47,015 nt of DNA from Ideonella sp. A 288 (GTDB lineage Bacteria; Pseudomonadota; Gammaproteobacteria; Burkholderiales; Burkholderiaceae_C). This document shows positions 1 to 47,015 of this stretch, piece by piece (position 1 is the first letter of the stretch; each line of letters starts with the position of its first letter). The stretch spans positions 1-47,015 of the forward strand of contig NZ_MWLO01000159.1 in assembly GCF_002198735.1 (NCBI RefSeq), written 5' to 3'. The notes beneath the pieces are model-generated. The model had not been told where the DNA came from and did no database searches. It saw only the letters and a program-made list of their open reading frames with translations. Position numbers and translations under genes: made by a program.

Positions 1-155
1 CTGGCGCCCAGCGCCTTGATCGCCTCGGCCATGGTCTTGGCCTCGAAGGCCGGCGCGCTCCACGCGGCCTGCGCCGTGGCAGGCAACAGCCCGAAGCCGC
101 CCATCAGGGCCGCCAGCCCCGCGCTGCGTTCGAGCAGCTGTCGTCTTGTGTGCAT
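1..155 (-). CDS. soxY: Thiosulfate-oxidation carrier protein SoxY, N-terminal part (cut by window edge)
   Basis: The minus strand reads from an ATG at 155 out of the window, giving about 51 residues. They begin MHTRRQLLERSAGLAALM, a twin-arginine-like export signal with a hydrophobic stretch and an ATAQA cleavage region, followed by FEAKTMAEAIKALGA, which resembles the start of mature SoxY. SoxY carries sulfur intermediates on a C-terminal cysteine in the periplasm as part of SoxYZ; that cysteine lies outside the window. An AAGGAG ribosome binding site is 6-7 bases before the ATG. The gene is divergent from the tusA operon, so a Sox cluster probably continues leftwards. The fragment is short, so the name depends on the signal type and one conserved segment. 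Confidence 0.8.
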   Translation of the reverse strand, partial: MHTRRQLLERSAGLAALMGGFGLLPATAQAAWSAPAFEAKTMAEAIKALGA

Positions 156-282
156 GAACCCGGTCTCCTTGTGCAGCAATGGCCAACACCTCACGGCGCG
201 CGCCGTCGGGTCAGCTCAGGTGCCGAACCCCCTGGCCCGACACCGGGCGGAGCGTGACCGAAAAGCGGCCTCGCTCGTACTA

Positions 283-348
283 CCCATATGGGCTATGACT
301 CATCCCCCATCGCGGGAATAGACGCTCCGGCGTGGCAGCGACGCTAAT
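283..348 (+). promoter_or_regulatory. tusA promoter with paired CCC...GGG dyads (shared sulfur-regulon architecture)
   Basis: Dyad 1 is CCCATATGGG (283-292), within TACCCAT, a NarL-like heptamer. Dyad 2 is CCCATCGCGGG (306-316). A -35-like TAGACG follows two bases later (319-324), then an 18-bp spacer and a -10-like GCTAAT (343-348). The same layout occurs before tauE and on both sides of the dsrA divergent region. The element may also serve soxY on the other strand, but I see no convincing -10 there. Confidence 0.6.
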
Positions 349-388
349 GTGGAGCAAAGATGGCACCATCGCCATCAAGGAGAAGAGC

Positions 389-616
389 ATGAAATTCGAC
401 AAGGAGTTCGACGCCTCCGGACTCGCCTGCCCGCTGCCCATCGTCAAGACCAAGAAGTCGCTGGCCGACATGACGCCGGGCCAGGTGCTGCGCGTGGTGG
501 CCACCGACCCCGGCTCGGTGTGCGACATGGCCGCGTTTGCCGAGCAGACCGGGCACGCCCTGCTCGAATCGGGTGAGGAAGGCGGCAAGTACGTCTTCTT
601 CCTGAAGAAGGGCTGA
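389..616 (+). CDS. tusA: TusA-family sulfur carrier protein
   Basis: This is a 75-residue cytoplasmic sulfur carrier. The diagnostic CPLP motif is present with the persulfide-forming cysteine at C14, followed by the usual helix and the DPGS turn. Length matches the family. The ATG at 389 has AAGGAGAAG about 3-10 bases upstream. An in-frame start at 332 was rejected because it lies inside the predicted promoter. In sulfur oxidisers TusA takes sulfane sulfur from rhodanese or DsrE2 partners and passes it to DsrEFH/DsrC. Here it leads an operon with dsrE2 nine bases downstream; the rhodanese gene often found with this pair is absent. Confidence 0.9.
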   Translation: MKFDKEFDASGLACPLPIVKTKKSLADMTPGQVLRVVATDPGSVCDMAAFAEQTGHALLESGEEGGKYVFFLKKG

Positions 617-625
617 GGACGCGCC

Positions 626-1093
626 ATGGCCAAGAAGATGGCGATCATCGCCACGAAGGGCGCACTGGACATGGCCTACCCGCCATTGATCCTGGCGTCC
701 ACCGCAGCGGCGCTGGGCTGGGAGGTGCAGATCTTCTTCACCTTCTACGGCCTGCAGTTGCTGCGCAAGGACCTGAGCGGCATCGCCATCAGCCCGATCG
801 GCAACCCAGCCATGCCCATGCCGGTGCCGATGCCGGTGGTGGTGGCGATGCTGCCGGGCATGGAGGCCATGGCCACGTCGATGATGAAGGCCAAGATGAA
901 GAAGAAGGGCGTGGCCTCGCTGACCGAACTGCGCGACCTGTGCCAGGAGGCCGAAGTCAAGTTCATCGCCTGCCAGATGACGGTGGACCTGTTCGACTTC
1001 TCGAAGGCCGACTTCATCGACGGCATCGAGTACGGTGGCGCGGCCACCTTCATGAAGTTCGCCGGCGAAACCGACGTCTGCCTCTTCATCTGA
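626..1093 (+). CDS. dsrE2: DsrE2-like membrane-associated sulfurtransferase (DsrE/DsrF/DrsH-like family)
   Basis: The 155-residue protein begins MAKKMAIIATKG and has the DsrE-like alpha/beta fold pattern with a hydrophobic segment (about residues 20-45) and a Met/Pro-rich stretch at 59-70 typical of DsrE2. Cysteines lie at 106, 116 (in IACQM) and 152. C116 sits where DsrE2 proteins carry the reactive cysteine. It is thought to exchange sulfane sulfur with TusA at the membrane. The gene follows tusA with a GAGGA ribosome binding site. The family is clear; the exact DsrE2 subtype is not resolved. Confidence 0.85.
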   Translation: MAKKMAIIATKGALDMAYPPLILASTAAALGWEVQIFFTFYGLQLLRKDLSGIAISPIGNPAMPMPVPMPVVVAMLPGMEAMATSMMKAKMKKKGVASLTELRDLCQEAEVKFIACQMTVDLFDFSKADFIDGIEYGGAATFMKFAGETDVCLFI

Positions 1094-1165
1094 GCGGCTG
1101 CTCGTCTGAGCAGCTGATCCCCCTCACGGCCCGCCCACGCGGCGCGGCGGACCTGGAGACGACGC

Positions 1166-2287
1166 ATGACTGCAGCCGCACCCGATCTCGCCAGCTGGGT
1201 GGTGTGGGGTGGCTTCGCCCTCGCCTTCCTGTTTGGCGCGATCGCCCACCGAAGCAACTTCTGCACGATGGGCGCGCTGTCCGACATCGTCAACATGGAC
1301 CACTGGGGCCGCATGCGCATGTGGCTGCTGGCCATTGCCGTGGCCGTGGCGGCCAGCGCGGCCTTGTCGCTGACCGGCCAGGTCGACCTGGGCAAGTCGG
1401 TTGTCCAGCGGCCGGTGCTGCCCTGGCTGTCGCTGGTCGTCGGCGGGCTCGCCTTCGGCGTCGGCATGACCATGTCCGGCGGCTGTGCCAACAAGAATCT
1501 GGTGCGGCTGGGCGGCGGCAGCGTGCGATCTCTGGTGGTGCTGGTGTTCATGGCCATTGCTGCCTACATGACGCTGAAGGGCCTGTTCGGCCAATGGCGG
1601 GCCGCGCTGCTCGACCCGGTGGCCATCGACCTGGCCGCCAGCGGATGGAAGGACCAGTCCCTGGGCACGGCTCTGGCCCGCGTGGGCGGCCTGGAGGCCC
1701 GCGCGGCACAGATCGGCGTGGCCTCGGCCGTGGTGCTGGCGCTGCTGGCCTTCAGCCTCAAGGACCGGCGCTTCCGCGCCAACCGCGTGCAAGTGGCCAG
1801 TGGCATCGCGCTCGGCCTGCTGGTGGCGGCCGGCTGGTACGTCAGCGGCCACCTGGGCTATGGCGAGAACCCCGAGACGCTCGAAACCGTGTTCCACGGC
1901 ACCAACAGCCGCACGCTCGAATCGCTGAGCTTCGTCGGGCCGACCGCCTACACGCTGGAACTGCTGATGCTGTGGACCGACAAGTCGCTGCACGCGACCA
2001 TGGGCATCGCCTCGGTGCTGGGCGTGGTGGCCGGCTCGGCGATGGTGGCGCTGGCCACGCGCAGTTTCCGCTGGGAAGGCTTCGCGTCGCTGGCCGACCT
2101 GCGCAACCAATTGATCGGCGCCGGGCTGATGGGCTTCGGCGGCGTCACGGCGCTGGGCTGTACGGTGGGCCAGGGCCTGTCGGGGATCTCGACCCTGGCC
2201 ATCGGTTCGTTCATCGCCTTGGCCGGCATCGTGGCAGGATCGGTGCTCACTCTGAAAGTCATGCTGTGGAAAATGGAACAGGAATGA
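1166..2287 (+). CDS. YeeE/YedE (TsuA-like) sulfur-compound transporter
   Basis: The 373-residue inner-membrane protein has roughly ten hydrophobic segments and two pseudo-repeated halves. Motifs conserved in thiosulfate-uptake YeeE proteins are visible: HRSNFC (C33), SGGC (C107) and LGCTVGQGLSG (C332). Such intramembrane cysteines relay thiosulfate or polysulfide by transient contacts. The size matches full-length YeeE, not the half-size pair. The position downstream of tusA and dsrE2 suggests it supplies or exports sulfane sulfur for this relay. GGAG lies upstream of the ATG, and the stop overlaps the next start. Confidence 0.85.
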   Translation: MTAAAPDLASWVVWGGFALAFLFGAIAHRSNFCTMGALSDIVNMDHWGRMRMWLLAIAVAVAASAALSLTGQVDLGKSVVQRPVLPWLSLVVGGLAFGVGMTMSGGCANKNLVRLGGGSVRSLVVLVFMAIAAYMTLKGLFGQWRAALLDPVAIDLAASGWKDQSLGTALARVGGLEARAAQIGVASAVVLALLAFSLKDRRFRANRVQVASGIALGLLVAAGWYVSGHLGYGENPETLETVFHGTNSRTLESLSFVGPTAYTLELLMLWTDKSLHATMGIASVLGVVAGSAMVALATRSFRWEGFASLADLRNQLIGAGLMGFGGVTALGCTVGQGLSGISTLAIGSFIALAGIVAGSVLTLKVMLWKMEQE

Positions 2288-2868
2288 CGCGTCCAGTCTG
2301 CTGGGCCGCGACGGTGGCCGCGAGCCTCGCCCTGCTGGGCTGCACTGCGCCAACGCCAGCAGAACCACCCTGGGTCGCGCAGGCCCGCGGTGTCGCGGCC
2401 GCGGTGCCGCCCAAGCTCTTGAACGTGCTGCGCGACGAGATCGACCGTGGTGGCCCGGAAGGCGCCATCGAGGTCTGCCGCGAACAGGCTCCGAAGATGG
2501 CCAAGGCCGCCTCCGAGCAGTCGGGCTGGTCGGTGCGCCGGGTGAGCCTGCGCAACCGCAACCCGAAGGCCGTGCCCGACGCCTGGGAGCGTGCGGCACT
2601 GGAATCCTTCGACCGGCGTGCCGCGGCTCGAGAGCCGGCCACGCAACTCGAGCTGGCCGACACCGTGCAGGAGAACGGCCAACGCGTGCAGCGCTACATC
2701 CGCGCGCTGCCGGTGGCCGAGCTGTGCGTCAGTTGCCACGGCCAGCCGCAAGACCTGAAGCCGGCGGTCAGCGCCAAGCTGAAGGCCTTGTACCCCGACG
2801 ACCACGGCGTGGGTTACCGCGTCGGCGACATCCGCGGCGCGATCACGCTGAGGCGGCCAGTGCCGTAG
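2284..2868 (+). CDS. Lipoprotein with Tll0287-like (DUF3365) c-type haem domain
   Basis: The 194-residue protein starts at an ATG overlapping the YeeE stop (ATGA), so the two are translationally coupled. The N-terminus is a lipoprotein signal with lipobox LLGC. A single CVSCH haem c motif lies at residues 148-152. Upstream features (alpha-helical sensor-like body, ENGQRVQRYIRALP before the haem site) match the Tll0287-like haem family used as periplasmic sensor or electron carrier. It may sense or shuttle electrons for sulfur chemistry at the outer face of the inner membrane; that role is inferred only from its neighbours. Confidence 0.75.
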   Translation: MTRPVCWAATVAASLALLGCTAPTPAEPPWVAQARGVAAAVPPKLLNVLRDEIDRGGPEGAIEVCREQAPKMAKAASEQSGWSVRRVSLRNRNPKAVPDAWERAALESFDRRAAAREPATQLELADTVQENGQRVQRYIRALPVAELCVSCHGQPQDLKPAVSAKLKALYPDDHGVGYRVGDIRGAITLRRPVP

Positions 2869-2955
2869 CGGGGCGCGGCGCATGCGGCCGCTGCGGTCGC
2901 GACGCCCCCAAGACCTTGTTCCGATCGTTGCCACCCTGCATGCTAGATTGGTGGC

Positions 2956-3522
2956 GTGCCGGACCTGGACTGCGACACCTCCGATGCTGACCTGGTGCAG
3001 CGCTGCCGCGATGGCGACGAGCGATCCTGGCGAGCGCTGGTCCGCCGCTATGAGCGACTGGTCTACACCGTGCCCCGCCGCGCCGGGCTGAGCCCCGAAC
3101 AGGCGGCCGACGTCTTCCAGTCCACGTTCTCGCGCCTGTTCGAACACCTCGACGGCGTGCTGGACGGCGCACGCGTCCGGGCCTGGCTGGTCACCACCGC
3201 GCGCCGCGAGACCCTGCGACTGCTGGAACGCCTGCCGCCTGCGTCGCGCGCCGACCCCGACGACGCTGCCGTCGAGCGGCTGGTCGACGGGTCGCCGCTG
3301 CCCGACGACGTGCTGGACGCGCTGCAGCAGCAGCACCGGGTGCGCCGTGCGGTGGCGCAACTGGACGATCGGTCGCGGCGTTTCGTCGAGCTGGTGTTCC
3401 TGCGCGACGAGCCACCGTCCTATGAAGAAATCGCCGCCGAACTCGGCATGCCGATTGGCAGCATCGGACCCACCCGCGCACGCTGCCTGGCCAAACTGCG
3501 CGAGCTGCTGGCGAAAGAGTAG
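2956..3522 (+). CDS. ECF-like RNA polymerase sigma factor
   Basis: The 188-residue protein has a sigma-2 region (residues 10-85; RYERLVYTVPRRAGLSPEQA, with FQSTFSRLFEHLD) and a sigma-4 helix-turn-helix near the C-terminus (PSYEEIAAELGMPIGSIGP followed by TRARCLAKLRELL). The linker is acidic and poorly conserved. The start is a GTG at 2956; no ATG is available in frame and the ribosome binding site is weak. It heads a compact group with a 160-aa unknown protein, a TPR-CHAT protease and a subtilase. The promoter it directs is unknown. Confidence 0.85.
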   Translation: MPDLDCDTSDADLVQRCRDGDERSWRALVRRYERLVYTVPRRAGLSPEQAADVFQSTFSRLFEHLDGVLDGARVRAWLVTTARRETLRLLERLPPASRADPDDAAVERLVDGSPLPDDVLDALQQQHRVRRAVAQLDDRSRRFVELVFLRDEPPSYEEIAAELGMPIGSIGPTRARCLAKLRELLAKE

Positions 3523-3588
3523 GCCAATGTATTTTTTCGTATCAGCGGCGGTCTGTGCCGGCGTGCGCACCCCAGGAAGGCCGAGACC

Positions 3589-4071
3589 ATGAACCCCGAC
3601 GACGATCTCGAATCCCTGCTGCGCGCCAGCCGTGCGCTGGAGGCGCCGCCCGAGCACGTGGTGCACCAGGCCTTTGCGATCTGGCGGCCGCGCCGCCAGC
3701 AGGCACCGTCGCCGCTGCGCCGACTGCTGCTGGCCGCGCTGTCGTTCGACAGCGGCTGGACGCCGCTGGGCGCCGCGGGTGTGCGCGCCACGGGCGGACG
3801 CACGCGCCAGATGCTGTTCACCGCCGAGGGCCTGGACATCGACCTGCGCATCGCGCCACAGCCCGACGGCCGCTTCGTGCTGAGCGGCCAGGTGCTGGGG
3901 CCCGATGGCGGCGTGGCGCTGTCACTGCATGTCGGCGACACCGAGCAGCGCCTGGCGCTCGACCGGCAGTCCGAGTTCCGTTTCGAGCCGGCGCCTGCGG
4001 GCGACTGTCGCCTCGTGCTGCACCTGGCGGACGCCGAGGTCGAGCTGCCGCCGGTGGTTCTGGAGACGTGA
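3589..4071 (+). CDS. Unknown 160-aa protein between sigma factor and CHAT protease (possible anti-sigma or adaptor)
   Basis: No family recognised. The N-terminal 45 residues are helical and begin MNPDDDLESLLRASRALEAP, resembling the short sigma-contacting helices of some anti-sigma proteins. The C-terminal half (about 75-160) looks like a beta-sandwich with alternating hydrophobic residues. There is no clear transmembrane segment, although LLLAALSF near residue 45 is mildly hydrophobic. AGGAAGG precedes the ATG. The stop overlaps the GTG start of the CHAT gene (GTGA), so the two are coupled. An anti-sigma or CHAT-substrate role is a guess from gene order. Confidence 0.6.
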   Translation: MNPDDDLESLLRASRALEAPPEHVVHQAFAIWRPRRQQAPSPLRRLLLAALSFDSGWTPLGAAGVRATGGRTRQMLFTAEGLDIDLRIAPQPDGRFVLSGQVLGPDGGVALSLHVGDTEQRLALDRQSEFRFEPAPAGDCRLVLHLADAEVELPPVVLET

Positions 4072-6758
4072 GCGCCCTCGAACATGCCTGGGCGCTGAAG
4101 GACGCGTGCTATGCCGCCTGGGCGCGAGATCCTGCGGCCGCACGCGCCGCGGCCGACGAACTGGCCACGCTGGCCGCCACGGTGCCGCACGAGCCGGCCG
4201 TGCAGGCGCTGGCGGCGTGGACGCGCGGCATCGCCGAGCTGGCCGCCGGCGCACTGGCCGCCGCCCTGGGCAACCTGCAGCGCGCGGCAGGCGCCTTCGC
4301 CGCCAGCGGCGACCGCCGCCGCGAAGCCGAGGCCCAGGTGCCGCAGCTGATGGCGCTGGCGCTGCTGGGCCGGCACGACGAGGCGGTGGTCCTGGGAGAG
4401 CACACGCGCGCCGTCTTCGCCGCGGAGGGTGACGAGGCTGCGGCGGGCCGGGTGGAGCTGAACCTGGCATCGATGCTGATGCAGCGCGACCGCTATGCCG
4501 AGGCCGCTGCGATGTACCGCGCTGCGGCGCTGCGATTTGCGCGCAGTGGCGATCGGCAGCACTCGGTGATGGCCGACGTCGGCCTGGCCGACGCGCTGGC
4601 CTGGCAATTCGAGTTCGACGAGGCCGAGCGCATCCACGAACGTGCCGCGCAGCGCGCCGCCGCGCACGGGCTGCTGGCGCTGCGACCACTGATCGACGCC
4701 AGCCGCGGCCGCATGGCGCTGCACCGCGGTCAGCACGCGCAGGCCTTGGCGCACCTGGTGGCGGCCCTGTCGGCCACGCAGGCCCAGGGGCAGCGCCAGC
4801 TCCAGGGCGAAGCCGAACGCCAGCTTGCCGACGCCTATGCCGCCTTGCACCTGTGGCCCGAGGCTCAGGCCTTGTACGACCGTGCCGTCGACACGGCGCA
4901 GGCGCTGGACACGCCGATCGAACGCGCCTGGGCCTTGGTGCAGCGGGCCGATGTGCTGGCAGCCCGCGGCGTGGCCGAGGCGGCCGCGGCCGATCTGGCC
5001 GCTGCGCGTGCCCTCTTCGATGGCCAGGGCAACGCGGTGGGCAGCGCCCGCGTCGCGCTGCAGGCGGCCGCGGTGGCGCTGGGCCGCGGAGACGCCATCG
5101 CTGCGCTCGCCGATGCCAGCCGTGCCGCAGCCGTCTTCGCCGGCGCCGGCGTGCGCAGCTGGCATGGCGAGGCCGAAGTGCTGGCGGGCGAATCCCTGCA
5201 GGCTCTGGCCCGCCCGGCCGAAGCCGCCGCGCGTTTCGTGGCCGCGCTGACGGCCGCCGACGGTGTGCCGGAGATCGAAGCGGCCTGCCACACCGGCCTC
5301 GGCCGCAGCGAGGCCGACCCGGCAGCCGCCCGGGCGCGGTTCCAGCAAGCGGTGGCCTGCATCGAGCGGCAGCGCGCGGCACTGGCCGGCGACGAGTTCC
5401 GCATCGCCTACGGCAGCGGTCGACGCACGGCGCATGAGGCCCTGGTGCAACTGGCGCTGGACGAAGGTGATCCCGAGGCCTTGTTCGCGGCCATGGAAGG
5501 CGCGCGCGCCCAGGCCATGCGCCACAGCGCGGCGGCCGACGAGGCGCCGGCTGCGGCAGCCGAACGAGAGCGCTGGCGCTGGCTGCACGGCCAGTGGCGC
5601 CAGGCGCTGGCCGGCAGCCCGGCGGCACGCGCCGCCGACCTGCAGCAACGCATGCAAGCCGCCGAGCACGACTGGCTGGAAGCCGAACGCCGCGCACGCG
5701 CCACGGGGCCCGGAGGCACGGCGGCCGCATCGCTGCCGACACTGGACAGGCTGCAGGCCGCGCTGCCGCGCGACGGGGCGCTGGTCGAATACGTGCAAGC
5801 CGGCGATCGACTGGCCGCCTGCGTCGTCACGCCCGGTCGGGTCGAGATCGTCGCGCTCGACGGCAGCGGTCTGGCCGAGCAGATCGAACGCCTGCGCCTG
5901 CAGCTGGACACCTTGCGCCACGGCACCCACCGCCTGCAGCGCCACGCCGGGCAACTGGCGGTGCGCGCGCGCGCCCACCTGACGGCGCTGCATGCCCGGC
6001 TGTGGGCGCCGCTGTTGTCGGCGCTGGGTGCGGCATGGCGCGTCATCGTCGTGCCGCACCGCAACCTGCACTACGTCCCGTTCGCCGCGCTGCACGACGG
6101 ACGCTCCTACCTCGTGGAGCGCGCTGCACCCAGCCTGGCCCCGAGCGCCGCCCTGTGGTTGGCGGCGCAGCCGCGGCAGGCGATGGCAACAGCATCGCGT
6201 GTGCTCGCACTCGGGCACGGCGGCACCGCGCTGCCGCACGTGTACGCCGAGCTGGACGCGGTCGCCGATGCCTTCGGGCCAAGGGCCCGGGTGCTGCGTG
6301 ACGGCGATGCCACCCTGACGGCGCTGCGCCAGCACCTGCCCGACACCGACGTGCTGCACCTGGCCTGCCATGGCGAGTTCCGCGCCGACAGCCCGTACTT
6401 TTCGGCCCTGCACCTGGCCGATGGCCCGTTGACGCTGCGCGATGCCGCCGAGTTGCCACTGGCTGGTACCCGCCTGGTCACGCTGTCGGCCTGCGAAACT
6501 GGGCTGAGCCGCATCGCCCCGGGCGACGAACTGCTGGGGCTGGTGCGCGGCTTCCTGCTCGCCGGCGCGTCGGCGGTGCTGGCCTCGCAATGGACCGTGG
6601 AGGACGAGGCCACCGCAGACCTCATGGGGGCCTTCTATCGCCGGCTGTGCGCCGGCACCGGGGCCGCCGAGGCGCTGCAGGCGGCTCAATGCGAGATGCT
6701 GGCGCGCCACCCGAACCCGTGGCACTGGTCGGCCTTCTCACTGAACGGTCTTCGCTGA
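4068..6758 (+). CDS. TPR-CHAT caspase-like protease
   Basis: The 896-residue protein starts at a GTG overlapping the upstream stop. Residues 1 to about 560 are an Ala-rich array of TPR-like helix pairs. The C-terminal third is a CHAT domain with the catalytic pair visible: His768 in HLACHGEF and Cys809 in LSACETG, followed by GDELLGLVRGFLLAGA and the conserved ASQW. CHAT proteases cleave partner proteins when their TPR part receives a signal. A long in-frame extension upstream was rejected because it overlaps the 160-aa gene fully. The neighbours (sigma factor, unknown, subtilase) suggest a proteolytic signalling module. Confidence 0.85.
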   Translation: MSALEHAWALKDACYAAWARDPAAARAAADELATLAATVPHEPAVQALAAWTRGIAELAAGALAAALGNLQRAAGAFAASGDRRREAEAQVPQLMALALLGRHDEAVVLGEHTRAVFAAEGDEAAAGRVELNLASMLMQRDRYAEAAAMYRAAALRFARSGDRQHSVMADVGLADALAWQFEFDEAERIHERAAQRAAAHGLLALRPLIDASRGRMALHRGQHAQALAHLVAALSATQAQGQRQLQGEAERQLADAYAALHLWPEAQALYDRAVDTAQALDTPIERAWALVQRADVLAARGVAEAAAADLAAARALFDGQGNAVGSARVALQAAAVALGRGDAIAALADASRAAAVFAGAGVRSWHGEAEVLAGESLQALARPAEAAARFVAALTAADGVPEIEAACHTGLGRSEADPAAARARFQQAVACIERQRAALAGDEFRIAYGSGRRTAHEALVQLALDEGDPEALFAAMEGARAQAMRHSAAADEAPAAAAERERWRWLHGQWRQALAGSPAARAADLQQRMQAAEHDWLEAERRARATGPGGTAAASLPTLDRLQAALPRDGALVEYVQAGDRLAACVVTPGRVEIVALDGSGLAEQIERLRLQLDTLRHGTHRLQRHAGQLAVRARAHLTALHARLWAPLLSALGAAWRVIVVPHRNLHYVPFAALHDGRSYLVERAAPSLAPSAALWLAAQPRQAMATASRVLALGHGGTALPHVYAELDAVADAFGPRARVLRDGDATLTALRQHLPDTDVLHLACHGEFRADSPYFSALHLADGPLTLRDAAELPLAGTRLVTLSACETGLSRIAPGDELLGLVRGFLLAGASAVLASQWTVEDEATADLMGAFYRRLCAGTGAAEALQAAQCEMLARHPNPWHWSAFSLNGLR

Positions 6759-6819
6759 TCGGGTATTTTCACGGCGGCCGAGCGGGTCTGTGAGGCCCGC
6801 AGTGGACTTGGAGTTCCCG

Positions 6820-8124
6820 ATGAAAGCATTCTCTGCCGCCCTGGGCAGCCTCGCGCTGGCCGCCAGCGCCGTCGCACAGACCCCGGCGCCCGACGGCGCA
6901 CTGCCCGGTGAAATCGTCGTCATGCTGCAGACCGGCGCGTCGGTGCACGACATCGCGCGCCGCCATCGCCTGACGGTGCTGGACCAGTTCGGCCAGCGGC
7001 CGATCTGGCGCCTGAAGCAGACGCTGGACAACGACACGACGCGCACGCTGGCCTCGTTGCGGCGCGACTCGCGCATCCGCTTCGCCGAGCCCAACGTCAT
7101 CGGCCAGACGCCGGAACGTCGCCACCTGCTGGTGTGGGCCATCGGCAGCGGCTCGGGCAGCTGGGCCGCCCAATGGGCGCCGCAGGCGCTGGCGCTGCCC
7201 CAGGCGCATCAGCTGAGCACCGGGACCGGCGTGCGCGTGGCTGTGCTGGACAGCGGCGCCGACCTGGCCCACCCGCAACTGGCCGGGCGCTGGGCACGCG
7301 ACGCTGCCGGGCGCCTGCTGGGCCGCGACTTCGTCGATGCCGATGCCGACCCGTCGGAAGGCGGCAGCGCGGGCGACGCCGGCTGGGGCCACGGCACCCA
7401 CGTCGCCGGACTGGTGGCGCTGGCCGCACCGGGCGCCACACTGTTGCCCGCGCGCGTGCTCGACGCGTCCGGCCGCGGCAACCTCTGGGTGGTGGCCGAG
7501 GCGCTGATGTGGGCGCTGGACCCCGACGGCAATCCGGCCACCGACGACGGTGCCCACGTCGTCAACCTGAGCCTGGGCACGACCCGGCCGACGCGGCTGC
7601 TGAACACCGCGATCGAGCTGGCCACCTGCAGCGACGACGACGACAACGAGGACGACGACGACTATTCCGACCCCGGCTTCGACGCCGACCGTGCGCGCTG
7701 CGACCTGCGCGGCGGCGCGGTGGTGGTGGCCGCCGCCGGCAATGGCGGCAGCGGCACCGAGCTGCAGTACCCCGCGGCCGAAGGCGCCGAAGGCCAGCTC
7801 GCGATCGCCGCCACGCAGGCCGATGGCCGCCTGGCGCCATTTGCCAACCGTGGCACTTGGGTGCAGTTGTCCGCGCCGGGCGACCAGATCGTCAGCACCC
7901 TGCCCGGCGGCGGCTGGGCCACCTGGAGCGGCACCTCGATGGCCGCGCCGCTGGCCGCCGGGGTGGCCGCCCTGGTGCGCGCGCGTCAGCCCGACTGGAA
8001 GGCCGTCGACGTGACCAAGCGACTGCAGGACCGCAGCGTGGCCGGTTGCGGCACGTCGATCCGCGCGCTGCATGCGCATGGCGCGGTGGCCGACTTCGTG
8101 CCGCCCGACCCGGCCTGCCGCTGA
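6820..8124 (+). CDS. Secreted S8-family (subtilisin-like) serine protease
   Basis: The ATG at 6820 gives 434 residues with a signal peptide (LGSLALAASAVAQ). An upstream GTG at 6790 would bury it. An inhibitor-like prodomain (about 25-95) precedes the catalytic domain. The triad is Asp144 in AVLDSGAD, His194 in GHGTHVAG and Ser373 in SGTSMAAP, with the oxyanion Asn in AAAGNGG. A strongly acidic insert near 271-280 (CSDDDDNEDDDD) is flanked by cysteines and could bind calcium or form a disulfide loop. It follows the CHAT gene by 61 bases and ends at a terminator. Periplasmic or extracellular action is expected. Confidence 0.88.
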   Translation: MKAFSAALGSLALAASAVAQTPAPDGALPGEIVVMLQTGASVHDIARRHRLTVLDQFGQRPIWRLKQTLDNDTTRTLASLRRDSRIRFAEPNVIGQTPERRHLLVWAIGSGSGSWAAQWAPQALALPQAHQLSTGTGVRVAVLDSGADLAHPQLAGRWARDAAGRLLGRDFVDADADPSEGGSAGDAGWGHGTHVAGLVALAAPGATLLPARVLDASGRGNLWVVAEALMWALDPDGNPATDDGAHVVNLSLGTTRPTRLLNTAIELATCSDDDDNEDDDDYSDPGFDADRARCDLRGGAVVVAAAGNGGSGTELQYPAAEGAEGQLAIAATQADGRLAPFANRGTWVQLSAPGDQIVSTLPGGGWATWSGTSMAAPLAAGVAALVRARQPDWKAVDVTKRLQDRSVAGCGTSIRALHAHGAVADFVPPDPACR

Positions 8125-8126
8125 AC

Positions 8127-8160
8127 GAGCGAACGGGGCGCCGAAGCGCCCCGTTCGTTC
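8127..8160. terminator. Bidirectional hairpin terminator
   Basis: A 15-bp stem (one G-U wobble in RNA) with a CGAA loop, arms 8127-8141 and 8146-8160, starts two bases after the subtilase stop and ends 15 bases before the end of the convergent gene at 8176. No strong T-run is visible on either side. Confidence 0.75.
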
Positions 8161-8175
8161 ATGTAGCCGCGATGG

Positions 8176-8718
8176 TCACAGGCGCGCGCACTGGTCTTCC
8201 TTGCTCGGCGACACATTGCCCGCACCGGTGGGCGCCGGCATGTTCGCCTTGCACTGCAGGTTGCCGTTCATGCGGTTGCCCTCCAGCCGCACGCCACCGG
8301 TGTTATTGAAGGCCTGCAGGTTGCCGCCGACGATGTTGCGGCTGGCGGCGACCGGGGCGCGGTTCTCGTCGAAGTACAGGTCGCCGTTGATGCGTGCGCG
8401 GTCGACCGTCGCGCTGCCGCCCTGCACGATCTGCACCGAGCCGCCGATGATCGACGCGCCACCCACGGTGACCGCGTTGGCGCCCTCGGCCTGGATATTG
8501 CCGTTGACCGTGACACTGGTGGCCAGCAGCGTGGCACCGGTGCCGACGACGATGCTGCCGGTGAGCCGGGTGCGCTGAAGCAGGCAGGTGGCGCCGTCGG
8601 GCACGAAGACGTTGTCGAGCGCCACGGCGCCCACCGTGCCGCGGCAGGTGAACTCTTCGGCCCAGGCAGGGGACGAGACGGCCGCCAGCAAGGTGGCGGT
8701 GATGATGGCATTGCGCAT
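8176..8718 (-). CDS. Secreted solenoid-like repeat protein, unknown function
   Basis: The 180-residue protein has a clear signal peptide (ATLLAAVSSPAWA) and AGGAG before the ATG at 8718. From residue 53 on, a short motif of the form [N/G]G[N/S/D][I/V/L]Q recurs about every 20 residues, near positions 53, 72, 92, 111, 131 and 151. This suggests a small right-handed beta-solenoid in the periplasm or outside the cell. Cysteines occur at 25, 45, 156 and 177, possibly forming disulfides. It is convergent with the subtilase and apparently monocistronic. Function not recognised. Confidence 0.7.
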   Translation of the reverse strand: MRNAIITATLLAAVSSPAWAEEFTCRGTVGAVALDNVFVPDGATCLLQRTRLTGSIVVGTGATLLATSVTVNGNIQAEGANAVTVGGASIIGGSVQIVQGGSATVDRARINGDLYFDENRAPVAASRNIVGGNLQAFNNTGGVRLEGNRMNGNLQCKANMPAPTGAGNVSPSKEDQCARL

Positions 8719-9035
8719 GGGAAACTCCTGTCGAAGTCTGTCGGTTGCGGTCCGGGCAAGATGGCCCGACCGTGCGCACAGACCCGCCAGGGGCCTCGGC
8801 TGATACCTTCATCGTGAATCGGCCATCGCGATGCCAGAGCGGGCGGCCTTGTGGCCGGGGCCAGCCCGCAGGACCCTGGACCTGCGCTTTGCCCATCTGC
8901 CCCGGAGACACCGGACACCCTGCCGCGCTGACCGGGTGAGAACCCAGCATCGGCCCGGCAGGCCCGTGGCTCGACCCGACGCCGACCGGCAGCACCCGGC
9001 CCGTTGCGCGAACCACCGGCGCCGGCCCCAAATGC
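8719..9035. other. Gene-free stretch upstream of the repeat protein
   Basis: About 317 bases without a credible gene on either strand. It holds the ribosome binding site and presumably the promoter of the minus-strand repeat protein. No dyads of the sulfur-regulon type were seen. Confidence 0.5.
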
Positions 9036-9227
9036 AATGCCCCGCACGGTGGCGGGGCATTGGGTGGAAACCTGATCAGGCTTCCAACGTCACATTGCTG
9101 TGGCGCATTCCGGCAGGCTGTGCCGGCGTTGGGTGGAGTGCATGGTGGTCGGTGCGATAGGTCAACCCTCCTCACGAGACTCTGGCCGATTCACCTCTTG
9201 AAGTTGCCTTCGCGTCGGTGTCTCAGT
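9036..9227 (-). ncRNA. Candidate small RNA gene of about 190 nt
   Basis: A strong sigma-70-like promoter on the minus strand (9234-9262) predicts a transcript starting near 9227. Its 5' part can fold: GAGAC (9220-9224) pairs with GUCUC (9176-9180), CCGA (9215-9218) with UCGG (9186-9189), and a GAAG/CUUC stem closes a GCAA tetraloop (9200-9211). The 3' end is a perfect 10-bp GC-rich hairpin (9036-9061, loop 9046-9051) followed by a weak T-rich tail. No plausible protein is encoded, only a 28-codon frame with a TTG start too close to its Shine-Dalgarno. I do not recognise it as 6S, 4.5S, tmRNA, RNase P or a known riboswitch. Confidence 0.5.
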
Positions 9228-9233
9228 GCCTTT

Positions 9234-9262
9234 AGTAAACGCCATTCCGGGCGCGCCGTCAA
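9234..9262 (-). promoter_or_regulatory. Sigma-70-type promoter for the candidate small RNA
   Basis: On the minus strand, -35 TTGACG (9257-9262), a 17-bp spacer and -10 TTTACT (9234-9239). This is the best consensus-like promoter noticed in the window, and no coding start lies downstream. Confidence 0.6.
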
Positions 9263-9445
9263 GCCCTCTTCGGTGCCCCGGCCGCGGAAACTGCCACGTG
9301 GCGCACGGCCGCTTCTGGCGATCGCGCCGGCGCCTTCCGTGGCAGGTCGACTGCGCCGCCTTGCAGGCGACCGCTGCGTCGGCAGGGGCCATCGGCGCCT
9401 CGCTGCGCCGCAGGGAACGGTGTGGGCCCGCGCCTCGCAATCGCC

Positions 9446-10531
9446 TCATCCGCGGCACACGGCCTGCGGCGACGTGAGCAGCGCGTCGATGGCGGCTCCG
9501 GCGCGTTCGCAGCCGCGGTCGTGCAGGTCCAGCACCTGCTGCGCCAGCGACCAGAAGTGCGCCTCGCCCGCCACCGCGGCATGGCGCAATGCAACACCGC
9601 CATCACCCTGCTGCCACGCATGGTACGCGTGCTTCAAATCCGGGAACAGTGACTCTCGCACGCCATCGAAGCCGGCGAACCAGACATGGATCGAAGGCGA
9701 CGCGCCACGGTCCAGCAGCGTCGGCAGCGTGACGCCGAGGTCGGCCAGGTGGTCGCGCAGCGCCCGTGCGTGCAGGTCGGCGCGCCGGCCCGGCAGCGAC
9801 AGGCGCATGTCGGCCCAGCGCGTGCCCAGGCGCTGGCCGGCGCGATGCTCGCCGAGCTCGTGCAGGATCACGGCCTCGCTGAAGTCGTCGAGCCAGCGCG
9901 GCAGCGCGGCGTCGAAACCGTCGTCCAGCGCATAGGCCTGCACCACCGCATGGAACGGGCTGCCCGGGCTGCGCCGCAGCGTGAAGGCCTCGAACTTCTC
10001 CCAGCACCACCGTGCCAGCGATTCGCGGCGCAGCACGATGGCCGCGCGACCTGCGGCGTTGTCCAGCGCGGCCGGCGGCGCCACCAGGCCGCGCGCCAGT
10101 TCGCGCCCGGCCACCTGCACCTCCAGGCCGTCGCGCCACAGCACGGCGTGGCGCTCGGCCAGGAAGAACACCGGCCGCTGTGCTCCGACCAGGCCCGCGC
10201 CATAGTGCAGGCCCGCGGGCGCCAGGCGGGCATTGACGGCGGCGACGTCGAACGGGTCCAGCGACAGACCATCCGGCAGGGGCAGCGGCCGAAAGGCCTG
10301 CTCCTCCAGCGTCGTCCACAGCGCCTCGCGCTCGGCCAGCCAGGCGCCGACCGCGCCGCGGTCCAGTGCGGCACCGAAGCCCAGGCCGCGCTCCCAGCGG
10401 TGGAACTCGCGCATCTGCAGCAGGTAGGTGCACAGCGTCATGTCGGCCGCGTGGCGGGCGTCGGCGATGTGGCAGTTGGTCTGCACCGCCTCGACGAGGT
10501 CGGCGCAGCCGGGCGGCACGGTGCCAGCCAT
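9446..10531 (-). CDS. Conserved protein of the dsr accessory operon (possibly Sfum_1244-like)
   Basis: The 361-residue protein starts at the ATG at 10531, two bases after the stop of the preceding gene. The N-terminus carries a segment with QTNCHIADARHA and LCTYLLQMREFHRWE. From memory this resembles the Sfum_1244 family seen near sulfur-metabolism genes; I could not check this. The middle contains ILHELGEHRAG, an HExxxH-like arrangement that could bind metal. No signal peptide or membrane segment is visible. It is the last gene of the operon; the small RNA candidate follows about 200 bases later. Reaction unknown. Confidence 0.65.
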   Translation of the reverse strand: MAGTVPPGCADLVEAVQTNCHIADARHAADMTLCTYLLQMREFHRWERGLGFGAALDRGAVGAWLAEREALWTTLEEQAFRPLPLPDGLSLDPFDVAAVNARLAPAGLHYGAGLVGAQRPVFFLAERHAVLWRDGLEVQVAGRELARGLVAPPAALDNAAGRAAIVLRRESLARWCWEKFEAFTLRRSPGSPFHAVVQAYALDDGFDAALPRWLDDFSEAVILHELGEHRAGQRLGTRWADMRLSLPGRRADLHARALRDHLADLGVTLPTLLDRGASPSIHVWFAGFDGVRESLFPDLKHAYHAWQQGDGGVALRHAAVAGEAHFWSLAQQVLDLHDRGCERAGAAIDALLTSPQAVCRG

Positions 10532-10533
10532 CG

Positions 10534-10947
10534 TCAGCCGGCGCGGCGCGGGCGCGGTCGCCAGGCCACCACCGTGGCCACGATGCCCGGCCACGGCAGA
10601 TCGGCCAGGCTGCCGTGCCGCTGCTGGGCCAGGCCGACCAGGCGATGGACGTCGGACACCGGTTCGTCCAGCGCCTGCTGCACGCCGGCCAGGCCACCGC
10701 AGTGCAGGCGCAGTGCCTGCGCGTGGATCAGCGGCTGCCCGGGCCGGGGCAGCTTGAGCGCGAAGCGCGCGCGCTCGTGCAGCAGCGCGGCCAGCGTGGT
10801 GCAGTTGATGCGGGCCACCGGCGACGGGCACTCGACGACGTCGCGCTCGCCGAGCGTCCGGCGCGTGGCCAGCGCGCAGCCGGCCGATCGCGCCAGCAAG
10901 GCGCGCGAGAACACGCAGGCGGTGGCGCTGTCGCAGCAGCAATCCAT
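10534..10947 (-). CDS. Cysteine-rich 137-aa protein, unknown
   Basis: The protein begins MDCCCDSATAC and has further cysteines near residues 24, 40, 49 and 83, a density suggesting metal or Fe-S binding, or redox chemistry. No known domain recognised. The start ATG at 10947 has no clear Shine-Dalgarno; the gene lies 62 bases after the 71-aa gene and two bases before the 361-aa gene, consistent with one transcript. High coding-like constraint in this frame and tight packing support it as real. The arginine-rich C-terminus (WRPRPRRAG) is basic. Confidence 0.6.
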   Translation of the reverse strand: MDCCCDSATACVFSRALLARSAGCALATRRTLGERDVVECPSPVARINCTTLAALLHERARFALKLPRPGQPLIHAQALRLHCGGLAGVQQALDEPVSDVHRLVGLAQQRHGSLADLPWPGIVATVVAWRPRPRRAG

Positions 10948-11009
10948 GGCGTCGTGGGCCGGTGGAGTTGGTTCTGGACCAGTGCGCCGATGTCTCGACC
11001 GGATGCCGA

Positions 11010-11225
11010 TCAGTCGTCACCGGCCGGGGCCGGGTCGCGGATCTGGCACAGCAGGTCTTCGGCAAGTTGTTCGTTGTTGGCGAACATCACGCGGATGCGG
11101 CTGGTCGAGTCGGTCTGCGCCGCGCGCGCCGCCTTGGCGTGCGCCGACGCGTCGCGGAAGGCGGCAAACTCAGCCAGCTTCTCGAGCTGTGCGAACGGCT
11201 TCACCTGGTACACGAAATAGGGCAT
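11010..11225 (-). CDS. Small 71-aa protein, unknown
   Basis: The protein begins MPYFVYQVKPFAQLEKLAEF, with a predicted beta-strand then a long amphipathic helix and a second strand around RIRVMFANNE, suggesting a small ferredoxin-like or coiled alpha/beta fold. One cysteine is near the C-terminus (LLCQIRD). No family recognised with confidence. It starts 11 bases after the S24-like gene in the same direction. Too short for a functional claim; kept because of spacing and its ordinary amino-acid composition. Confidence 0.6.
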   Translation of the reverse strand: MPYFVYQVKPFAQLEKLAEFAAFRDASAHAKAARAAQTDSTSRIRVMFANNEQLAEDLLCQIRDPAPAGDD

Positions 11226-11236
11226 GGCAAACGCTC

Positions 11237-11644
11237 TCAGACGTAGTGTCGGGTCAGGCGGCGGCGGCCGGGCACGGCGGCCTGGATGACCACACCGTGC
11301 ACGGCAGAAAGATCGTCCAGCGGCTGGTCGGGCCAGGCCGGGTTCAACGGGTGCAGCCACCAGCGCTCGCCGCGCCGCACCAGCTGGCGGAAGGTCCACT
11401 CGCCCTCGGCCTGCGCCAGCACGTAGGCGCCGTCGCGCAGCGCGCCCTCGGGCTCGATCAGCAGGATCTCGCCTTCGCTGAACTCGGGCGCCATGCTGTG
11501 GCCGATGACGCGCAGTGCGAAGGCCTCGCCACCGCTGCAGGCGGCCGCAGTGGCGTCGTCGCCGCCGCGGGCCGAGGCCTGCACGTCGTGCGCGCCGCAC
11601 CCTCCGGCCGCCACGCCGGGCCCCTTGCATGCACAACCGCTCAC
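11237..11644 (-). CDS. S24/LexA-like domain protein with a cysteine-rich N-terminus and no catalytic lysine
   Basis: The 135-residue protein starts at a GTG overlapping the upstream stop (GTGA). The first 40 residues hold cysteines at 4, 6, 16 and 36 and could bind metal or an Fe-S centre. Residues 40-125 are an S24 fold: nucleophile-type Ser50 in GHSMAPEF, then EGEILLIEP and GAYVLAQAEGEWTFRQL. In LexA the general-base lysine lies in TVKRL; the equivalent residue here is Arg86. No helix-turn-helix domain is present, unlike LexA or CI. It is therefore probably not a self-cleaving repressor but a binding or sensory relative. Confidence 0.7.
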   Translation of the reverse strand: MSGCACKGPGVAAGGCGAHDVQASARGGDDATAAACSGGEAFALRVIGHSMAPEFSEGEILLIEPEGALRDGAYVLAQAEGEWTFRQLVRRGERWWLHPLNPAWPDQPLDDLSAVHGVVIQAAVPGRRRLTRHYV

Positions 11645-13104
11645 GACAGCGTCTCCTGGAAGACCTGTGCCGCGGGCACGCCTGCGGCGCGCAGTTCGTC
11701 GCGCACCCTGTCGACGAAGGCCTCGGGGCCGGCCAGGTAGAAGTCGCAGTCGATGTCGAAGAGGTCGGCGCGGATGGCCTCGGCCACCTGTCGCGCGCCG
11801 GCCGCGGCGTCGGCCTCGCTGAACAGCGTGTACTCGAACAGGTCCAGCGCCTCCGACCAGGCCCGGCATTGGTTGGCCATGAAGTGCCCGTCGGCGCGCG
11901 TGGCCAGCCAGTACAGCGACAGCGATGGCGCCGCGTCCAGCGACAGCGCATGCTCGATCAGGCTCTTCACCGGTGCGAAGCCGGTGTCGCAGGCCACGAA
12001 CACCAGCGGCCGCTGGCCATCGGCCAGCACGAACTCGCCCACCGGGCCCCACAGCGTGACGGCGTCGCCGGGCCGCAGCGCGCCCGAGAACACCTGGGCG
12101 GCAAAGGCATCGTCGGGCTCGCGGGGCACGAAGAAGTGCAGGTTGCGGTCGTCGCAGGGGCAGCTGGCGATGGGCAGCGTGCGGCGCACGCCCGCGCCCA
12201 GCGCCAGGCCCAGCGTGACCGATTGGCCAGCCAGGAAGCGCAGCCGCTGGCTGCGCGGCGTCTGCAGGTGCAGCAGGCGGGTGTCGGGCGCCAGCTCGCG
12301 CACCGCGCGCACCTGGGTGACGAGCTGCTGCACCGGGATGTCGGCCGGACCGGCGGCCTCGAGCGACTCGAGCGTCAGCGTGCCGCTGGCGGCAGTGTGC
12401 GCACAGGCGAGCACGTAGCCCTGCGCCTTCTCGGGCTCGGACAACGGGTAGTCGGTGGCCATGGTGCGCGTGACCTGCCCGTCGATCACCCTCACCTTGC
12501 ACATGCCGCAGGTGCCGTTGCCGCAACCGTAGTTGAGCTTGAGCCCGGCGCGCATGCCGGCCTGCAGCAGCGTGTCGTGGCCCTCCACGGTGAACTGGTG
12601 GCCGCTCGGCCGCAGCGTCACCTGCGCCGACACCATCTTGAGCACATCGTCCATGACATCCAGCATGTCGACCGGTTCGGTGGCCAAGGCACGCGCCAAC
12701 CCGTCGGTCAGCTGGCGGTGCAGCGCCGCGAGGCGCGGGTCTTCGGCGGCGCCCGCCGCCAGTTGCTCGCGCAGCGCGATCACCAGCGCGTGGTAGCGCT
12801 GCAGGTGGCGTTGCACGTCGGCCAGCTCCTGGCCCTGGCTGAACAGCCGCTGCGCCAGCACCTCCTGGCTGGGCAGCAGGCGCTCGCGCACGCGGCGGCC
12901 GAAGGCCTCGTCGCGGATCTGCGCCACGCGCTCCATCAGGCCCGAGGCCTCGAGCTCGGTCTGCGGGTACAGGCGCAGCAGTGTCTCGGTGGACACCAGC
13001 CCATCGGCCAGCTCGATCTCGCCGGCGCGCACGCGCTGCTGCAGGACGCCACGCGGCACGCCCACCAGCTGTGCGGCACGCCAGACGGTCAGCCACTGGG
13101 CCAT
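11641..13104 (-). CDS. HTH-like domain fused to [2Fe-2S] ferredoxin and FAD/NAD(P) reductase
   Basis: The 487-residue protein has three parts. Residues 1-48 look like a MerR/excisionase-type helix-turn-helix (LTVWRAAQLVGVPRGVLQQR). Residues 50-145 are helical, possibly coiled coil. Residues 160-240 are a plant-type [2Fe-2S] ferredoxin with C194, C199, C202 and C234. From about 255 on there is a ferredoxin-NADP reductase-like domain with RTLPIAS for flavin and FVACDTGFAPVKS for nucleotide. It should move electrons between NAD(P)H and a partner, probably the adjacent dioxygenase. The DNA-binding-like N-terminus is unusual for this enzyme class. Confidence 0.8.
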   Translation of the reverse strand: MAQWLTVWRAAQLVGVPRGVLQQRVRAGEIELADGLVSTETLLRLYPQTELEASGLMERVAQIRDEAFGRRVRERLLPSQEVLAQRLFSQGQELADVQRHLQRYHALVIALREQLAAGAAEDPRLAALHRQLTDGLARALATEPVDMLDVMDDVLKMVSAQVTLRPSGHQFTVEGHDTLLQAGMRAGLKLNYGCGNGTCGMCKVRVIDGQVTRTMATDYPLSEPEKAQGYVLACAHTAASGTLTLESLEAAGPADIPVQQLVTQVRAVRELAPDTRLLHLQTPRSQRLRFLAGQSVTLGLALGAGVRRTLPIASCPCDDRNLHFFVPREPDDAFAAQVFSGALRPGDAVTLWGPVGEFVLADGQRPLVFVACDTGFAPVKSLIEHALSLDAAPSLSLYWLATRADGHFMANQCRAWSEALDLFEYTLFSEADAAAGARQVAEAIRADLFDIDCDFYLAGPEAFVDRVRDELRAAGVPAAQVFQETLS

Positions 13105-13140
13105 GGGCGGGTCTCGATCAGTGCCAGCGCGCCCGGCCGA

Positions 13141-14070
13141 TCAACGCCACGGCAGCTCGGGCGCGGCGCTGCGGTCGAGGTAGCGCGCGCGGTACAGCAG
13201 GCGCGGCTGACGCGAGTCGTCGTGGAAGGCGCTGCGGTCGTGCAGCACGTTGTGCGACACCAGCCCCATGCCGGCCTCCATGCGCACGTGCAGCACCTGC
13301 GGCGACTCACTGGACAGGATCGCCTGCAGGCAGTCGACCGCCGCCCGGGTGGCCGCGTCGTCCTTCCACTGGATGCTGCGGGTGCGGGCGGTGTAGCGCA
13401 TGTGCAGCGCGCCATCCGCCGTGTCGACCGAGAAGACCGGGCCGGTCGTCGCCGCCCGGGCCACGCCGTCGTCGTCTCGGCGCTCGGGGATGGTCATGGC
13501 GTCGGGCGCCATCAGGGCGCGCACGTGGTCCGGCGACGCGTCGCGCAGCGCGATGTAGGCCAGCTCGTGGTCCATCAGCCCGTTGACGCCGCCCTCGCAC
13601 GCCGGCCGCACGCAGTGCAGCACCATGCCGCGGATGCGGCGCTCGGTGCCCTGGTAGTAGCCGTCGGTGTGCCAGCGGATCGGGTTGTCGGTGTAGGGGA
13701 TGTAGCCGCCGCGGCCGTCGGACTGCGCCGACACCGCGATGCGCGAGACGCCGTCCTCCTCGGCCAGCCAGTGGCCGTCGAGCTGGCACAGGCCGAGCTG
13801 CCGGCCCAGGCCGGTGACGACGTCGCGGTCGCATGCCCGCGCCGGCCCACGGTACAGCGCCATGTTGGCGCGCGACAGGCGCTGCAGCAGCGCCTCGCGC
13901 TCGGCCACGGTCAGCGCCAGCGGATCGGCGATGTCGACCAGCAGGTCGTCGATGCCGGCCGGGCGGGCCGCCAGCTTGGCGTCGCGCCAGCGGCGGTAGC
14001 TGGCCTCGTCGTCGAGGTCGAAGGGGCTGGCCTGACGGGCCAGGGTGGTCGATCGCAGGGGGGCGTTCAT
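13141..14070 (-). CDS. TauD/TfdA-like 2-oxoglutarate-dependent dioxygenase
   Basis: The 309-residue protein has the iron facial triad: His134 and Asp136 in RWHTDGYY and a distal His277 in NVLHDR, with Arg279 placed to bind the oxoglutarate carboxylate. Size and motif spacing fit the TauD/GAB family. Family members hydroxylate small substrates such as sulfonates; the substrate here is unknown. It sits beside a ferredoxin reductase in a dsr-linked operon. TauD enzymes do not normally need a reductase, so the pairing may be metabolic rather than catalytic. Confidence 0.82.
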   Translation of the reverse strand: MNAPLRSTTLARQASPFDLDDEASYRRWRDAKLAARPAGIDDLLVDIADPLALTVAEREALLQRLSRANMALYRGPARACDRDVVTGLGRQLGLCQLDGHWLAEEDGVSRIAVSAQSDGRGGYIPYTDNPIRWHTDGYYQGTERRIRGMVLHCVRPACEGGVNGLMDHELAYIALRDASPDHVRALMAPDAMTIPERRDDDGVARAATTGPVFSVDTADGALHMRYTARTRSIQWKDDAATRAAVDCLQAILSSESPQVLHVRMEAGMGLVSHNVLHDRSAFHDDSRQPRLLYRARYLDRSAAPELPWR

Positions 14071-14088
14071 GGTGGGTTCCGTTCGTGT

Positions 14089-14718
14089 TCAATCGCCGCT
14101 GACCGACGAGTGGCGCATGCGCCGCGGCGCGGTCGAGCACAGGTCGCGCAATGTGCGCTGCACCAGCGCCACCGCGTCGGGCGCCTCGACCGCCATCACC
14201 TGGTCGAGCACCCAGCGCTGGTCCTTGGGCGGCAGCGTCGGCTCCAGGCGGCGACCGAGGTAGCGCAGGAAGCCGAAGTCGGGCGTGAACTCGGCCGCGC
14301 CGGGCTCGCCACCGAACTCGGCATAGTGGTCGTGCAGTTCGTTGAAGAGGTCGATGAAGCGGTCGCGCGGCATGGGCTGCCCGGCTGGCGGCGCGCCCAG
14401 CAGGTCGAGCTCGTTGCCCTGCAGCGTGTCGGCCACGTGCAGCACCAGCGCGGTGGTGAAGGCCACGCGCGTGGAGCCGTCGAAGCGCTCGTGGGCCAGC
14501 CGGTCGGCCACGGCCACCAGGAACACCAGCATCTCGCGCATGAAGGCGAAGTAAGGCTCGCCGGCGTCGATGTCGTACTCGGCGCCGCGCATGCGCTTGA
14601 GCGTCTGCTGCGCCACGCGCCAGATCGTGAAGCCCATCGCCCCGGCCTGCTGCTCGGGCGTCTTGGGCGCACCGGGCCGGAACCAGTGGGTCTTGAGGCG
14701 GATGGGGGCGGTGCTCAT
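14089..14718 (-). CDS. Unknown helical 209-aa protein of the dsr accessory operon
   Basis: No family recognised. The protein begins MSTAPIRLKTHWFRPGAPKT and is mostly predicted alpha-helical, with amphipathic helices around 25-55, 60-85 and 105-125. There is no signal peptide and a single cysteine near the C-terminus (DLCSTAP). A conserved-looking acidic and aromatic region (DIDAGEPYFAFMREML) lies at 49-64. It is separated by 18 bases from the dioxygenase and 32 from the DsrC-like gene, so it is probably co-transcribed. Confidence 0.6.
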   Translation of the reverse strand: MSTAPIRLKTHWFRPGAPKTPEQQAGAMGFTIWRVAQQTLKRMRGAEYDIDAGEPYFAFMREMLVFLVAVADRLAHERFDGSTRVAFTTALVLHVADTLQGNELDLLGAPPAGQPMPRDRFIDLFNELHDHYAEFGGEPGAAEFTPDFGFLRYLGRRLEPTLPPKDQRWVLDQVMAVEAPDAVALVQRTLRDLCSTAPRRMRHSSVSGD

Positions 14719-14750
14719 CGCTGGCGATCAGCCGGGGCGCGGGGCCGACA

Positions 14751-15080
14751 TCAGTAGCCGCCCTTGCCCAGCGGCTGCGGCAAGCCAGCCACCTTGCAGC
14801 CCTGCTTGGCCGGCCCGATCGGGAACAGGTCGTACAGGCCCTTGCTGTCGATGCCCGGCATCAGCTCGGCCAGGCCCTTGAGCATGTTGCGGAAGTTGGG
14901 CGTGTGGCCATGCTCGCGGTACTCGTCGCGCAGGTAGTTCACCACCGTCCAGTGGGCGGGGGACAGCGTCAGGCCCTCGGCCGCGGCGACGACCTCGACG
15001 ATCTCGTCGCTGAAGTCGGGGTCGAGCAGGTAGCCCTGATCGTCGGTGTCGAGTTCGGTGCCGTTGACGACGTAAGGCAT
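14751..15080 (-). CDS. DsrC-family protein keeping only CysB
   Basis: The 109-residue protein aligns along its full length with the canonical DsrC at 19636: same N-terminal NGTELDTDDQGYLLDPDFSD pattern and the SPAHWTVVNYLRDEY core. In the C-terminal arm, KQGCKVAGLP keeps CysB (C95), but the penultimate CysA position eleven residues later is Lys106 and the tail ends GKGGY. A trisulfide bridge like that of DsrC cannot form. It may act as a regulator or as a carrier with altered chemistry. AGGAG lies before the ATG at 15080. Confidence 0.85.
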   Translation of the reverse strand: MPYVVNGTELDTDDQGYLLDPDFSDEIVEVVAAAEGLTLSPAHWTVVNYLRDEYREHGHTPNFRNMLKGLAELMPGIDSKGLYDLFPIGPAKQGCKVAGLPQPLGKGGY

Positions 15081-15117
15081 CGGTCGGGTCTCCTGGGTTG
15101 GGGTGGTGGGATGTGGA

Positions 15118-15744
15118 TCAGCGCTCGCCGCCCACGGCGGCAGCAGACTTGTGCGGGACGAAGAGGCCGCAGCCCCACAGCCGGTGCGGGCCCACGCCAA
15201 GGTCGAGCAGGCGCAAGGCGTGCGCGGTGGTCAGGCCGTCGACCATCAGGCTGAAGCCGGGCTGCGGCTGCGCGCCGTAGTCGAACTGCTGCAGGCGGCC
15301 GCAGATGCAGCGTCCGGCGATGCCCAGGCGCTGCAGTTCGCCGCCGACCGCGGCCAGGAAGGCGGCCTCGTCGTCGCTGGCGGCGGCCACCAGGTGGGCG
15401 TAGAGCGTGCCGTGCGGCAGCAGGTCGCGCGGCCGCGGCGGGCCATCGAGCTGAAGTGTCTGCCCGCCGATGTCGAGCGTCTCGCCAGTGAGCACCGACA
15501 GGGCATCGACCTGGGTCCGCGGCACGCGAAGCGTCAGGCGCGAGCGGCCGGACAGCAGCGCCTCACGGCCGGCGCCGGCCGATACATTGATGCGGTGCAC
15601 ACCGGCGCCGGGCCAGTCGGCCAGACCGGGCACGCGGGCTTCGAGCGCGTCGGACAGCGCGCGGCGGTACTCGCGGGGCACGGCCTTGCCTGCCAGGGCG
15701 AACGCCACGTCGACCATCTCGGAGCGGGGATCGGCCATGGCCAT
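15118..15744 (-). CDS. cas6: Solo Cas6-like endoribonuclease (type I-MYXAN/Cmx6-like)
   Basis: The 208-residue protein shows the Cas6 pattern: an early YRRAL..AL...VP segment, GAGVHRI with a candidate catalytic His50, the SRLTLRVP strand, and a C-terminal glycine-rich loop GVGPHRLWGCGLFVPHK (183-199). The order and length match the I-MYXAN Cas6 group as I remember it. Cas6 normally cuts CRISPR precursor RNA at repeat hairpins. No repeat array or other cas gene was found in the window. The ATG overlaps the stop of the preceding small gene by one base (TGATG), so it is translationally coupled within a sulfur-linked operon. The substrate must be something else, or the array is elsewhere. Confidence 0.78.
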   Translation of the reverse strand: MAMADPRSEMVDVAFALAGKAVPREYRRALSDALEARVPGLADWPGAGVHRINVSAGAGREALLSGRSRLTLRVPRTQVDALSVLTGETLDIGGQTLQLDGPPRPRDLLPHGTLYAHLVAAASDDEAAFLAAVGGELQRLGIAGRCICGRLQQFDYGAQPQPGFSLMVDGLTTAHALRLLDLGVGPHRLWGCGLFVPHKSAAAVGGER

Positions 15745-15959
15745 CAGCCGCGCGGCTGGGCCTGCGCCCAATCGAGCAGGGCGCGGCCCCAGGCCTCGGC
15801 CGTGATCGGGTCGATGTCGAAAATGGTGAAGCGGCTCTTCTCGCGGATGCGGGTGCGCAAAAGACTCATGCCTTCGCCGTCGAAGTCGATCTGCTGCAGT
15901 TCGATCTCCTGCCCGCCCAGAGGCGCGCGCAGAGAGGCCAGTGACGTGAGTCGGGTCAT
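15744..15959 (-). CDS. Small 71-aa protein leading the accessory operon
   Basis: The protein begins MTRLTSLASLRAPLGGQEIE and contains SRFTIFDIDPITAEAWGRALLDWA. The compact beta-then-helix pattern suggests a small folded domain. No cysteine and no signal peptide. It has no recognised family. It is the first gene divergent from dsrA, coupled to the cas6-like gene by TGATG. The ATG at 15959 coincides with the start predicted from the promoter at 15966-15995, so the transcript may be leaderless; no in-frame upstream start exists. Confidence 0.65.
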   Translation of the reverse strand: MTRLTSLASLRAPLGGQEIELQQIDFDGEGMSLLRTRIREKSRFTIFDIDPITAEAWGRALLDWAQAQPRG

Positions 15960-15965
15960 CCGGGC

Positions 15966-16063
15966 ATTGAGCCTGCGACGGCGGCACGGCGTCCATACCC
16001 GGTACGGGTGACCGGCCCATACCCCTTTCGGGTAGTGCCGGCACTGCCCGCAAGGTCTATCGT
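15966..16063. promoter_or_regulatory. Divergent dsrA / accessory-operon promoter region with two shared dyads
   Basis: Dyads ACCCGGTACGGGT (15997-16009) and ACCCCTTTCGGGT (16021-16033) lie 24 bp apart. Reading left on the minus strand, the first dyad is followed after two bases by TGGACG (15990-15995), an 18-bp spacer and CTCAAT (15966-15971). Reading right, the second dyad is followed after two bases by GTGCCG (16034-16039), an 18-bp spacer and TATCGT (16058-16063). The same dyad pair thus has identical geometry toward both operons. TACCCCT matches the NarL heptamer TACYYMT. The left-facing -35/-10 match the tusA and tauE promoters well; the right-facing ones are weaker. Confidence 0.6.
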
Positions 16064-16177
16064 GACCTACCCCTCCCGAGGGATGGCGCGGCGCAGACCG
16101 TGGCCCCAACATTCGCCGCCATGCCACCCAACCGCCTGGGTTGTGGTGCAGGTGCCCCGAACACAGGAGACAAGCTT

Positions 16178-17476
16178 ATGGCCAAGAAGCCGCACGACAC
16201 GCCGATGCTCGACGAGCTGGAGAGCGGCCCCTGGCCGAGCTTCGTCACCGGCCTGAAGCGCCTGGCCCAGGACAAGGACTACATGGTCGACCTGATGGGT
16301 CAGCTGGAGACGTCCTACCGCACCAAGAAGGGTTACTGGAAGGGCGGCACGGTGGGCGTGTTCGGCTACGGCGGCGGCGTGATCCCGCGCTTCACCGAGC
16401 TGAAGAACGAGGACAACACGCCGGTGTACCCCGACGCGGCCGAGTTCCACACGCTGCGCGTGCAGCCGCCGGCCGGCATGCACTACACCACCGACGTGCT
16501 GCGCAAGATGTGCGACATCTGGGAGAAGCACGGCTCGGGCCTGATCGCCTTCCACGGCCAGAGCGGCGACATCATGTTCCAGGGCGCCAAGACCGACAAG
16601 GTGCAGGACGCCTTCGACGAGCTGAACGAGCTGGGCTTCGACCTCGGCGGCGCCGGCCCGGCGGTGCGCACCAGCATGAGCTGCGTGGGCGCGGCGCGCT
16701 GCGAACAGAGCTGCTACGACGAGGCGCGTGCGCACCGGCAGGTCATCAACACCTTCCTCGACGACATCCACCGCCCGGCCCTGCCCTACAAGTTCAAGTT
16801 CAAGTTCAGCGGCTGCGGCAACGACTGCATGAACTCCATCCAGCGCTCGGACATGGCCGTCATCGGCACCTGGCGCGACAACATGCGCACTGACGAGGCG
16901 CTGGCCCGCAAGTGGTTCGACGCGCACGGCATGAACGAACTGGTGAACAACGTGATCACACGCTGCCCCACCAAGACGATCCTGCTGAAGGAGATCAAGG
17001 ATGTCGACACGGGTGATCGCATCTCGAGCGTGAAGCTCAGCGACACCCATGCGCTGGAGATCGACAACAGCAACTGCGTGCGCTGCATGCACTGCATCAA
17101 CGTGATGACCGGCGCACTGGCGCACGGCACCGACACCGGCGCCACCATCCTCATCGGCGGCAAGCGCACGCTGAAGATCGGCGACCTGATGGGCACGGTG
17201 GTGGTGCCCTTCATGCCGCTGAAGACCGACGAGGACTACGAGGCGCTGGTCGAACTGGGCCAGAAGGTGATCGACTTCTTCGCCGAGAACGCACTCGAGC
17301 ACGAGCGCACCGGCGAGATGATCGAGCGCATCGGCCTGGTCAACTTCCTCGAAGGCATCGGGGTGGAGATCGACGCCAACATGGTGTCCACACCGCGCAC
17401 CAACCCCTACGTGAACACCGCCGGCTGGGACGACGAAGTCGCCCGCATCAACGCCAAGAAGCAATCGGCAGCCTGA
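16178..17476 (+). CDS. dsrA: Dissimilatory sulfite reductase alpha subunit (oxidative type)
   Basis: The 432-residue subunit of the sirohaem enzyme runs in reverse here, oxidising sulfane sulfur to sulfite. Sirohaem/[4Fe-4S] ligands are visible as C169-x5-C175 and C213-x3-C217 (SGCGNDC). A ferredoxin insert is marked by C300, C303 and C306. The ATG at 16178 is preceded by AGGAGA; the upstream in-frame start at 16100 was rejected because it lacks a ribosome binding site. The leader from the predicted start is about 108 nt. The oxidative direction is inferred from dsrEFH and dsrL in the same cluster. Confidence 0.97.
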   Translation: MAKKPHDTPMLDELESGPWPSFVTGLKRLAQDKDYMVDLMGQLETSYRTKKGYWKGGTVGVFGYGGGVIPRFTELKNEDNTPVYPDAAEFHTLRVQPPAGMHYTTDVLRKMCDIWEKHGSGLIAFHGQSGDIMFQGAKTDKVQDAFDELNELGFDLGGAGPAVRTSMSCVGAARCEQSCYDEARAHRQVINTFLDDIHRPALPYKFKFKFSGCGNDCMNSIQRSDMAVIGTWRDNMRTDEALARKWFDAHGMNELVNNVITRCPTKTILLKEIKDVDTGDRISSVKLSDTHALEIDNSNCVRCMHCINVMTGALAHGTDTGATILIGGKRTLKIGDLMGTVVVPFMPLKTDEDYEALVELGQKVIDFFAENALEHERTGEMIERIGLVNFLEGIGVEIDANMVSTPRTNPYVNTAGWDDEVARINAKKQSAA

Positions 17477-17491
17477 CCAGGAGACCACGAC

Positions 17492-18559
17492 ATGGCCATG
17501 CGTCCCCCCATCGAAAGCGGCGTGCCGGACAACAAGCAGTACCTGCACCCCACCCTGCTGAAGAACTACGGCAACTGGAAATGGCATGACCGGCCCCGGC
17601 CGGGCGTGCTGCACCACGTCTCGCACACTGGCGACGAGGTGTGGAGCGTGCGCGCCGGCACGCAGCGGCAGATGGACGTCTACACCATCCGCAAGCTCTG
17701 CGACATCGCCGACACCTATGCCGAAGGGCATGTGCGCTTCACCATCCGCTCGAACATCGAGTTCATGGTCAGCGACCCGAACAAGGTGGCGCCGCTGATC
17801 GAGGCCCTGACGAGCAACGGCTTCCCGGTGGGTGGCACCGGCAACTCGGTGTCGATGATCGCCCACACCCAGGGCTGGCTGCACTGCGACATCCCCGGCA
17901 CCGACGCCTCCGGCGCGGTGAAGGCGCTGATGGACGACCTGTACGCCGAGTTCATCCGCGAGGACATGCCCAACCGCGTGCACCTCTCGACCAGCTGCTG
18001 CGAGATCAACTGCGGCGGCCAGGCCGACATCGCCATCATCGTGCAGCACACCAAGCCGCCGAAGATCAACCACGACCTGGTGGCCAACGTCTGCGAGCGG
18101 CCCGCGGTGGTGGCGCGCTGCCCGGTGGCGGCCATCCGCCCGGCTCTGGTCAACGGCAAGCCCTCGCTCGAGGTGGACGAGAAGAAATGCATCTGCTGCG
18201 GCGCCTGCTACCCCCCGTGCCCGCCGATGCAGATCAACGACCCCGAGCACAGCAAGCTGGCCATCTGGGTGGGCGGCAAGAACAGCAATGCCCGCGGCAA
18301 GCCCACCTTCATGAAGATGGTGGCCTCGGGCCTGCCCAACAACCCGCCGCGCTGGCCCGAGGTGTCGGCCATGGTGAAGAAGATCCTCTACACCTACAAG
18401 GAAGACGCCCGCTCGTGGGAGCGCCTGTCCGACTGGGTGGAGCGCATCGGCTGGCCGCGCTTCTTCGAGAAGTGCGACCTGCCCTTCACCAAGTACCTGA
18501 TCGACGACTGGCGGGGCTCACGTGCGAACCTCAACGCGTCGACGCACATCCGCTTCTGA
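17492..18559 (+). CDS. dsrB: Dissimilatory sulfite reductase beta subunit
   Basis: The 355-residue partner of DsrA forms the alpha2-beta2 enzyme. The cofactor motif STSCCEINCGG supplies C169, C170 and C174, with an earlier C132, and KKCICCGACYPPC (from 231) binds the ferredoxin-type cluster. Length and motif spacing match the family. It follows dsrA by 15 bases with AGGAG upstream of the ATG. Confidence 0.97.
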   Translation: MAMRPPIESGVPDNKQYLHPTLLKNYGNWKWHDRPRPGVLHHVSHTGDEVWSVRAGTQRQMDVYTIRKLCDIADTYAEGHVRFTIRSNIEFMVSDPNKVAPLIEALTSNGFPVGGTGNSVSMIAHTQGWLHCDIPGTDASGAVKALMDDLYAEFIREDMPNRVHLSTSCCEINCGGQADIAIIVQHTKPPKINHDLVANVCERPAVVARCPVAAIRPALVNGKPSLEVDEKKCICCGACYPPCPPMQINDPEHSKLAIWVGGKNSNARGKPTFMKMVASGLPNNPPRWPEVSAMVKKILYTYKEDARSWERLSDWVERIGWPRFFEKCDLPFTKYLIDDWRGSRANLNASTHIRF

Positions 18560-18574
18560 CCAGGACGCGTCGAC

Positions 18575-18934
18575 ATGAAGCTAGGTTTGCTCGTCAGCGA
18601 AGGCCCGTACACGCACCAGGCCAGCGACACCGCGTACCAGTTCGCCAAGGCCGCGATCGAGAAGGGCCACGAGATCCAGCGCGTGTTCTTCTATCACGAT
18701 GGCGTCTACAACGCGACGCGCCTCACCGAGCCGCCGCAGGACGACCGCCACGTAGTCAACCGCTGGTCGGCGCTGAAGGCCGAGCACGGCGTCGACTTGG
18801 TGGTGTGCGTGGCCGCAGCGCTGCGCCGCGGCATCAAGGACGAGGTGCTGGCGCCCGGCTTCCGCATCTCGGGCCTGGGGCAACTGGTCGACAGTGGCAT
18901 CAAGGCCGACCGCATGGTCACTTTCGGGGACTGA
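18575..18934 (+). CDS. dsrE: DsrE subunit of the DsrEFH sulfur-transfer complex
   Basis: The 119-residue protein begins MKLGLLVSEGPYTHQ and has the reactive cysteine in the segment LVVCVAAALRRGI (about C78), the position that carries persulfide in the family. DsrEFH is a cytoplasmic hexamer that takes sulfur from TusA and donates it to DsrC. Its presence is diagnostic for sulfur oxidisers rather than sulfate reducers. Spaced 15 bases from dsrB and two bases from dsrF. Confidence 0.95.
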   Translation: MKLGLLVSEGPYTHQASDTAYQFAKAAIEKGHEIQRVFFYHDGVYNATRLTEPPQDDRHVVNRWSALKAEHGVDLVVCVAAALRRGIKDEVLAPGFRISGLGQLVDSGIKADRMVTFGD

Positions 18935-18935
18935 C

Positions 18936-19298
18936 GTGAGCACCAAGAAATTCATGTTCGTCAACCGCAAGGCCCCCTACGGCACGATCTACGCGCTGGA
19001 GAGCCTGGAGGTGGTGCTGATCACCGCCACCTTCGACCAGGACGTGAGCCTGGTGTTCCTCGACGACGGCGTCTACGAGCTGGTCAAGGGCCAGGACACC
19101 AAGGGCATCGGCATCAAGAACCACTCGAAAACCTACCGCGCGCTCGACGGCTACGACGTCGAGAAGCTGTACGTCGAGCGCGAGTCGATGGACGCACGCG
19201 GCCTGACCGAGGACGACCTGCTGGTCGACGTGCAGGTGCTGTCGTCGGCCGAGATGGCCGACCTGATGGCCGAGCAGGACGTGGTCCTTTCCTTCTGA
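18936..19298 (+). CDS. dsrF: DsrF subunit of the DsrEFH complex
   Basis: The 120-residue protein starts at a GTG directly after the dsrE stop (one base between), giving MSTKKFMFVNRKAPYG, the expected family start. Upstream in-frame starts would overlap dsrE. Unlike DsrE and DsrH, it has no cysteine, consistent with a structural role. The core ALESLEVVLITATFDQ matches DsrF. Confidence 0.93.
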   Translation: MSTKKFMFVNRKAPYGTIYALESLEVVLITATFDQDVSLVFLDDGVYELVKGQDTKGIGIKNHSKTYRALDGYDVEKLYVERESMDARGLTEDDLLVDVQVLSSAEMADLMAEQDVVLSF

Positions 19299-19306
19299 GG
19301 CGCGCC

Positions 19307-19606
19307 ATGCTGCACATCGTCAACAAATCCCACCTGCAGACCCACTCGCTGGGCAGCTGCCTTCGGCTGGCCAAGCCCGGATCGGCCCTGCTGCTGATCG
19401 AGGACGCGGTCTACGCCGCCACCACCCAGGGTGCCAGCGCCTCCGGCATCGCCGGGGCCCTGGCGCAGCTGAAGGTCTACGCCCTGCAGCCCGACGTCGA
19501 TGCGCGCGGCATGGCCGGCAAGCTGGTCGACGGCGTCACGCCGGTCGACTACGCCGGCTTCGTCGACCTGGTCACCGAGCACCCGAACAACCAGTCCTGG
19601 CTGTAG
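19307..19606 (+). CDS. dsrH: DsrH subunit of the DsrEFH complex
   Basis: The 99-residue protein begins MLHIVNKSHLQTHSLGSCLR, with the conserved cysteine at residue 18 that can bind sulfur in other DsrH proteins. It ends in the typical NNQSWL. It completes the EFH trio and is eight bases from dsrF. Confidence 0.94.
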   Translation: MLHIVNKSHLQTHSLGSCLRLAKPGSALLLIEDAVYAATTQGASASGIAGALAQLKVYALQPDVDARGMAGKLVDGVTPVDYAGFVDLVTEHPNNQSWL

Positions 19607-19635
19607 CCAGGATCATTCCCCGAAGGAGAGACCCC

Positions 19636-19968
19636 ATGGGCATCGAAGTCAACGGCACCACCTACGAGACCGACGAAGAAGGCTATCTGCTGAACCTGGC
19701 CGACTGGAACGAGGACATCGGCAAGGTGCTGGCACAGGGCGAGAACGTCGAGATGACGCCCAGCCATTGGGAAGTGGTGAACTTCCTGCGCGACTACTAC
19801 AACGAGTACCAGATCGCTCCGGCGGTGCGCGTGCTCACCAAGGCCATCGGCAAGCAGCTCGGACCGGACAAGGGCAACAGCAAGTACCTGTACGAACTGT
19901 TCCCCTACGGCCCGGCCAAGCAGGCCTGCAAGATCGCCGGCCTGCCCAAGCCGACGGGCTGCGTCTAG
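19636..19968 (+). CDS. dsrC: DsrC, canonical two-cysteine sulfur carrier
   Basis: The 110-residue protein carries both functional cysteines in the flexible C-terminal arm: CysB at 98 (KQACKIAG) and CysA at 109 (penultimate, PTGCV), eleven residues apart as in true DsrC. It receives sulfur from DsrEFH, presents it as a trisulfide or persulfide to DsrAB and is recycled by DsrK of the membrane complex. AAGGAG precedes the ATG. Two variant paralogues in the window lack one or both cysteines. Confidence 0.97.
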   Translation: MGIEVNGTTYETDEEGYLLNLADWNEDIGKVLAQGENVEMTPSHWEVVNFLRDYYNEYQIAPAVRVLTKAIGKQLGPDKGNSKYLYELFPYGPAKQACKIAGLPKPTGCV

Positions 19969-20038
19969 TCCTCCAGTCCCCGCAAGGCACGCGCGTCGAG
20001 CCCCCACGCGCAGCGCGAGCCTGCCCGAACACCCCACC

Positions 20039-20767
20039 ATGTCCGCCCTGTCGATCGCCTACGCCGCGCTCTTCTATGCCGCCACCGCGATGCTCGTCAT
20101 CGGCGTGGCGCTGAAGATCCGCAGCTACGCCGGTGCGCCAGCGCCATTGAAGATCCCGACCACGCCGGCACCCACGACGACCGGCGGGGTGGCGCTGAGG
20201 ATGACGCGCGAGGTGGTGTTCTTCGAGAGCCTGTTCAAGGGCAGCAAGTGGACCTGGCTGTTCGGCTGGATGTTCCACGCGGCGCTGCTGCTGGTGCTGC
20301 TGCGCCACGCCCGCTACTTCCAGCAGCCGGTGTGGGACGTGATCGCCTTCGTGCAGCCCTTCGGCACCTACGCCGGCTTCGCGATGGTGGCGGGCCTGGG
20401 GGGGCTGTGGGCGCGCCGCGTGCTGGTGGACCGCGTGCGCTACATCTCCACCCCCTCCGACCACCTGCACCTGGCGCTGCTCGTCGCCATCGGCCTCACC
20501 GGCCTGGGGATGCGCTTCGTCTCGCACACCGACATCGTCGCGGTCAAGGCTTTCATGCTGGGCCTGATGCGGCTGGACGTGCAACCCCTGCCAGCCGACC
20601 CGTTGCTGCTGGTGCACCTGGCCCTGGTTGCGCTGCTGATGATCGTCTTCCCCATCAGCAAGCTGCTGCACGCGCCGGGCCTGTTCTTCAGCCCCACCCG
20701 CAACCAGGCCGACACCTCGCGCGAGGCACGGCACGTGTCCGCCTGGGCTGCCGCCCTCGACAAGTAA
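20039..20767 (+). CDS. dsrM: DsrM, membrane cytochrome b subunit of DsrMKJOP
   Basis: The 242-residue NarI-like protein has five or so transmembrane segments, with histidines in FHAALLLVLLRH, SDHLHLALL and VHLALVAL placed to hold haem b. It links the quinone pool to DsrK. A 70-base gap after dsrC contains a short GCGCGT/ACGCGC inverted repeat (19991-20011) that could act as a weak hairpin between the abundant dsrC message and the membrane-complex genes. Confidence 0.93.
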   Translation: MSALSIAYAALFYAATAMLVIGVALKIRSYAGAPAPLKIPTTPAPTTTGGVALRMTREVVFFESLFKGSKWTWLFGWMFHAALLLVLLRHARYFQQPVWDVIAFVQPFGTYAGFAMVAGLGGLWARRVLVDRVRYISTPSDHLHLALLVAIGLTGLGMRFVSHTDIVAVKAFMLGLMRLDVQPLPADPLLLVHLALVALLMIVFPISKLLHAPGLFFSPTRNQADTSREARHVSAWAAALDK

Positions 20768-20780
20768 GGCGCCGAACGCC

Positions 20781-22277
20781 ATGGCCACCGCCGCCTTCGA
20801 CACGCCGAAGCTCAAGCCCTACCCGGTCATCCCGCTGGTGGCCGAGGGCTCGATGGCGCACCTCAAGCCCTATGTCGCGTCGCCCAAGATCCAGGAGGCC
20901 GTGGGCTTCCCGGGCGAGCTGACCGAGGGCTGGGAGCAGCGTGCCATCGCCCGCATGGGCGAACTGCTGGGCAAGTACCGCAGCCTGCGCGTCTACATGG
21001 ACGCCTGCGTGCACTGCGGCGCCTGCTCGGACAAGTGCCACTACTTCCTGGGCACCGGCGACCCGAAGAACATGCCGGTGGCGCGGCAGGACCTGATGCG
21101 CGCGGTGTACCGCCGCTACTTCACCTTCGCCGGCAAGCACTTCCCCAAGCTGGTGGGCGCGGTGGACATGAGCAAGGACGTGCTCGACCAGTGGTGGAGC
21201 TACTACAACCAATGCTCCGAGTGCCGGCGCTGCAGCGTGTTCTGCCCCTACGGCATCGACACCGCCGAGATCACCATGGCCGCGCGCGAGATCATGGATT
21301 CGGTGGGCCTGGGCCAGAAGTACGCCAACGAGATCATCGGCAAGGTGCACCGCATCGGCAACAACCTGGGCATCCCCGGCCCCGCGCTGGAAGACACCCT
21401 GCTGGGGCTGGAGGAAGACACCAAGGAAGAGACCGGCCTGGACGTGCGCTTCCCACTCGACGTCGAGGGGGCCGAGGTGCTGCTGGTCACGCCCAGCGCC
21501 GACTTCTTCTCCGAGCCGCACGTCGAAAGCCTGATCGGCTACGCCAAGGTCTTCCACGCCGCCGGCATCAGCTGGACGCTCTCCTCGAAAGCCAGCGAAG
21601 CCGGCAACTTCGGCCTGTTCATCGGCAACTACGAGCAGATGCGCAGCATCTCGATGCGCGTGAAGGAAGCCGCGCAAGAGCTGGGCGTCAAGCGCATCGT
21701 GGTCGGCGAATGCGGCCACGCCTGGCGCGTCGCCTACAGCTTCTGGAACACGCTGATCGGCCCCTTCGACTGGCTGGACCCGCGCTACCCGGTGCCGCAG
21801 CACATCTGCGAGTTCACCTACGACCTGATCCAGCGCGGCGCGCTGAGGTTCGACAAAGAGAAGAACGACGACCGCATCATCACCTTCCACGACTCGTGCA
21901 ACGTGGCCCGCGCCTCGCGCATGGGCAGCATGCCGGGCGGCCAGTTCGTGATCCCGCGCGAGATCATCAAGGCGGTGGCCAACCGCTTCCACGACATGGC
22001 GCCGGGCACGATCCACGAATCCACCTTCTGCTGCGGCGGTGGCGGCGGACTGCTCACCGACGACCTGCTCGAGCTGCGCGTCAAGGGGGCGCTGCCGCGC
22101 ATGGAGGCGCTCAAGAGCGTCGTCGACGAGCACGGGGTGAACTTCATGGCCACCATCTGTGCCATCTGCAAGGCGCAGTTCAGCAAGGTGCTGCCGTACT
22201 ACGGCTTCAACATGAGCATGGTCGGCGGCGTGCACCAGTTGGTCAGCAAGGCGATCCGCCTTGGTGACCCCCAATAG
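20781..22277 (+). CDS. dsrK: DsrK, HdrD-like iron-sulfur subunit of DsrMKJOP
   Basis: The 498-residue cytoplasmic subunit has two ferredoxin motifs near the N-terminus (CVHCGACSDKCH and CSECRRCSVFCP) and heterodisulfide-reductase-like CCG elements, including FCCGGGGG and a final CAICKAQF, that hold the noncubane [4Fe-4S] centre. It is believed to act on the DsrC trisulfide. It follows dsrM by 13 bases and precedes an SQR-like gene rather than dsrL. Confidence 0.95.
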   Translation: MATAAFDTPKLKPYPVIPLVAEGSMAHLKPYVASPKIQEAVGFPGELTEGWEQRAIARMGELLGKYRSLRVYMDACVHCGACSDKCHYFLGTGDPKNMPVARQDLMRAVYRRYFTFAGKHFPKLVGAVDMSKDVLDQWWSYYNQCSECRRCSVFCPYGIDTAEITMAAREIMDSVGLGQKYANEIIGKVHRIGNNLGIPGPALEDTLLGLEEDTKEETGLDVRFPLDVEGAEVLLVTPSADFFSEPHVESLIGYAKVFHAAGISWTLSSKASEAGNFGLFIGNYEQMRSISMRVKEAAQELGVKRIVVGECGHAWRVAYSFWNTLIGPFDWLDPRYPVPQHICEFTYDLIQRGALRFDKEKNDDRIITFHDSCNVARASRMGSMPGGQFVIPREIIKAVANRFHDMAPGTIHESTFCCGGGGGLLTDDLLELRVKGALPRMEALKSVVDEHGVNFMATICAICKAQFSKVLPYYGFNMSMVGGVHQLVSKAIRLGDPQ

Positions 22278-22294
22278 GCCACCAGGAGACACTC

Positions 22295-23584
22295 ATGGCC
22301 CACATCGTCATCATGGGCGCCGGCATCGGCGGCATGCCCGCGGCCTACGAGATTCGAGAGAAGCTGCCCAAGGAACACAAGGTCACCGTGATCAACGCGG
22401 TGGACTTCTTCCAGTTCGTACCCTCGAACCCCTGGCTGGCGGTGGGCTGGCGCAAGGCCGACGAGCTGATGCTGAAGGTGGGCCCGCTGCTGGCGCGCAA
22501 AGGCATCGACTTCATTGCCAAGTTGGTGACCAAGATCGACCCCGAGGCCAATCGCCTGGAATTGGCCGACGGTCAGAGCGTGGGCTACGACTACCTGGTG
22601 ATCACCACCGGCCCCAAGCTCAGCTTCGCCGAAGTGCCCGGCGCAGGGCCGACGCATTCCGGCGGCGGCGGCCACACCCACTCGGTGTGCACGGTGTCGC
22701 ACGCCGAGGCCTTCTGGGCCGACTACCAGAAGTTCCTCGAGAACCCCGGCCCGGTGGTCATCGGCGCGATGCCGATGGCCAGCTGCTTCGGCCCGGCCTA
22801 CGAGTTCGCCTTCATCCTCGACACCGACCTGCGCCGCCGCAAGCTGCGCAACAAGGTGCCCATCACCTTCGTCACCAGCGAGCCCTACATCGGCCACCTG
22901 GGCCTGGGCGGCGTGGGCGACTCGAAGAGCATGCTCGAGTCGGAGATGCGCAACCGCGACATGAAGTGGATCACCAACGCCAAGACCACCAAGGTGGAGG
23001 AAGGCAAGCTGTTCACGACCCAGCTCGACGACCTCGGCAACGTGTTCAAGGAGCACGAGGTGCCGTTCAAGCTGGCGATGATGCTGCCGGCCTTCAAGGG
23101 CGTGGACGCCGTGGCCGCCGTGCCCAACCTGTGCAATCCGCGCGGCTTCGTCCTCATCGACGACTACCAGCGCAGCAAGGCCTACAAGAACATCTTCTCG
23201 GCCGGCGTGTGCGTGGCCATCCCTCCGGTGGAGGTGACACCGGTGCCCACCGGCGCGCCCAAGACCGGCTACATGATCGAGACCATGGTCACGGCGATCG
23301 TGCACAACATCGCCGACGAGCTGAACGGCAGCACCGCCAGCACCAAGGGCACCTGGAACGCGATCTGTCTGGCCGACATGGGCGACACCGGCGCGGCCTT
23401 TGTCGCGCTGCCGCAGATCCCGCCGCGCAACGTCAACTGGTTCAAGAAAGGCAAGTGGGTGCACCTGGCCAAGATTGCCTACGAGAAGTACTTCATGCGC
23501 AAGATGAAGACCGGCAACTCCGAACCGATCTACGAGAAGTACATCCTCAAGGCGCTCGGCATCATGCGCCTGACAGGCAAGTGA
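22295..23584 (+). CDS. Sulfide:quinone oxidoreductase-like flavoprotein within the dsr cluster
   Basis: The 429-residue protein has an N-terminal FAD fold (IVIMGAGIGGMPAA) and the SQR hallmark MASCFGPAYEF. Cysteines at 132, 164 and 358 correspond in spacing to the three catalytic cysteines of well-studied SQRs, so activity on sulfide or polysulfide is plausible. It lacks an export signal; a C-terminal amphipathic region (GKWVHLAKIAYEKYFMRKM) could seat it on the membrane. It replaces the usual direct dsrK-dsrL junction, with 17 and 23 base gaps. It may oxidise sulfide released by DsrAB or DsrL to feed electrons to quinone. The family is clear; the exact SQR type is not. Confidence 0.85.
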   Translation: MAHIVIMGAGIGGMPAAYEIREKLPKEHKVTVINAVDFFQFVPSNPWLAVGWRKADELMLKVGPLLARKGIDFIAKLVTKIDPEANRLELADGQSVGYDYLVITTGPKLSFAEVPGAGPTHSGGGGHTHSVCTVSHAEAFWADYQKFLENPGPVVIGAMPMASCFGPAYEFAFILDTDLRRRKLRNKVPITFVTSEPYIGHLGLGGVGDSKSMLESEMRNRDMKWITNAKTTKVEEGKLFTTQLDDLGNVFKEHEVPFKLAMMLPAFKGVDAVAAVPNLCNPRGFVLIDDYQRSKAYKNIFSAGVCVAIPPVEVTPVPTGAPKTGYMIETMVTAIVHNIADELNGSTASTKGTWNAICLADMGDTGAAFVALPQIPPRNVNWFKKGKWVHLAKIAYEKYFMRKMKTGNSEPIYEKYILKALGIMRLTGK

Positions 23585-23607
23585 CGCGTCCCACGCTGGA
23601 GAATCCC

Positions 23608-25566
23608 ATGTCCAACCCGGTAGACCACGCCCCGGCCCAGCCGCTGACCTTCCGCCGCTACAAGGACGGTGATCACAAGCCCCTGGCCTGGCAGCAGGAG
23701 ATCTTCGACGCCGACCACTCGCACAAGTGCCCCACCTACATCCAGAGCACGCCGCCCTGCCAGGGTGCGTGCCCGTCGGGCGAGGACATTCGCGGCTGGC
23801 TGAACATCGTGCGCGGCGTCGAGAAGCCGCCCGCGGGCGTGCCCTGGCAGGAGTACGCCTGGCGCCGCCTGACCGAGGCCAACCCGCTGCCGTCGGTGAT
23901 GGGCCGCGTGTGCCCGGCCCCCTGCGAATCGGGCTGCAACCGCAACCAGGTGGAAGACTTCGTTGGCATCAACTCGGTCGAGCACTTCCTGGGCGAATGG
24001 GCCATCGAGCACCAACTGGCCTTCCCGAAACCCACCGAATCCACCGGCAAGAAGGTGGCCGTGATCGGTGCCGGCCCGGCCGGTCTGTCGGCGGCCTACC
24101 AGCTGGCGCGCAAGGGCCATGCGGTGACGATCTTCGACGAGCGCGCCGAACTCGGCGGCATGATGCGCTACGGCATCCCGGGCTTCCGCACGCCGCGCAC
24201 GGTGTTGGATGCCGAGATCCAGCGCATCCTCGACCTGGGCGTGGTCACGCGCATGAACTGCCGCATCGGCACCGACGTGACGCTCGAGCAGATCCAGGCC
24301 GAGTTCGACGCCGTGTTCCTGGGCCTGGGCGCGCAGAGCGGCCGGCCGCTGCCGGTGGATGGCAGCGAGGCGCCGAACTGCGTCACCGCCACCGCCTTCC
24401 TGAAGGCCTTCAACGACGGCCGCATGCAACATGTGGGCAAGCGCGTGGTGGTCGTCGGCGGCGGCGACACCTCGATCGACGTGGCCACGGTGGCGCGCCG
24501 CCTGGGCCACATCGACCAGATCCATGAATCCGACCGGCCCGAGAACGCCATCGCCGGCTTTGCCGCGCACGACGCCGCGCTGCTGTCCAGGCGCCAGGGC
24601 GCCGAGGTCACGCTGACCTCGATCTTCGCGATCGAGAAGATGCAGGCCAGCAAGCACGAGGTCGAGCACGCGCTGGCCGAGGGCATCGCCATCCGCGGCG
24701 GCATGGCGCCGGTGGCGGTGATCCGCGACGCCGGTGGCCGCGCCACCGCACTGCGGGTGATCCGCTGCGAGGCGAAGATCGTCGGCGGCAGGCTCGACGT
24801 GAAGCAGATCCCCGGCACCGAGGAAGACATCGAGGCCGACCTCATCGTCTCGGCCATCGGCCAGGCGGTGGACTTCACCGGGCTGGAGGTGCTGAACAAC
24901 GGCAAGGGCGGCATCGCCAGCGACAAGAACTACCAGGTGCAGGGCCAGGCGGGCATGTTCGTCGGCGGCGACGTGGTGCGCCCTCACCTGCTGACAACCG
25001 CCATCGGCCACGGCGCGATCGCCGCCGACGGCATCGACCGGCACCTGCGCAGCGAGCCGCTGGACAAGCGCCCGAAGATCGACGTGCACGGCTTCGACCT
25101 CACCCGCAAGATGGTCGAGAAGGGCCTGAAGATCGGCACGATCGACCAGCCCACCTGGGGCACCGATGCCAGCCCCGGCGCGATCCACAACTACGACAAC
25201 CGCTCCGACCGCTACGTCATCCCACACAGCGAGTTGTTCCTCGGCCACTTCCAGTACACCGCGCGGCAGCGCCGCAAGATCGTCACGCTCAGTGCCGAAG
25301 AGGCGCTCTCCAACTTCGAGGAGCGCATGCTGCCGCTGCTGGAGGCGCAGGCGCAGGCCGAGGCCAAGCGCTGCATGAGCTGCGGCCAGTGCTTCGAGTG
25401 CGACAACTGCGTGGTCTATTGCCCGCAGACCGCGGTGTTCAAGGTGCCGAAAGCCAAGTCGACCACCGGCCGCTACGTCGACACCGACTACAGCAAGTGC
25501 ATCGGCTGCCACATCTGCAAGGACGTGTGCCCCACGGGCTACATCCAGATGGGGTTGGGAGAGTAG
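23608..25566 (+). CDS. dsrL: DsrL, NAD(P)H:acceptor iron-sulfur flavoprotein
   Basis: The 652-residue protein has GltD-like N-terminal clusters (CQGACPSGED, CPAPCESGCNRN), an FAD site (VIGAGPAGLSAAY), a nucleotide site (VVGGGDTSID) and a C-terminal ferredoxin domain (CMSCGQCFECDNC and CIGCHICKDVCP). This is the DsrL architecture of sulfur oxidisers, which accepts electrons from DsrAB and reduces NAD+. The ATG at 23608 was chosen; the frame stays open far upstream across the SQR-like gene, without meaning. Confidence 0.95.
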   Translation: MSNPVDHAPAQPLTFRRYKDGDHKPLAWQQEIFDADHSHKCPTYIQSTPPCQGACPSGEDIRGWLNIVRGVEKPPAGVPWQEYAWRRLTEANPLPSVMGRVCPAPCESGCNRNQVEDFVGINSVEHFLGEWAIEHQLAFPKPTESTGKKVAVIGAGPAGLSAAYQLARKGHAVTIFDERAELGGMMRYGIPGFRTPRTVLDAEIQRILDLGVVTRMNCRIGTDVTLEQIQAEFDAVFLGLGAQSGRPLPVDGSEAPNCVTATAFLKAFNDGRMQHVGKRVVVVGGGDTSIDVATVARRLGHIDQIHESDRPENAIAGFAAHDAALLSRRQGAEVTLTSIFAIEKMQASKHEVEHALAEGIAIRGGMAPVAVIRDAGGRATALRVIRCEAKIVGGRLDVKQIPGTEEDIEADLIVSAIGQAVDFTGLEVLNNGKGGIASDKNYQVQGQAGMFVGGDVVRPHLLTTAIGHGAIAADGIDRHLRSEPLDKRPKIDVHGFDLTRKMVEKGLKIGTIDQPTWGTDASPGAIHNYDNRSDRYVIPHSELFLGHFQYTARQRRKIVTLSAEEALSNFEERMLPLLEAQAQAEAKRCMSCGQCFECDNCVVYCPQTAVFKVPKAKSTTGRYVDTDYSKCIGCHICKDVCPTGYIQMGLGE

Positions 25567-25568
25567 GC

Positions 25569-25964
25569 ATGCTGCGCCGTGCCGCGCGAATCGTCGGCGC
25601 GCTGCTCCTGTGCAGCGCGGCGGCGCCGCTGTTGGCCGCCGGCGATGCCGGCCGCACGCCCCAGCCGGTGATCGAGCCGGCGCGCGCCGGCACGCAGTGC
25701 GTGGCCGACCCGGCCGTCATGCGCCGCAACCACATGGACCTGCTGAAGCACCAGCGCGACGACACCGTGCGCGGCGGCATCCGCGGTGCGAAGCACAGCC
25801 TGAAGGACTGCATCGACTGCCACGCCAGCCAGGCCACCGGCAGCGTGGCCAAGGCCGAGACCAACTTCTGCGTCAGCTGCCACAGCTACGCGGCGGTGAA
25901 GATCGACTGCTTCGAGTGCCACACCAGCAAGCCGCGCGCACTGGCGGTGGGAGCCGCCAAGTGA
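25569..25964 (+). CDS. dsrJ: DsrJ, periplasmic trihaem cytochrome c of DsrMKJOP
   Basis: The 131-residue protein has an uncleaved-type hydrophobic N-terminus (ARIVGALLLCSAAAPLLA). Three CxxCH sites lie at 81-85, 101-105 and 114-118. C44 in GTQCVADP matches the cysteine that gives one haem its unusual His/Cys ligation in DsrJ. It starts two bases after the dsrL stop, and its stop overlaps the dsrO start. Confidence 0.94.
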   Translation: MLRRAARIVGALLLCSAAAPLLAAGDAGRTPQPVIEPARAGTQCVADPAVMRRNHMDLLKHQRDDTVRGGIRGAKHSLKDCIDCHASQATGSVAKAETNFCVSCHSYAAVKIDCFECHTSKPRALAVGAAK

Positions 25965-26692
25965 GCCGCCGCGGCTTCCTCGGCGTCGCCGCCGCGGCCG
26001 TCGGTGGCGTGATGCTGGCACCGGGCATCCAGTTGATCGAGGTCGCCAGGGCTGCCGCATCGGGCACGCCTTCGGCCGGCGCCAGCGCCACGGTGCGCTG
26101 GGGCATGCTGATCGACACCACCAAGTGCGCCAGCGGCTGCACCGACTGCGTCACCGCCTGCAACACCGAGAACGGGCTCGACCCCAAGCCTTCGCCCACC
26201 TCGGCGCAGTGGATCCGCAAGGTCGAGATCAAGGAGATCAAGACCGGCCGGGCGGCATCGGTGCCGGTGATGTGCCAGCATTGCGCCGAGCCGCCCTGCG
26301 TCGACGTGTGCCCCACCGGTGCCTCGTTCAAGCGCGCCGACGGCATCGTGCTGGTCGACCGCCACAGCTGCATCGGCTGCCGCTACTGCATGATGGCCTG
26401 CCCGTACAAGGCGCGCTCCTTCGTGCACGAGGCACTCGACGCGCAGACACCCGACGTGCCGCGCGGCAAGGGCTGCGTCGAAAGCTGCACACTGTGCGTG
26501 CACCGCCTAGACCAGGGCGCCAAGACCACCGCTTGCGCCGAGGCCTGCACCAAGGCCGGCCACGGCGCCATCGTGTTCGGCGATCTCAACGATCCCGGCA
26601 GCGAGATCGCCCGCCGCGTGCGCGAGATCCAGACCACGCAGTTGCGCGCCGACCTGAAGCTCGATCCCGGCGTGCGCTACCACGGCATCTGA
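25961..26692 (+). CDS. dsrO: DsrO, periplasmic ferredoxin-like subunit of DsrMKJOP
   Basis: The 243-residue protein starts at a GTG that overlaps the dsrJ stop (GTGA). A twin-arginine signal (SRRGFLGVAAAAVGG) directs it out. Four ferredoxin-type cysteine groups follow, for example CASGCTDCVTAC, CQHCAEPPCVDVCP, CIGCRYCMMACP and CTLCVHR. It passes electrons between DsrJ and the membrane subunit DsrP. Confidence 0.94.
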   Translation: MSRRGFLGVAAAAVGGVMLAPGIQLIEVARAAASGTPSAGASATVRWGMLIDTTKCASGCTDCVTACNTENGLDPKPSPTSAQWIRKVEIKEIKTGRAASVPVMCQHCAEPPCVDVCPTGASFKRADGIVLVDRHSCIGCRYCMMACPYKARSFVHEALDAQTPDVPRGKGCVESCTLCVHRLDQGAKTTACAEACTKAGHGAIVFGDLNDPGSEIARRVREIQTTQLRADLKLDPGVRYHGI

Positions 26693-26716
26693 CAGGCTGA
26701 GCGAGCCAGACCCACC

Positions 26717-27895
26717 ATGCGCACCCCGCAAGACACCCGCAACTTCTGGACGCTCGTCGCGATCGGCGGCCTGGTCACGGCGCTCGGCCTGGGCGCGGCG
26801 CACTACATGGAACTGCACGGCCACATCGTCACCGGCATGAACAACCAGGTGGTCTGGGGGCTGCCGCACGTGTTCGCGATCTTCATGATCGTGGCCGCCT
26901 CGGGCGTGCTCAACGTGGCCTCCATCGGCTCGGTCTTCGGCCAGCCGGCCTACAAGCCGCGCGCGCCGCTGTCGGGCCTGCTGTGCATCGCGCTGCTGGC
27001 CGGCGGCCTGATGGTGCTGATGCTCGACCTGGGCCGGCCCGACCGCGTGATCGTGGCCGCCACGCACTACAACTTCAAGTCCGTCTTCGCGTGGAACGTG
27101 TTCCTGTACTCGGGCATGGTGGGCATCGTCGCGGTGTACCTGTGGACCATGTTCGAGCGCCGCTTCAACGCCTGGTCCAAGCCGGCGGGCCTGGCCGCGC
27201 TGGTGTGGCGCTTCGTGCTCACCACCGGCACCGGCTCCATCTTCGGCTTCCTGGTGGCGCGACAGGCCTACCAGTCGGCGCTGCTGGCGCCGCTGTTCAT
27301 CGTGCTGTCCTTCGGCTGGGGGCTGGCGGTGTTCCTGATCGTGCAATCGACGATGTACGCCTGGAACGGCCAGCACCTCGACGAGGCGGTGCGGCGGCGC
27401 ATGGCGCGGCTGCTGGGCATCTTCATCGCCGCGTCGCTGTACCTGGTGGCGGTGCAGCACCTCACCCACCTGTACTTCGCGCGCCAGGGGGCCTTCGAGG
27501 CCTTCATCCTTCGCGACGGCGGCCTGTACACGCTGCTGTTCTGGCTGGGCTACGTGCTGGTGGGCACGCTGCTGCCGCTGCTGCTGCTGTTCCACCCGAA
27601 GCTGGGCAGCGAGCGCGACATGCTCACCGCCGCGGCCATGGTGGTGGCCGGCGCGTTCGCCTGGCTGTTCGTCTTCATCGTCGGCGGGCAGGCCTTCCCG
27701 CTCGACATCTTCCCGGGGCACGAGGTGAGCAGTTCGTTCGGCGACGGCGTGTTGGCCGGCTACGTGCCGTCCTGGCCCGAGTTCCTGCTGGGCGTTGGCG
27801 GCCTGGGCGCGGCCTTCCTGCTGACGACCATCGGCGTGCGCATGCTCGACTTCATGCCGCAGGACGACTTCGCCGCCACCGCCGGCAAGCACTGA
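26717..27895 (+). CDS. dsrP: DsrP, NrfD-like integral membrane subunit of DsrMKJOP
   Basis: The 392-residue protein has about ten transmembrane helices and NrfD-family traits such as RPDRVIVAATHYNFKSVFAWN. It lacks obvious haem histidine pairs and is thought to exchange electrons with quinone. Gene order O-P and spacing of 24 bases match other dsr clusters. Confidence 0.93.
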   Translation: MRTPQDTRNFWTLVAIGGLVTALGLGAAHYMELHGHIVTGMNNQVVWGLPHVFAIFMIVAASGVLNVASIGSVFGQPAYKPRAPLSGLLCIALLAGGLMVLMLDLGRPDRVIVAATHYNFKSVFAWNVFLYSGMVGIVAVYLWTMFERRFNAWSKPAGLAALVWRFVLTTGTGSIFGFLVARQAYQSALLAPLFIVLSFGWGLAVFLIVQSTMYAWNGQHLDEAVRRRMARLLGIFIAASLYLVAVQHLTHLYFARQGAFEAFILRDGGLYTLLFWLGYVLVGTLLPLLLLFHPKLGSERDMLTAAAMVVAGAFAWLFVFIVGGQAFPLDIFPGHEVSSSFGDGVLAGYVPSWPEFLLGVGGLGAAFLLTTIGVRMLDFMPQDDFAATAGKH

Positions 27896-27907
27896 GGACA
27901 CCGCCCC

Positions 27908-29332
27908 ATGGACCGCCTGCTCGTCTCCGCCGCGCACAAGTCATCGGGCAAGACCACGGTGACGCTGGGCCTGGCGGCCGCGCTCACCGCGCGCGGCTGC
28001 ACCGTGCAGCCGTACAAGAAGGGCCCCGACTACATCGATCCGATGTGGCTGGGCCGCGCTGCCGGCCGCCCCTGCCTGAACCTCGACCCCTACCTGATGG
28101 AGGACGCCGCGCTCGAACGCACTTTCGTGCAGGCCACGCGCGGCGCCGACCTGGCCCTGGTGGAAGGCAACAAGGGCCTGTACGACGGGCTGGCACTGGA
28201 CGGCAGCAACAGCAATGCGGCGCTGGCGCGGCGGCTCGACCTGCCGGTGCTGCTGGTGATCGACGCGCGGGGCATGACGCGCGGCATCGCCCCGCTGATC
28301 CTCGGCTACCAGGCCTTCGACCGCCAGGTGCGCATCGGCGGCGTGGTGCTCAACCGACTGGGCGGCTCGCGCCACGAGGCCAAGCTGCGCGCGGTGATCG
28401 AGCACTACACCGATGTGCCGGTGCTGGGCGCCGTGGCCGAGGACCCGCGCCTGGCGATGACCGAGCGGCACCTCGGCCTGATGCCCTGCGCCGAGGTCGA
28501 CGACGCGCAGCTGCGCGTGCAGTCCATCGGCCGCGTCATCGGCGCGCAGGTCGATCTCGACCGCATCCGCTCGCTGGCCGCGTCGGCCGGGCCCTGGCCC
28601 GAGGCGGCGTGCGCCCCATCGCCGGCCCGCGCCCGCCGCCCCGACCTGCGCATCGGCATCGCCCGCGACCGCGCCTTCGGCTTCTACTACCCCGATGACC
28701 TGGCCGCGCTCGAGGCCGCCGGCGCCGAACTGGTGCCCATCGACACGCTGCGCGACGCGCACCTGCCGGCACTCGACGGCCTGTTCATCGGCGGCGGCTT
28801 TCCCGAGGCCTGCATGGACGCGCTGGAGGCCAACGCGGCGCTGCGCGGGGCGCTGCGCGATGCCATCGCCGGCGGCCTGCCCACCTATGCCGAGTGTGGC
28901 GGGCTGATGGTGCTGTCGCGCAGCATCACCTGGCGCGGCCGCACGGCGCGCATGGTCGGTGCCATCCCGGGCGACACGGTGATGCACGAGCGCCCGGTGG
29001 GCCGCGGCTACGTGCACCTGCAGGAGACCGGCGCCATGCCGTGGGGCGGCGGCGACGGCGCCCTGGTGCGCGGCCACGAGTTCCACCATTCCAGCCTCGA
29101 CAACCTCGACCCCAGTGTCGGCTTCGCCTACCGCGTGCGGCGCGGCCATGGCATCGACGGCCAGCACGACGGCGTGCTGGTGCACAACCTGCTCGCGTCC
29201 TACGCCCACCTGCGCACCGGCGCCGGGGCGCACTGGGCGCCGCGCTTTGTCGACTTCGTGCGCTCGCAGCGCGACCGGCGCGCGCCGGCCGCCATGCAGA
29301 CGGCCCAGGCGATGGTGGCATGCGGGGCCTGA
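27908..29332 (+). CDS. dsrN: DsrN, cobyrinic acid a,c-diamide synthase-like amidase
   Basis: The 474-residue protein is CbiA-like: P-loop AAHKSSGKTT at the start, the YKKGPDYIDP element, and a C-terminal glutamine amidotransferase domain with YAECGGLMVL. In sulfur oxidisers it is proposed to amidate sirohaem for DsrAB. It directly follows dsrP and precedes a second DsrC-like gene and cobA, consistent with a cofactor role. Confidence 0.93.
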   Translation: MDRLLVSAAHKSSGKTTVTLGLAAALTARGCTVQPYKKGPDYIDPMWLGRAAGRPCLNLDPYLMEDAALERTFVQATRGADLALVEGNKGLYDGLALDGSNSNAALARRLDLPVLLVIDARGMTRGIAPLILGYQAFDRQVRIGGVVLNRLGGSRHEAKLRAVIEHYTDVPVLGAVAEDPRLAMTERHLGLMPCAEVDDAQLRVQSIGRVIGAQVDLDRIRSLAASAGPWPEAACAPSPARARRPDLRIGIARDRAFGFYYPDDLAALEAAGAELVPIDTLRDAHLPALDGLFIGGGFPEACMDALEANAALRGALRDAIAGGLPTYAECGGLMVLSRSITWRGRTARMVGAIPGDTVMHERPVGRGYVHLQETGAMPWGGGDGALVRGHEFHHSSLDNLDPSVGFAYRVRRGHGIDGQHDGVLVHNLLASYAHLRTGAGAHWAPRFVDFVRSQRDRRAPAAMQTAQAMVACGA

Positions 29333-29335
29333 GCC

Positions 29336-29701
29336 ATGGCGATCGACATGGCCCCGCTGGCCCACCGCATCGTGATGGTCGACGGCCGCGCCGTGGCCAC
29401 CGACAGCGAAGGCTACCTGCTGCACCGGGACGACTGGTCCGAGGCCTTCGCGGTGGCGCTGGCGCGCGAGGAAGGCCTGACGCTGACGTCGGCGCACTGG
29501 GAATTGATCCGATTCCTGCGCGAGCACTTCCAGTCGCACGGCGTGCAGGCCCAGGTGCGGGTGATGGTCAAGCACTTCACCCAGGCCTGGGGACCGGAGC
29601 GCGGCAGCAACCACGCCCTGCACGACATGTTCCCGATCGGCGGGCCGCAGAAGCAGGGCAACCGCCTGGCCGGACTGCTGCGCACCAAGGGCGAACACTG
29701 A
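29336..29701 (+). CDS. DsrC-like protein lacking both functional cysteines
   Basis: The 121-residue protein keeps the DsrC scaffold ([44 protein letters not shown]) but the C-terminal arm reads NRLAGLL...KGEH. CysB is replaced by Asn109 and CysA by Glu120, so it cannot carry sulfur. In the DsrC family such cysteine-less forms have been proposed as regulators. It starts three bases after dsrN and may bind the same surfaces of DsrAB, DsrEFH or DsrK as a competitor. Confidence 0.85.
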
Positions 29702-29729
29702 ACCCCACCATCCCACGTCGGAGCCACCC

Positions 29730-30581
29730 ATGAACTCGTTCGTCGACATGCCCGCGATGATGGCCGCCTGCCGCGCCAGCTGCGGCACCGTGCACCTGGT
29801 GGGCGCCGGCCCCGGCGACCCCGAACTGCTGACGCTGCGCGCCGCGCGCCTGCTGGCCCAGGCCGACGTGGTGGTGTACGACCACCTGGTCGGCCCCGAG
29901 GTGCTGGCGCTGATCGGCGCGCAGGCCGAGCGCCGCTACGTCGGCAAGGAGCGCAGCCACCACAGCCTGGCGCAGGACCAGATCAACACGCTGCTGGTGC
30001 GGCTGGCGCGCGAAGGCCGGCGGGTGGTGCGGCTGAAGGGCGGCGACCCCTTCGTCTTCGGCCGCGGCGGCGAAGAACTGCAGGTGCTGGCCGCCGAGGG
30101 CGTGCCCTTCGAGGTGGTGCCCGGTGTCACCGCAGCCTGCGGCGTGGCCAGCTACGCCGGCATCCCGCTGACGCACCGCGACTTCGCCCAGAGCTGCACC
30201 TTCGTCACCGGCCACCTGAAGGACGGCAGCTGCGACCTCGACTGGCCGATGCTGTCGCGCCCGCGGCAGACGGTGGTGATCTACATGGGCCTCGGCGGCC
30301 TGGCCGAGATCTGCGCGCAACTGGTGGCGCACGGCGCGCCGGCCACCCTGCCGGCGGCGGTGGTGCAGCAGGGCACCCTGGCGCAGCAGCGCGTGGTGGC
30401 CGCCACGCTGGACGACCTGCCGGAGCGCGTGCTCGAGGCCGGGCTGAAGTCGCCCTGCCTGGTGATCGTGGGCGAGGTGGTGCGCCTGCGCGAGCAACTG
30501 GCGTGGTTCGAGCCGGCCGGCGCGGTCGCACCCGCGGAGGCGACCGCGGACATGACCGCGGACGCGTCCTTCAGCGGCTAG
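29730..30581 (+). CDS. cobA: Uroporphyrinogen-III C-methyltransferase (sirohaem synthesis)
   Basis: The 283-residue SAM-dependent enzyme makes precorrin-2, the first step to the sirohaem of DsrAB. Family signatures are [45 protein letters not shown] and [17 protein letters not shown]. It is a stand-alone SUMT without the CysG dehydrogenase/ferrochelatase part. It is the last plus-strand gene of the dsr block; its final 11 bases overlap the end of the convergent response-regulator gene. Confidence 0.93.
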
Positions 30582-31296
30582 GCCGGGCGTTGTGGCTGGA
30601 GGCGTCGCCCGCCACCCGCGCTTCCACCGCAAACACCGCGGCTTCGACCCGGCTGCTCAGGTGCAGCTTGCCCAGGATGTGGCGCACGTGCAGCTTCACG
30701 GTGTCGTGGCTGATGTCGAGCGTGCGCGCGATGGCCTTGTTGCTCTCGCCGCGGGCCAGGTGCTCGAGGATCTCGCGCTCGCGCTCGGTCAGCGTGCTGA
30801 TCAGGCCGCGCCGGTCGGGGCTGCGGCTGTCGGGTTGCAGCAGCTGCGCCAGCTTCAGCGTCATCTGCGGCGCCACCACCAGCTCGCCGCGTGCGGCGCG
30901 CGCGATGGCGCCCATGATCTCCACCGGGTCCATGTCCTTCAGCAGGTAGCCGCGCACCCCGGCGCGCAGCGCGGCCGACAGGTCGGCCTCGGCATCGCTC
31001 ATCGTCAGGATGAGCGCCGGCGTGGCGATGCCTTCGGTGCGCACGCGGCGCAGCAGGCTCAGGCCGTCGGTGGTGGGCATGCGCAGGTCGAGCACCAGCA
31101 GGTCGGGCTCGTGCTCGCGCAGCACAGGCACCAGTTGCTCCGGGTCGCCCAGCGCGGCCACCACGTTCATGTGGCCGCGGTGCTGCAGCAGGTCGGACAG
31201 GCCGCTGCGGCACAGCGCGTGGTCGTCCACCAGCACCACCTTGATCGGCGGCTCCTGGCCCGTCAGGCCGGCCATGCCGGGCAGGCTGTTGCTCAT
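30571..31296 (-). CDS. NarL-type response regulator
   Basis: The 241-residue protein has a receiver domain (D24, D25, phospho-acceptor D70, K120) and a LuxR/NarL helix-turn-helix at about 168-225. The recognition region [22 protein letters not shown] is very close to that of E. coli NarL, including the two basic residues and the Val/Leu that contact TACYYMT heptamers. Its start overlaps the stop of the kinase gene (ATGA). TACCC-type dyads occur in front of tusA, dsrA, the accessory operon and tauE, making this the likely regulator. Its C-terminus overlaps cobA by 11 bases in convergent orientation. Confidence 0.9.
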
Positions 31297-32537
31297 GGCG
31301 CCCCCGGGGCAGGAAAGCCGACCGCGACCACCGTGCCGCCGCCCTCGCGGGGCCGCACCGCGAGCGCGCCACCCAGCCGTCGCGCGCGCCCGGCCATGAT
31401 CTCGAGCCCATGGTGGCCGGGCTCGGCCGGCAGCGGGCCGAGGCCGATGCCGTCGTCCTCGATGCGCAGTGTCACCTGGCCGGCCTCGGCCGACAGCCGC
31501 AGCCAGGCCTGCCGCGCCCGGGCGTGTCGGGCGATGTTGGACAGCGCCTCGCCAACGATGTGCAGCACCTGCGCCTCGTGCGCGGCCGGCAGCGCCAACG
31601 CCGGCAGGTCGTTGGTCAGCGCCACCGCGATGCCGCTGCGGCGGCTGAACTCGTCGGCGCGTTCGGCCAGGGCGTGGGCCAGCCCGCGCGGATCGGGCGG
31701 GGTGCGGAAGTCGGTGATGATCTCGCGCAGGCTGCCGTGGGCATGGCCCAGCGCCTGCTTCAGGTCAACCAGGTAACGGGTCGTCAGCGCGCCGTTGTGT
31801 TCGCCGATGGCCTGCTCCAGCAGGGGCAGGCGCATGCGCAGGAAGGCCAGGTCTTGTGCCACGGCGTCGTGCACCTCGGCGGCCATGCGCTGCCGCTCTT
31901 GCAGCACGGTGGCGCGCAGGTTCTCGGCCTCGAGGCGGGCGTTGTGCAGCGCCAGGCCCAGCAGCGTGCCGATCGAGCGCAGCACCGCGCGCACCTCGGC
32001 CGACGGGCCGGTGGCGGCATCGAAGAACAGGTTGTACACGCCCAGCACCTGGCCACGGTGGTCCAGCGGCACGGCCAGCATGTGGGCCCAGCCCAGAGGC
32101 ACCAGCACGTCGCGGGCCGCGCCGTCGCAACCGCTCAGGCCGGTGTCCCAGGCCAGCCGGTCGCTGTCGACGGCCTGGCCGCAGCCGCCGCAGTGCCGGT
32201 GCACCGACGGCCCGGCGCAGCCCAGTTGCGCCGGCAGGCCGAGCTGGCTGACCAGGCGCAAGCGGTCGTCGTCGCACAGCATGCGCACCGCGCCGGCGCG
32301 GGCATGGGCCAGCTGCACGATGGGCTCGAGGAAGTGGCCCAGCAGCGCCCGGATGTCGGCGCCGGTGGAGAGGTCGGCCGTGATCTCGGCCAGCAGTCCG
32401 GCCGCGACGCCGCCGGCCGTAGGCAGGGCGGCCGTGGACGGGGCAGGCAGGGCGATGGTGGCGGTGTCGGGCATGGGATGGCAGGCGGGGCGAAGGCGCC
32501 CAGGCAAATTGAAACCGACATCGGCCGCGAGCGCCAT
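31293..32537 (-). CDS. Soluble NarX-type histidine kinase with a cysteine-rich GAF domain
   Basis: The 414-residue protein has a GAF-like domain (about 60-205), a HisKA_3 dimerisation region with phospho-acceptor His223 in MAAEVHDAVAQDL, and an HATPase domain ending near GHHGLEIMAGRARRLGG. No transmembrane segment is evident, so it senses a cytoplasmic signal. Cysteines at 88, 107, 116, 119 and 137 cluster in the GAF part (HRHCGGCG) and could bind Fe-S, zinc or react with persulfide. The ATG at 32537 has AAGGGAG eight bases upstream; a later in-frame ATG is possible. Confidence 0.88.
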   Translation of the reverse strand: MALAADVGFNLPGRLRPACHPMPDTATIALPAPSTAALPTAGGVAAGLLAEITADLSTGADIRALLGHFLEPIVQLAHARAGAVRMLCDDDRLRLVSQLGLPAQLGCAGPSVHRHCGGCGQAVDSDRLAWDTGLSGCDGAARDVLVPLGWAHMLAVPLDHRGQVLGVYNLFFDAATGPSAEVRAVLRSIGTLLGLALHNARLEAENLRATVLQERQRMAAEVHDAVAQDLAFLRMRLPLLEQAIGEHNGALTTRYLVDLKQALGHAHGSLREIITDFRTPPDPRGLAHALAERADEFSRRSGIAVALTNDLPALALPAAHEAQVLHIVGEALSNIARHARARQAWLRLSAEAGQVTLRIEDDGIGLGPLPAEPGHHGLEIMAGRARRLGGALAVRPREGGGTVVAVGFPAPGAP

Positions 32538-32553
32538 CGGTTTTCTCCCTTGG

Positions 32554-32567
32554 TACCCCTGATGGTA
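32554..32567. promoter_or_regulatory. NarL-like dyad just before the kinase gene
   Basis: TACCCCTGATGGTA forms TACC-N6-GGTA and contains the heptamer TACCCCT. It ends about 17 bases before the kinase ATG, next to the ribosome binding site, so a bound regulator would repress or autoregulate rather than activate. It is a short motif and could be chance. Confidence 0.35.
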
Positions 32568-32721
32568 TCCCGGTTTCGGCGATCGAGGTGATCATGATCA
32601 ATTCGCCGGCGCGCCGGCCGGTCCGCCGGCGCCGTGGCGGCGGGCGCGGCATGGCGATGAAGCCCGAATGGTCGCGCGCGTGGCAGGGCACGCCGGCCGA
32701 GCCGGGGTGGCACGGACATCC

Positions 32722-32788
32722 CCCATTTGGGCTACAGGGGCATCACCCGTCACGGGAATGGACGCTGGCCTCGGCGGCTGCGCCTAAT
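32722..32788 (+). promoter_or_regulatory. tauE promoter with paired dyads (shared sulfur-regulon architecture)
   Basis: Dyad 1 CCCATTTGGG (32722-32731), dyad 2 CCCGTCACGGG (32746-32756, a perfect 11-bp palindrome), two bases, TGGACG (32759-32764), an 18-bp spacer and CCTAAT (32783-32788). The run GGGAATGGACGCT is almost identical to the tusA promoter. The 32538-32910 gap holds this promoter, the kinase leader and an untranslated leader of about 116 nt; no gene is seen in it. Confidence 0.6.
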
Positions 32789-32910
32789 GCAGACCATGCA
32801 AGCGGTCCACTCGCCAGCACGGCGGCCGCACGGACCACCTCCCCGAGACGATCCACGATGCCGCCCGCCACGCCGCACCTCCATGCCCCGAACCGACGGG
32901 CGCCCCGCTG

Positions 32911-33846
32911 ATGCGCCGATGGCATGCCACGGTTCTCGGGCTCGGCCTGGCGCTGATCGCGGCGTCGGCGCAGGCCGCCGGGCCAGCGCTCGGCGACGGC
33001 CCGCCGTGGTGGGTGTGGCCATTGGGCCTGTTCGTGGCCTGCTTCCTGATGGGCATCGTGGCGGTGCCCGCCGGCATCGGCGGCGGCACGCTGTTCGTGC
33101 CCATCGTCGGCAGCTTCTTTCCCTTCCACCTCGACTTCGTGCGCGGCGCCGGCCTGCTGGTGGCGCTGGCCAGTGCGCTGTCGGCCGGGCCCACGCTGCT
33201 GCGCGGCGGCCTCGGCAGCCTGCGGCTGGCGCTGCCGCTGGCGGTGCTGGCCTCGGCCTCGTCGATCGGTGGGGCCCTGCTCGGCCTGGCGATGCCGGCC
33301 CACGTGGTGCAGACGCTGCTGGGCGCCGTCGTGCTGGGCATCGTGGTGCTGATGGCGGTGTCGAAGAAATCCGAGTTCCCGCAGGTGGACCGCCCCGACG
33401 CGCTGGCCCAGGCGCTGGCGCTCAACGGCGTGTTCATCGACGGCGCCTCGCGCCGCATCGTGCACTGGCAGGTGCACCGCACGCTGCCGGGCTTGCTCAC
33501 CTTCCTGGCCATCGGCGTGCTGGCCGGCATGTTCGGCATCGGTGCGGGCTGGGCCAACGTGCCGGCCCTCAACCTGCTGATGGGTGCGCCGCTGAAGGTC
33601 TCGGCCGGCACCTCGGGGCTGGTGCTGTCGCTGGTCGATTCATCGGCGGCCTGGGTCTACATCAACAAGGGCGCGGTGCTGCCGATGATCGCCGTGCCCT
33701 CGGTGGTGGGCATGATGCTGGGCGCGCGCATCGGTGCGCGGCTGCTCGACGTGCTGAAGGGCTCGGTGATCCGCCGCATGGTCATCGGCGTGCTGCTGTT
33801 CGCCGGGCTGCGCGCGCTGCTCAAGGGCACCGGGGTGTGGCTGTGA
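32911..33846 (+). CDS. TauE/SafE-family sulfite/anion exporter
   Basis: The 311-residue membrane protein has a signal-like N-terminus and about eight hydrophobic segments. TauE/SafE features are GIVAVPAGIGGGTLFVP in the first half and the related GVLAGMFGIGAGWANVP in the second. The family exports sulfite, sulfoacetate or similar anions, which suits a cell producing sulfite from DsrAB. A loop of about 45 residues in the middle (around 150-190) lies between the two halves. The ribosome binding site is weak. Confidence 0.88.
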   Translation: MRRWHATVLGLGLALIAASAQAAGPALGDGPPWWVWPLGLFVACFLMGIVAVPAGIGGGTLFVPIVGSFFPFHLDFVRGAGLLVALASALSAGPTLLRGGLGSLRLALPLAVLASASSIGGALLGLAMPAHVVQTLLGAVVLGIVVLMAVSKKSEFPQVDRPDALAQALALNGVFIDGASRRIVHWQVHRTLPGLLTFLAIGVLAGMFGIGAGWANVPALNLLMGAPLKVSAGTSGLVLSLVDSSAAWVYINKGAVLPMIAVPSVVGMMLGARIGARLLDVLKGSVIRRMVIGVLLFAGLRALLKGTGVWL

Positions 33847-33856
33847 GGCAAGGCCC

Positions 33857-34279
33857 ATGAAGGCACCGGCCGACCGCAGCATGCAGCCTGCCGAACAATC
33901 GCGCTATGCCCTGTGGCTGGACTGGGGCACGCGCCTGGGCCTGGCCATGCTGGTGCTGGGCTTCGCGGCCTATGTCAGCGGCGTGCTGCCACCGCACGTG
34001 CCGGTGGACCGGCTGCCGCAGCTGTGGTCGTTGCCGGTGGGCCAGTTCCTCGCCGAGACGAACACCCCCACCGGCTGGGGCTGGCTGGCCCTGCTGCACC
34101 GCGGCGACATCCTGGGGATGGCCGGCATCGCCGTGCTGTCGGGCTGCTCGGTGGCCTGCCTGCTGGCGCTGCTGCCCTTGTACGCAGCGCGGGGCGACAA
34201 GGCCTACGTGGCCATCTGCCTGGCCGAGGTGGCCGTGGTGATGCTGGCCGCGTCGGGCTGGCTGGCCGGGGGGCACTGA
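33857..34279 (+). CDS. Small four-helix membrane protein (DUF1634-like)
   Basis: The 140-residue protein has four predicted transmembrane segments. Small membrane proteins of the DUF1634 type often accompany TauE/SafE transporters, and this one follows the transporter by 10 bases. It may assist the exporter. The family assignment is tentative because only the topology and gene context support it. Confidence 0.6.
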   Translation: MKAPADRSMQPAEQSRYALWLDWGTRLGLAMLVLGFAAYVSGVLPPHVPVDRLPQLWSLPVGQFLAETNTPTGWGWLALLHRGDILGMAGIAVLSGCSVACLLALLPLYAARGDKAYVAICLAEVAVVMLAASGWLAGGH

Positions 34280-34310
34280 CATCGCCTCGCCGACCACCCC
34301 GTTCCGCCGC

Positions 34311-35150
34311 GTGTTGCTGGCCACCGAGCGCAGCGAGCACGATGCCGGCAGCGAACGCATCGCGTTGGCCATGGCCAGCCGCTGCGGCCTGCCGCTGGCC
34401 GGTGTGCTGCCCTTGCTGAGCAACCCGGAATACGAAGCCGTGGCACCGCAACTGGCCGCGCGCGCCGAGGCCGCCGCAGCCACCCGGCTGGCCGGCCTGG
34501 CGGCCGAGGCCGCCGCCGCCGGCGTCGACTGGCGGCCTGTGGTGCGCCGAGGCCCGGCCCTGTTCCGCGAGATCGTCGACGAGGCGATCGAGTGCCAGGC
34601 CGACCTGATCGTCATCCGCCGCCGGGGACGGCTCGGCCGCCTGGCCAATCTGCTGGTCGGCGAGATGGTCGGCCAGGTGCTGGCGCAGGCGCCGTGCAGC
34701 GTGTTGGTGGTGCCGCGCGAATCGGCCATGTGGTCGCGCCACGTCATGGTGGCGGTGGACCCGACGGCCCCCGATGCCGCCGCACTGCTGCAGGGCAGCG
34801 CCGTGGCCGCCGAATGTGCGATGCCGCTGACGCTGGTGGCCGTGACCGACGGCGCCGACGAGACGCGGGCGCGCCAGGCGCTGGACGAGGCGCTGGTGCA
34901 GGTGCACCGCCGCGTACCGCAGGCGCGCGCGCTGTGCCTGCGCGGCAGGGCCCACGCCGTGCTCACCGACACCGCCGCGCGCTTGGGCGCAGACCTCGTG
35001 GTCGTCGGCCGCCACGGCGACGGCGGCTTCGCCCGCGCCTGGGTTGGCGGCGTGGCGCAGAAAGTGATCGGCCTGTCGGCCTGCCCGGTGCTGGTGGCCA
35101 TTGCACCGGCACCCGTATCCCCATCCATGCCATCAGGGACATCATCATGA
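34311..35150 (+). CDS. Tandem universal stress protein (two Usp domains)
   Basis: About 279 residues with two Usp domains (1-135 and 140-270). The second carries GRHGDGGFARAWVGGVAQKV, a version of the G-x2-G-x9-G nucleotide loop. The start is uncertain: GTG at 34311 is used here, but the conserved first strand (FRRVLLAT) extends back to codon 34281 (ATC), just after the upstream stop, and a non-AUG start there is possible. Its stop overlaps the next ATG. A role in sulfur stress signalling is inferred only from the operon. Confidence 0.75.
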   Translation: MLLATERSEHDAGSERIALAMASRCGLPLAGVLPLLSNPEYEAVAPQLAARAEAAAATRLAGLAAEAAAAGVDWRPVVRRGPALFREIVDEAIECQADLIVIRRRGRLGRLANLLVGEMVGQVLAQAPCSVLVVPRESAMWSRHVMVAVDPTAPDAAALLQGSAVAAECAMPLTLVAVTDGADETRARQALDEALVQVHRRVPQARALCLRGRAHAVLTDTAARLGADLVVVGRHGDGGFARAWVGGVAQKVIGLSACPVLVAIAPAPVSPSMPSGTSS

Positions 35151-35776
35151 GCGACGCACTCAACTACCTGCTGAAGGCCCGCCCCGACGCGGTGGGCCAC
35201 TACTTCGCCTTCCTCAAGGACTGCGGCAAGCACCTCGACCCGAAGACGCGCAACCTGATCTCGGTGATCACCAAGGTGGACGCGCAGACCGAGCGCGGCT
35301 TCCGCCAGTACCTGGGCCGCGCGCTGCGCGAGGGCTGCTCGCCGATGGAGGTGCTGGACGCGCTGCTGATGGCCTTCCCCACCCTCGGCCTGGCCAAGAT
35401 CGTGTGGGCGGTGGACATCATCCTGGCGATGGACCTGCCGGAGTTCCAGCCCGGCGCGCTCGGCGCCAAGGGCGACTGGCACGACGTGATGGCCACCCGC
35501 GACCTCAAGGTCGGCGAGATCCGGCGCACGGACTGCGACGGCCGCGGCCTGTTCGTCTACCGCGAGGCCGCGCGCACCTGGCAGGTCTACGACAGCCGCT
35601 GCCCGCACCAGAGCACCGACATCCCGCACCTGGCCCTGGAGGGCACCACCCTCACCTGCCCGAAGCACGGCTGGGCCTTCGACGCGCACAGCGGCGAATG
35701 CATCCGCACCGGCAACAGCCCGCTCAAGCGCTGGCCCAGCAAGGTGGCCGACGGCCGCCTGCTCGCGCACTGGTGA
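35147..35776 (+). CDS. AhpD/carboxymuconolactone-decarboxylase-like domain fused to a Rieske ferredoxin
   Basis: The 209-residue protein has an all-helical N-terminal half (1-100) resembling the AhpD/CMD fold but without the CxxC redox pair. The C-terminal half is a Rieske [2Fe-2S] domain with C152-x-H154 and C171-x2-H174 (RCPHQS, TCPKHGW). No signal peptide. The gene overlaps the Usp stop (ATGA). It should be a cytoplasmic electron carrier or an enzyme with a tethered Rieske; the partner is unknown. This fusion in a TauE operon is uncommon to my knowledge. Confidence 0.82.
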   Translation: MSDALNYLLKARPDAVGHYFAFLKDCGKHLDPKTRNLISVITKVDAQTERGFRQYLGRALREGCSPMEVLDALLMAFPTLGLAKIVWAVDIILAMDLPEFQPGALGAKGDWHDVMATRDLKVGEIRRTDCDGRGLFVYREAARTWQVYDSRCPHQSTDIPHLALEGTTLTCPKHGWAFDAHSGECIRTGNSPLKRWPSKVADGRLLAHW

Positions 35777-35816
35777 GCCCACGAATCCCGATCCGCACAA
35801 CGATGGAGACCACCAC

Positions 35817-37139
35817 ATGACCCCCCAACGCTTCTCGCTTCGCCTCGCCCCGCTGCCACTGTTGCTGTGTGCGGCCACGCAGGTGCACGCCACCAACGGC
35901 ATGAACATGGAAGGCTACGGCCCCATTTCCACCGGCATGGGGGGCGCCTCGCAGGCCATCGAGCACGGCACCGCGGCCATGGCGCAGAACCCGGCCACGC
36001 TGGCGCTGATGGCCCCTGGCGCACGCCTCGACGCCGCGCTGGGCCTGCTCGGTCCCAAGGTGGCCAGCACCCTGCCCGGCTTCGGCACGGCCGACTCGCA
36101 GGGCACGGCCTACGTGATGCCGGCCTTCGGCTACGCCCGCCGCACCGGGGCGCTGACGTTCGGCATCGGTGTCTTCGCGCAGGGCGGCATGGGCACCGAC
36201 TACGAGCCCAACACCTTCATGGGTGCCGGCTCGGGCCTGCACACGCGCTCTGAACTGGGCGTGGGCCGCGTCCTGTTGCCGGTGGCCTGGCAGGTGACGC
36301 CACAGTTCGCCATCGGCGCCACGCTCGATTTCATGTGGGCGGGCCTGGACATGCGCATGGCGGCCAGCGGCGCGCAACTGGGCGGCCTGGTCACCGGAGT
36401 GTCGGGCAACCTGGGCCAGGCCATGCCGGCGCTGGCCGGCGCACCGTGGGCGCGCATCGACTTCTCGAACTCCAGCGACTTCTCCGGTGCGGCCTCGTCC
36501 ACCGGCTGGGCCGGCAAGCTGGGCGCGGTGTACAAGCCCGATGCGGCGTGGACGGTGGGTGCGTCCTACCAGCTGAAGTCAGCGCTCAAGGACATGAAGA
36601 CCTCGTCCACCGGCGCCACCATGAGCGCGGCCGGCGGCTTCGCCGACACCGGCCGCATCACGGTGATCGACTTCCAGTGGCCGACCACCACCGCCATCGG
36701 CGCGGCCTGGCAGGCCACGCCGTCGCTGCTGCTGGCGGCCGACGTGAAGCGCATCGACTGGTCCGGCGTGATGAAGGACTTCCGCCTGCGCTACGACAGC
36801 GCCGGCATGGGCGGCTCGGTGAGCTTCGCGCTGCCGCAGCGCTGGGAGGACCAGACCGTCACCAACCTGGGCCTGGCCTGGGCGATGAACGGCCAGCTCA
36901 CGCTGCGCGCCGGCGTCAACCTGGCCGACAACCCGATCCCCGCGGCGCTGGTCAACCCGCTGTTCCCGGCCACGGTGGAGAAGCACTACACGCTGGGCGC
37001 GGGCTACCGGTTCTCGCCCACGGCCGAGTTCAACGGCTCGCTCACGGTGGCACCCACCAGCACCGTGACCAACGGCCAGGGCGTGGTCGTCACGCACAAG
37101 CAGACCAACGTGCAGCTGATGTACACGCAGCGGTTCTGA
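35817..37139 (+). CDS. FadL/OmpP1-family outer-membrane porin
   Basis: The 440-residue protein has a signal peptide ending near QVHA, then the FadL-type hatch (NGMNMEGYGPISTGMGGAS, AMAQNPATL) and alternating beta-strands ending in a terminal aromatic (MYTQRF), as expected for a 14-strand barrel. FadL proteins import hydrophobic molecules. In a sulfur-oxidation operon it might take up hydrophobic sulfur species (S8 or polysulfanes), but this is inference. GGAG precedes the ATG at 35817. Confidence 0.88.
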   Translation: MTPQRFSLRLAPLPLLLCAATQVHATNGMNMEGYGPISTGMGGASQAIEHGTAAMAQNPATLALMAPGARLDAALGLLGPKVASTLPGFGTADSQGTAYVMPAFGYARRTGALTFGIGVFAQGGMGTDYEPNTFMGAGSGLHTRSELGVGRVLLPVAWQVTPQFAIGATLDFMWAGLDMRMAASGAQLGGLVTGVSGNLGQAMPALAGAPWARIDFSNSSDFSGAASSTGWAGKLGAVYKPDAAWTVGASYQLKSALKDMKTSSTGATMSAAGGFADTGRITVIDFQWPTTTAIGAAWQATPSLLLAADVKRIDWSGVMKDFRLRYDSAGMGGSVSFALPQRWEDQTVTNLGLAWAMNGQLTLRAGVNLADNPIPAALVNPLFPATVEKHYTLGAGYRFSPTAEFNGSLTVAPTSTVTNGQGVVVTHKQTNVQLMYTQRF

Positions 37140-37196
37140 CGCGGCGCCGGCCGGTCGGTGGGGTGCCGGGCGCCCCATCGATGCACCGGCCGGCCG

Positions 37197-37230
37197 CGCG
37201 GGCGGGCCATCGCCGGCCGCACCGCCCGCG
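37197..37230. terminator. GC-rich inverted repeat between convergent genes
   Basis: A 9-bp perfect stem CGCGGGCGG / CCGCCCGCG (37197-37205 and 37222-37230) lies between the FadL-type gene and the end of the LysR gene. The loop is 16 bases and there is no T-run, so termination strength is uncertain. Confidence 0.4.
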
Positions 37231-38157
37231 TCAGGGCGCGGCCACGGCCTGCCGGCCGAGCGCCAGCGCCACGAAGTCGACGAAGGCCCGCACCCGGGCC
37301 GCCAGCTGGTGCCGCTGCGGATAGACGGCATGGATGTCGGCATCCGGCGTGTGGCACTGCGGCAGCACCTGCACCAACCGGCCGCTCTTCAGGTGGCGTT
37401 CGATGTCCCATTCGGCGCGCATCAGGATGCCGTGGCCGTCGAGGGCCCAGCGCACCGCGATCTCGCCGTCGTTCGTGGTCAGGTTGCCCCGGGTCTTGAC
37501 GGCCTCGGTCGTCGCGCCCTTGCCGCGGCCGCTGGTCAACCGCCACACCCCGTAGGCCTCTTCGCCCTGCCGGATGCCGATGCAGTTGTGGCGGGTCAGG
37601 TCGTTCGGCACCTTGGGCGTGCCGTGCCTGGCCAGGTAGGCCGGTGCCGCGCACAGCAGGCGGCGGTTCGGCGCGATGTGCCTGGCGATGACCCGGGCGT
37701 CCGGCGGCGCGCCGAAGCGGATGCAGACATCGAACGAGTCGTCGGTCAGCGGCGGTGGGTTGACCGACAGCTGCAACTGCGCCTGCACCTGCGGGTGCTG
37801 GCGCACGAAGCGCGAGATCAGCGGCGCCACGTGGCTGCGGCCGAAGCCCAGGGTGGCGTTCACCCGCAGCAGGCCCTGCGGCGTGGCCTTGGACGCGCCC
37901 AGCAGCTGCGCGATGTCGTCGATCTCGCCCAGGATGCGGCGCGCGTGCTGCAGCACCAGCTCGCCCTCGGGCGTCAAGCTCATGCGCCGGGTGGTGCGGT
38001 TCACCAGCGACAGGCCGACGCGCGCCTCCATCAGCGCCAGCCGCTTGCTGACGGCGGGGGTGGTGATGCCCAGCTCGCGCGCCGCGGCGCTCAGGCTGCC
38101 GGCGCCGGCCAGCGCCGAGAAGAAGCCCAGGTCGGCCGGTTGGATGCCAAGTGTCAT
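37231..38157 (-). CDS. LysR-family regulator of the tartrate dehydrogenase gene
   Basis: About 308 residues. The winged helix is at the N-terminus (LSAAARELGITTPAVSKRLA and RTTRRMSLTPEGE) and a ligand-binding domain follows. The start at 38157 (MTLGIQPADLGF) has GGAG upstream; the in-frame ATG at 38208 would sit inside the operator. It is divergent from ttuC, the usual arrangement for autoregulated LysR activators, and probably responds to tartrate, malate or a similar ligand. Confidence 0.88.
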   Translation of the reverse strand: MTLGIQPADLGFFSALAGAGSLSAAARELGITTPAVSKRLALMEARVGLSLVNRTTRRMSLTPEGELVLQHARRILGEIDDIAQLLGASKATPQGLLRVNATLGFGRSHVAPLISRFVRQHPQVQAQLQLSVNPPPLTDDSFDVCIRFGAPPDARVIARHIAPNRRLLCAAPAYLARHGTPKVPNDLTRHNCIGIRQGEEAYGVWRLTSGRGKGATTEAVKTRGNLTTNDGEIAVRWALDGHGILMRAEWDIERHLKSGRLVQVLPQCHTPDADIHAVYPQRHQLAARVRAFVDFVALALGRQAVAAP

Positions 38158-38177
38158 CGGTGCTCCGCTCGGGCTCG

Positions 38178-38208
38178 ATTGTGAAATCCAGGTGAACAAT
38201 GGATTCAC
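38178..38208. promoter_or_regulatory. LysR-type operator between regulator and ttuC
   Basis: ATTGT-N13-ACAAT (38178-38200) has the T-N11-A core of LysR sites. An overlapping inverted repeat GTGAAATCC / GGATTCAC (38181-38189 and 38201-38208) lies beside it. Confidence 0.55.
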
Positions 38209-38284
38209 TTTATCGGCGAGCGCCGGGGCTGTCCATTTCCTACAGTCGGGTCACCGTCCACGCACAGGCCCCAGGAGACCCGCC

Positions 38285-39373
38285 ATGAAGACCTATTCCA
38301 TCGCCACCATCCCCGGTGACGGCATCGGCAAGGAGGTGGTGCCCGCCGGCCAGCAGGTGCTGGAGGCGCTGGCCCGGGCGAGCAACCGCTTCCGCTTCGA
38401 GTTCGAGAACTTCGGCTGGGGCGGCGACTGGTACCGCGCGCACGGCGAGATGATGCCGGCCGACGGCCTGGACGCGCTGCGCCACAAGGACGCGATCCTG
38501 TTCGGCTCGGCCGGCGACCCGCACATCCCCGACCACGTCACGCTGTGGGGCCTGCGCCTGAAGATCTGCCAGGGCTTCGACCAATACGCCAACGTGCGCC
38601 CGACGCGCATCCTGCCCGGCATCGACGCGCCGCTGAAGCGCTGCCAGCCCGACGACCTGAACTGGGTCATCGTGCGCGAGAACTCCGAGGGCGAGTACTC
38701 CGGCGTCGGCGGCCGCGTGCACCAGGGCCACCCGATCGAGGCCGCCACCGACGTGTCGATCATGACCCGCGCCGGCGTCGAACGCATCATGCGCTTCGCC
38801 TTCAGGCTGGCCGCGTCGCGGCCACGCAAGCGACTCACCGTCGTCACCAAGAGCAACGCCCAGCGCCATGCGATGGTGATGTGGGACGAGATCGCGCTGC
38901 AGGTGTCGAAGGAGTTCCCTGACGTCGGCTGGGACAAGGAACTGGTCGACGCCGCCACCGCCCGCATGGTCAACCGCCCGGCCACGCTGGACACGATCGT
39001 CGCCACCAACCTGCACGCCGACATCCTGAGCGACCTGGCCGCCGCGCTGGCCGGCAGCCTGGGCATCGCACCCACCGGCAACATCGATCCGGAGCGGCGC
39101 TACCCGAGCATGTTCGAGCCGATCCACGGCTCGGCCTTCGACATCATGGGCAAGGGCCTCGCGAACCCCGTGGGCACCTTCTGGTCCGTGGTGATGCTGC
39201 TCGAGCACCTTGGCGAGGCCGAAGCCGCCCGGCAGGTGATGGATGCCATCGAGCAGGTCACCGCCGACCCGCGGCTGCACACCGGCGACCTCGGCGGCAC
39301 GGCCACGACGGTGCAGGTGACGCAGGCGGTGTGCGAGCTGCTGGCCGCCAGCGCACGGCACCCGGCCGCCTGA
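38285..39373 (+). CDS. ttuC: Tartrate dehydrogenase / decarboxylating D-malate dehydrogenase family
   Basis: The 362-residue protein is an isopropylmalate-dehydrogenase-fold enzyme: IPGDGIGKEVVPAG at the start, RENSEGEYSGVGG, TKSNAQRHAM, and the C-terminal YPSMFEPIHGSAFDIMGKG. Sequence flavour is that of tartrate dehydrogenases rather than LeuB. It oxidises tartrate or D-malate with NAD+ and a divalent metal. Start at 38285 with AGGAGA upstream. Followed by a Bug receptor gene, a common dicarboxylate pairing. Confidence 0.88.
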   Translation: MKTYSIATIPGDGIGKEVVPAGQQVLEALARASNRFRFEFENFGWGGDWYRAHGEMMPADGLDALRHKDAILFGSAGDPHIPDHVTLWGLRLKICQGFDQYANVRPTRILPGIDAPLKRCQPDDLNWVIVRENSEGEYSGVGGRVHQGHPIEAATDVSIMTRAGVERIMRFAFRLAASRPRKRLTVVTKSNAQRHAMVMWDEIALQVSKEFPDVGWDKELVDAATARMVNRPATLDTIVATNLHADILSDLAAALAGSLGIAPTGNIDPERRYPSMFEPIHGSAFDIMGKGLANPVGTFWSVVMLLEHLGEAEAARQVMDAIEQVTADPRLHTGDLGGTATTVQVTQAVCELLAASARHPAA

Positions 39374-39392
39374 TCGCCAGGCCGCCTGACCA

Positions 39393-39412
39393 CCTGATCG
39401 CCTGATCGCCTG
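39393..39412 (+). repeat. Short direct repeat after ttuC
   Basis: CCTGATCG is repeated in tandem (CCTGATCGCCTGATCGCCTG), with degenerate copies immediately before. The array is too small to be a clear functional element; slippage-prone spacer is likely. Confidence 0.5.
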
Positions 39413-39504
39413 CTGAAGGCAAGCATCCCGGCCGGCCTCGCGCAGGCCGCCGGGCTGGCCGTGCCCTGCGCGTCGAAGCCCATCGCCCTCTACCGGAGAA
39501 CCGC

Positions 39505-40491
39505 ATGAACCCAACCCACCGCCTCCGGCGCCGCCACCTGCTCGGCGCGATCGCACTGGCCACGGCCCTGGCCGCCGGCAACGCCGGGGCCCAGGCCTGG
39601 CCGACCAAGCCGATCAGCCTGATCGTGCCGTTCCCGGCTGGTGGCACCACCGACGTGCTGGCGCGCGCGCTGGCCGAGAAGCTGACGGTGAGCCTCGGCC
39701 AGACCGTGATCGTCGAGAGCAAGCCAGGCGCCGGCGCCACGCTCGGCGCCGACTTCGTGGCCAAGGCCCGGCCCGACGGCCACACGCTGCTGGTCGGTGC
39801 CGTGCACCACACCATCGCCTCCAGCGTCTACAAAAAGCTGCCCTACGACTTCCAGAAGGACCTGGCGCCGATCACCCAGATCGCGCTGGTGCCCAACGTG
39901 CTGGTCGTGAATGCCGGCACGCCCGCCAGGACCGTCGCCGAACTGGTCGCCCTGCTGAAGTCGCAGCCCGGCAGGCACAACTACGGTTCCAACGGCAACG
40001 GCACGGCGCAGCACCTGATCGGCACGCAGTTCGAGAACATGACGGGCACCGACTTCAGCCACATCCCGTACAAGGGCAGCGGGCCCCTGGCGACCGACCT
40101 GCTCGGCGGTCAGATCACGATGTCGTTCGACACCGTGACACCGGTGCTGCAGCACATCAGGGCGGGCAAGCTGCGGGCGCTGGCCGTCACCACGGCCCGG
40201 CGCTCGTCGGCCCTGCCCGACGTGCCGACCCTCGACGAGGCCGGGCTGAAGGGCTTCGACATCGGCACCTGGTTCGGCGTGCTCGCGCCGGCCGCCACGC
40301 CCCGGGACATCCTGAGCCGCCTGAACACCGAGATGGTCAAGGTCATCCAGTCGCCCGAGTTCCGCCAGCGCATGGCCGAGATCGGCGCCGAGCCGATCGG
40401 CAACAGCGCGGAACAGATGGCCGCGCAGATCCGGAGCGAGACCGAGAAGTTCGGCAGGCTGGTCAAGGCGGCGAAGGTGACGATCGAGTAG
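39505..40491 (+). CDS. Bug-family (TctC-like) periplasmic receptor
   Basis: The 328-residue protein has a signal peptide with an Arg-rich start (RLRRRHLLGAIALATALAAG) and Bug hallmarks WPTKPISLIVPFPAGGTTDV, IVESKPGAGATLGAD and PYKGSGP. It binds small carboxylates for tripartite tricarboxylate transporters. Many such genes are orphans, as here. It follows ttuC, so a hydroxy-dicarboxylate ligand is plausible. Confidence 0.9.
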   Translation: MNPTHRLRRRHLLGAIALATALAAGNAGAQAWPTKPISLIVPFPAGGTTDVLARALAEKLTVSLGQTVIVESKPGAGATLGADFVAKARPDGHTLLVGAVHHTIASSVYKKLPYDFQKDLAPITQIALVPNVLVVNAGTPARTVAELVALLKSQPGRHNYGSNGNGTAQHLIGTQFENMTGTDFSHIPYKGSGPLATDLLGGQITMSFDTVTPVLQHIRAGKLRALAVTTARRSSALPDVPTLDEAGLKGFDIGTWFGVLAPAATPRDILSRLNTEMVKVIQSPEFRQRMAEIGAEPIGNSAEQMAAQIRSETEKFGRLVKAAKVTIE

Positions 40492-40602
40492 CACGTGGCG
40501 CGTGCGGCGCGGCGCCTACCCGCGCCGCCACGGTCGCGCCGGATGGCCGCCCCGGCCCGGCAGCCGATACGATGCAGCCCTGCCCCCTCACCAGGACCTG
40601 CC

Positions 40603-41799
40603 ATGTCCACCGCCGAACTGCTCGCCCCCCTGCACGCCGAGATGACCGCCTGGCGGCAGGACATCCATGCCCACCCGGAACTCGGCTTCGAGGAGAACCG
40701 CACCGCCGACCTGGTGGCGGCCAAGCTCGAGGCCTTCGGTTTCGACGAGGTGCACCGCGGCGTCGGGCGCACCGGGGTGGTGGGCGTGCTGCGGGCAGGC
40801 ACCGGGCGCCGGGCCATCGGCCTGCGCGCCGACATGGACGCGCTGCCCATCCTGGAGGTGAACCGCTTCGCGCACTGCTCGGTACACAAGGGCGTGATGC
40901 ACGCCTGCGGCCACGATGGCCACACCGCGATGCTGCTGGGCGCCGCGCGCTACCTCGCGGCCACGCGGCGCTTCGACGGCGTCGTGAACTTCATCTTCCA
41001 GCCCGCCGAAGAGGGCCTGGGCGGCGCGAAGGCGATGATCGACGACGGGCTCTTCCAGCGCTTCCCGTGCGAGGCCGTCTTCGGCATGCACAACCGGCCC
41101 AGCCTGGACGTCGGCCGCTTCGCGGTGCGTTCGGGGCCGATGATGGCCGGTGGCGCCTTCTTCGACATCCGCGTCACCGGCAAGGGCGCGCATGGCGCGC
41201 GGCCCGAGACCGGCATCGACGCCGCGCTGGCCGCGGCGCAGATCGCGGTGACGCTGCAGAGCATCGTCTCGCGCAACGTGGCGCCGGTGGACACGGCCGT
41301 GCTCTCGGTGACGCGCCTGCACGCCGGCGATGCCTACAACGTGATCCCGCAGACGGCCGAGCTCGGCGGCACCGTGCGCGCCTTCTCGCGCGAGGTGATG
41401 CAGTTGGTGGAGGCGGCCATGCGCCGCGTCGCCGAGAGCACCGCGGCAGCCTTCGGGGCCACGGCCGAGCTCGACTTCCGCGTGCTCTTCGCCCCCACCG
41501 TGAACGATCCCGCCGAGGCCGACTTCGCCGCGCAGATCTGCGCCGAGCTCGTGGGCGCGGACAAGGTCGATCGCCAGCCGCCGCTGGTGATGGCCTCGGA
41601 GGATTTCTCCTTCATGCTCGAGCAGGTGCCCGGCTGCTACCTCAACATCGGCAACGGTGAAGGCGCCGGCGCCTGCGAGGTGCACAACCCGGCCTACGAC
41701 TTCAACGACCGCGCGCTGCCGCTCGGCGCGGCCTTCTTTGCGCGCGCGGTGGAAACGCGCCTGGCTGCGGCATCGCCTGCTCGCACCGAACCCGCCTGA
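40603..41799 (+). CDS. M20-family amidohydrolase (hippurate hydrolase-like)
   Basis: The 398-residue metal-dependent hydrolase has WRQDIHAHPELGFEE, LRADMDALPI, HACGHDGHTAML and FQPAEEGLGGAK, all typical of the IAA-amino acid/hippurate hydrolase branch with a metal-ligand Cys and His. GHGARP-like residues appear as KGAHGARPETG in the lid. The substrate is probably an N-acyl amino acid. ATG at 40603 with AGGA upstream; the frame is open from 40495 but without a good start. Confidence 0.9.
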   Translation: MSTAELLAPLHAEMTAWRQDIHAHPELGFEENRTADLVAAKLEAFGFDEVHRGVGRTGVVGVLRAGTGRRAIGLRADMDALPILEVNRFAHCSVHKGVMHACGHDGHTAMLLGAARYLAATRRFDGVVNFIFQPAEEGLGGAKAMIDDGLFQRFPCEAVFGMHNRPSLDVGRFAVRSGPMMAGGAFFDIRVTGKGAHGARPETGIDAALAAAQIAVTLQSIVSRNVAPVDTAVLSVTRLHAGDAYNVIPQTAELGGTVRAFSREVMQLVEAAMRRVAESTAAAFGATAELDFRVLFAPTVNDPAEADFAAQICAELVGADKVDRQPPLVMASEDFSFMLEQVPGCYLNIGNGEGAGACEVHNPAYDFNDRALPLGAAFFARAVETRLAAASPARTEPA

Positions 41800-42022
41800 A
41801 GTCGACGCGGCCCTCGGCATCCGACGACCCACCCGCGTGGGCAGCCACCCACCCCGGACGATCGCACCCAGGCCACCGCGCTCGAACCCTGCAGGGGCCG
41901 GTGCCGGCAAGGCCGATGGCCCGATGACCGGGCTGCGGCGGGGCCGCGCCTGTCCCCGTCATCGCCCTGGATGACGCGTTTTTCCTATCCACCAGGGCGT
42001 TGGGCCGCTAGCCTGCTGCGCC

Positions 42023-42355
42023 ATGACCTCGAACCGACAAGCCAAGCGCCTCCTGTTCGTCCTGGCCGTCATCGGCCTGCTGGTGCCGTGGCACCACAAC
42101 CTGCAGTACTTTGCCGGCGGTGGCAGCGTCTTGCCCCAGGTCTTCTTCCGCGACGCCTTTGCCAATGCGCTGACCACCGCCATCACGCTCGACGTTTACC
42201 TGGCCGCGGTGGCGTTCAGCGTCGGCGTGGCGGTGGACCAAGCGGCTGGGCGCCTGCGCTGGTGGGCGGTAGCGGCGGCCTTCCTGCTCGGCCTGTCTTT
42301 CGCACTGCCAGGCTACCTGTGGTGGCGCCTCGGCGCGCAACGCTCAGCCCCCTGA
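42023..42355 (+). CDS. Small membrane protein, DUF2834-like
   Basis: The 110-residue protein has three transmembrane helices (10-27, 50-75, 80-100) and matches the general DUF2834 pattern with LVPWHHN early and FANALTTAITLDVYLAAVAF in the middle. Function unknown. Its end overlaps the end of the convergent AraC gene by 12 bases. Confidence 0.65.
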   Translation: MTSNRQAKRLLFVLAVIGLLVPWHHNLQYFAGGGSVLPQVFFRDAFANALTTAITLDVYLAAVAFSVGVAVDQAAGRLRWWAVAAAFLLGLSFALPGYLWWRLGAQRSAP

Positions 42356-43186
42356 CGGCCCGCCGCGCCCAGCGGGCAGCACCAGACCGGTCGAACGACC
42401 GAGGCGTGTGGCCAAGGGCCACCACGCGGCATCGGGCCGCGCCCCCTCGAGCAGGCGGCCCAGGGGCGCACCGGCCAGCGCCCGCACCTCGCGGGCCAGG
42501 TGCGACTGGTCGAAGAAGCCCGTGTCGTGCGCCAGCGCCGCCCCTGGCAGGGCACCGCCCGCCACCGCCATCGACAGCACGCGGTGGAACCGCACCAGGC
42601 GCTGGAACTGCTTCGGCCCCAGGCCCAGGACCGCCTGGCAGCGCCGTTCCAGCTGTCGGCGGCCGAGCCCCAGGTCGTCACCGGCCTGTGCGCCACGGTC
42701 GCCGACGGCGGCGCACAGGCGCGCGCAGGCCGCGTCGCGCCCCCGCGACACGGCCGCCATGGTGCGGCGGAAGCTGTCCGCCAGGGCACGGAGCCGTGCG
42801 ATGTCGGTGCGTGCGCCCTCCACCGCGTCGTCGAGACGGGCCGCTTCGGCCGCCCCCGACAGGGTGTGCCAGGCCAAGACCTGGTTGACGACCGCACCGG
42901 TGGCCGCGCCCAGCAGGCACGCTGCAGCCTCGGGGCGCACCAGCAAACCCATCGCCACGGTGTCGCCGACATGCGCGTGCACCATGGGTTCGGTGCTGAG
43001 CGTGTGGAAGGTGATGGGCGGGCACAGCGCCCAGGGCGCCCCGGCCGGCCGGGCCAGGCGCAAGGTGAGCATGGCGTGCGGCACCGCGGGAAAGCACGAC
43101 ACCCCGGGGGTGGGTCCCAGGCGGATGACCACGGCCCCGTCGACCCAGTGCGACAGGTCGGCAGGCGCCCGAAAGACCTGGAACAT
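42344..43186 (-). CDS. AraC-family transcriptional regulator
   Basis: About 280 residues. The N-terminal sensor part begins MFQVFRAPADLSHWVDGAVV, and the C-terminal double helix-turn-helix includes LGLGRRQLERRCQAVLGLGPKQFQRLVRFHRV-type residues (shown here in pieces: RRQLERR, GPKQFQRLVR) and the GFFDQSHLAREVR element. An in-frame ATG at 43273 would add 29 residues. Target genes are not obvious. Confidence 0.82.
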   Translation of the reverse strand: MFQVFRAPADLSHWVDGAVVIRLGPTPGVSCFPAVPHAMLTLRLARPAGAPWALCPPITFHTLSTEPMVHAHVGDTVAMGLLVRPEAAACLLGAATGAVVNQVLAWHTLSGAAEAARLDDAVEGARTDIARLRALADSFRRTMAAVSRGRDAACARLCAAVGDRGAQAGDDLGLGRRQLERRCQAVLGLGPKQFQRLVRFHRVLSMAVAGGALPGAALAHDTGFFDQSHLAREVRALAGAPLGRLLEGARPDAAWWPLATRLGRSTGLVLPAGRGGPSGG

Positions 43187-43531
43187 GCGGCCATTGTCCG
43201 CCGCGCCCGCGTGCCGCCACTGCGCCCGGGCCAGGGGGTGCGCAACGCGCTGCAACGGCCAGATTCGTTTCATGTGCCGCTGGCTCGCCATCCTCCTGCC
43301 CGCCCGGCGGCCGCTCCAGTTCAGCCGGGCGGCCGTGGCGGCCAGTTGCGGGCACGAAAGTGGCGCCCTCCGCGATCTGCGGCAGCCCCGGGGCGACGAC
43401 GCACGACCGGCATGCCGCCGTGCCCCATTGGATGCGATGCGTCGACGGATCGCATCCAAGTCGCAGGGGCCATGTGCCCGGCTGGCCGCACAATTGCATG
43501 CGTCGCACCGCCGTCCCATCACCCATCGTCC
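43187..43531. other. Intergenic region between araC-type and gntR-type genes
   Basis: About 345 bases, or 258 if the AraC protein starts at 43273. It holds the two divergent promoters and the inverted repeat at 43428-43459; no other gene or RNA was recognised. Confidence 0.5.
43428..43459. promoter_or_regulatory. Inverted repeat, likely GntR operator
   Basis: A perfect 11-bp inverted repeat TTGGATGCGAT / ATCGCATCCAA (43428-43438 and 43449-43459) with a 10-base centre lies about 70 bases before the gntR-type start. The outer TTGGAT recurs in the amidase/ABC divergent region. Confidence 0.6.
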
Positions 43532-44257
43532 ATGGCCGCCACTTCCAGATCTTCCGGGCCCCGCCCCATCGCCGAGCCGGCCACCAAGGAGGACATCCAC
43601 GGTCGCATCTACAACGCCATCGTGGAGCACCGCCTGCAGCCCGGCACCAAGCTGACCGAGGAGCGCATCGCCGAGCTGTTCTCCGTCAGCCGCACGCAGG
43701 TGCGCGGCGTGCTGCAACGCCTCGCGGTGGAGCAGCTCGTCACGCTGGTGCCCAACCGCGGTGCGTTCGTGGCCAAGCCGACGGCCGCCCAGGCGCACGA
43801 CGTGCTGGACGTGCGGCGCACGCTGGAGCCGGGCGTGGTGGCGCGCCTGATCGAGCGGCTGGGCACCGGCGAGCCCCGGGACGCCATCAAGCGCCTGCGT
43901 CAGCTGGTTCATCGCGAGCAGCAGGCGCATCGCAACGGCGATCGCCGCAGCGCCGTGCGGCTGTCGGGCGAGTTCCATGTGCTGCTGGCCGAGCTGTCGG
44001 GCAGCAGCATCTACCTGCGCATGATGCGAGAGCTGACCCCGCTGACCTGCCTGGCGATCCTCAGCTTCGAGGCGCCGACCGCGGCGGCCTGCCCCAACGA
44101 CGAGCACGCGCGGCTGATCGATGCCATCGAGGCCCGCGACGTGGCGGGGGCCGCCGCCTTGATGACCGAGCACCTGCTGCACATCGAGCGCGCGCTCGAC
44201 CTCGACCGTTCCGGCGAAGAGCCCGAGGTCGACCTGGCCGAACTGCTGCTGGGCTGA
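43532..44257 (+). CDS. GntR-family (FCD-type) regulator
   Basis: The 241-residue protein has an N-terminal winged helix (IYNAIVEHRLQPGTKLTEERIAELF in pieces: LQPGTKLTEE, VSRTQVRGVLQRL) and a helical FCD ligand domain with a metal-binding pattern (LSGEFHVLL, DEHARLIDAIEARD, HLLHIE). It probably controls the neighbouring amidase and ABC genes, which share TTGGAT-type operators. Repression relieved by a carboxylate or amide-derived ligand is typical of the family. Confidence 0.88.
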   Translation: MAATSRSSGPRPIAEPATKEDIHGRIYNAIVEHRLQPGTKLTEERIAELFSVSRTQVRGVLQRLAVEQLVTLVPNRGAFVAKPTAAQAHDVLDVRRTLEPGVVARLIERLGTGEPRDAIKRLRQLVHREQQAHRNGDRRSAVRLSGEFHVLLAELSGSSIYLRMMRELTPLTCLAILSFEAPTAAACPNDEHARLIDAIEARDVAGAAALMTEHLLHIERALDLDRSGEEPEVDLAELLLG

Positions 44258-44269
44258 CGCCGCCGTGCA

Positions 44270-45694
44270 TCAGCCCAGCAACAGCGGCGAGGGCGCAGAC
44301 CGGCCCAGCACCTGCTCGGCGTGCCAGGCCAGTTGCAGCACGCGTGCATCGGCAAAGCGCGGCCCGGCGATCTGCAGGCCCACCGGCAGGCCATGGCGAC
44401 CGGTGCCGCAGGGCAAGGACACGGCAGGCACCGAGCCGTAGTTGAACAGCGGCGTGAATGCCGCATGCCCACGCGGGCCGGCGGGCAGGCCGCCGATCTC
44501 GGCCGGGCCCAGGCTGCCCAGCGGCCAGGCCTCGACCGGCGAGACCGGGCACAGCAACGCGTCGAAGCGCGTGAACAAGGCGGTGAAGCTGGCGTGCAGC
44601 TGCTCGCGCAGGCGCAACAGCTCGGCGATGCGCGGCCCGCTGATCTGCAGGCCCAGCTCGATCTGTGCGCCGATGTCCGGATCGAACATCCCCGGCTCGC
44701 GCCGCCAGGCCTCGCCGAAGAGCTGCGCCAGGCTGGCCTGCTGGAGCGCGATCAGCGGGTACTCCCGCGCCTGCGCCGGCCAGACCGGATCGGCCTCCTC
44801 GATCGACCAGCCGGCCGCCTGAAGGCGCTGCGCCGCGCGCTCGAGCGTGTCGCGCACGTCGGCGTCGACCGCCAGGCCACAGCCGAGCCGAGGCGACCAC
44901 GCCAGCCGGCCGACCGGCAGCGGCTGCCGCAGCTGCGCCATCGCGTCGGGCTGCCCGAACACCGGGCTCGACAACGGGTCGGCGGGTTCCCAGGCCGTCA
45001 GCAGGTCCAGCATCCAGGCCACGTCCTCGACATCGCGGCCGATCTGGCCGACCACCGACAACAGGTGGTTCGGGTCGTCGAAACCCCAGGGGTTGGGCAC
45101 GCGACCCAGCGTGGGCTTCATGCCGACCAGCCCGGTGTGGGCCGCCGGGCGGCGGGTGGAGCCGCCGGCGTCGGTGGCCAGCGCCAGCGGCCCCAGGCCC
45201 GCCGCCACCGCCGCCACCGCACCGCCCGACGACCCGCCCGGCGTGCGTCCCAGGTCCCAGGGATTGCGGGTTTCGCCGTGCAGCGGTGTCGCGGTGATGC
45301 CCTTGCAGGCGAACTCGGAGCAGTTCGTCATGCCCAGCGGCACGGCGCCCAGGGCGCGCAGCCGCGCCACGCACCACGAGTCGCGCGGGGCGACGAAATC
45401 GGCAAAGCGGCGCGAGCCGAAGGTGGCCGGGCGACCGGCCAGCCAGAGGTTGTCCTTCACCGTGAAGGGCACGCCGGCCAGCGGCAGCACCTGGCCCGCG
45501 GCCAGGCGACGATCGACCTCGGCCGCGGCCGCCAGCGGCACCGCCGGGTCGAAATCGGCGAAGGCGTTGAGCAGCGGCTCCAGCCGCACCACACGCTGGC
45601 ACATGGCTTGCGCCACCTCCACCGCCGACCGCTCGCGCGCCTGCACCTGCGCCGCCAGCGAGCGGGCGCTTTGCCGGTGGATCTCTTGCGACAT
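44270..45694 (-). CDS. Amidase-signature-family amidase
   Basis: The 474-residue protein has the Ser-cisSer-Lys centre: Lys80 in FTVKDN, the cis-serine in GGSSGG (153-158) and nucleophile Ser179 in DAGGSTRRPA. It hydrolyses an amide or acyl-amino compound; the substrate is unknown. Full family length. Convergent with gntR and divergent from the ABC ATPase gene, it is probably a catabolic gene induced with the transporter. Confidence 0.9.
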   Translation of the reverse strand: MSQEIHRQSARSLAAQVQARERSAVEVAQAMCQRVVRLEPLLNAFADFDPAVPLAAAAEVDRRLAAGQVLPLAGVPFTVKDNLWLAGRPATFGSRRFADFVAPRDSWCVARLRALGAVPLGMTNCSEFACKGITATPLHGETRNPWDLGRTPGGSSGGAVAAVAAGLGPLALATDAGGSTRRPAAHTGLVGMKPTLGRVPNPWGFDDPNHLLSVVGQIGRDVEDVAWMLDLLTAWEPADPLSSPVFGQPDAMAQLRQPLPVGRLAWSPRLGCGLAVDADVRDTLERAAQRLQAAGWSIEEADPVWPAQAREYPLIALQQASLAQLFGEAWRREPGMFDPDIGAQIELGLQISGPRIAELLRLREQLHASFTALFTRFDALLCPVSPVEAWPLGSLGPAEIGGLPAGPRGHAAFTPLFNYGSVPAVSLPCGTGRHGLPVGLQIAGPRFADARVLQLAWHAEQVLGRSAPSPLLLG

Positions 45695-45739
45695 GGCTTG
45701 TCTCCCGTTGGGCTGGATTGAGCACCAAAGTTGATATTT

Positions 45740-45877
45740 TTGTATCCAATCTGGTGCGGCCGCAATTCACTGTTGTGCATGAAGGGGCCGGAGCCAGGTC
45801 CCTTGCAAGCTTGATTCCTGCCAGCCCGTGAAGACCCTCGCCGAGGTGTACGCAGATCGCAATCGCTTTGGATACAA
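45740..45877. promoter_or_regulatory. Two opposed TTGGATACAA operators between amidase and ABC genes
   Basis: TTGTATCCAA (45740-45749) and its reverse complement TTGGATACAA (45868-45877) sit near the start of each divergent gene, about 45 and 30 bases away. Each is nearly palindromic and fits VanR/FadR-type GntR sites. The core TTGGAT is shared with the repeat upstream of the gntR-type gene. Confidence 0.6.
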
Positions 45878-45908
45878 AGATGGCACACCAGTTGCTTGAC
45901 AGCCCGAC

Positions 45909-46991
45909 ATGACAGCCGCCGGTCAAAGCCTGACGCTCGAGAACATCGTCCACCGCTACGGCGCTTCGCTGGCGGTCGACCATGTGTCGCTCGACATCGA
46001 GGCCGGCGAACTGGTGGCCCTGCTCGGCCCCAGCGGCTGCGGCAAGACCACGCTGCTGCGCATCATTGCCGGCTTCATCGCGCAGACCTCGGGCCAGGTG
46101 ACGGTGGGCGGCAAGCGCATCGATGCCTTGCCGCCCAACCGCCGCAACATCGGCATCGTGTTCCAGAACTACGCCCTGTTCCCGCACATGACGGTGGCCG
46201 AGAACGTGGGCTACGGCCTGGCGGCGCGTGGCACCGACCGCGCCGCGGCCGCCCGGCGCACGGCCGAGATGCTCGACCTCGTGAAGCTCGGTCACCTGGC
46301 CGACCGGCTCACCCGGCAGTTGTCCGGCGGCCAGCAGCAGCGGGTGGCGCTGGCCCGCGCCCTGGCCATCGAGCCTCGCGTGCTGCTGCTCGACGAGCCG
46401 TTCTCGGCGCTCGACAAGAGCCTGCGCCTGGACATGCAGATCGAGATCAAGCGCATCCAGCGCGCGGCAGGCACCACTGCCATCATCGTCACCCACGACC
46501 AGGAAGAAGCCCTGGGCATGGCCGACCGCGTGGCCGTGCTCAGCCACGGCCGGCTCGAGCAGTTTGCGCCGCCGTCGGCGGTGTACGACGCACCGGCCAC
46601 GTACTTCGTCAACCAGTTCGTCGGCACGGCCAACGTCTTTGCCGGCACGCTGGAATCCCAGGACACGGCGCAGGCCTGTGTGCGCCTGGACGACGGCAGC
46701 GCGCTCGCCACTCGCGCGCCGGCCCAGTCGCTGCCGCTCGGTGCTGGCGTGGTCGCCTGCGTGAGGCCGGAGAACCTGCAGCTCTGCGCGGCCGGCGAAG
46801 GCGTGCCCGCCACGGTGGAACTGGGCATGCCGCTGGGCGCCACCATCGTGCACGAACTGGTCACCCCCGGCGGCCAGCGCCTGAAGCTGGCCGAACCTCG
46901 CTCACCCGGCATGCAACCCAGGCCGGCCGGCACGGCGGTCTGGGTCAGGCCGCTGTCGGCGGCCAGTGTCAGCGTGTTCGCGACGCCCTGA
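45909..46991 (+). CDS. ABC transporter ATP-binding protein (spermidine/Fe/thiamine type, PotA-like)
   Basis: The 360-residue ATPase has Walker A GPSGCGKTT, Q-loop FQNYALFPHMTV, signature LSGGQQQR, Walker B VLLLDEPFSALD and H-loop VTHDQEEA, followed by a TOBE regulatory domain from about 270. It would energise uptake of a small cation or amide. Permease and binding-protein genes probably follow beyond the window. No clear Shine-Dalgarno precedes the ATG at 45909. Confidence 0.92.
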   Translation: MTAAGQSLTLENIVHRYGASLAVDHVSLDIEAGELVALLGPSGCGKTTLLRIIAGFIAQTSGQVTVGGKRIDALPPNRRNIGIVFQNYALFPHMTVAENVGYGLAARGTDRAAAARRTAEMLDLVKLGHLADRLTRQLSGGQQQRVALARALAIEPRVLLLDEPFSALDKSLRLDMQIEIKRIQRAAGTTAIIVTHDQEEALGMADRVAVLSHGRLEQFAPPSAVYDAPATYFVNQFVGTANVFAGTLESQDTAQACVRLDDGSALATRAPAQSLPLGAGVVACVRPENLQLCAAGEGVPATVELGMPLGATIVHELVTPGGQRLKLAEPRSPGMQPRPAGTAVWVRPLSAASVSVFATP

Positions 46992-47015
46992 ATCCACCGC
47001 GCTCCCGCCCGACCC

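Follow-up and report, generated by a model that had tools for sequence, protein, structure and literature searches.

The window considered here, a 47,015-nucleotide stretch of DNA from Ideonella sp. A 288, carries the genes of the reverse Dsr pathway, a main sulfur-oxidation route in many sulfur bacteria, together with a tusA-dsrE2 cluster, a divergent group of accessory genes, a two-component system and a gene of the TauE/SafE family (Table 1). Matches to the DsrM, DsrJ and DsrP models lie below their cut-offs, and the accessory genes at 11641-15200 probably belong to one operon.

Table 1. Genes and candidate regulatory elements of the window, with positions in nucleotides.
Feature	Position	Strand	Basis or remark
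tusA promoter, upstream dyad TACCCATATGGGCTA	281-295	+	sequence; dyad pair rare in window
tusA promoter, downstream dyad CCCATCGCGGG	306-316	+	sequence; genome-wide composite search
tusA promoter, -35-like TAGACG, 18-bp spacer, -10-like GCTAAT	319-324; 343-348	+	
tusA-like gene	389-616	+	TusA model 58.9 bits, below cut-off 78
dsrE2, after tusA-like gene	626-1093	+	DsrE2 model 288.4, above cut-off 210
YeeE-type sulfur transporter, after dsrE2	1166-2287	+	PF04143
2Fe-2S/FAD reductase, accessory operon	11641-13104	-	
TauD-like, accessory operon	13141-14070	-	
Unknown protein, accessory operon	14089-14718	-	
DsrC-like, accessory operon	14751-15200	-	
Cas6-family protein, accessory operon gene two	15118-15747	-	start not certain
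DUF6967, 71 aa, accessory operon gene one	15744-15959	-	
Accessory-operon promoter, dyads 16022-16032 and 15998-16008	15966-16034 (whole element)	-	
Accessory-operon promoter, -35-like TGGACG, 18-bp spacer, -10-like CTCAAT	15995-15990; 15971-15966	-	
dsrA, upstream dyad TACCCCTTTCGGGTA, conserved in the order	16020-16034	+	comparison of relatives' loci
Re-assigned dsrA promoter, dyad TACCCCTCCCGAGGG	16068-16082	+	block common to relatives; sequence
Re-assigned dsrA promoter, -35-like ATGGCG, 18-bp spacer, -10-like CAACAT	16083-16088; 16107-16112	+	
dsrABEFHCMKLJOPN genes	16178-29332	+	dsrA start taken at 16178
NarL-family response regulator	30571-31296	-	PF00072, PF00196
Histidine kinase without membrane stretch: GAF (cysteine cluster), HisKA_3, HATPase_c	31293-32537	-	
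tauE promoter, dyads 32722-32731 and 32746-32756	32722-32788 (whole element)	+	
tauE promoter, -35-like TGGACG, 18-bp spacer, -10-like CCTAAT	32759-32764; 32783-32788	+	
TauE/SafE sulfite exporter family protein	32911-33846	+	PF01925

Dyads of the form CCCN4-6GGG occur 57 times in a pattern search of the whole window, and pairs of them with centres 22.5-25.5 bp apart are limited to three places (283/306, 15998/16022 and 32722/32746), which are the regions that a first-pass annotation had singled out by their paired dyads. The same annotation described four promoters of one architecture, with TRGACG two bases past the GGG, an 18-bp spacer and a -10-like hexamer; the description holds as claimed for tusA, the accessory operon and tauE, which have CCCN5GGGWATRGACGC in common, and fails for dsrA at 15997-16063, where the bases after the dyad, TAGTGCCGG..., depart from the composite. 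Across the 6.98-Mb genome this composite has three exact matches, all of them at the promoters just named, and none with one mismatch, and the 21 matches with two mismatches are to be read as background, given that a reversed-pattern control returned 39 over the same mismatch range.

For dsrA itself, relatives point to a promoter that would use another dyad, the third, some 46 bp downstream of the original placement: an EM block from relatives (CC, 4-5 bases, GGaatGATGG) aligns to TACCCCTCCCGAGGG-ATGGCG-18 bp-CAACAT at 16068-16112. Across the order, 68 of 87 dsrA loci (0.9-1.6 expected), from 18 of 20 families, have a relaxed dyad upstream of the gene, mostly with gaps of 4-5; the other 19 loci have no dyad at 9 of 10 matches. 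The same dyad was also recovered de novo by EM from random starts in the region from -275 to +20 of dsrA, a region to which the search was narrowed after a run on -450 to +30 had picked up coding sequence conserved in the divergent gene. Fifty of the 68 loci have a loose -35-like pattern after the dyad, compared with 16.1 in shuffles. The conserved element before dsrA is this relaxed dyad; the strict CCCN4-6GGG pair, present upstream at 11 of 81 dsrA loci only, was rejected as a general motif. A gene of the Cas6 family diverges from dsrA in 74 of 86 loci, as might be expected if the inverted repeats formed RNA hairpins on which the Cas6-like protein of the dsr locus acted, but such a role is hardly credible, since dyads also stand at promoters distant from the Cas6-like gene and, being upstream of the accompanying promoters, would lie outside those transcripts.

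Outside the order, a 16-bp palindrome, TAYCCC-N4-GGGRTA, precedes dsrA in 26 of 38 loci (0.6 expected), a half-site picked post hoc after viewing the sequences and guarded by Markov controls and six gap settings, of which 1, 2, 3 and 5 gave no locus and 6 gave five among the same 38; TACCC/GGGTA, tried as the site outside the order, was found in one locus of the 38 and discarded. NarL sites are 16-bp palindromes of TACYYMT heptamers in a 7-2-7 arrangement. The half-sites here resemble this heptamer, to which the first-pass annotation had matched them, but the match is partial only, and in the order they stand closer together than those of E. coli NarL, the gap optimum giving a site of 14-15 bp rather than 16 bp and no 7-2-7 arrangement.

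The response regulator combines a receiver domain (PF00072) with a GerE/LuxR helix-turn-helix (PF00196), as in the NarL/FixJ family, and its residues D24, D25, D70, T98 and K120 are invariant among 10 aligned relatives. It is like E. coli NarL over its whole length, with the recognition helix VKLHVRH in the window and VKVHVKH in NarL, and its best solved match is NarL (1a04, 8.1e-44); the NCBIfam NarL model scores 210.9 bits, short of the cut-off of 250 for a NarL equivalog. Among 399 genomes, that of the window included, 82 have both regulator and dsrA, one the regulator only, five dsrA only and 311 neither, in raw counts that ignore kinship. The tie is looser outside the order, where 40 dsrA-positive genomes have no regulator at E 1e-50 and 14 genomes have a match but no dsrA. 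In 40 cases there, regulator and dsrA share a contig and are no more than 40 kb apart, and in 37 of these the regulator lies downstream of dsrA in the same orientation, at a distance of 13.2-22.3 kb. By phylogenetic profile and by position, then, the regulator is tied to dsr, which argues against another factor acting on the dyads, such as a NarL paralogue encoded elsewhere or DsrC, if it binds DNA, while the linked pair controls something else. Grimm et al. in 2010 reportedly described a regulatory role of DsrC in Allochromatium vinosum, and three genomes (G197, G201 and G256) have dsrA and the dyad with no close regulator; set against the NarL-like recognition helix and the NarL-heptamer-like half-sites as well, another factor is quite unlikely.

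A kinase frame lies upstream of the regulator in 30 of 30 loci of the order (no more than 40 bp away in 28) and adjoins it in 16 of 16 outside, the relatives' kinases having been extracted by phmmer. Its transmitter, HisKA_3 (PF07730) followed by HATPase_c (PF02518), is of the NarX/NarQ type found in E. coli, and the NarQ model scores 150.4 bits over the transmitter, below a whole-protein cut-off of 553. In NarX and NarQ, two transmembrane helices flank a large periplasmic nitrate-binding domain. Judged by hydropathy only, 29 of the 30 kinases of the order have no transmembrane stretch, and those outside it have two closely spaced stretches (12 of 16), one (1 of 16) or none (3 of 16), so that a large periplasmic domain could not be accommodated; both hydropathy and domain content indicate that the large periplasmic nitrate sensor is missing. 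The kinases mostly retain cysteines in a cytoplasmic GAF region, C116 and C137 each in 29 and C119 in all 30 of those from the order; the window has Trp in place of a fourth conserved cysteine, and outside the order the CxC motif is missing in 4 of 16 kinases, two of which have no visible GAF region. It might be argued that the regulator binds the sites and yet answers nitrate, nitrite or oxygen, coordinating sulfur oxidation with the electron acceptor and not with the sulfur supply, as the nearest named families of the pair are NarL and NarX/NarQ and a cysteine cluster is known in NarX itself. The lack of room for the periplasmic domain makes this unlikely, as may the case of A. vinosum, which is reported to carry NarX/NarL, possibly this same pair, while lacking evident genes for nitrate reduction (PMC3368242).

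The first-pass annotation had staked its proposal on conservation of the motif upstream of orthologous operons, and sites are indeed conserved before dsrA, tusA-dsrE2, tauE and other sulfur genes. The composite occurs 22 times with one mismatch or none in 80 loci from relatives, each time before a sulfur gene (soeA-like 13, tauE 3, CMD-Rieske 3, tusA 2, sat 1); the reversed-sequence control gave one site. Of the 46 sites with at most two mismatches, 6 have no identified target. Queries for tauE and tusA came from the window; those for soeA-like, sat and CMD-Rieske genes were derived from genes seen downstream of sites (L178, L214 and L212 match themselves), so these targets were not predicted beforehand. 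One site type thus precedes five kinds of non-homologous sulfur gene, as in a Dsr-linked regulon. A whole-genome search of relatives found sites before tusA, tauE and soeA-like genes, including promoters of the tusA type before tusA; no such site was found upstream of the soeA-like gene that the genome of the window itself carries. The extended promoter was found in 11 of 80 dsrA-positive and 0 of 80 dsrA-negative genomes, 69 of the dsrA-positive ones lacking it; the full dyad-pair composite is confined to some families.

Taken as a whole, the best explanation, to which I would give a probability of roughly 0.8 from sequence comparison, is that a NarX/NarL-derived pair activates Dsr-type sulfur oxidation through the palindromes; the first-pass proposal of a two-component system for sulfur oxidation rather than nitrate gains support from the conserved sites, the tie between regulator and dsr, and the missing periplasmic sensor. 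The kinase would sense an internal sulfur-supply or redox signal, perhaps a reduced-sulfur species, through its GAF cysteine cluster and phosphorylate the regulator, for which the palindromes are putative binding sites; the regulator would occupy pairs of dimer sites spaced by about 24 bp, whose downstream member adjoins a poor -35 element, and recruit RNA polymerase to tusA-dsrE2, the DUF6967/Cas6-like accessory operon, dsr and tauE, and in relatives may also act on soeA-like, sat and CMD-Rieske genes. Class-II-like activation is suggested by the position of the sites. The sequence does not reveal the direction of control, and the known sulfur regulators SoxR and sHdrR are repressors according to the part of PMC12423496 available; a repressor is nonetheless very unlikely here, given dyads upstream of the -35 with the downstream one ending two bases before it, and poor hexamers with an 18-bp spacer, as in activated promoters.

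SoxR and sHdrR of Hyphomicrobium likewise control sulfur oxidation genes, SoxR sensing through cysteines, but these are single-protein ArsR-type repressors of another fold acting on Sox/sHdr genes, whereas the window has a two-component system and Dsr genes (PMC12423496, available part). From NarX/NarQ-NarL/NarP the pair differs in adjoining dsr, in having sulfur genes as targets and in a kinase without the large periplasmic sensor, and it suggests a route by which a nitrate-type system could switch to an internal signal. The literature searched, with most subscription journals outside it, names no dedicated two-component regulator of the reverse Dsr pathway and, in the parts available, no regulator for the A. 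vinosum dsr promoter, for which a candidate regulator and a predicted site are offered here; the available part of PMC4136832 reports a sulfur oxidiser with dsrABEFHCMKLJOPNRS and lists NarL/NarX among systems possibly related to virulence, without a dsr link. Many Dsr-type sulfur oxidisers carry a NarL-related switch beside dsr, with matching palindromes ahead of the sulfur genes in many species, a candidate control system, and the conserved pair with its predicted sites may make it possible to predict regulons in sulfur oxidisers not yet in culture and in symbionts. Tentatively, and at a little under even odds, the pair may be a general master regulator of reverse-Dsr sulfur oxidation across Gammaproteobacteria in the wide sense. 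It would have branched off the nitrate system long ago, lost its nitrate sensor and come to read sulfane sulfur or a persulfidated carrier with its GAF cysteine cluster, and the 'NarX/NarL' of A. vinosum, present without nitrate reductases, would then be the same system.

Besides the NarL-like response regulator (hereafter the regulator) and its histidine kinase, the window encodes a sulfur-oxidation Dsr cluster, dsrABEFHCMKLJOPN, together with extra DsrC-like genes, a tusA-like gene, dsrE2, a YeeE-type transporter and a TauE-type exporter, all by NCBIfam and Pfam models, with the DsrM, DsrJ, DsrP and TusA matches falling below cut-offs; the window is contig C67 in its entirety, 47,015 bp out of a 6.98-Mb genome. 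An accessory operon runs divergently from dsrA and includes a member of Cas6, a CRISPR RNA-processing family: relatives are divergent from dsrA in 74 of 86 loci of the order Burkholderiales (hereafter the order), and the DUF6967 gene is present in 71 of the 86. An extra flavoprotein gene lies between dsrK and dsrL.

Coordinates of features in the window
Feature	Position	Strand	Remarks
DUF6967 protein, 71 aa	15744-15959	minus	first gene of accessory operon
Cas6-family protein	15118-15747	minus	PF09559 164 bits; PADLOC Cas6 1e-48; in operon divergent from dsrA
Accessory-operon -10 element and following ATG	15957-15971	minus	6-7 bases upstream of ATG at 15959
Re-assigned dsrA promoter	16068-16112
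Flavoprotein	22295-23584		best NCBIfam model type III sulfide quinone reductase, at 108.4 bits against a cut-off of 525
Regulator	30571-31296	minus
Kinase	31293-32537	minus
Degenerate dyad	32552-32572		GGTACCCCTGATGGTATCCCGG

Among 399 genomes, where a sharp break in score from 1.5e-62 to 7.9e-51 sets regulator matches apart from the rest, the regulator is present in 83 and dsrA in 87, with both in 82, the regulator only in 1, dsrA only in 5 and neither in 311; the two lie <=30 kb apart in 42 genomes. The sole regulator-only genome (G351) is 66% complete, and the dsrA-only exceptions comprise two with a 48-49% relative ~13 kb from dsrA (G241, G271), two whose matches, at just 44% and 42%, lie elsewhere (G201, G256), and one with no match at E 1e-30 (G197). 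Outside the order, 368 genomes at E 1e-50 gave 72 with both, 14 with the regulator only, 40 with dsrA only and 242 with neither, in a class sample that, apart from the window's genome, includes three from the order. The scores of generic NarL paralogues come close to that of the regulator there, and therefore position weighs more: in 37 of 40 cases with both genes on one contig and <=40 kb apart, the regulator is downstream of dsrA on the same strand, at 13.2-22.3 kb.

The first-pass annotation had proposed a NarL-type sulfur regulon in which paired CCC...GGG dyads form one promoter architecture at tusA, the accessory operon, dsrA and tauE, and a relaxed form of the dyad is indeed conserved before orthologous dsr operons: TACCC-N4/5-GGGTA with <=1 mismatch occurs within -450 to +60 of dsrA in 68 of 87 loci. 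Of the 87 dsrA-positive genomes, 83 supplied these loci, the window's among them (omitted: G014, G161, G261 and G273, present as fragments only, and further second copies in several genomes). Elsewhere in the same loci there are 33 matches in 1,592,010 bp, which predicts ~0.9 of 87 by chance; the figure from Markov resampling is 1.6 loci (maximum 6 in 20). Gaps of 4 and 5 predominate (32 and 53 loci; any other gap, at most 8), the dyad is found in 18 of 20 families, and in three genomes from which two dsrA copies were fetched (G243, G331, G358; locus pairs L092/L101, L098/L108, L094/L111) it stands, at 9 of 10 matches, before just one copy. EM on the short intergenic region recovers the same dyad, random starts included, with a G-rich block upstream and CC downstream, and alignment of 73 rows on the dyad brings out these positions again, as traces of flanking dyads one spacing off. 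Outside the order, dsrA upstreams came from 40 of 79 listed places (the 37 and three more), two being too short; TAYCCC-N4-GGGRTA with <=1 mismatch is found in 26 of the remaining 38, against 0.6 in Markov controls, and gaps of 1, 2, 3 and 5 gave 0 and a gap of 6 gave 5.

Within the window, dyads of the form CCCN4-6GGG with centres 22.5-25.5 bp apart are paired solely at the three regions originally named. The shared architecture stands in part: tusA, the accessory operon and tauE each have an exact copy of the composite (a dyad followed by WATRGACGC, CCCN5GGGWATRGACGC); the dsrA promoter as first drawn is unsupported. The genome has no other exact composite and zero copies with one mismatch, and its 21 with two mismatches are no more than the 39 hits of a reversed-pattern control. 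For dsrA, a second EM run on sequence downstream of the dyad (66 loci) found CC, 4-5 bases and GGaatGATGG with a weak -10; because the window aligns with this block of its relatives, the promoter was re-assigned there. The block was not seen in the f38 genomes, and a loose -35-like pattern past the dyad occurs in 50 of 68 loci, against 16.1 in shuffles. The accessory-operon transcript would be leaderless, provided that the ATG at 15959 is the true start.

Regulator alignment pointed to 377 named loci, and other promoters were sought in the best 80 of them (Rubrivivax, Ideonella, Piscinibacter, Azohydromonas, Leptothrix, Ramlibacter, Sulfuricella, Thiobacillus and MAGs). Core dsr genes are present in 50 of the 80; 47 loci exceed 15 kb, and 38 of these have them. 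These best 80 contain 22 composites with <=1 mismatch versus 1 in reversed sequence, all 22 sitting 69-238 bp upstream of the homology start of a sulfur-linked gene: soeA-like 13, tauE 3, CMD-Rieske 3, tusA 2 and sat 1. "SoeA-like" is our own label for molybdopterin oxidoreductases whose best NCBIfam model, PhsA, is matched below cut-off; the Sat match exceeds its cut-off. At <=2 mismatches the same 80 loci yield 46 versus 9, with 38 before those five gene types, 2 before the kinase and 6 without an identified target. An extended promoter pattern is absent from all of 80 dsrA-negative genomes, whereas 11 of 80 dsrA-positive genomes carry it at 15 sites in total; a reversed-pattern control matched zero times. 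Of the 15, ten precede tusA-dsrE2, two tauE and one a soeA-like gene, and two lie beside the kinase without an identified target. The extended form is confined to a few families, and the dsrA-upstream dyad is wider in spread.

Mechanistically, an inside signal would act on GAF cysteines of the kinase, which would phosphorylate the regulator, whose dimers on dyads ~24 bp apart may then touch polymerase at -35. Published accounts of Allochromatium vinosum note NarX/NarL without obvious nitrate reduction genes in the genome (PMC3368242) and describe a dsr promoter induced by reduced sulfur (PMC10386293), both of which would agree with such a mechanism. In the literature passages covered, sulfur-oxidation regulators are ArsR-type repressors (PMC12423496), and within the part of the literature covered, judged by title and abstract start, no paper has a NarL-type regulator of dsr as its subject. 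The pair shares its output and transmitter modules with NarX/NarL, but has another sensor, other site spacing and other targets.

The window's kinase has GAF, HisKA_3 and HATPase_c domains, and in 30 loci from the order the kinase frame ends <=40 bp from the regulator 28 times (L040 counted after shorter-flank correction) and about 240-265 bp ahead of it in loci L038 and L048. By hydropathy, 29 of these 30 kinases are without a membrane stretch; cysteines of the GAF region are C116 (29/30), C119 (30/30) and C137 (29/30), and position 150 is Cys in 26 of 30 and Trp in the window's kinase. Outside the order, among loci chosen for a regulator near dsrA, the kinase adjoins the regulator in 16 of 16; by hydropathy, 12 of these kinases have a pair of membrane stretches a short distance apart, and 12 have a CxC motif, which is lacking in L324 and L326, and L334 and L335 encode short kinases with no visible GAF region in genomes of ~1.1 Mb. 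A degenerate dyad lies immediately upstream of the window's kinase gene, where autoregulation is possible.
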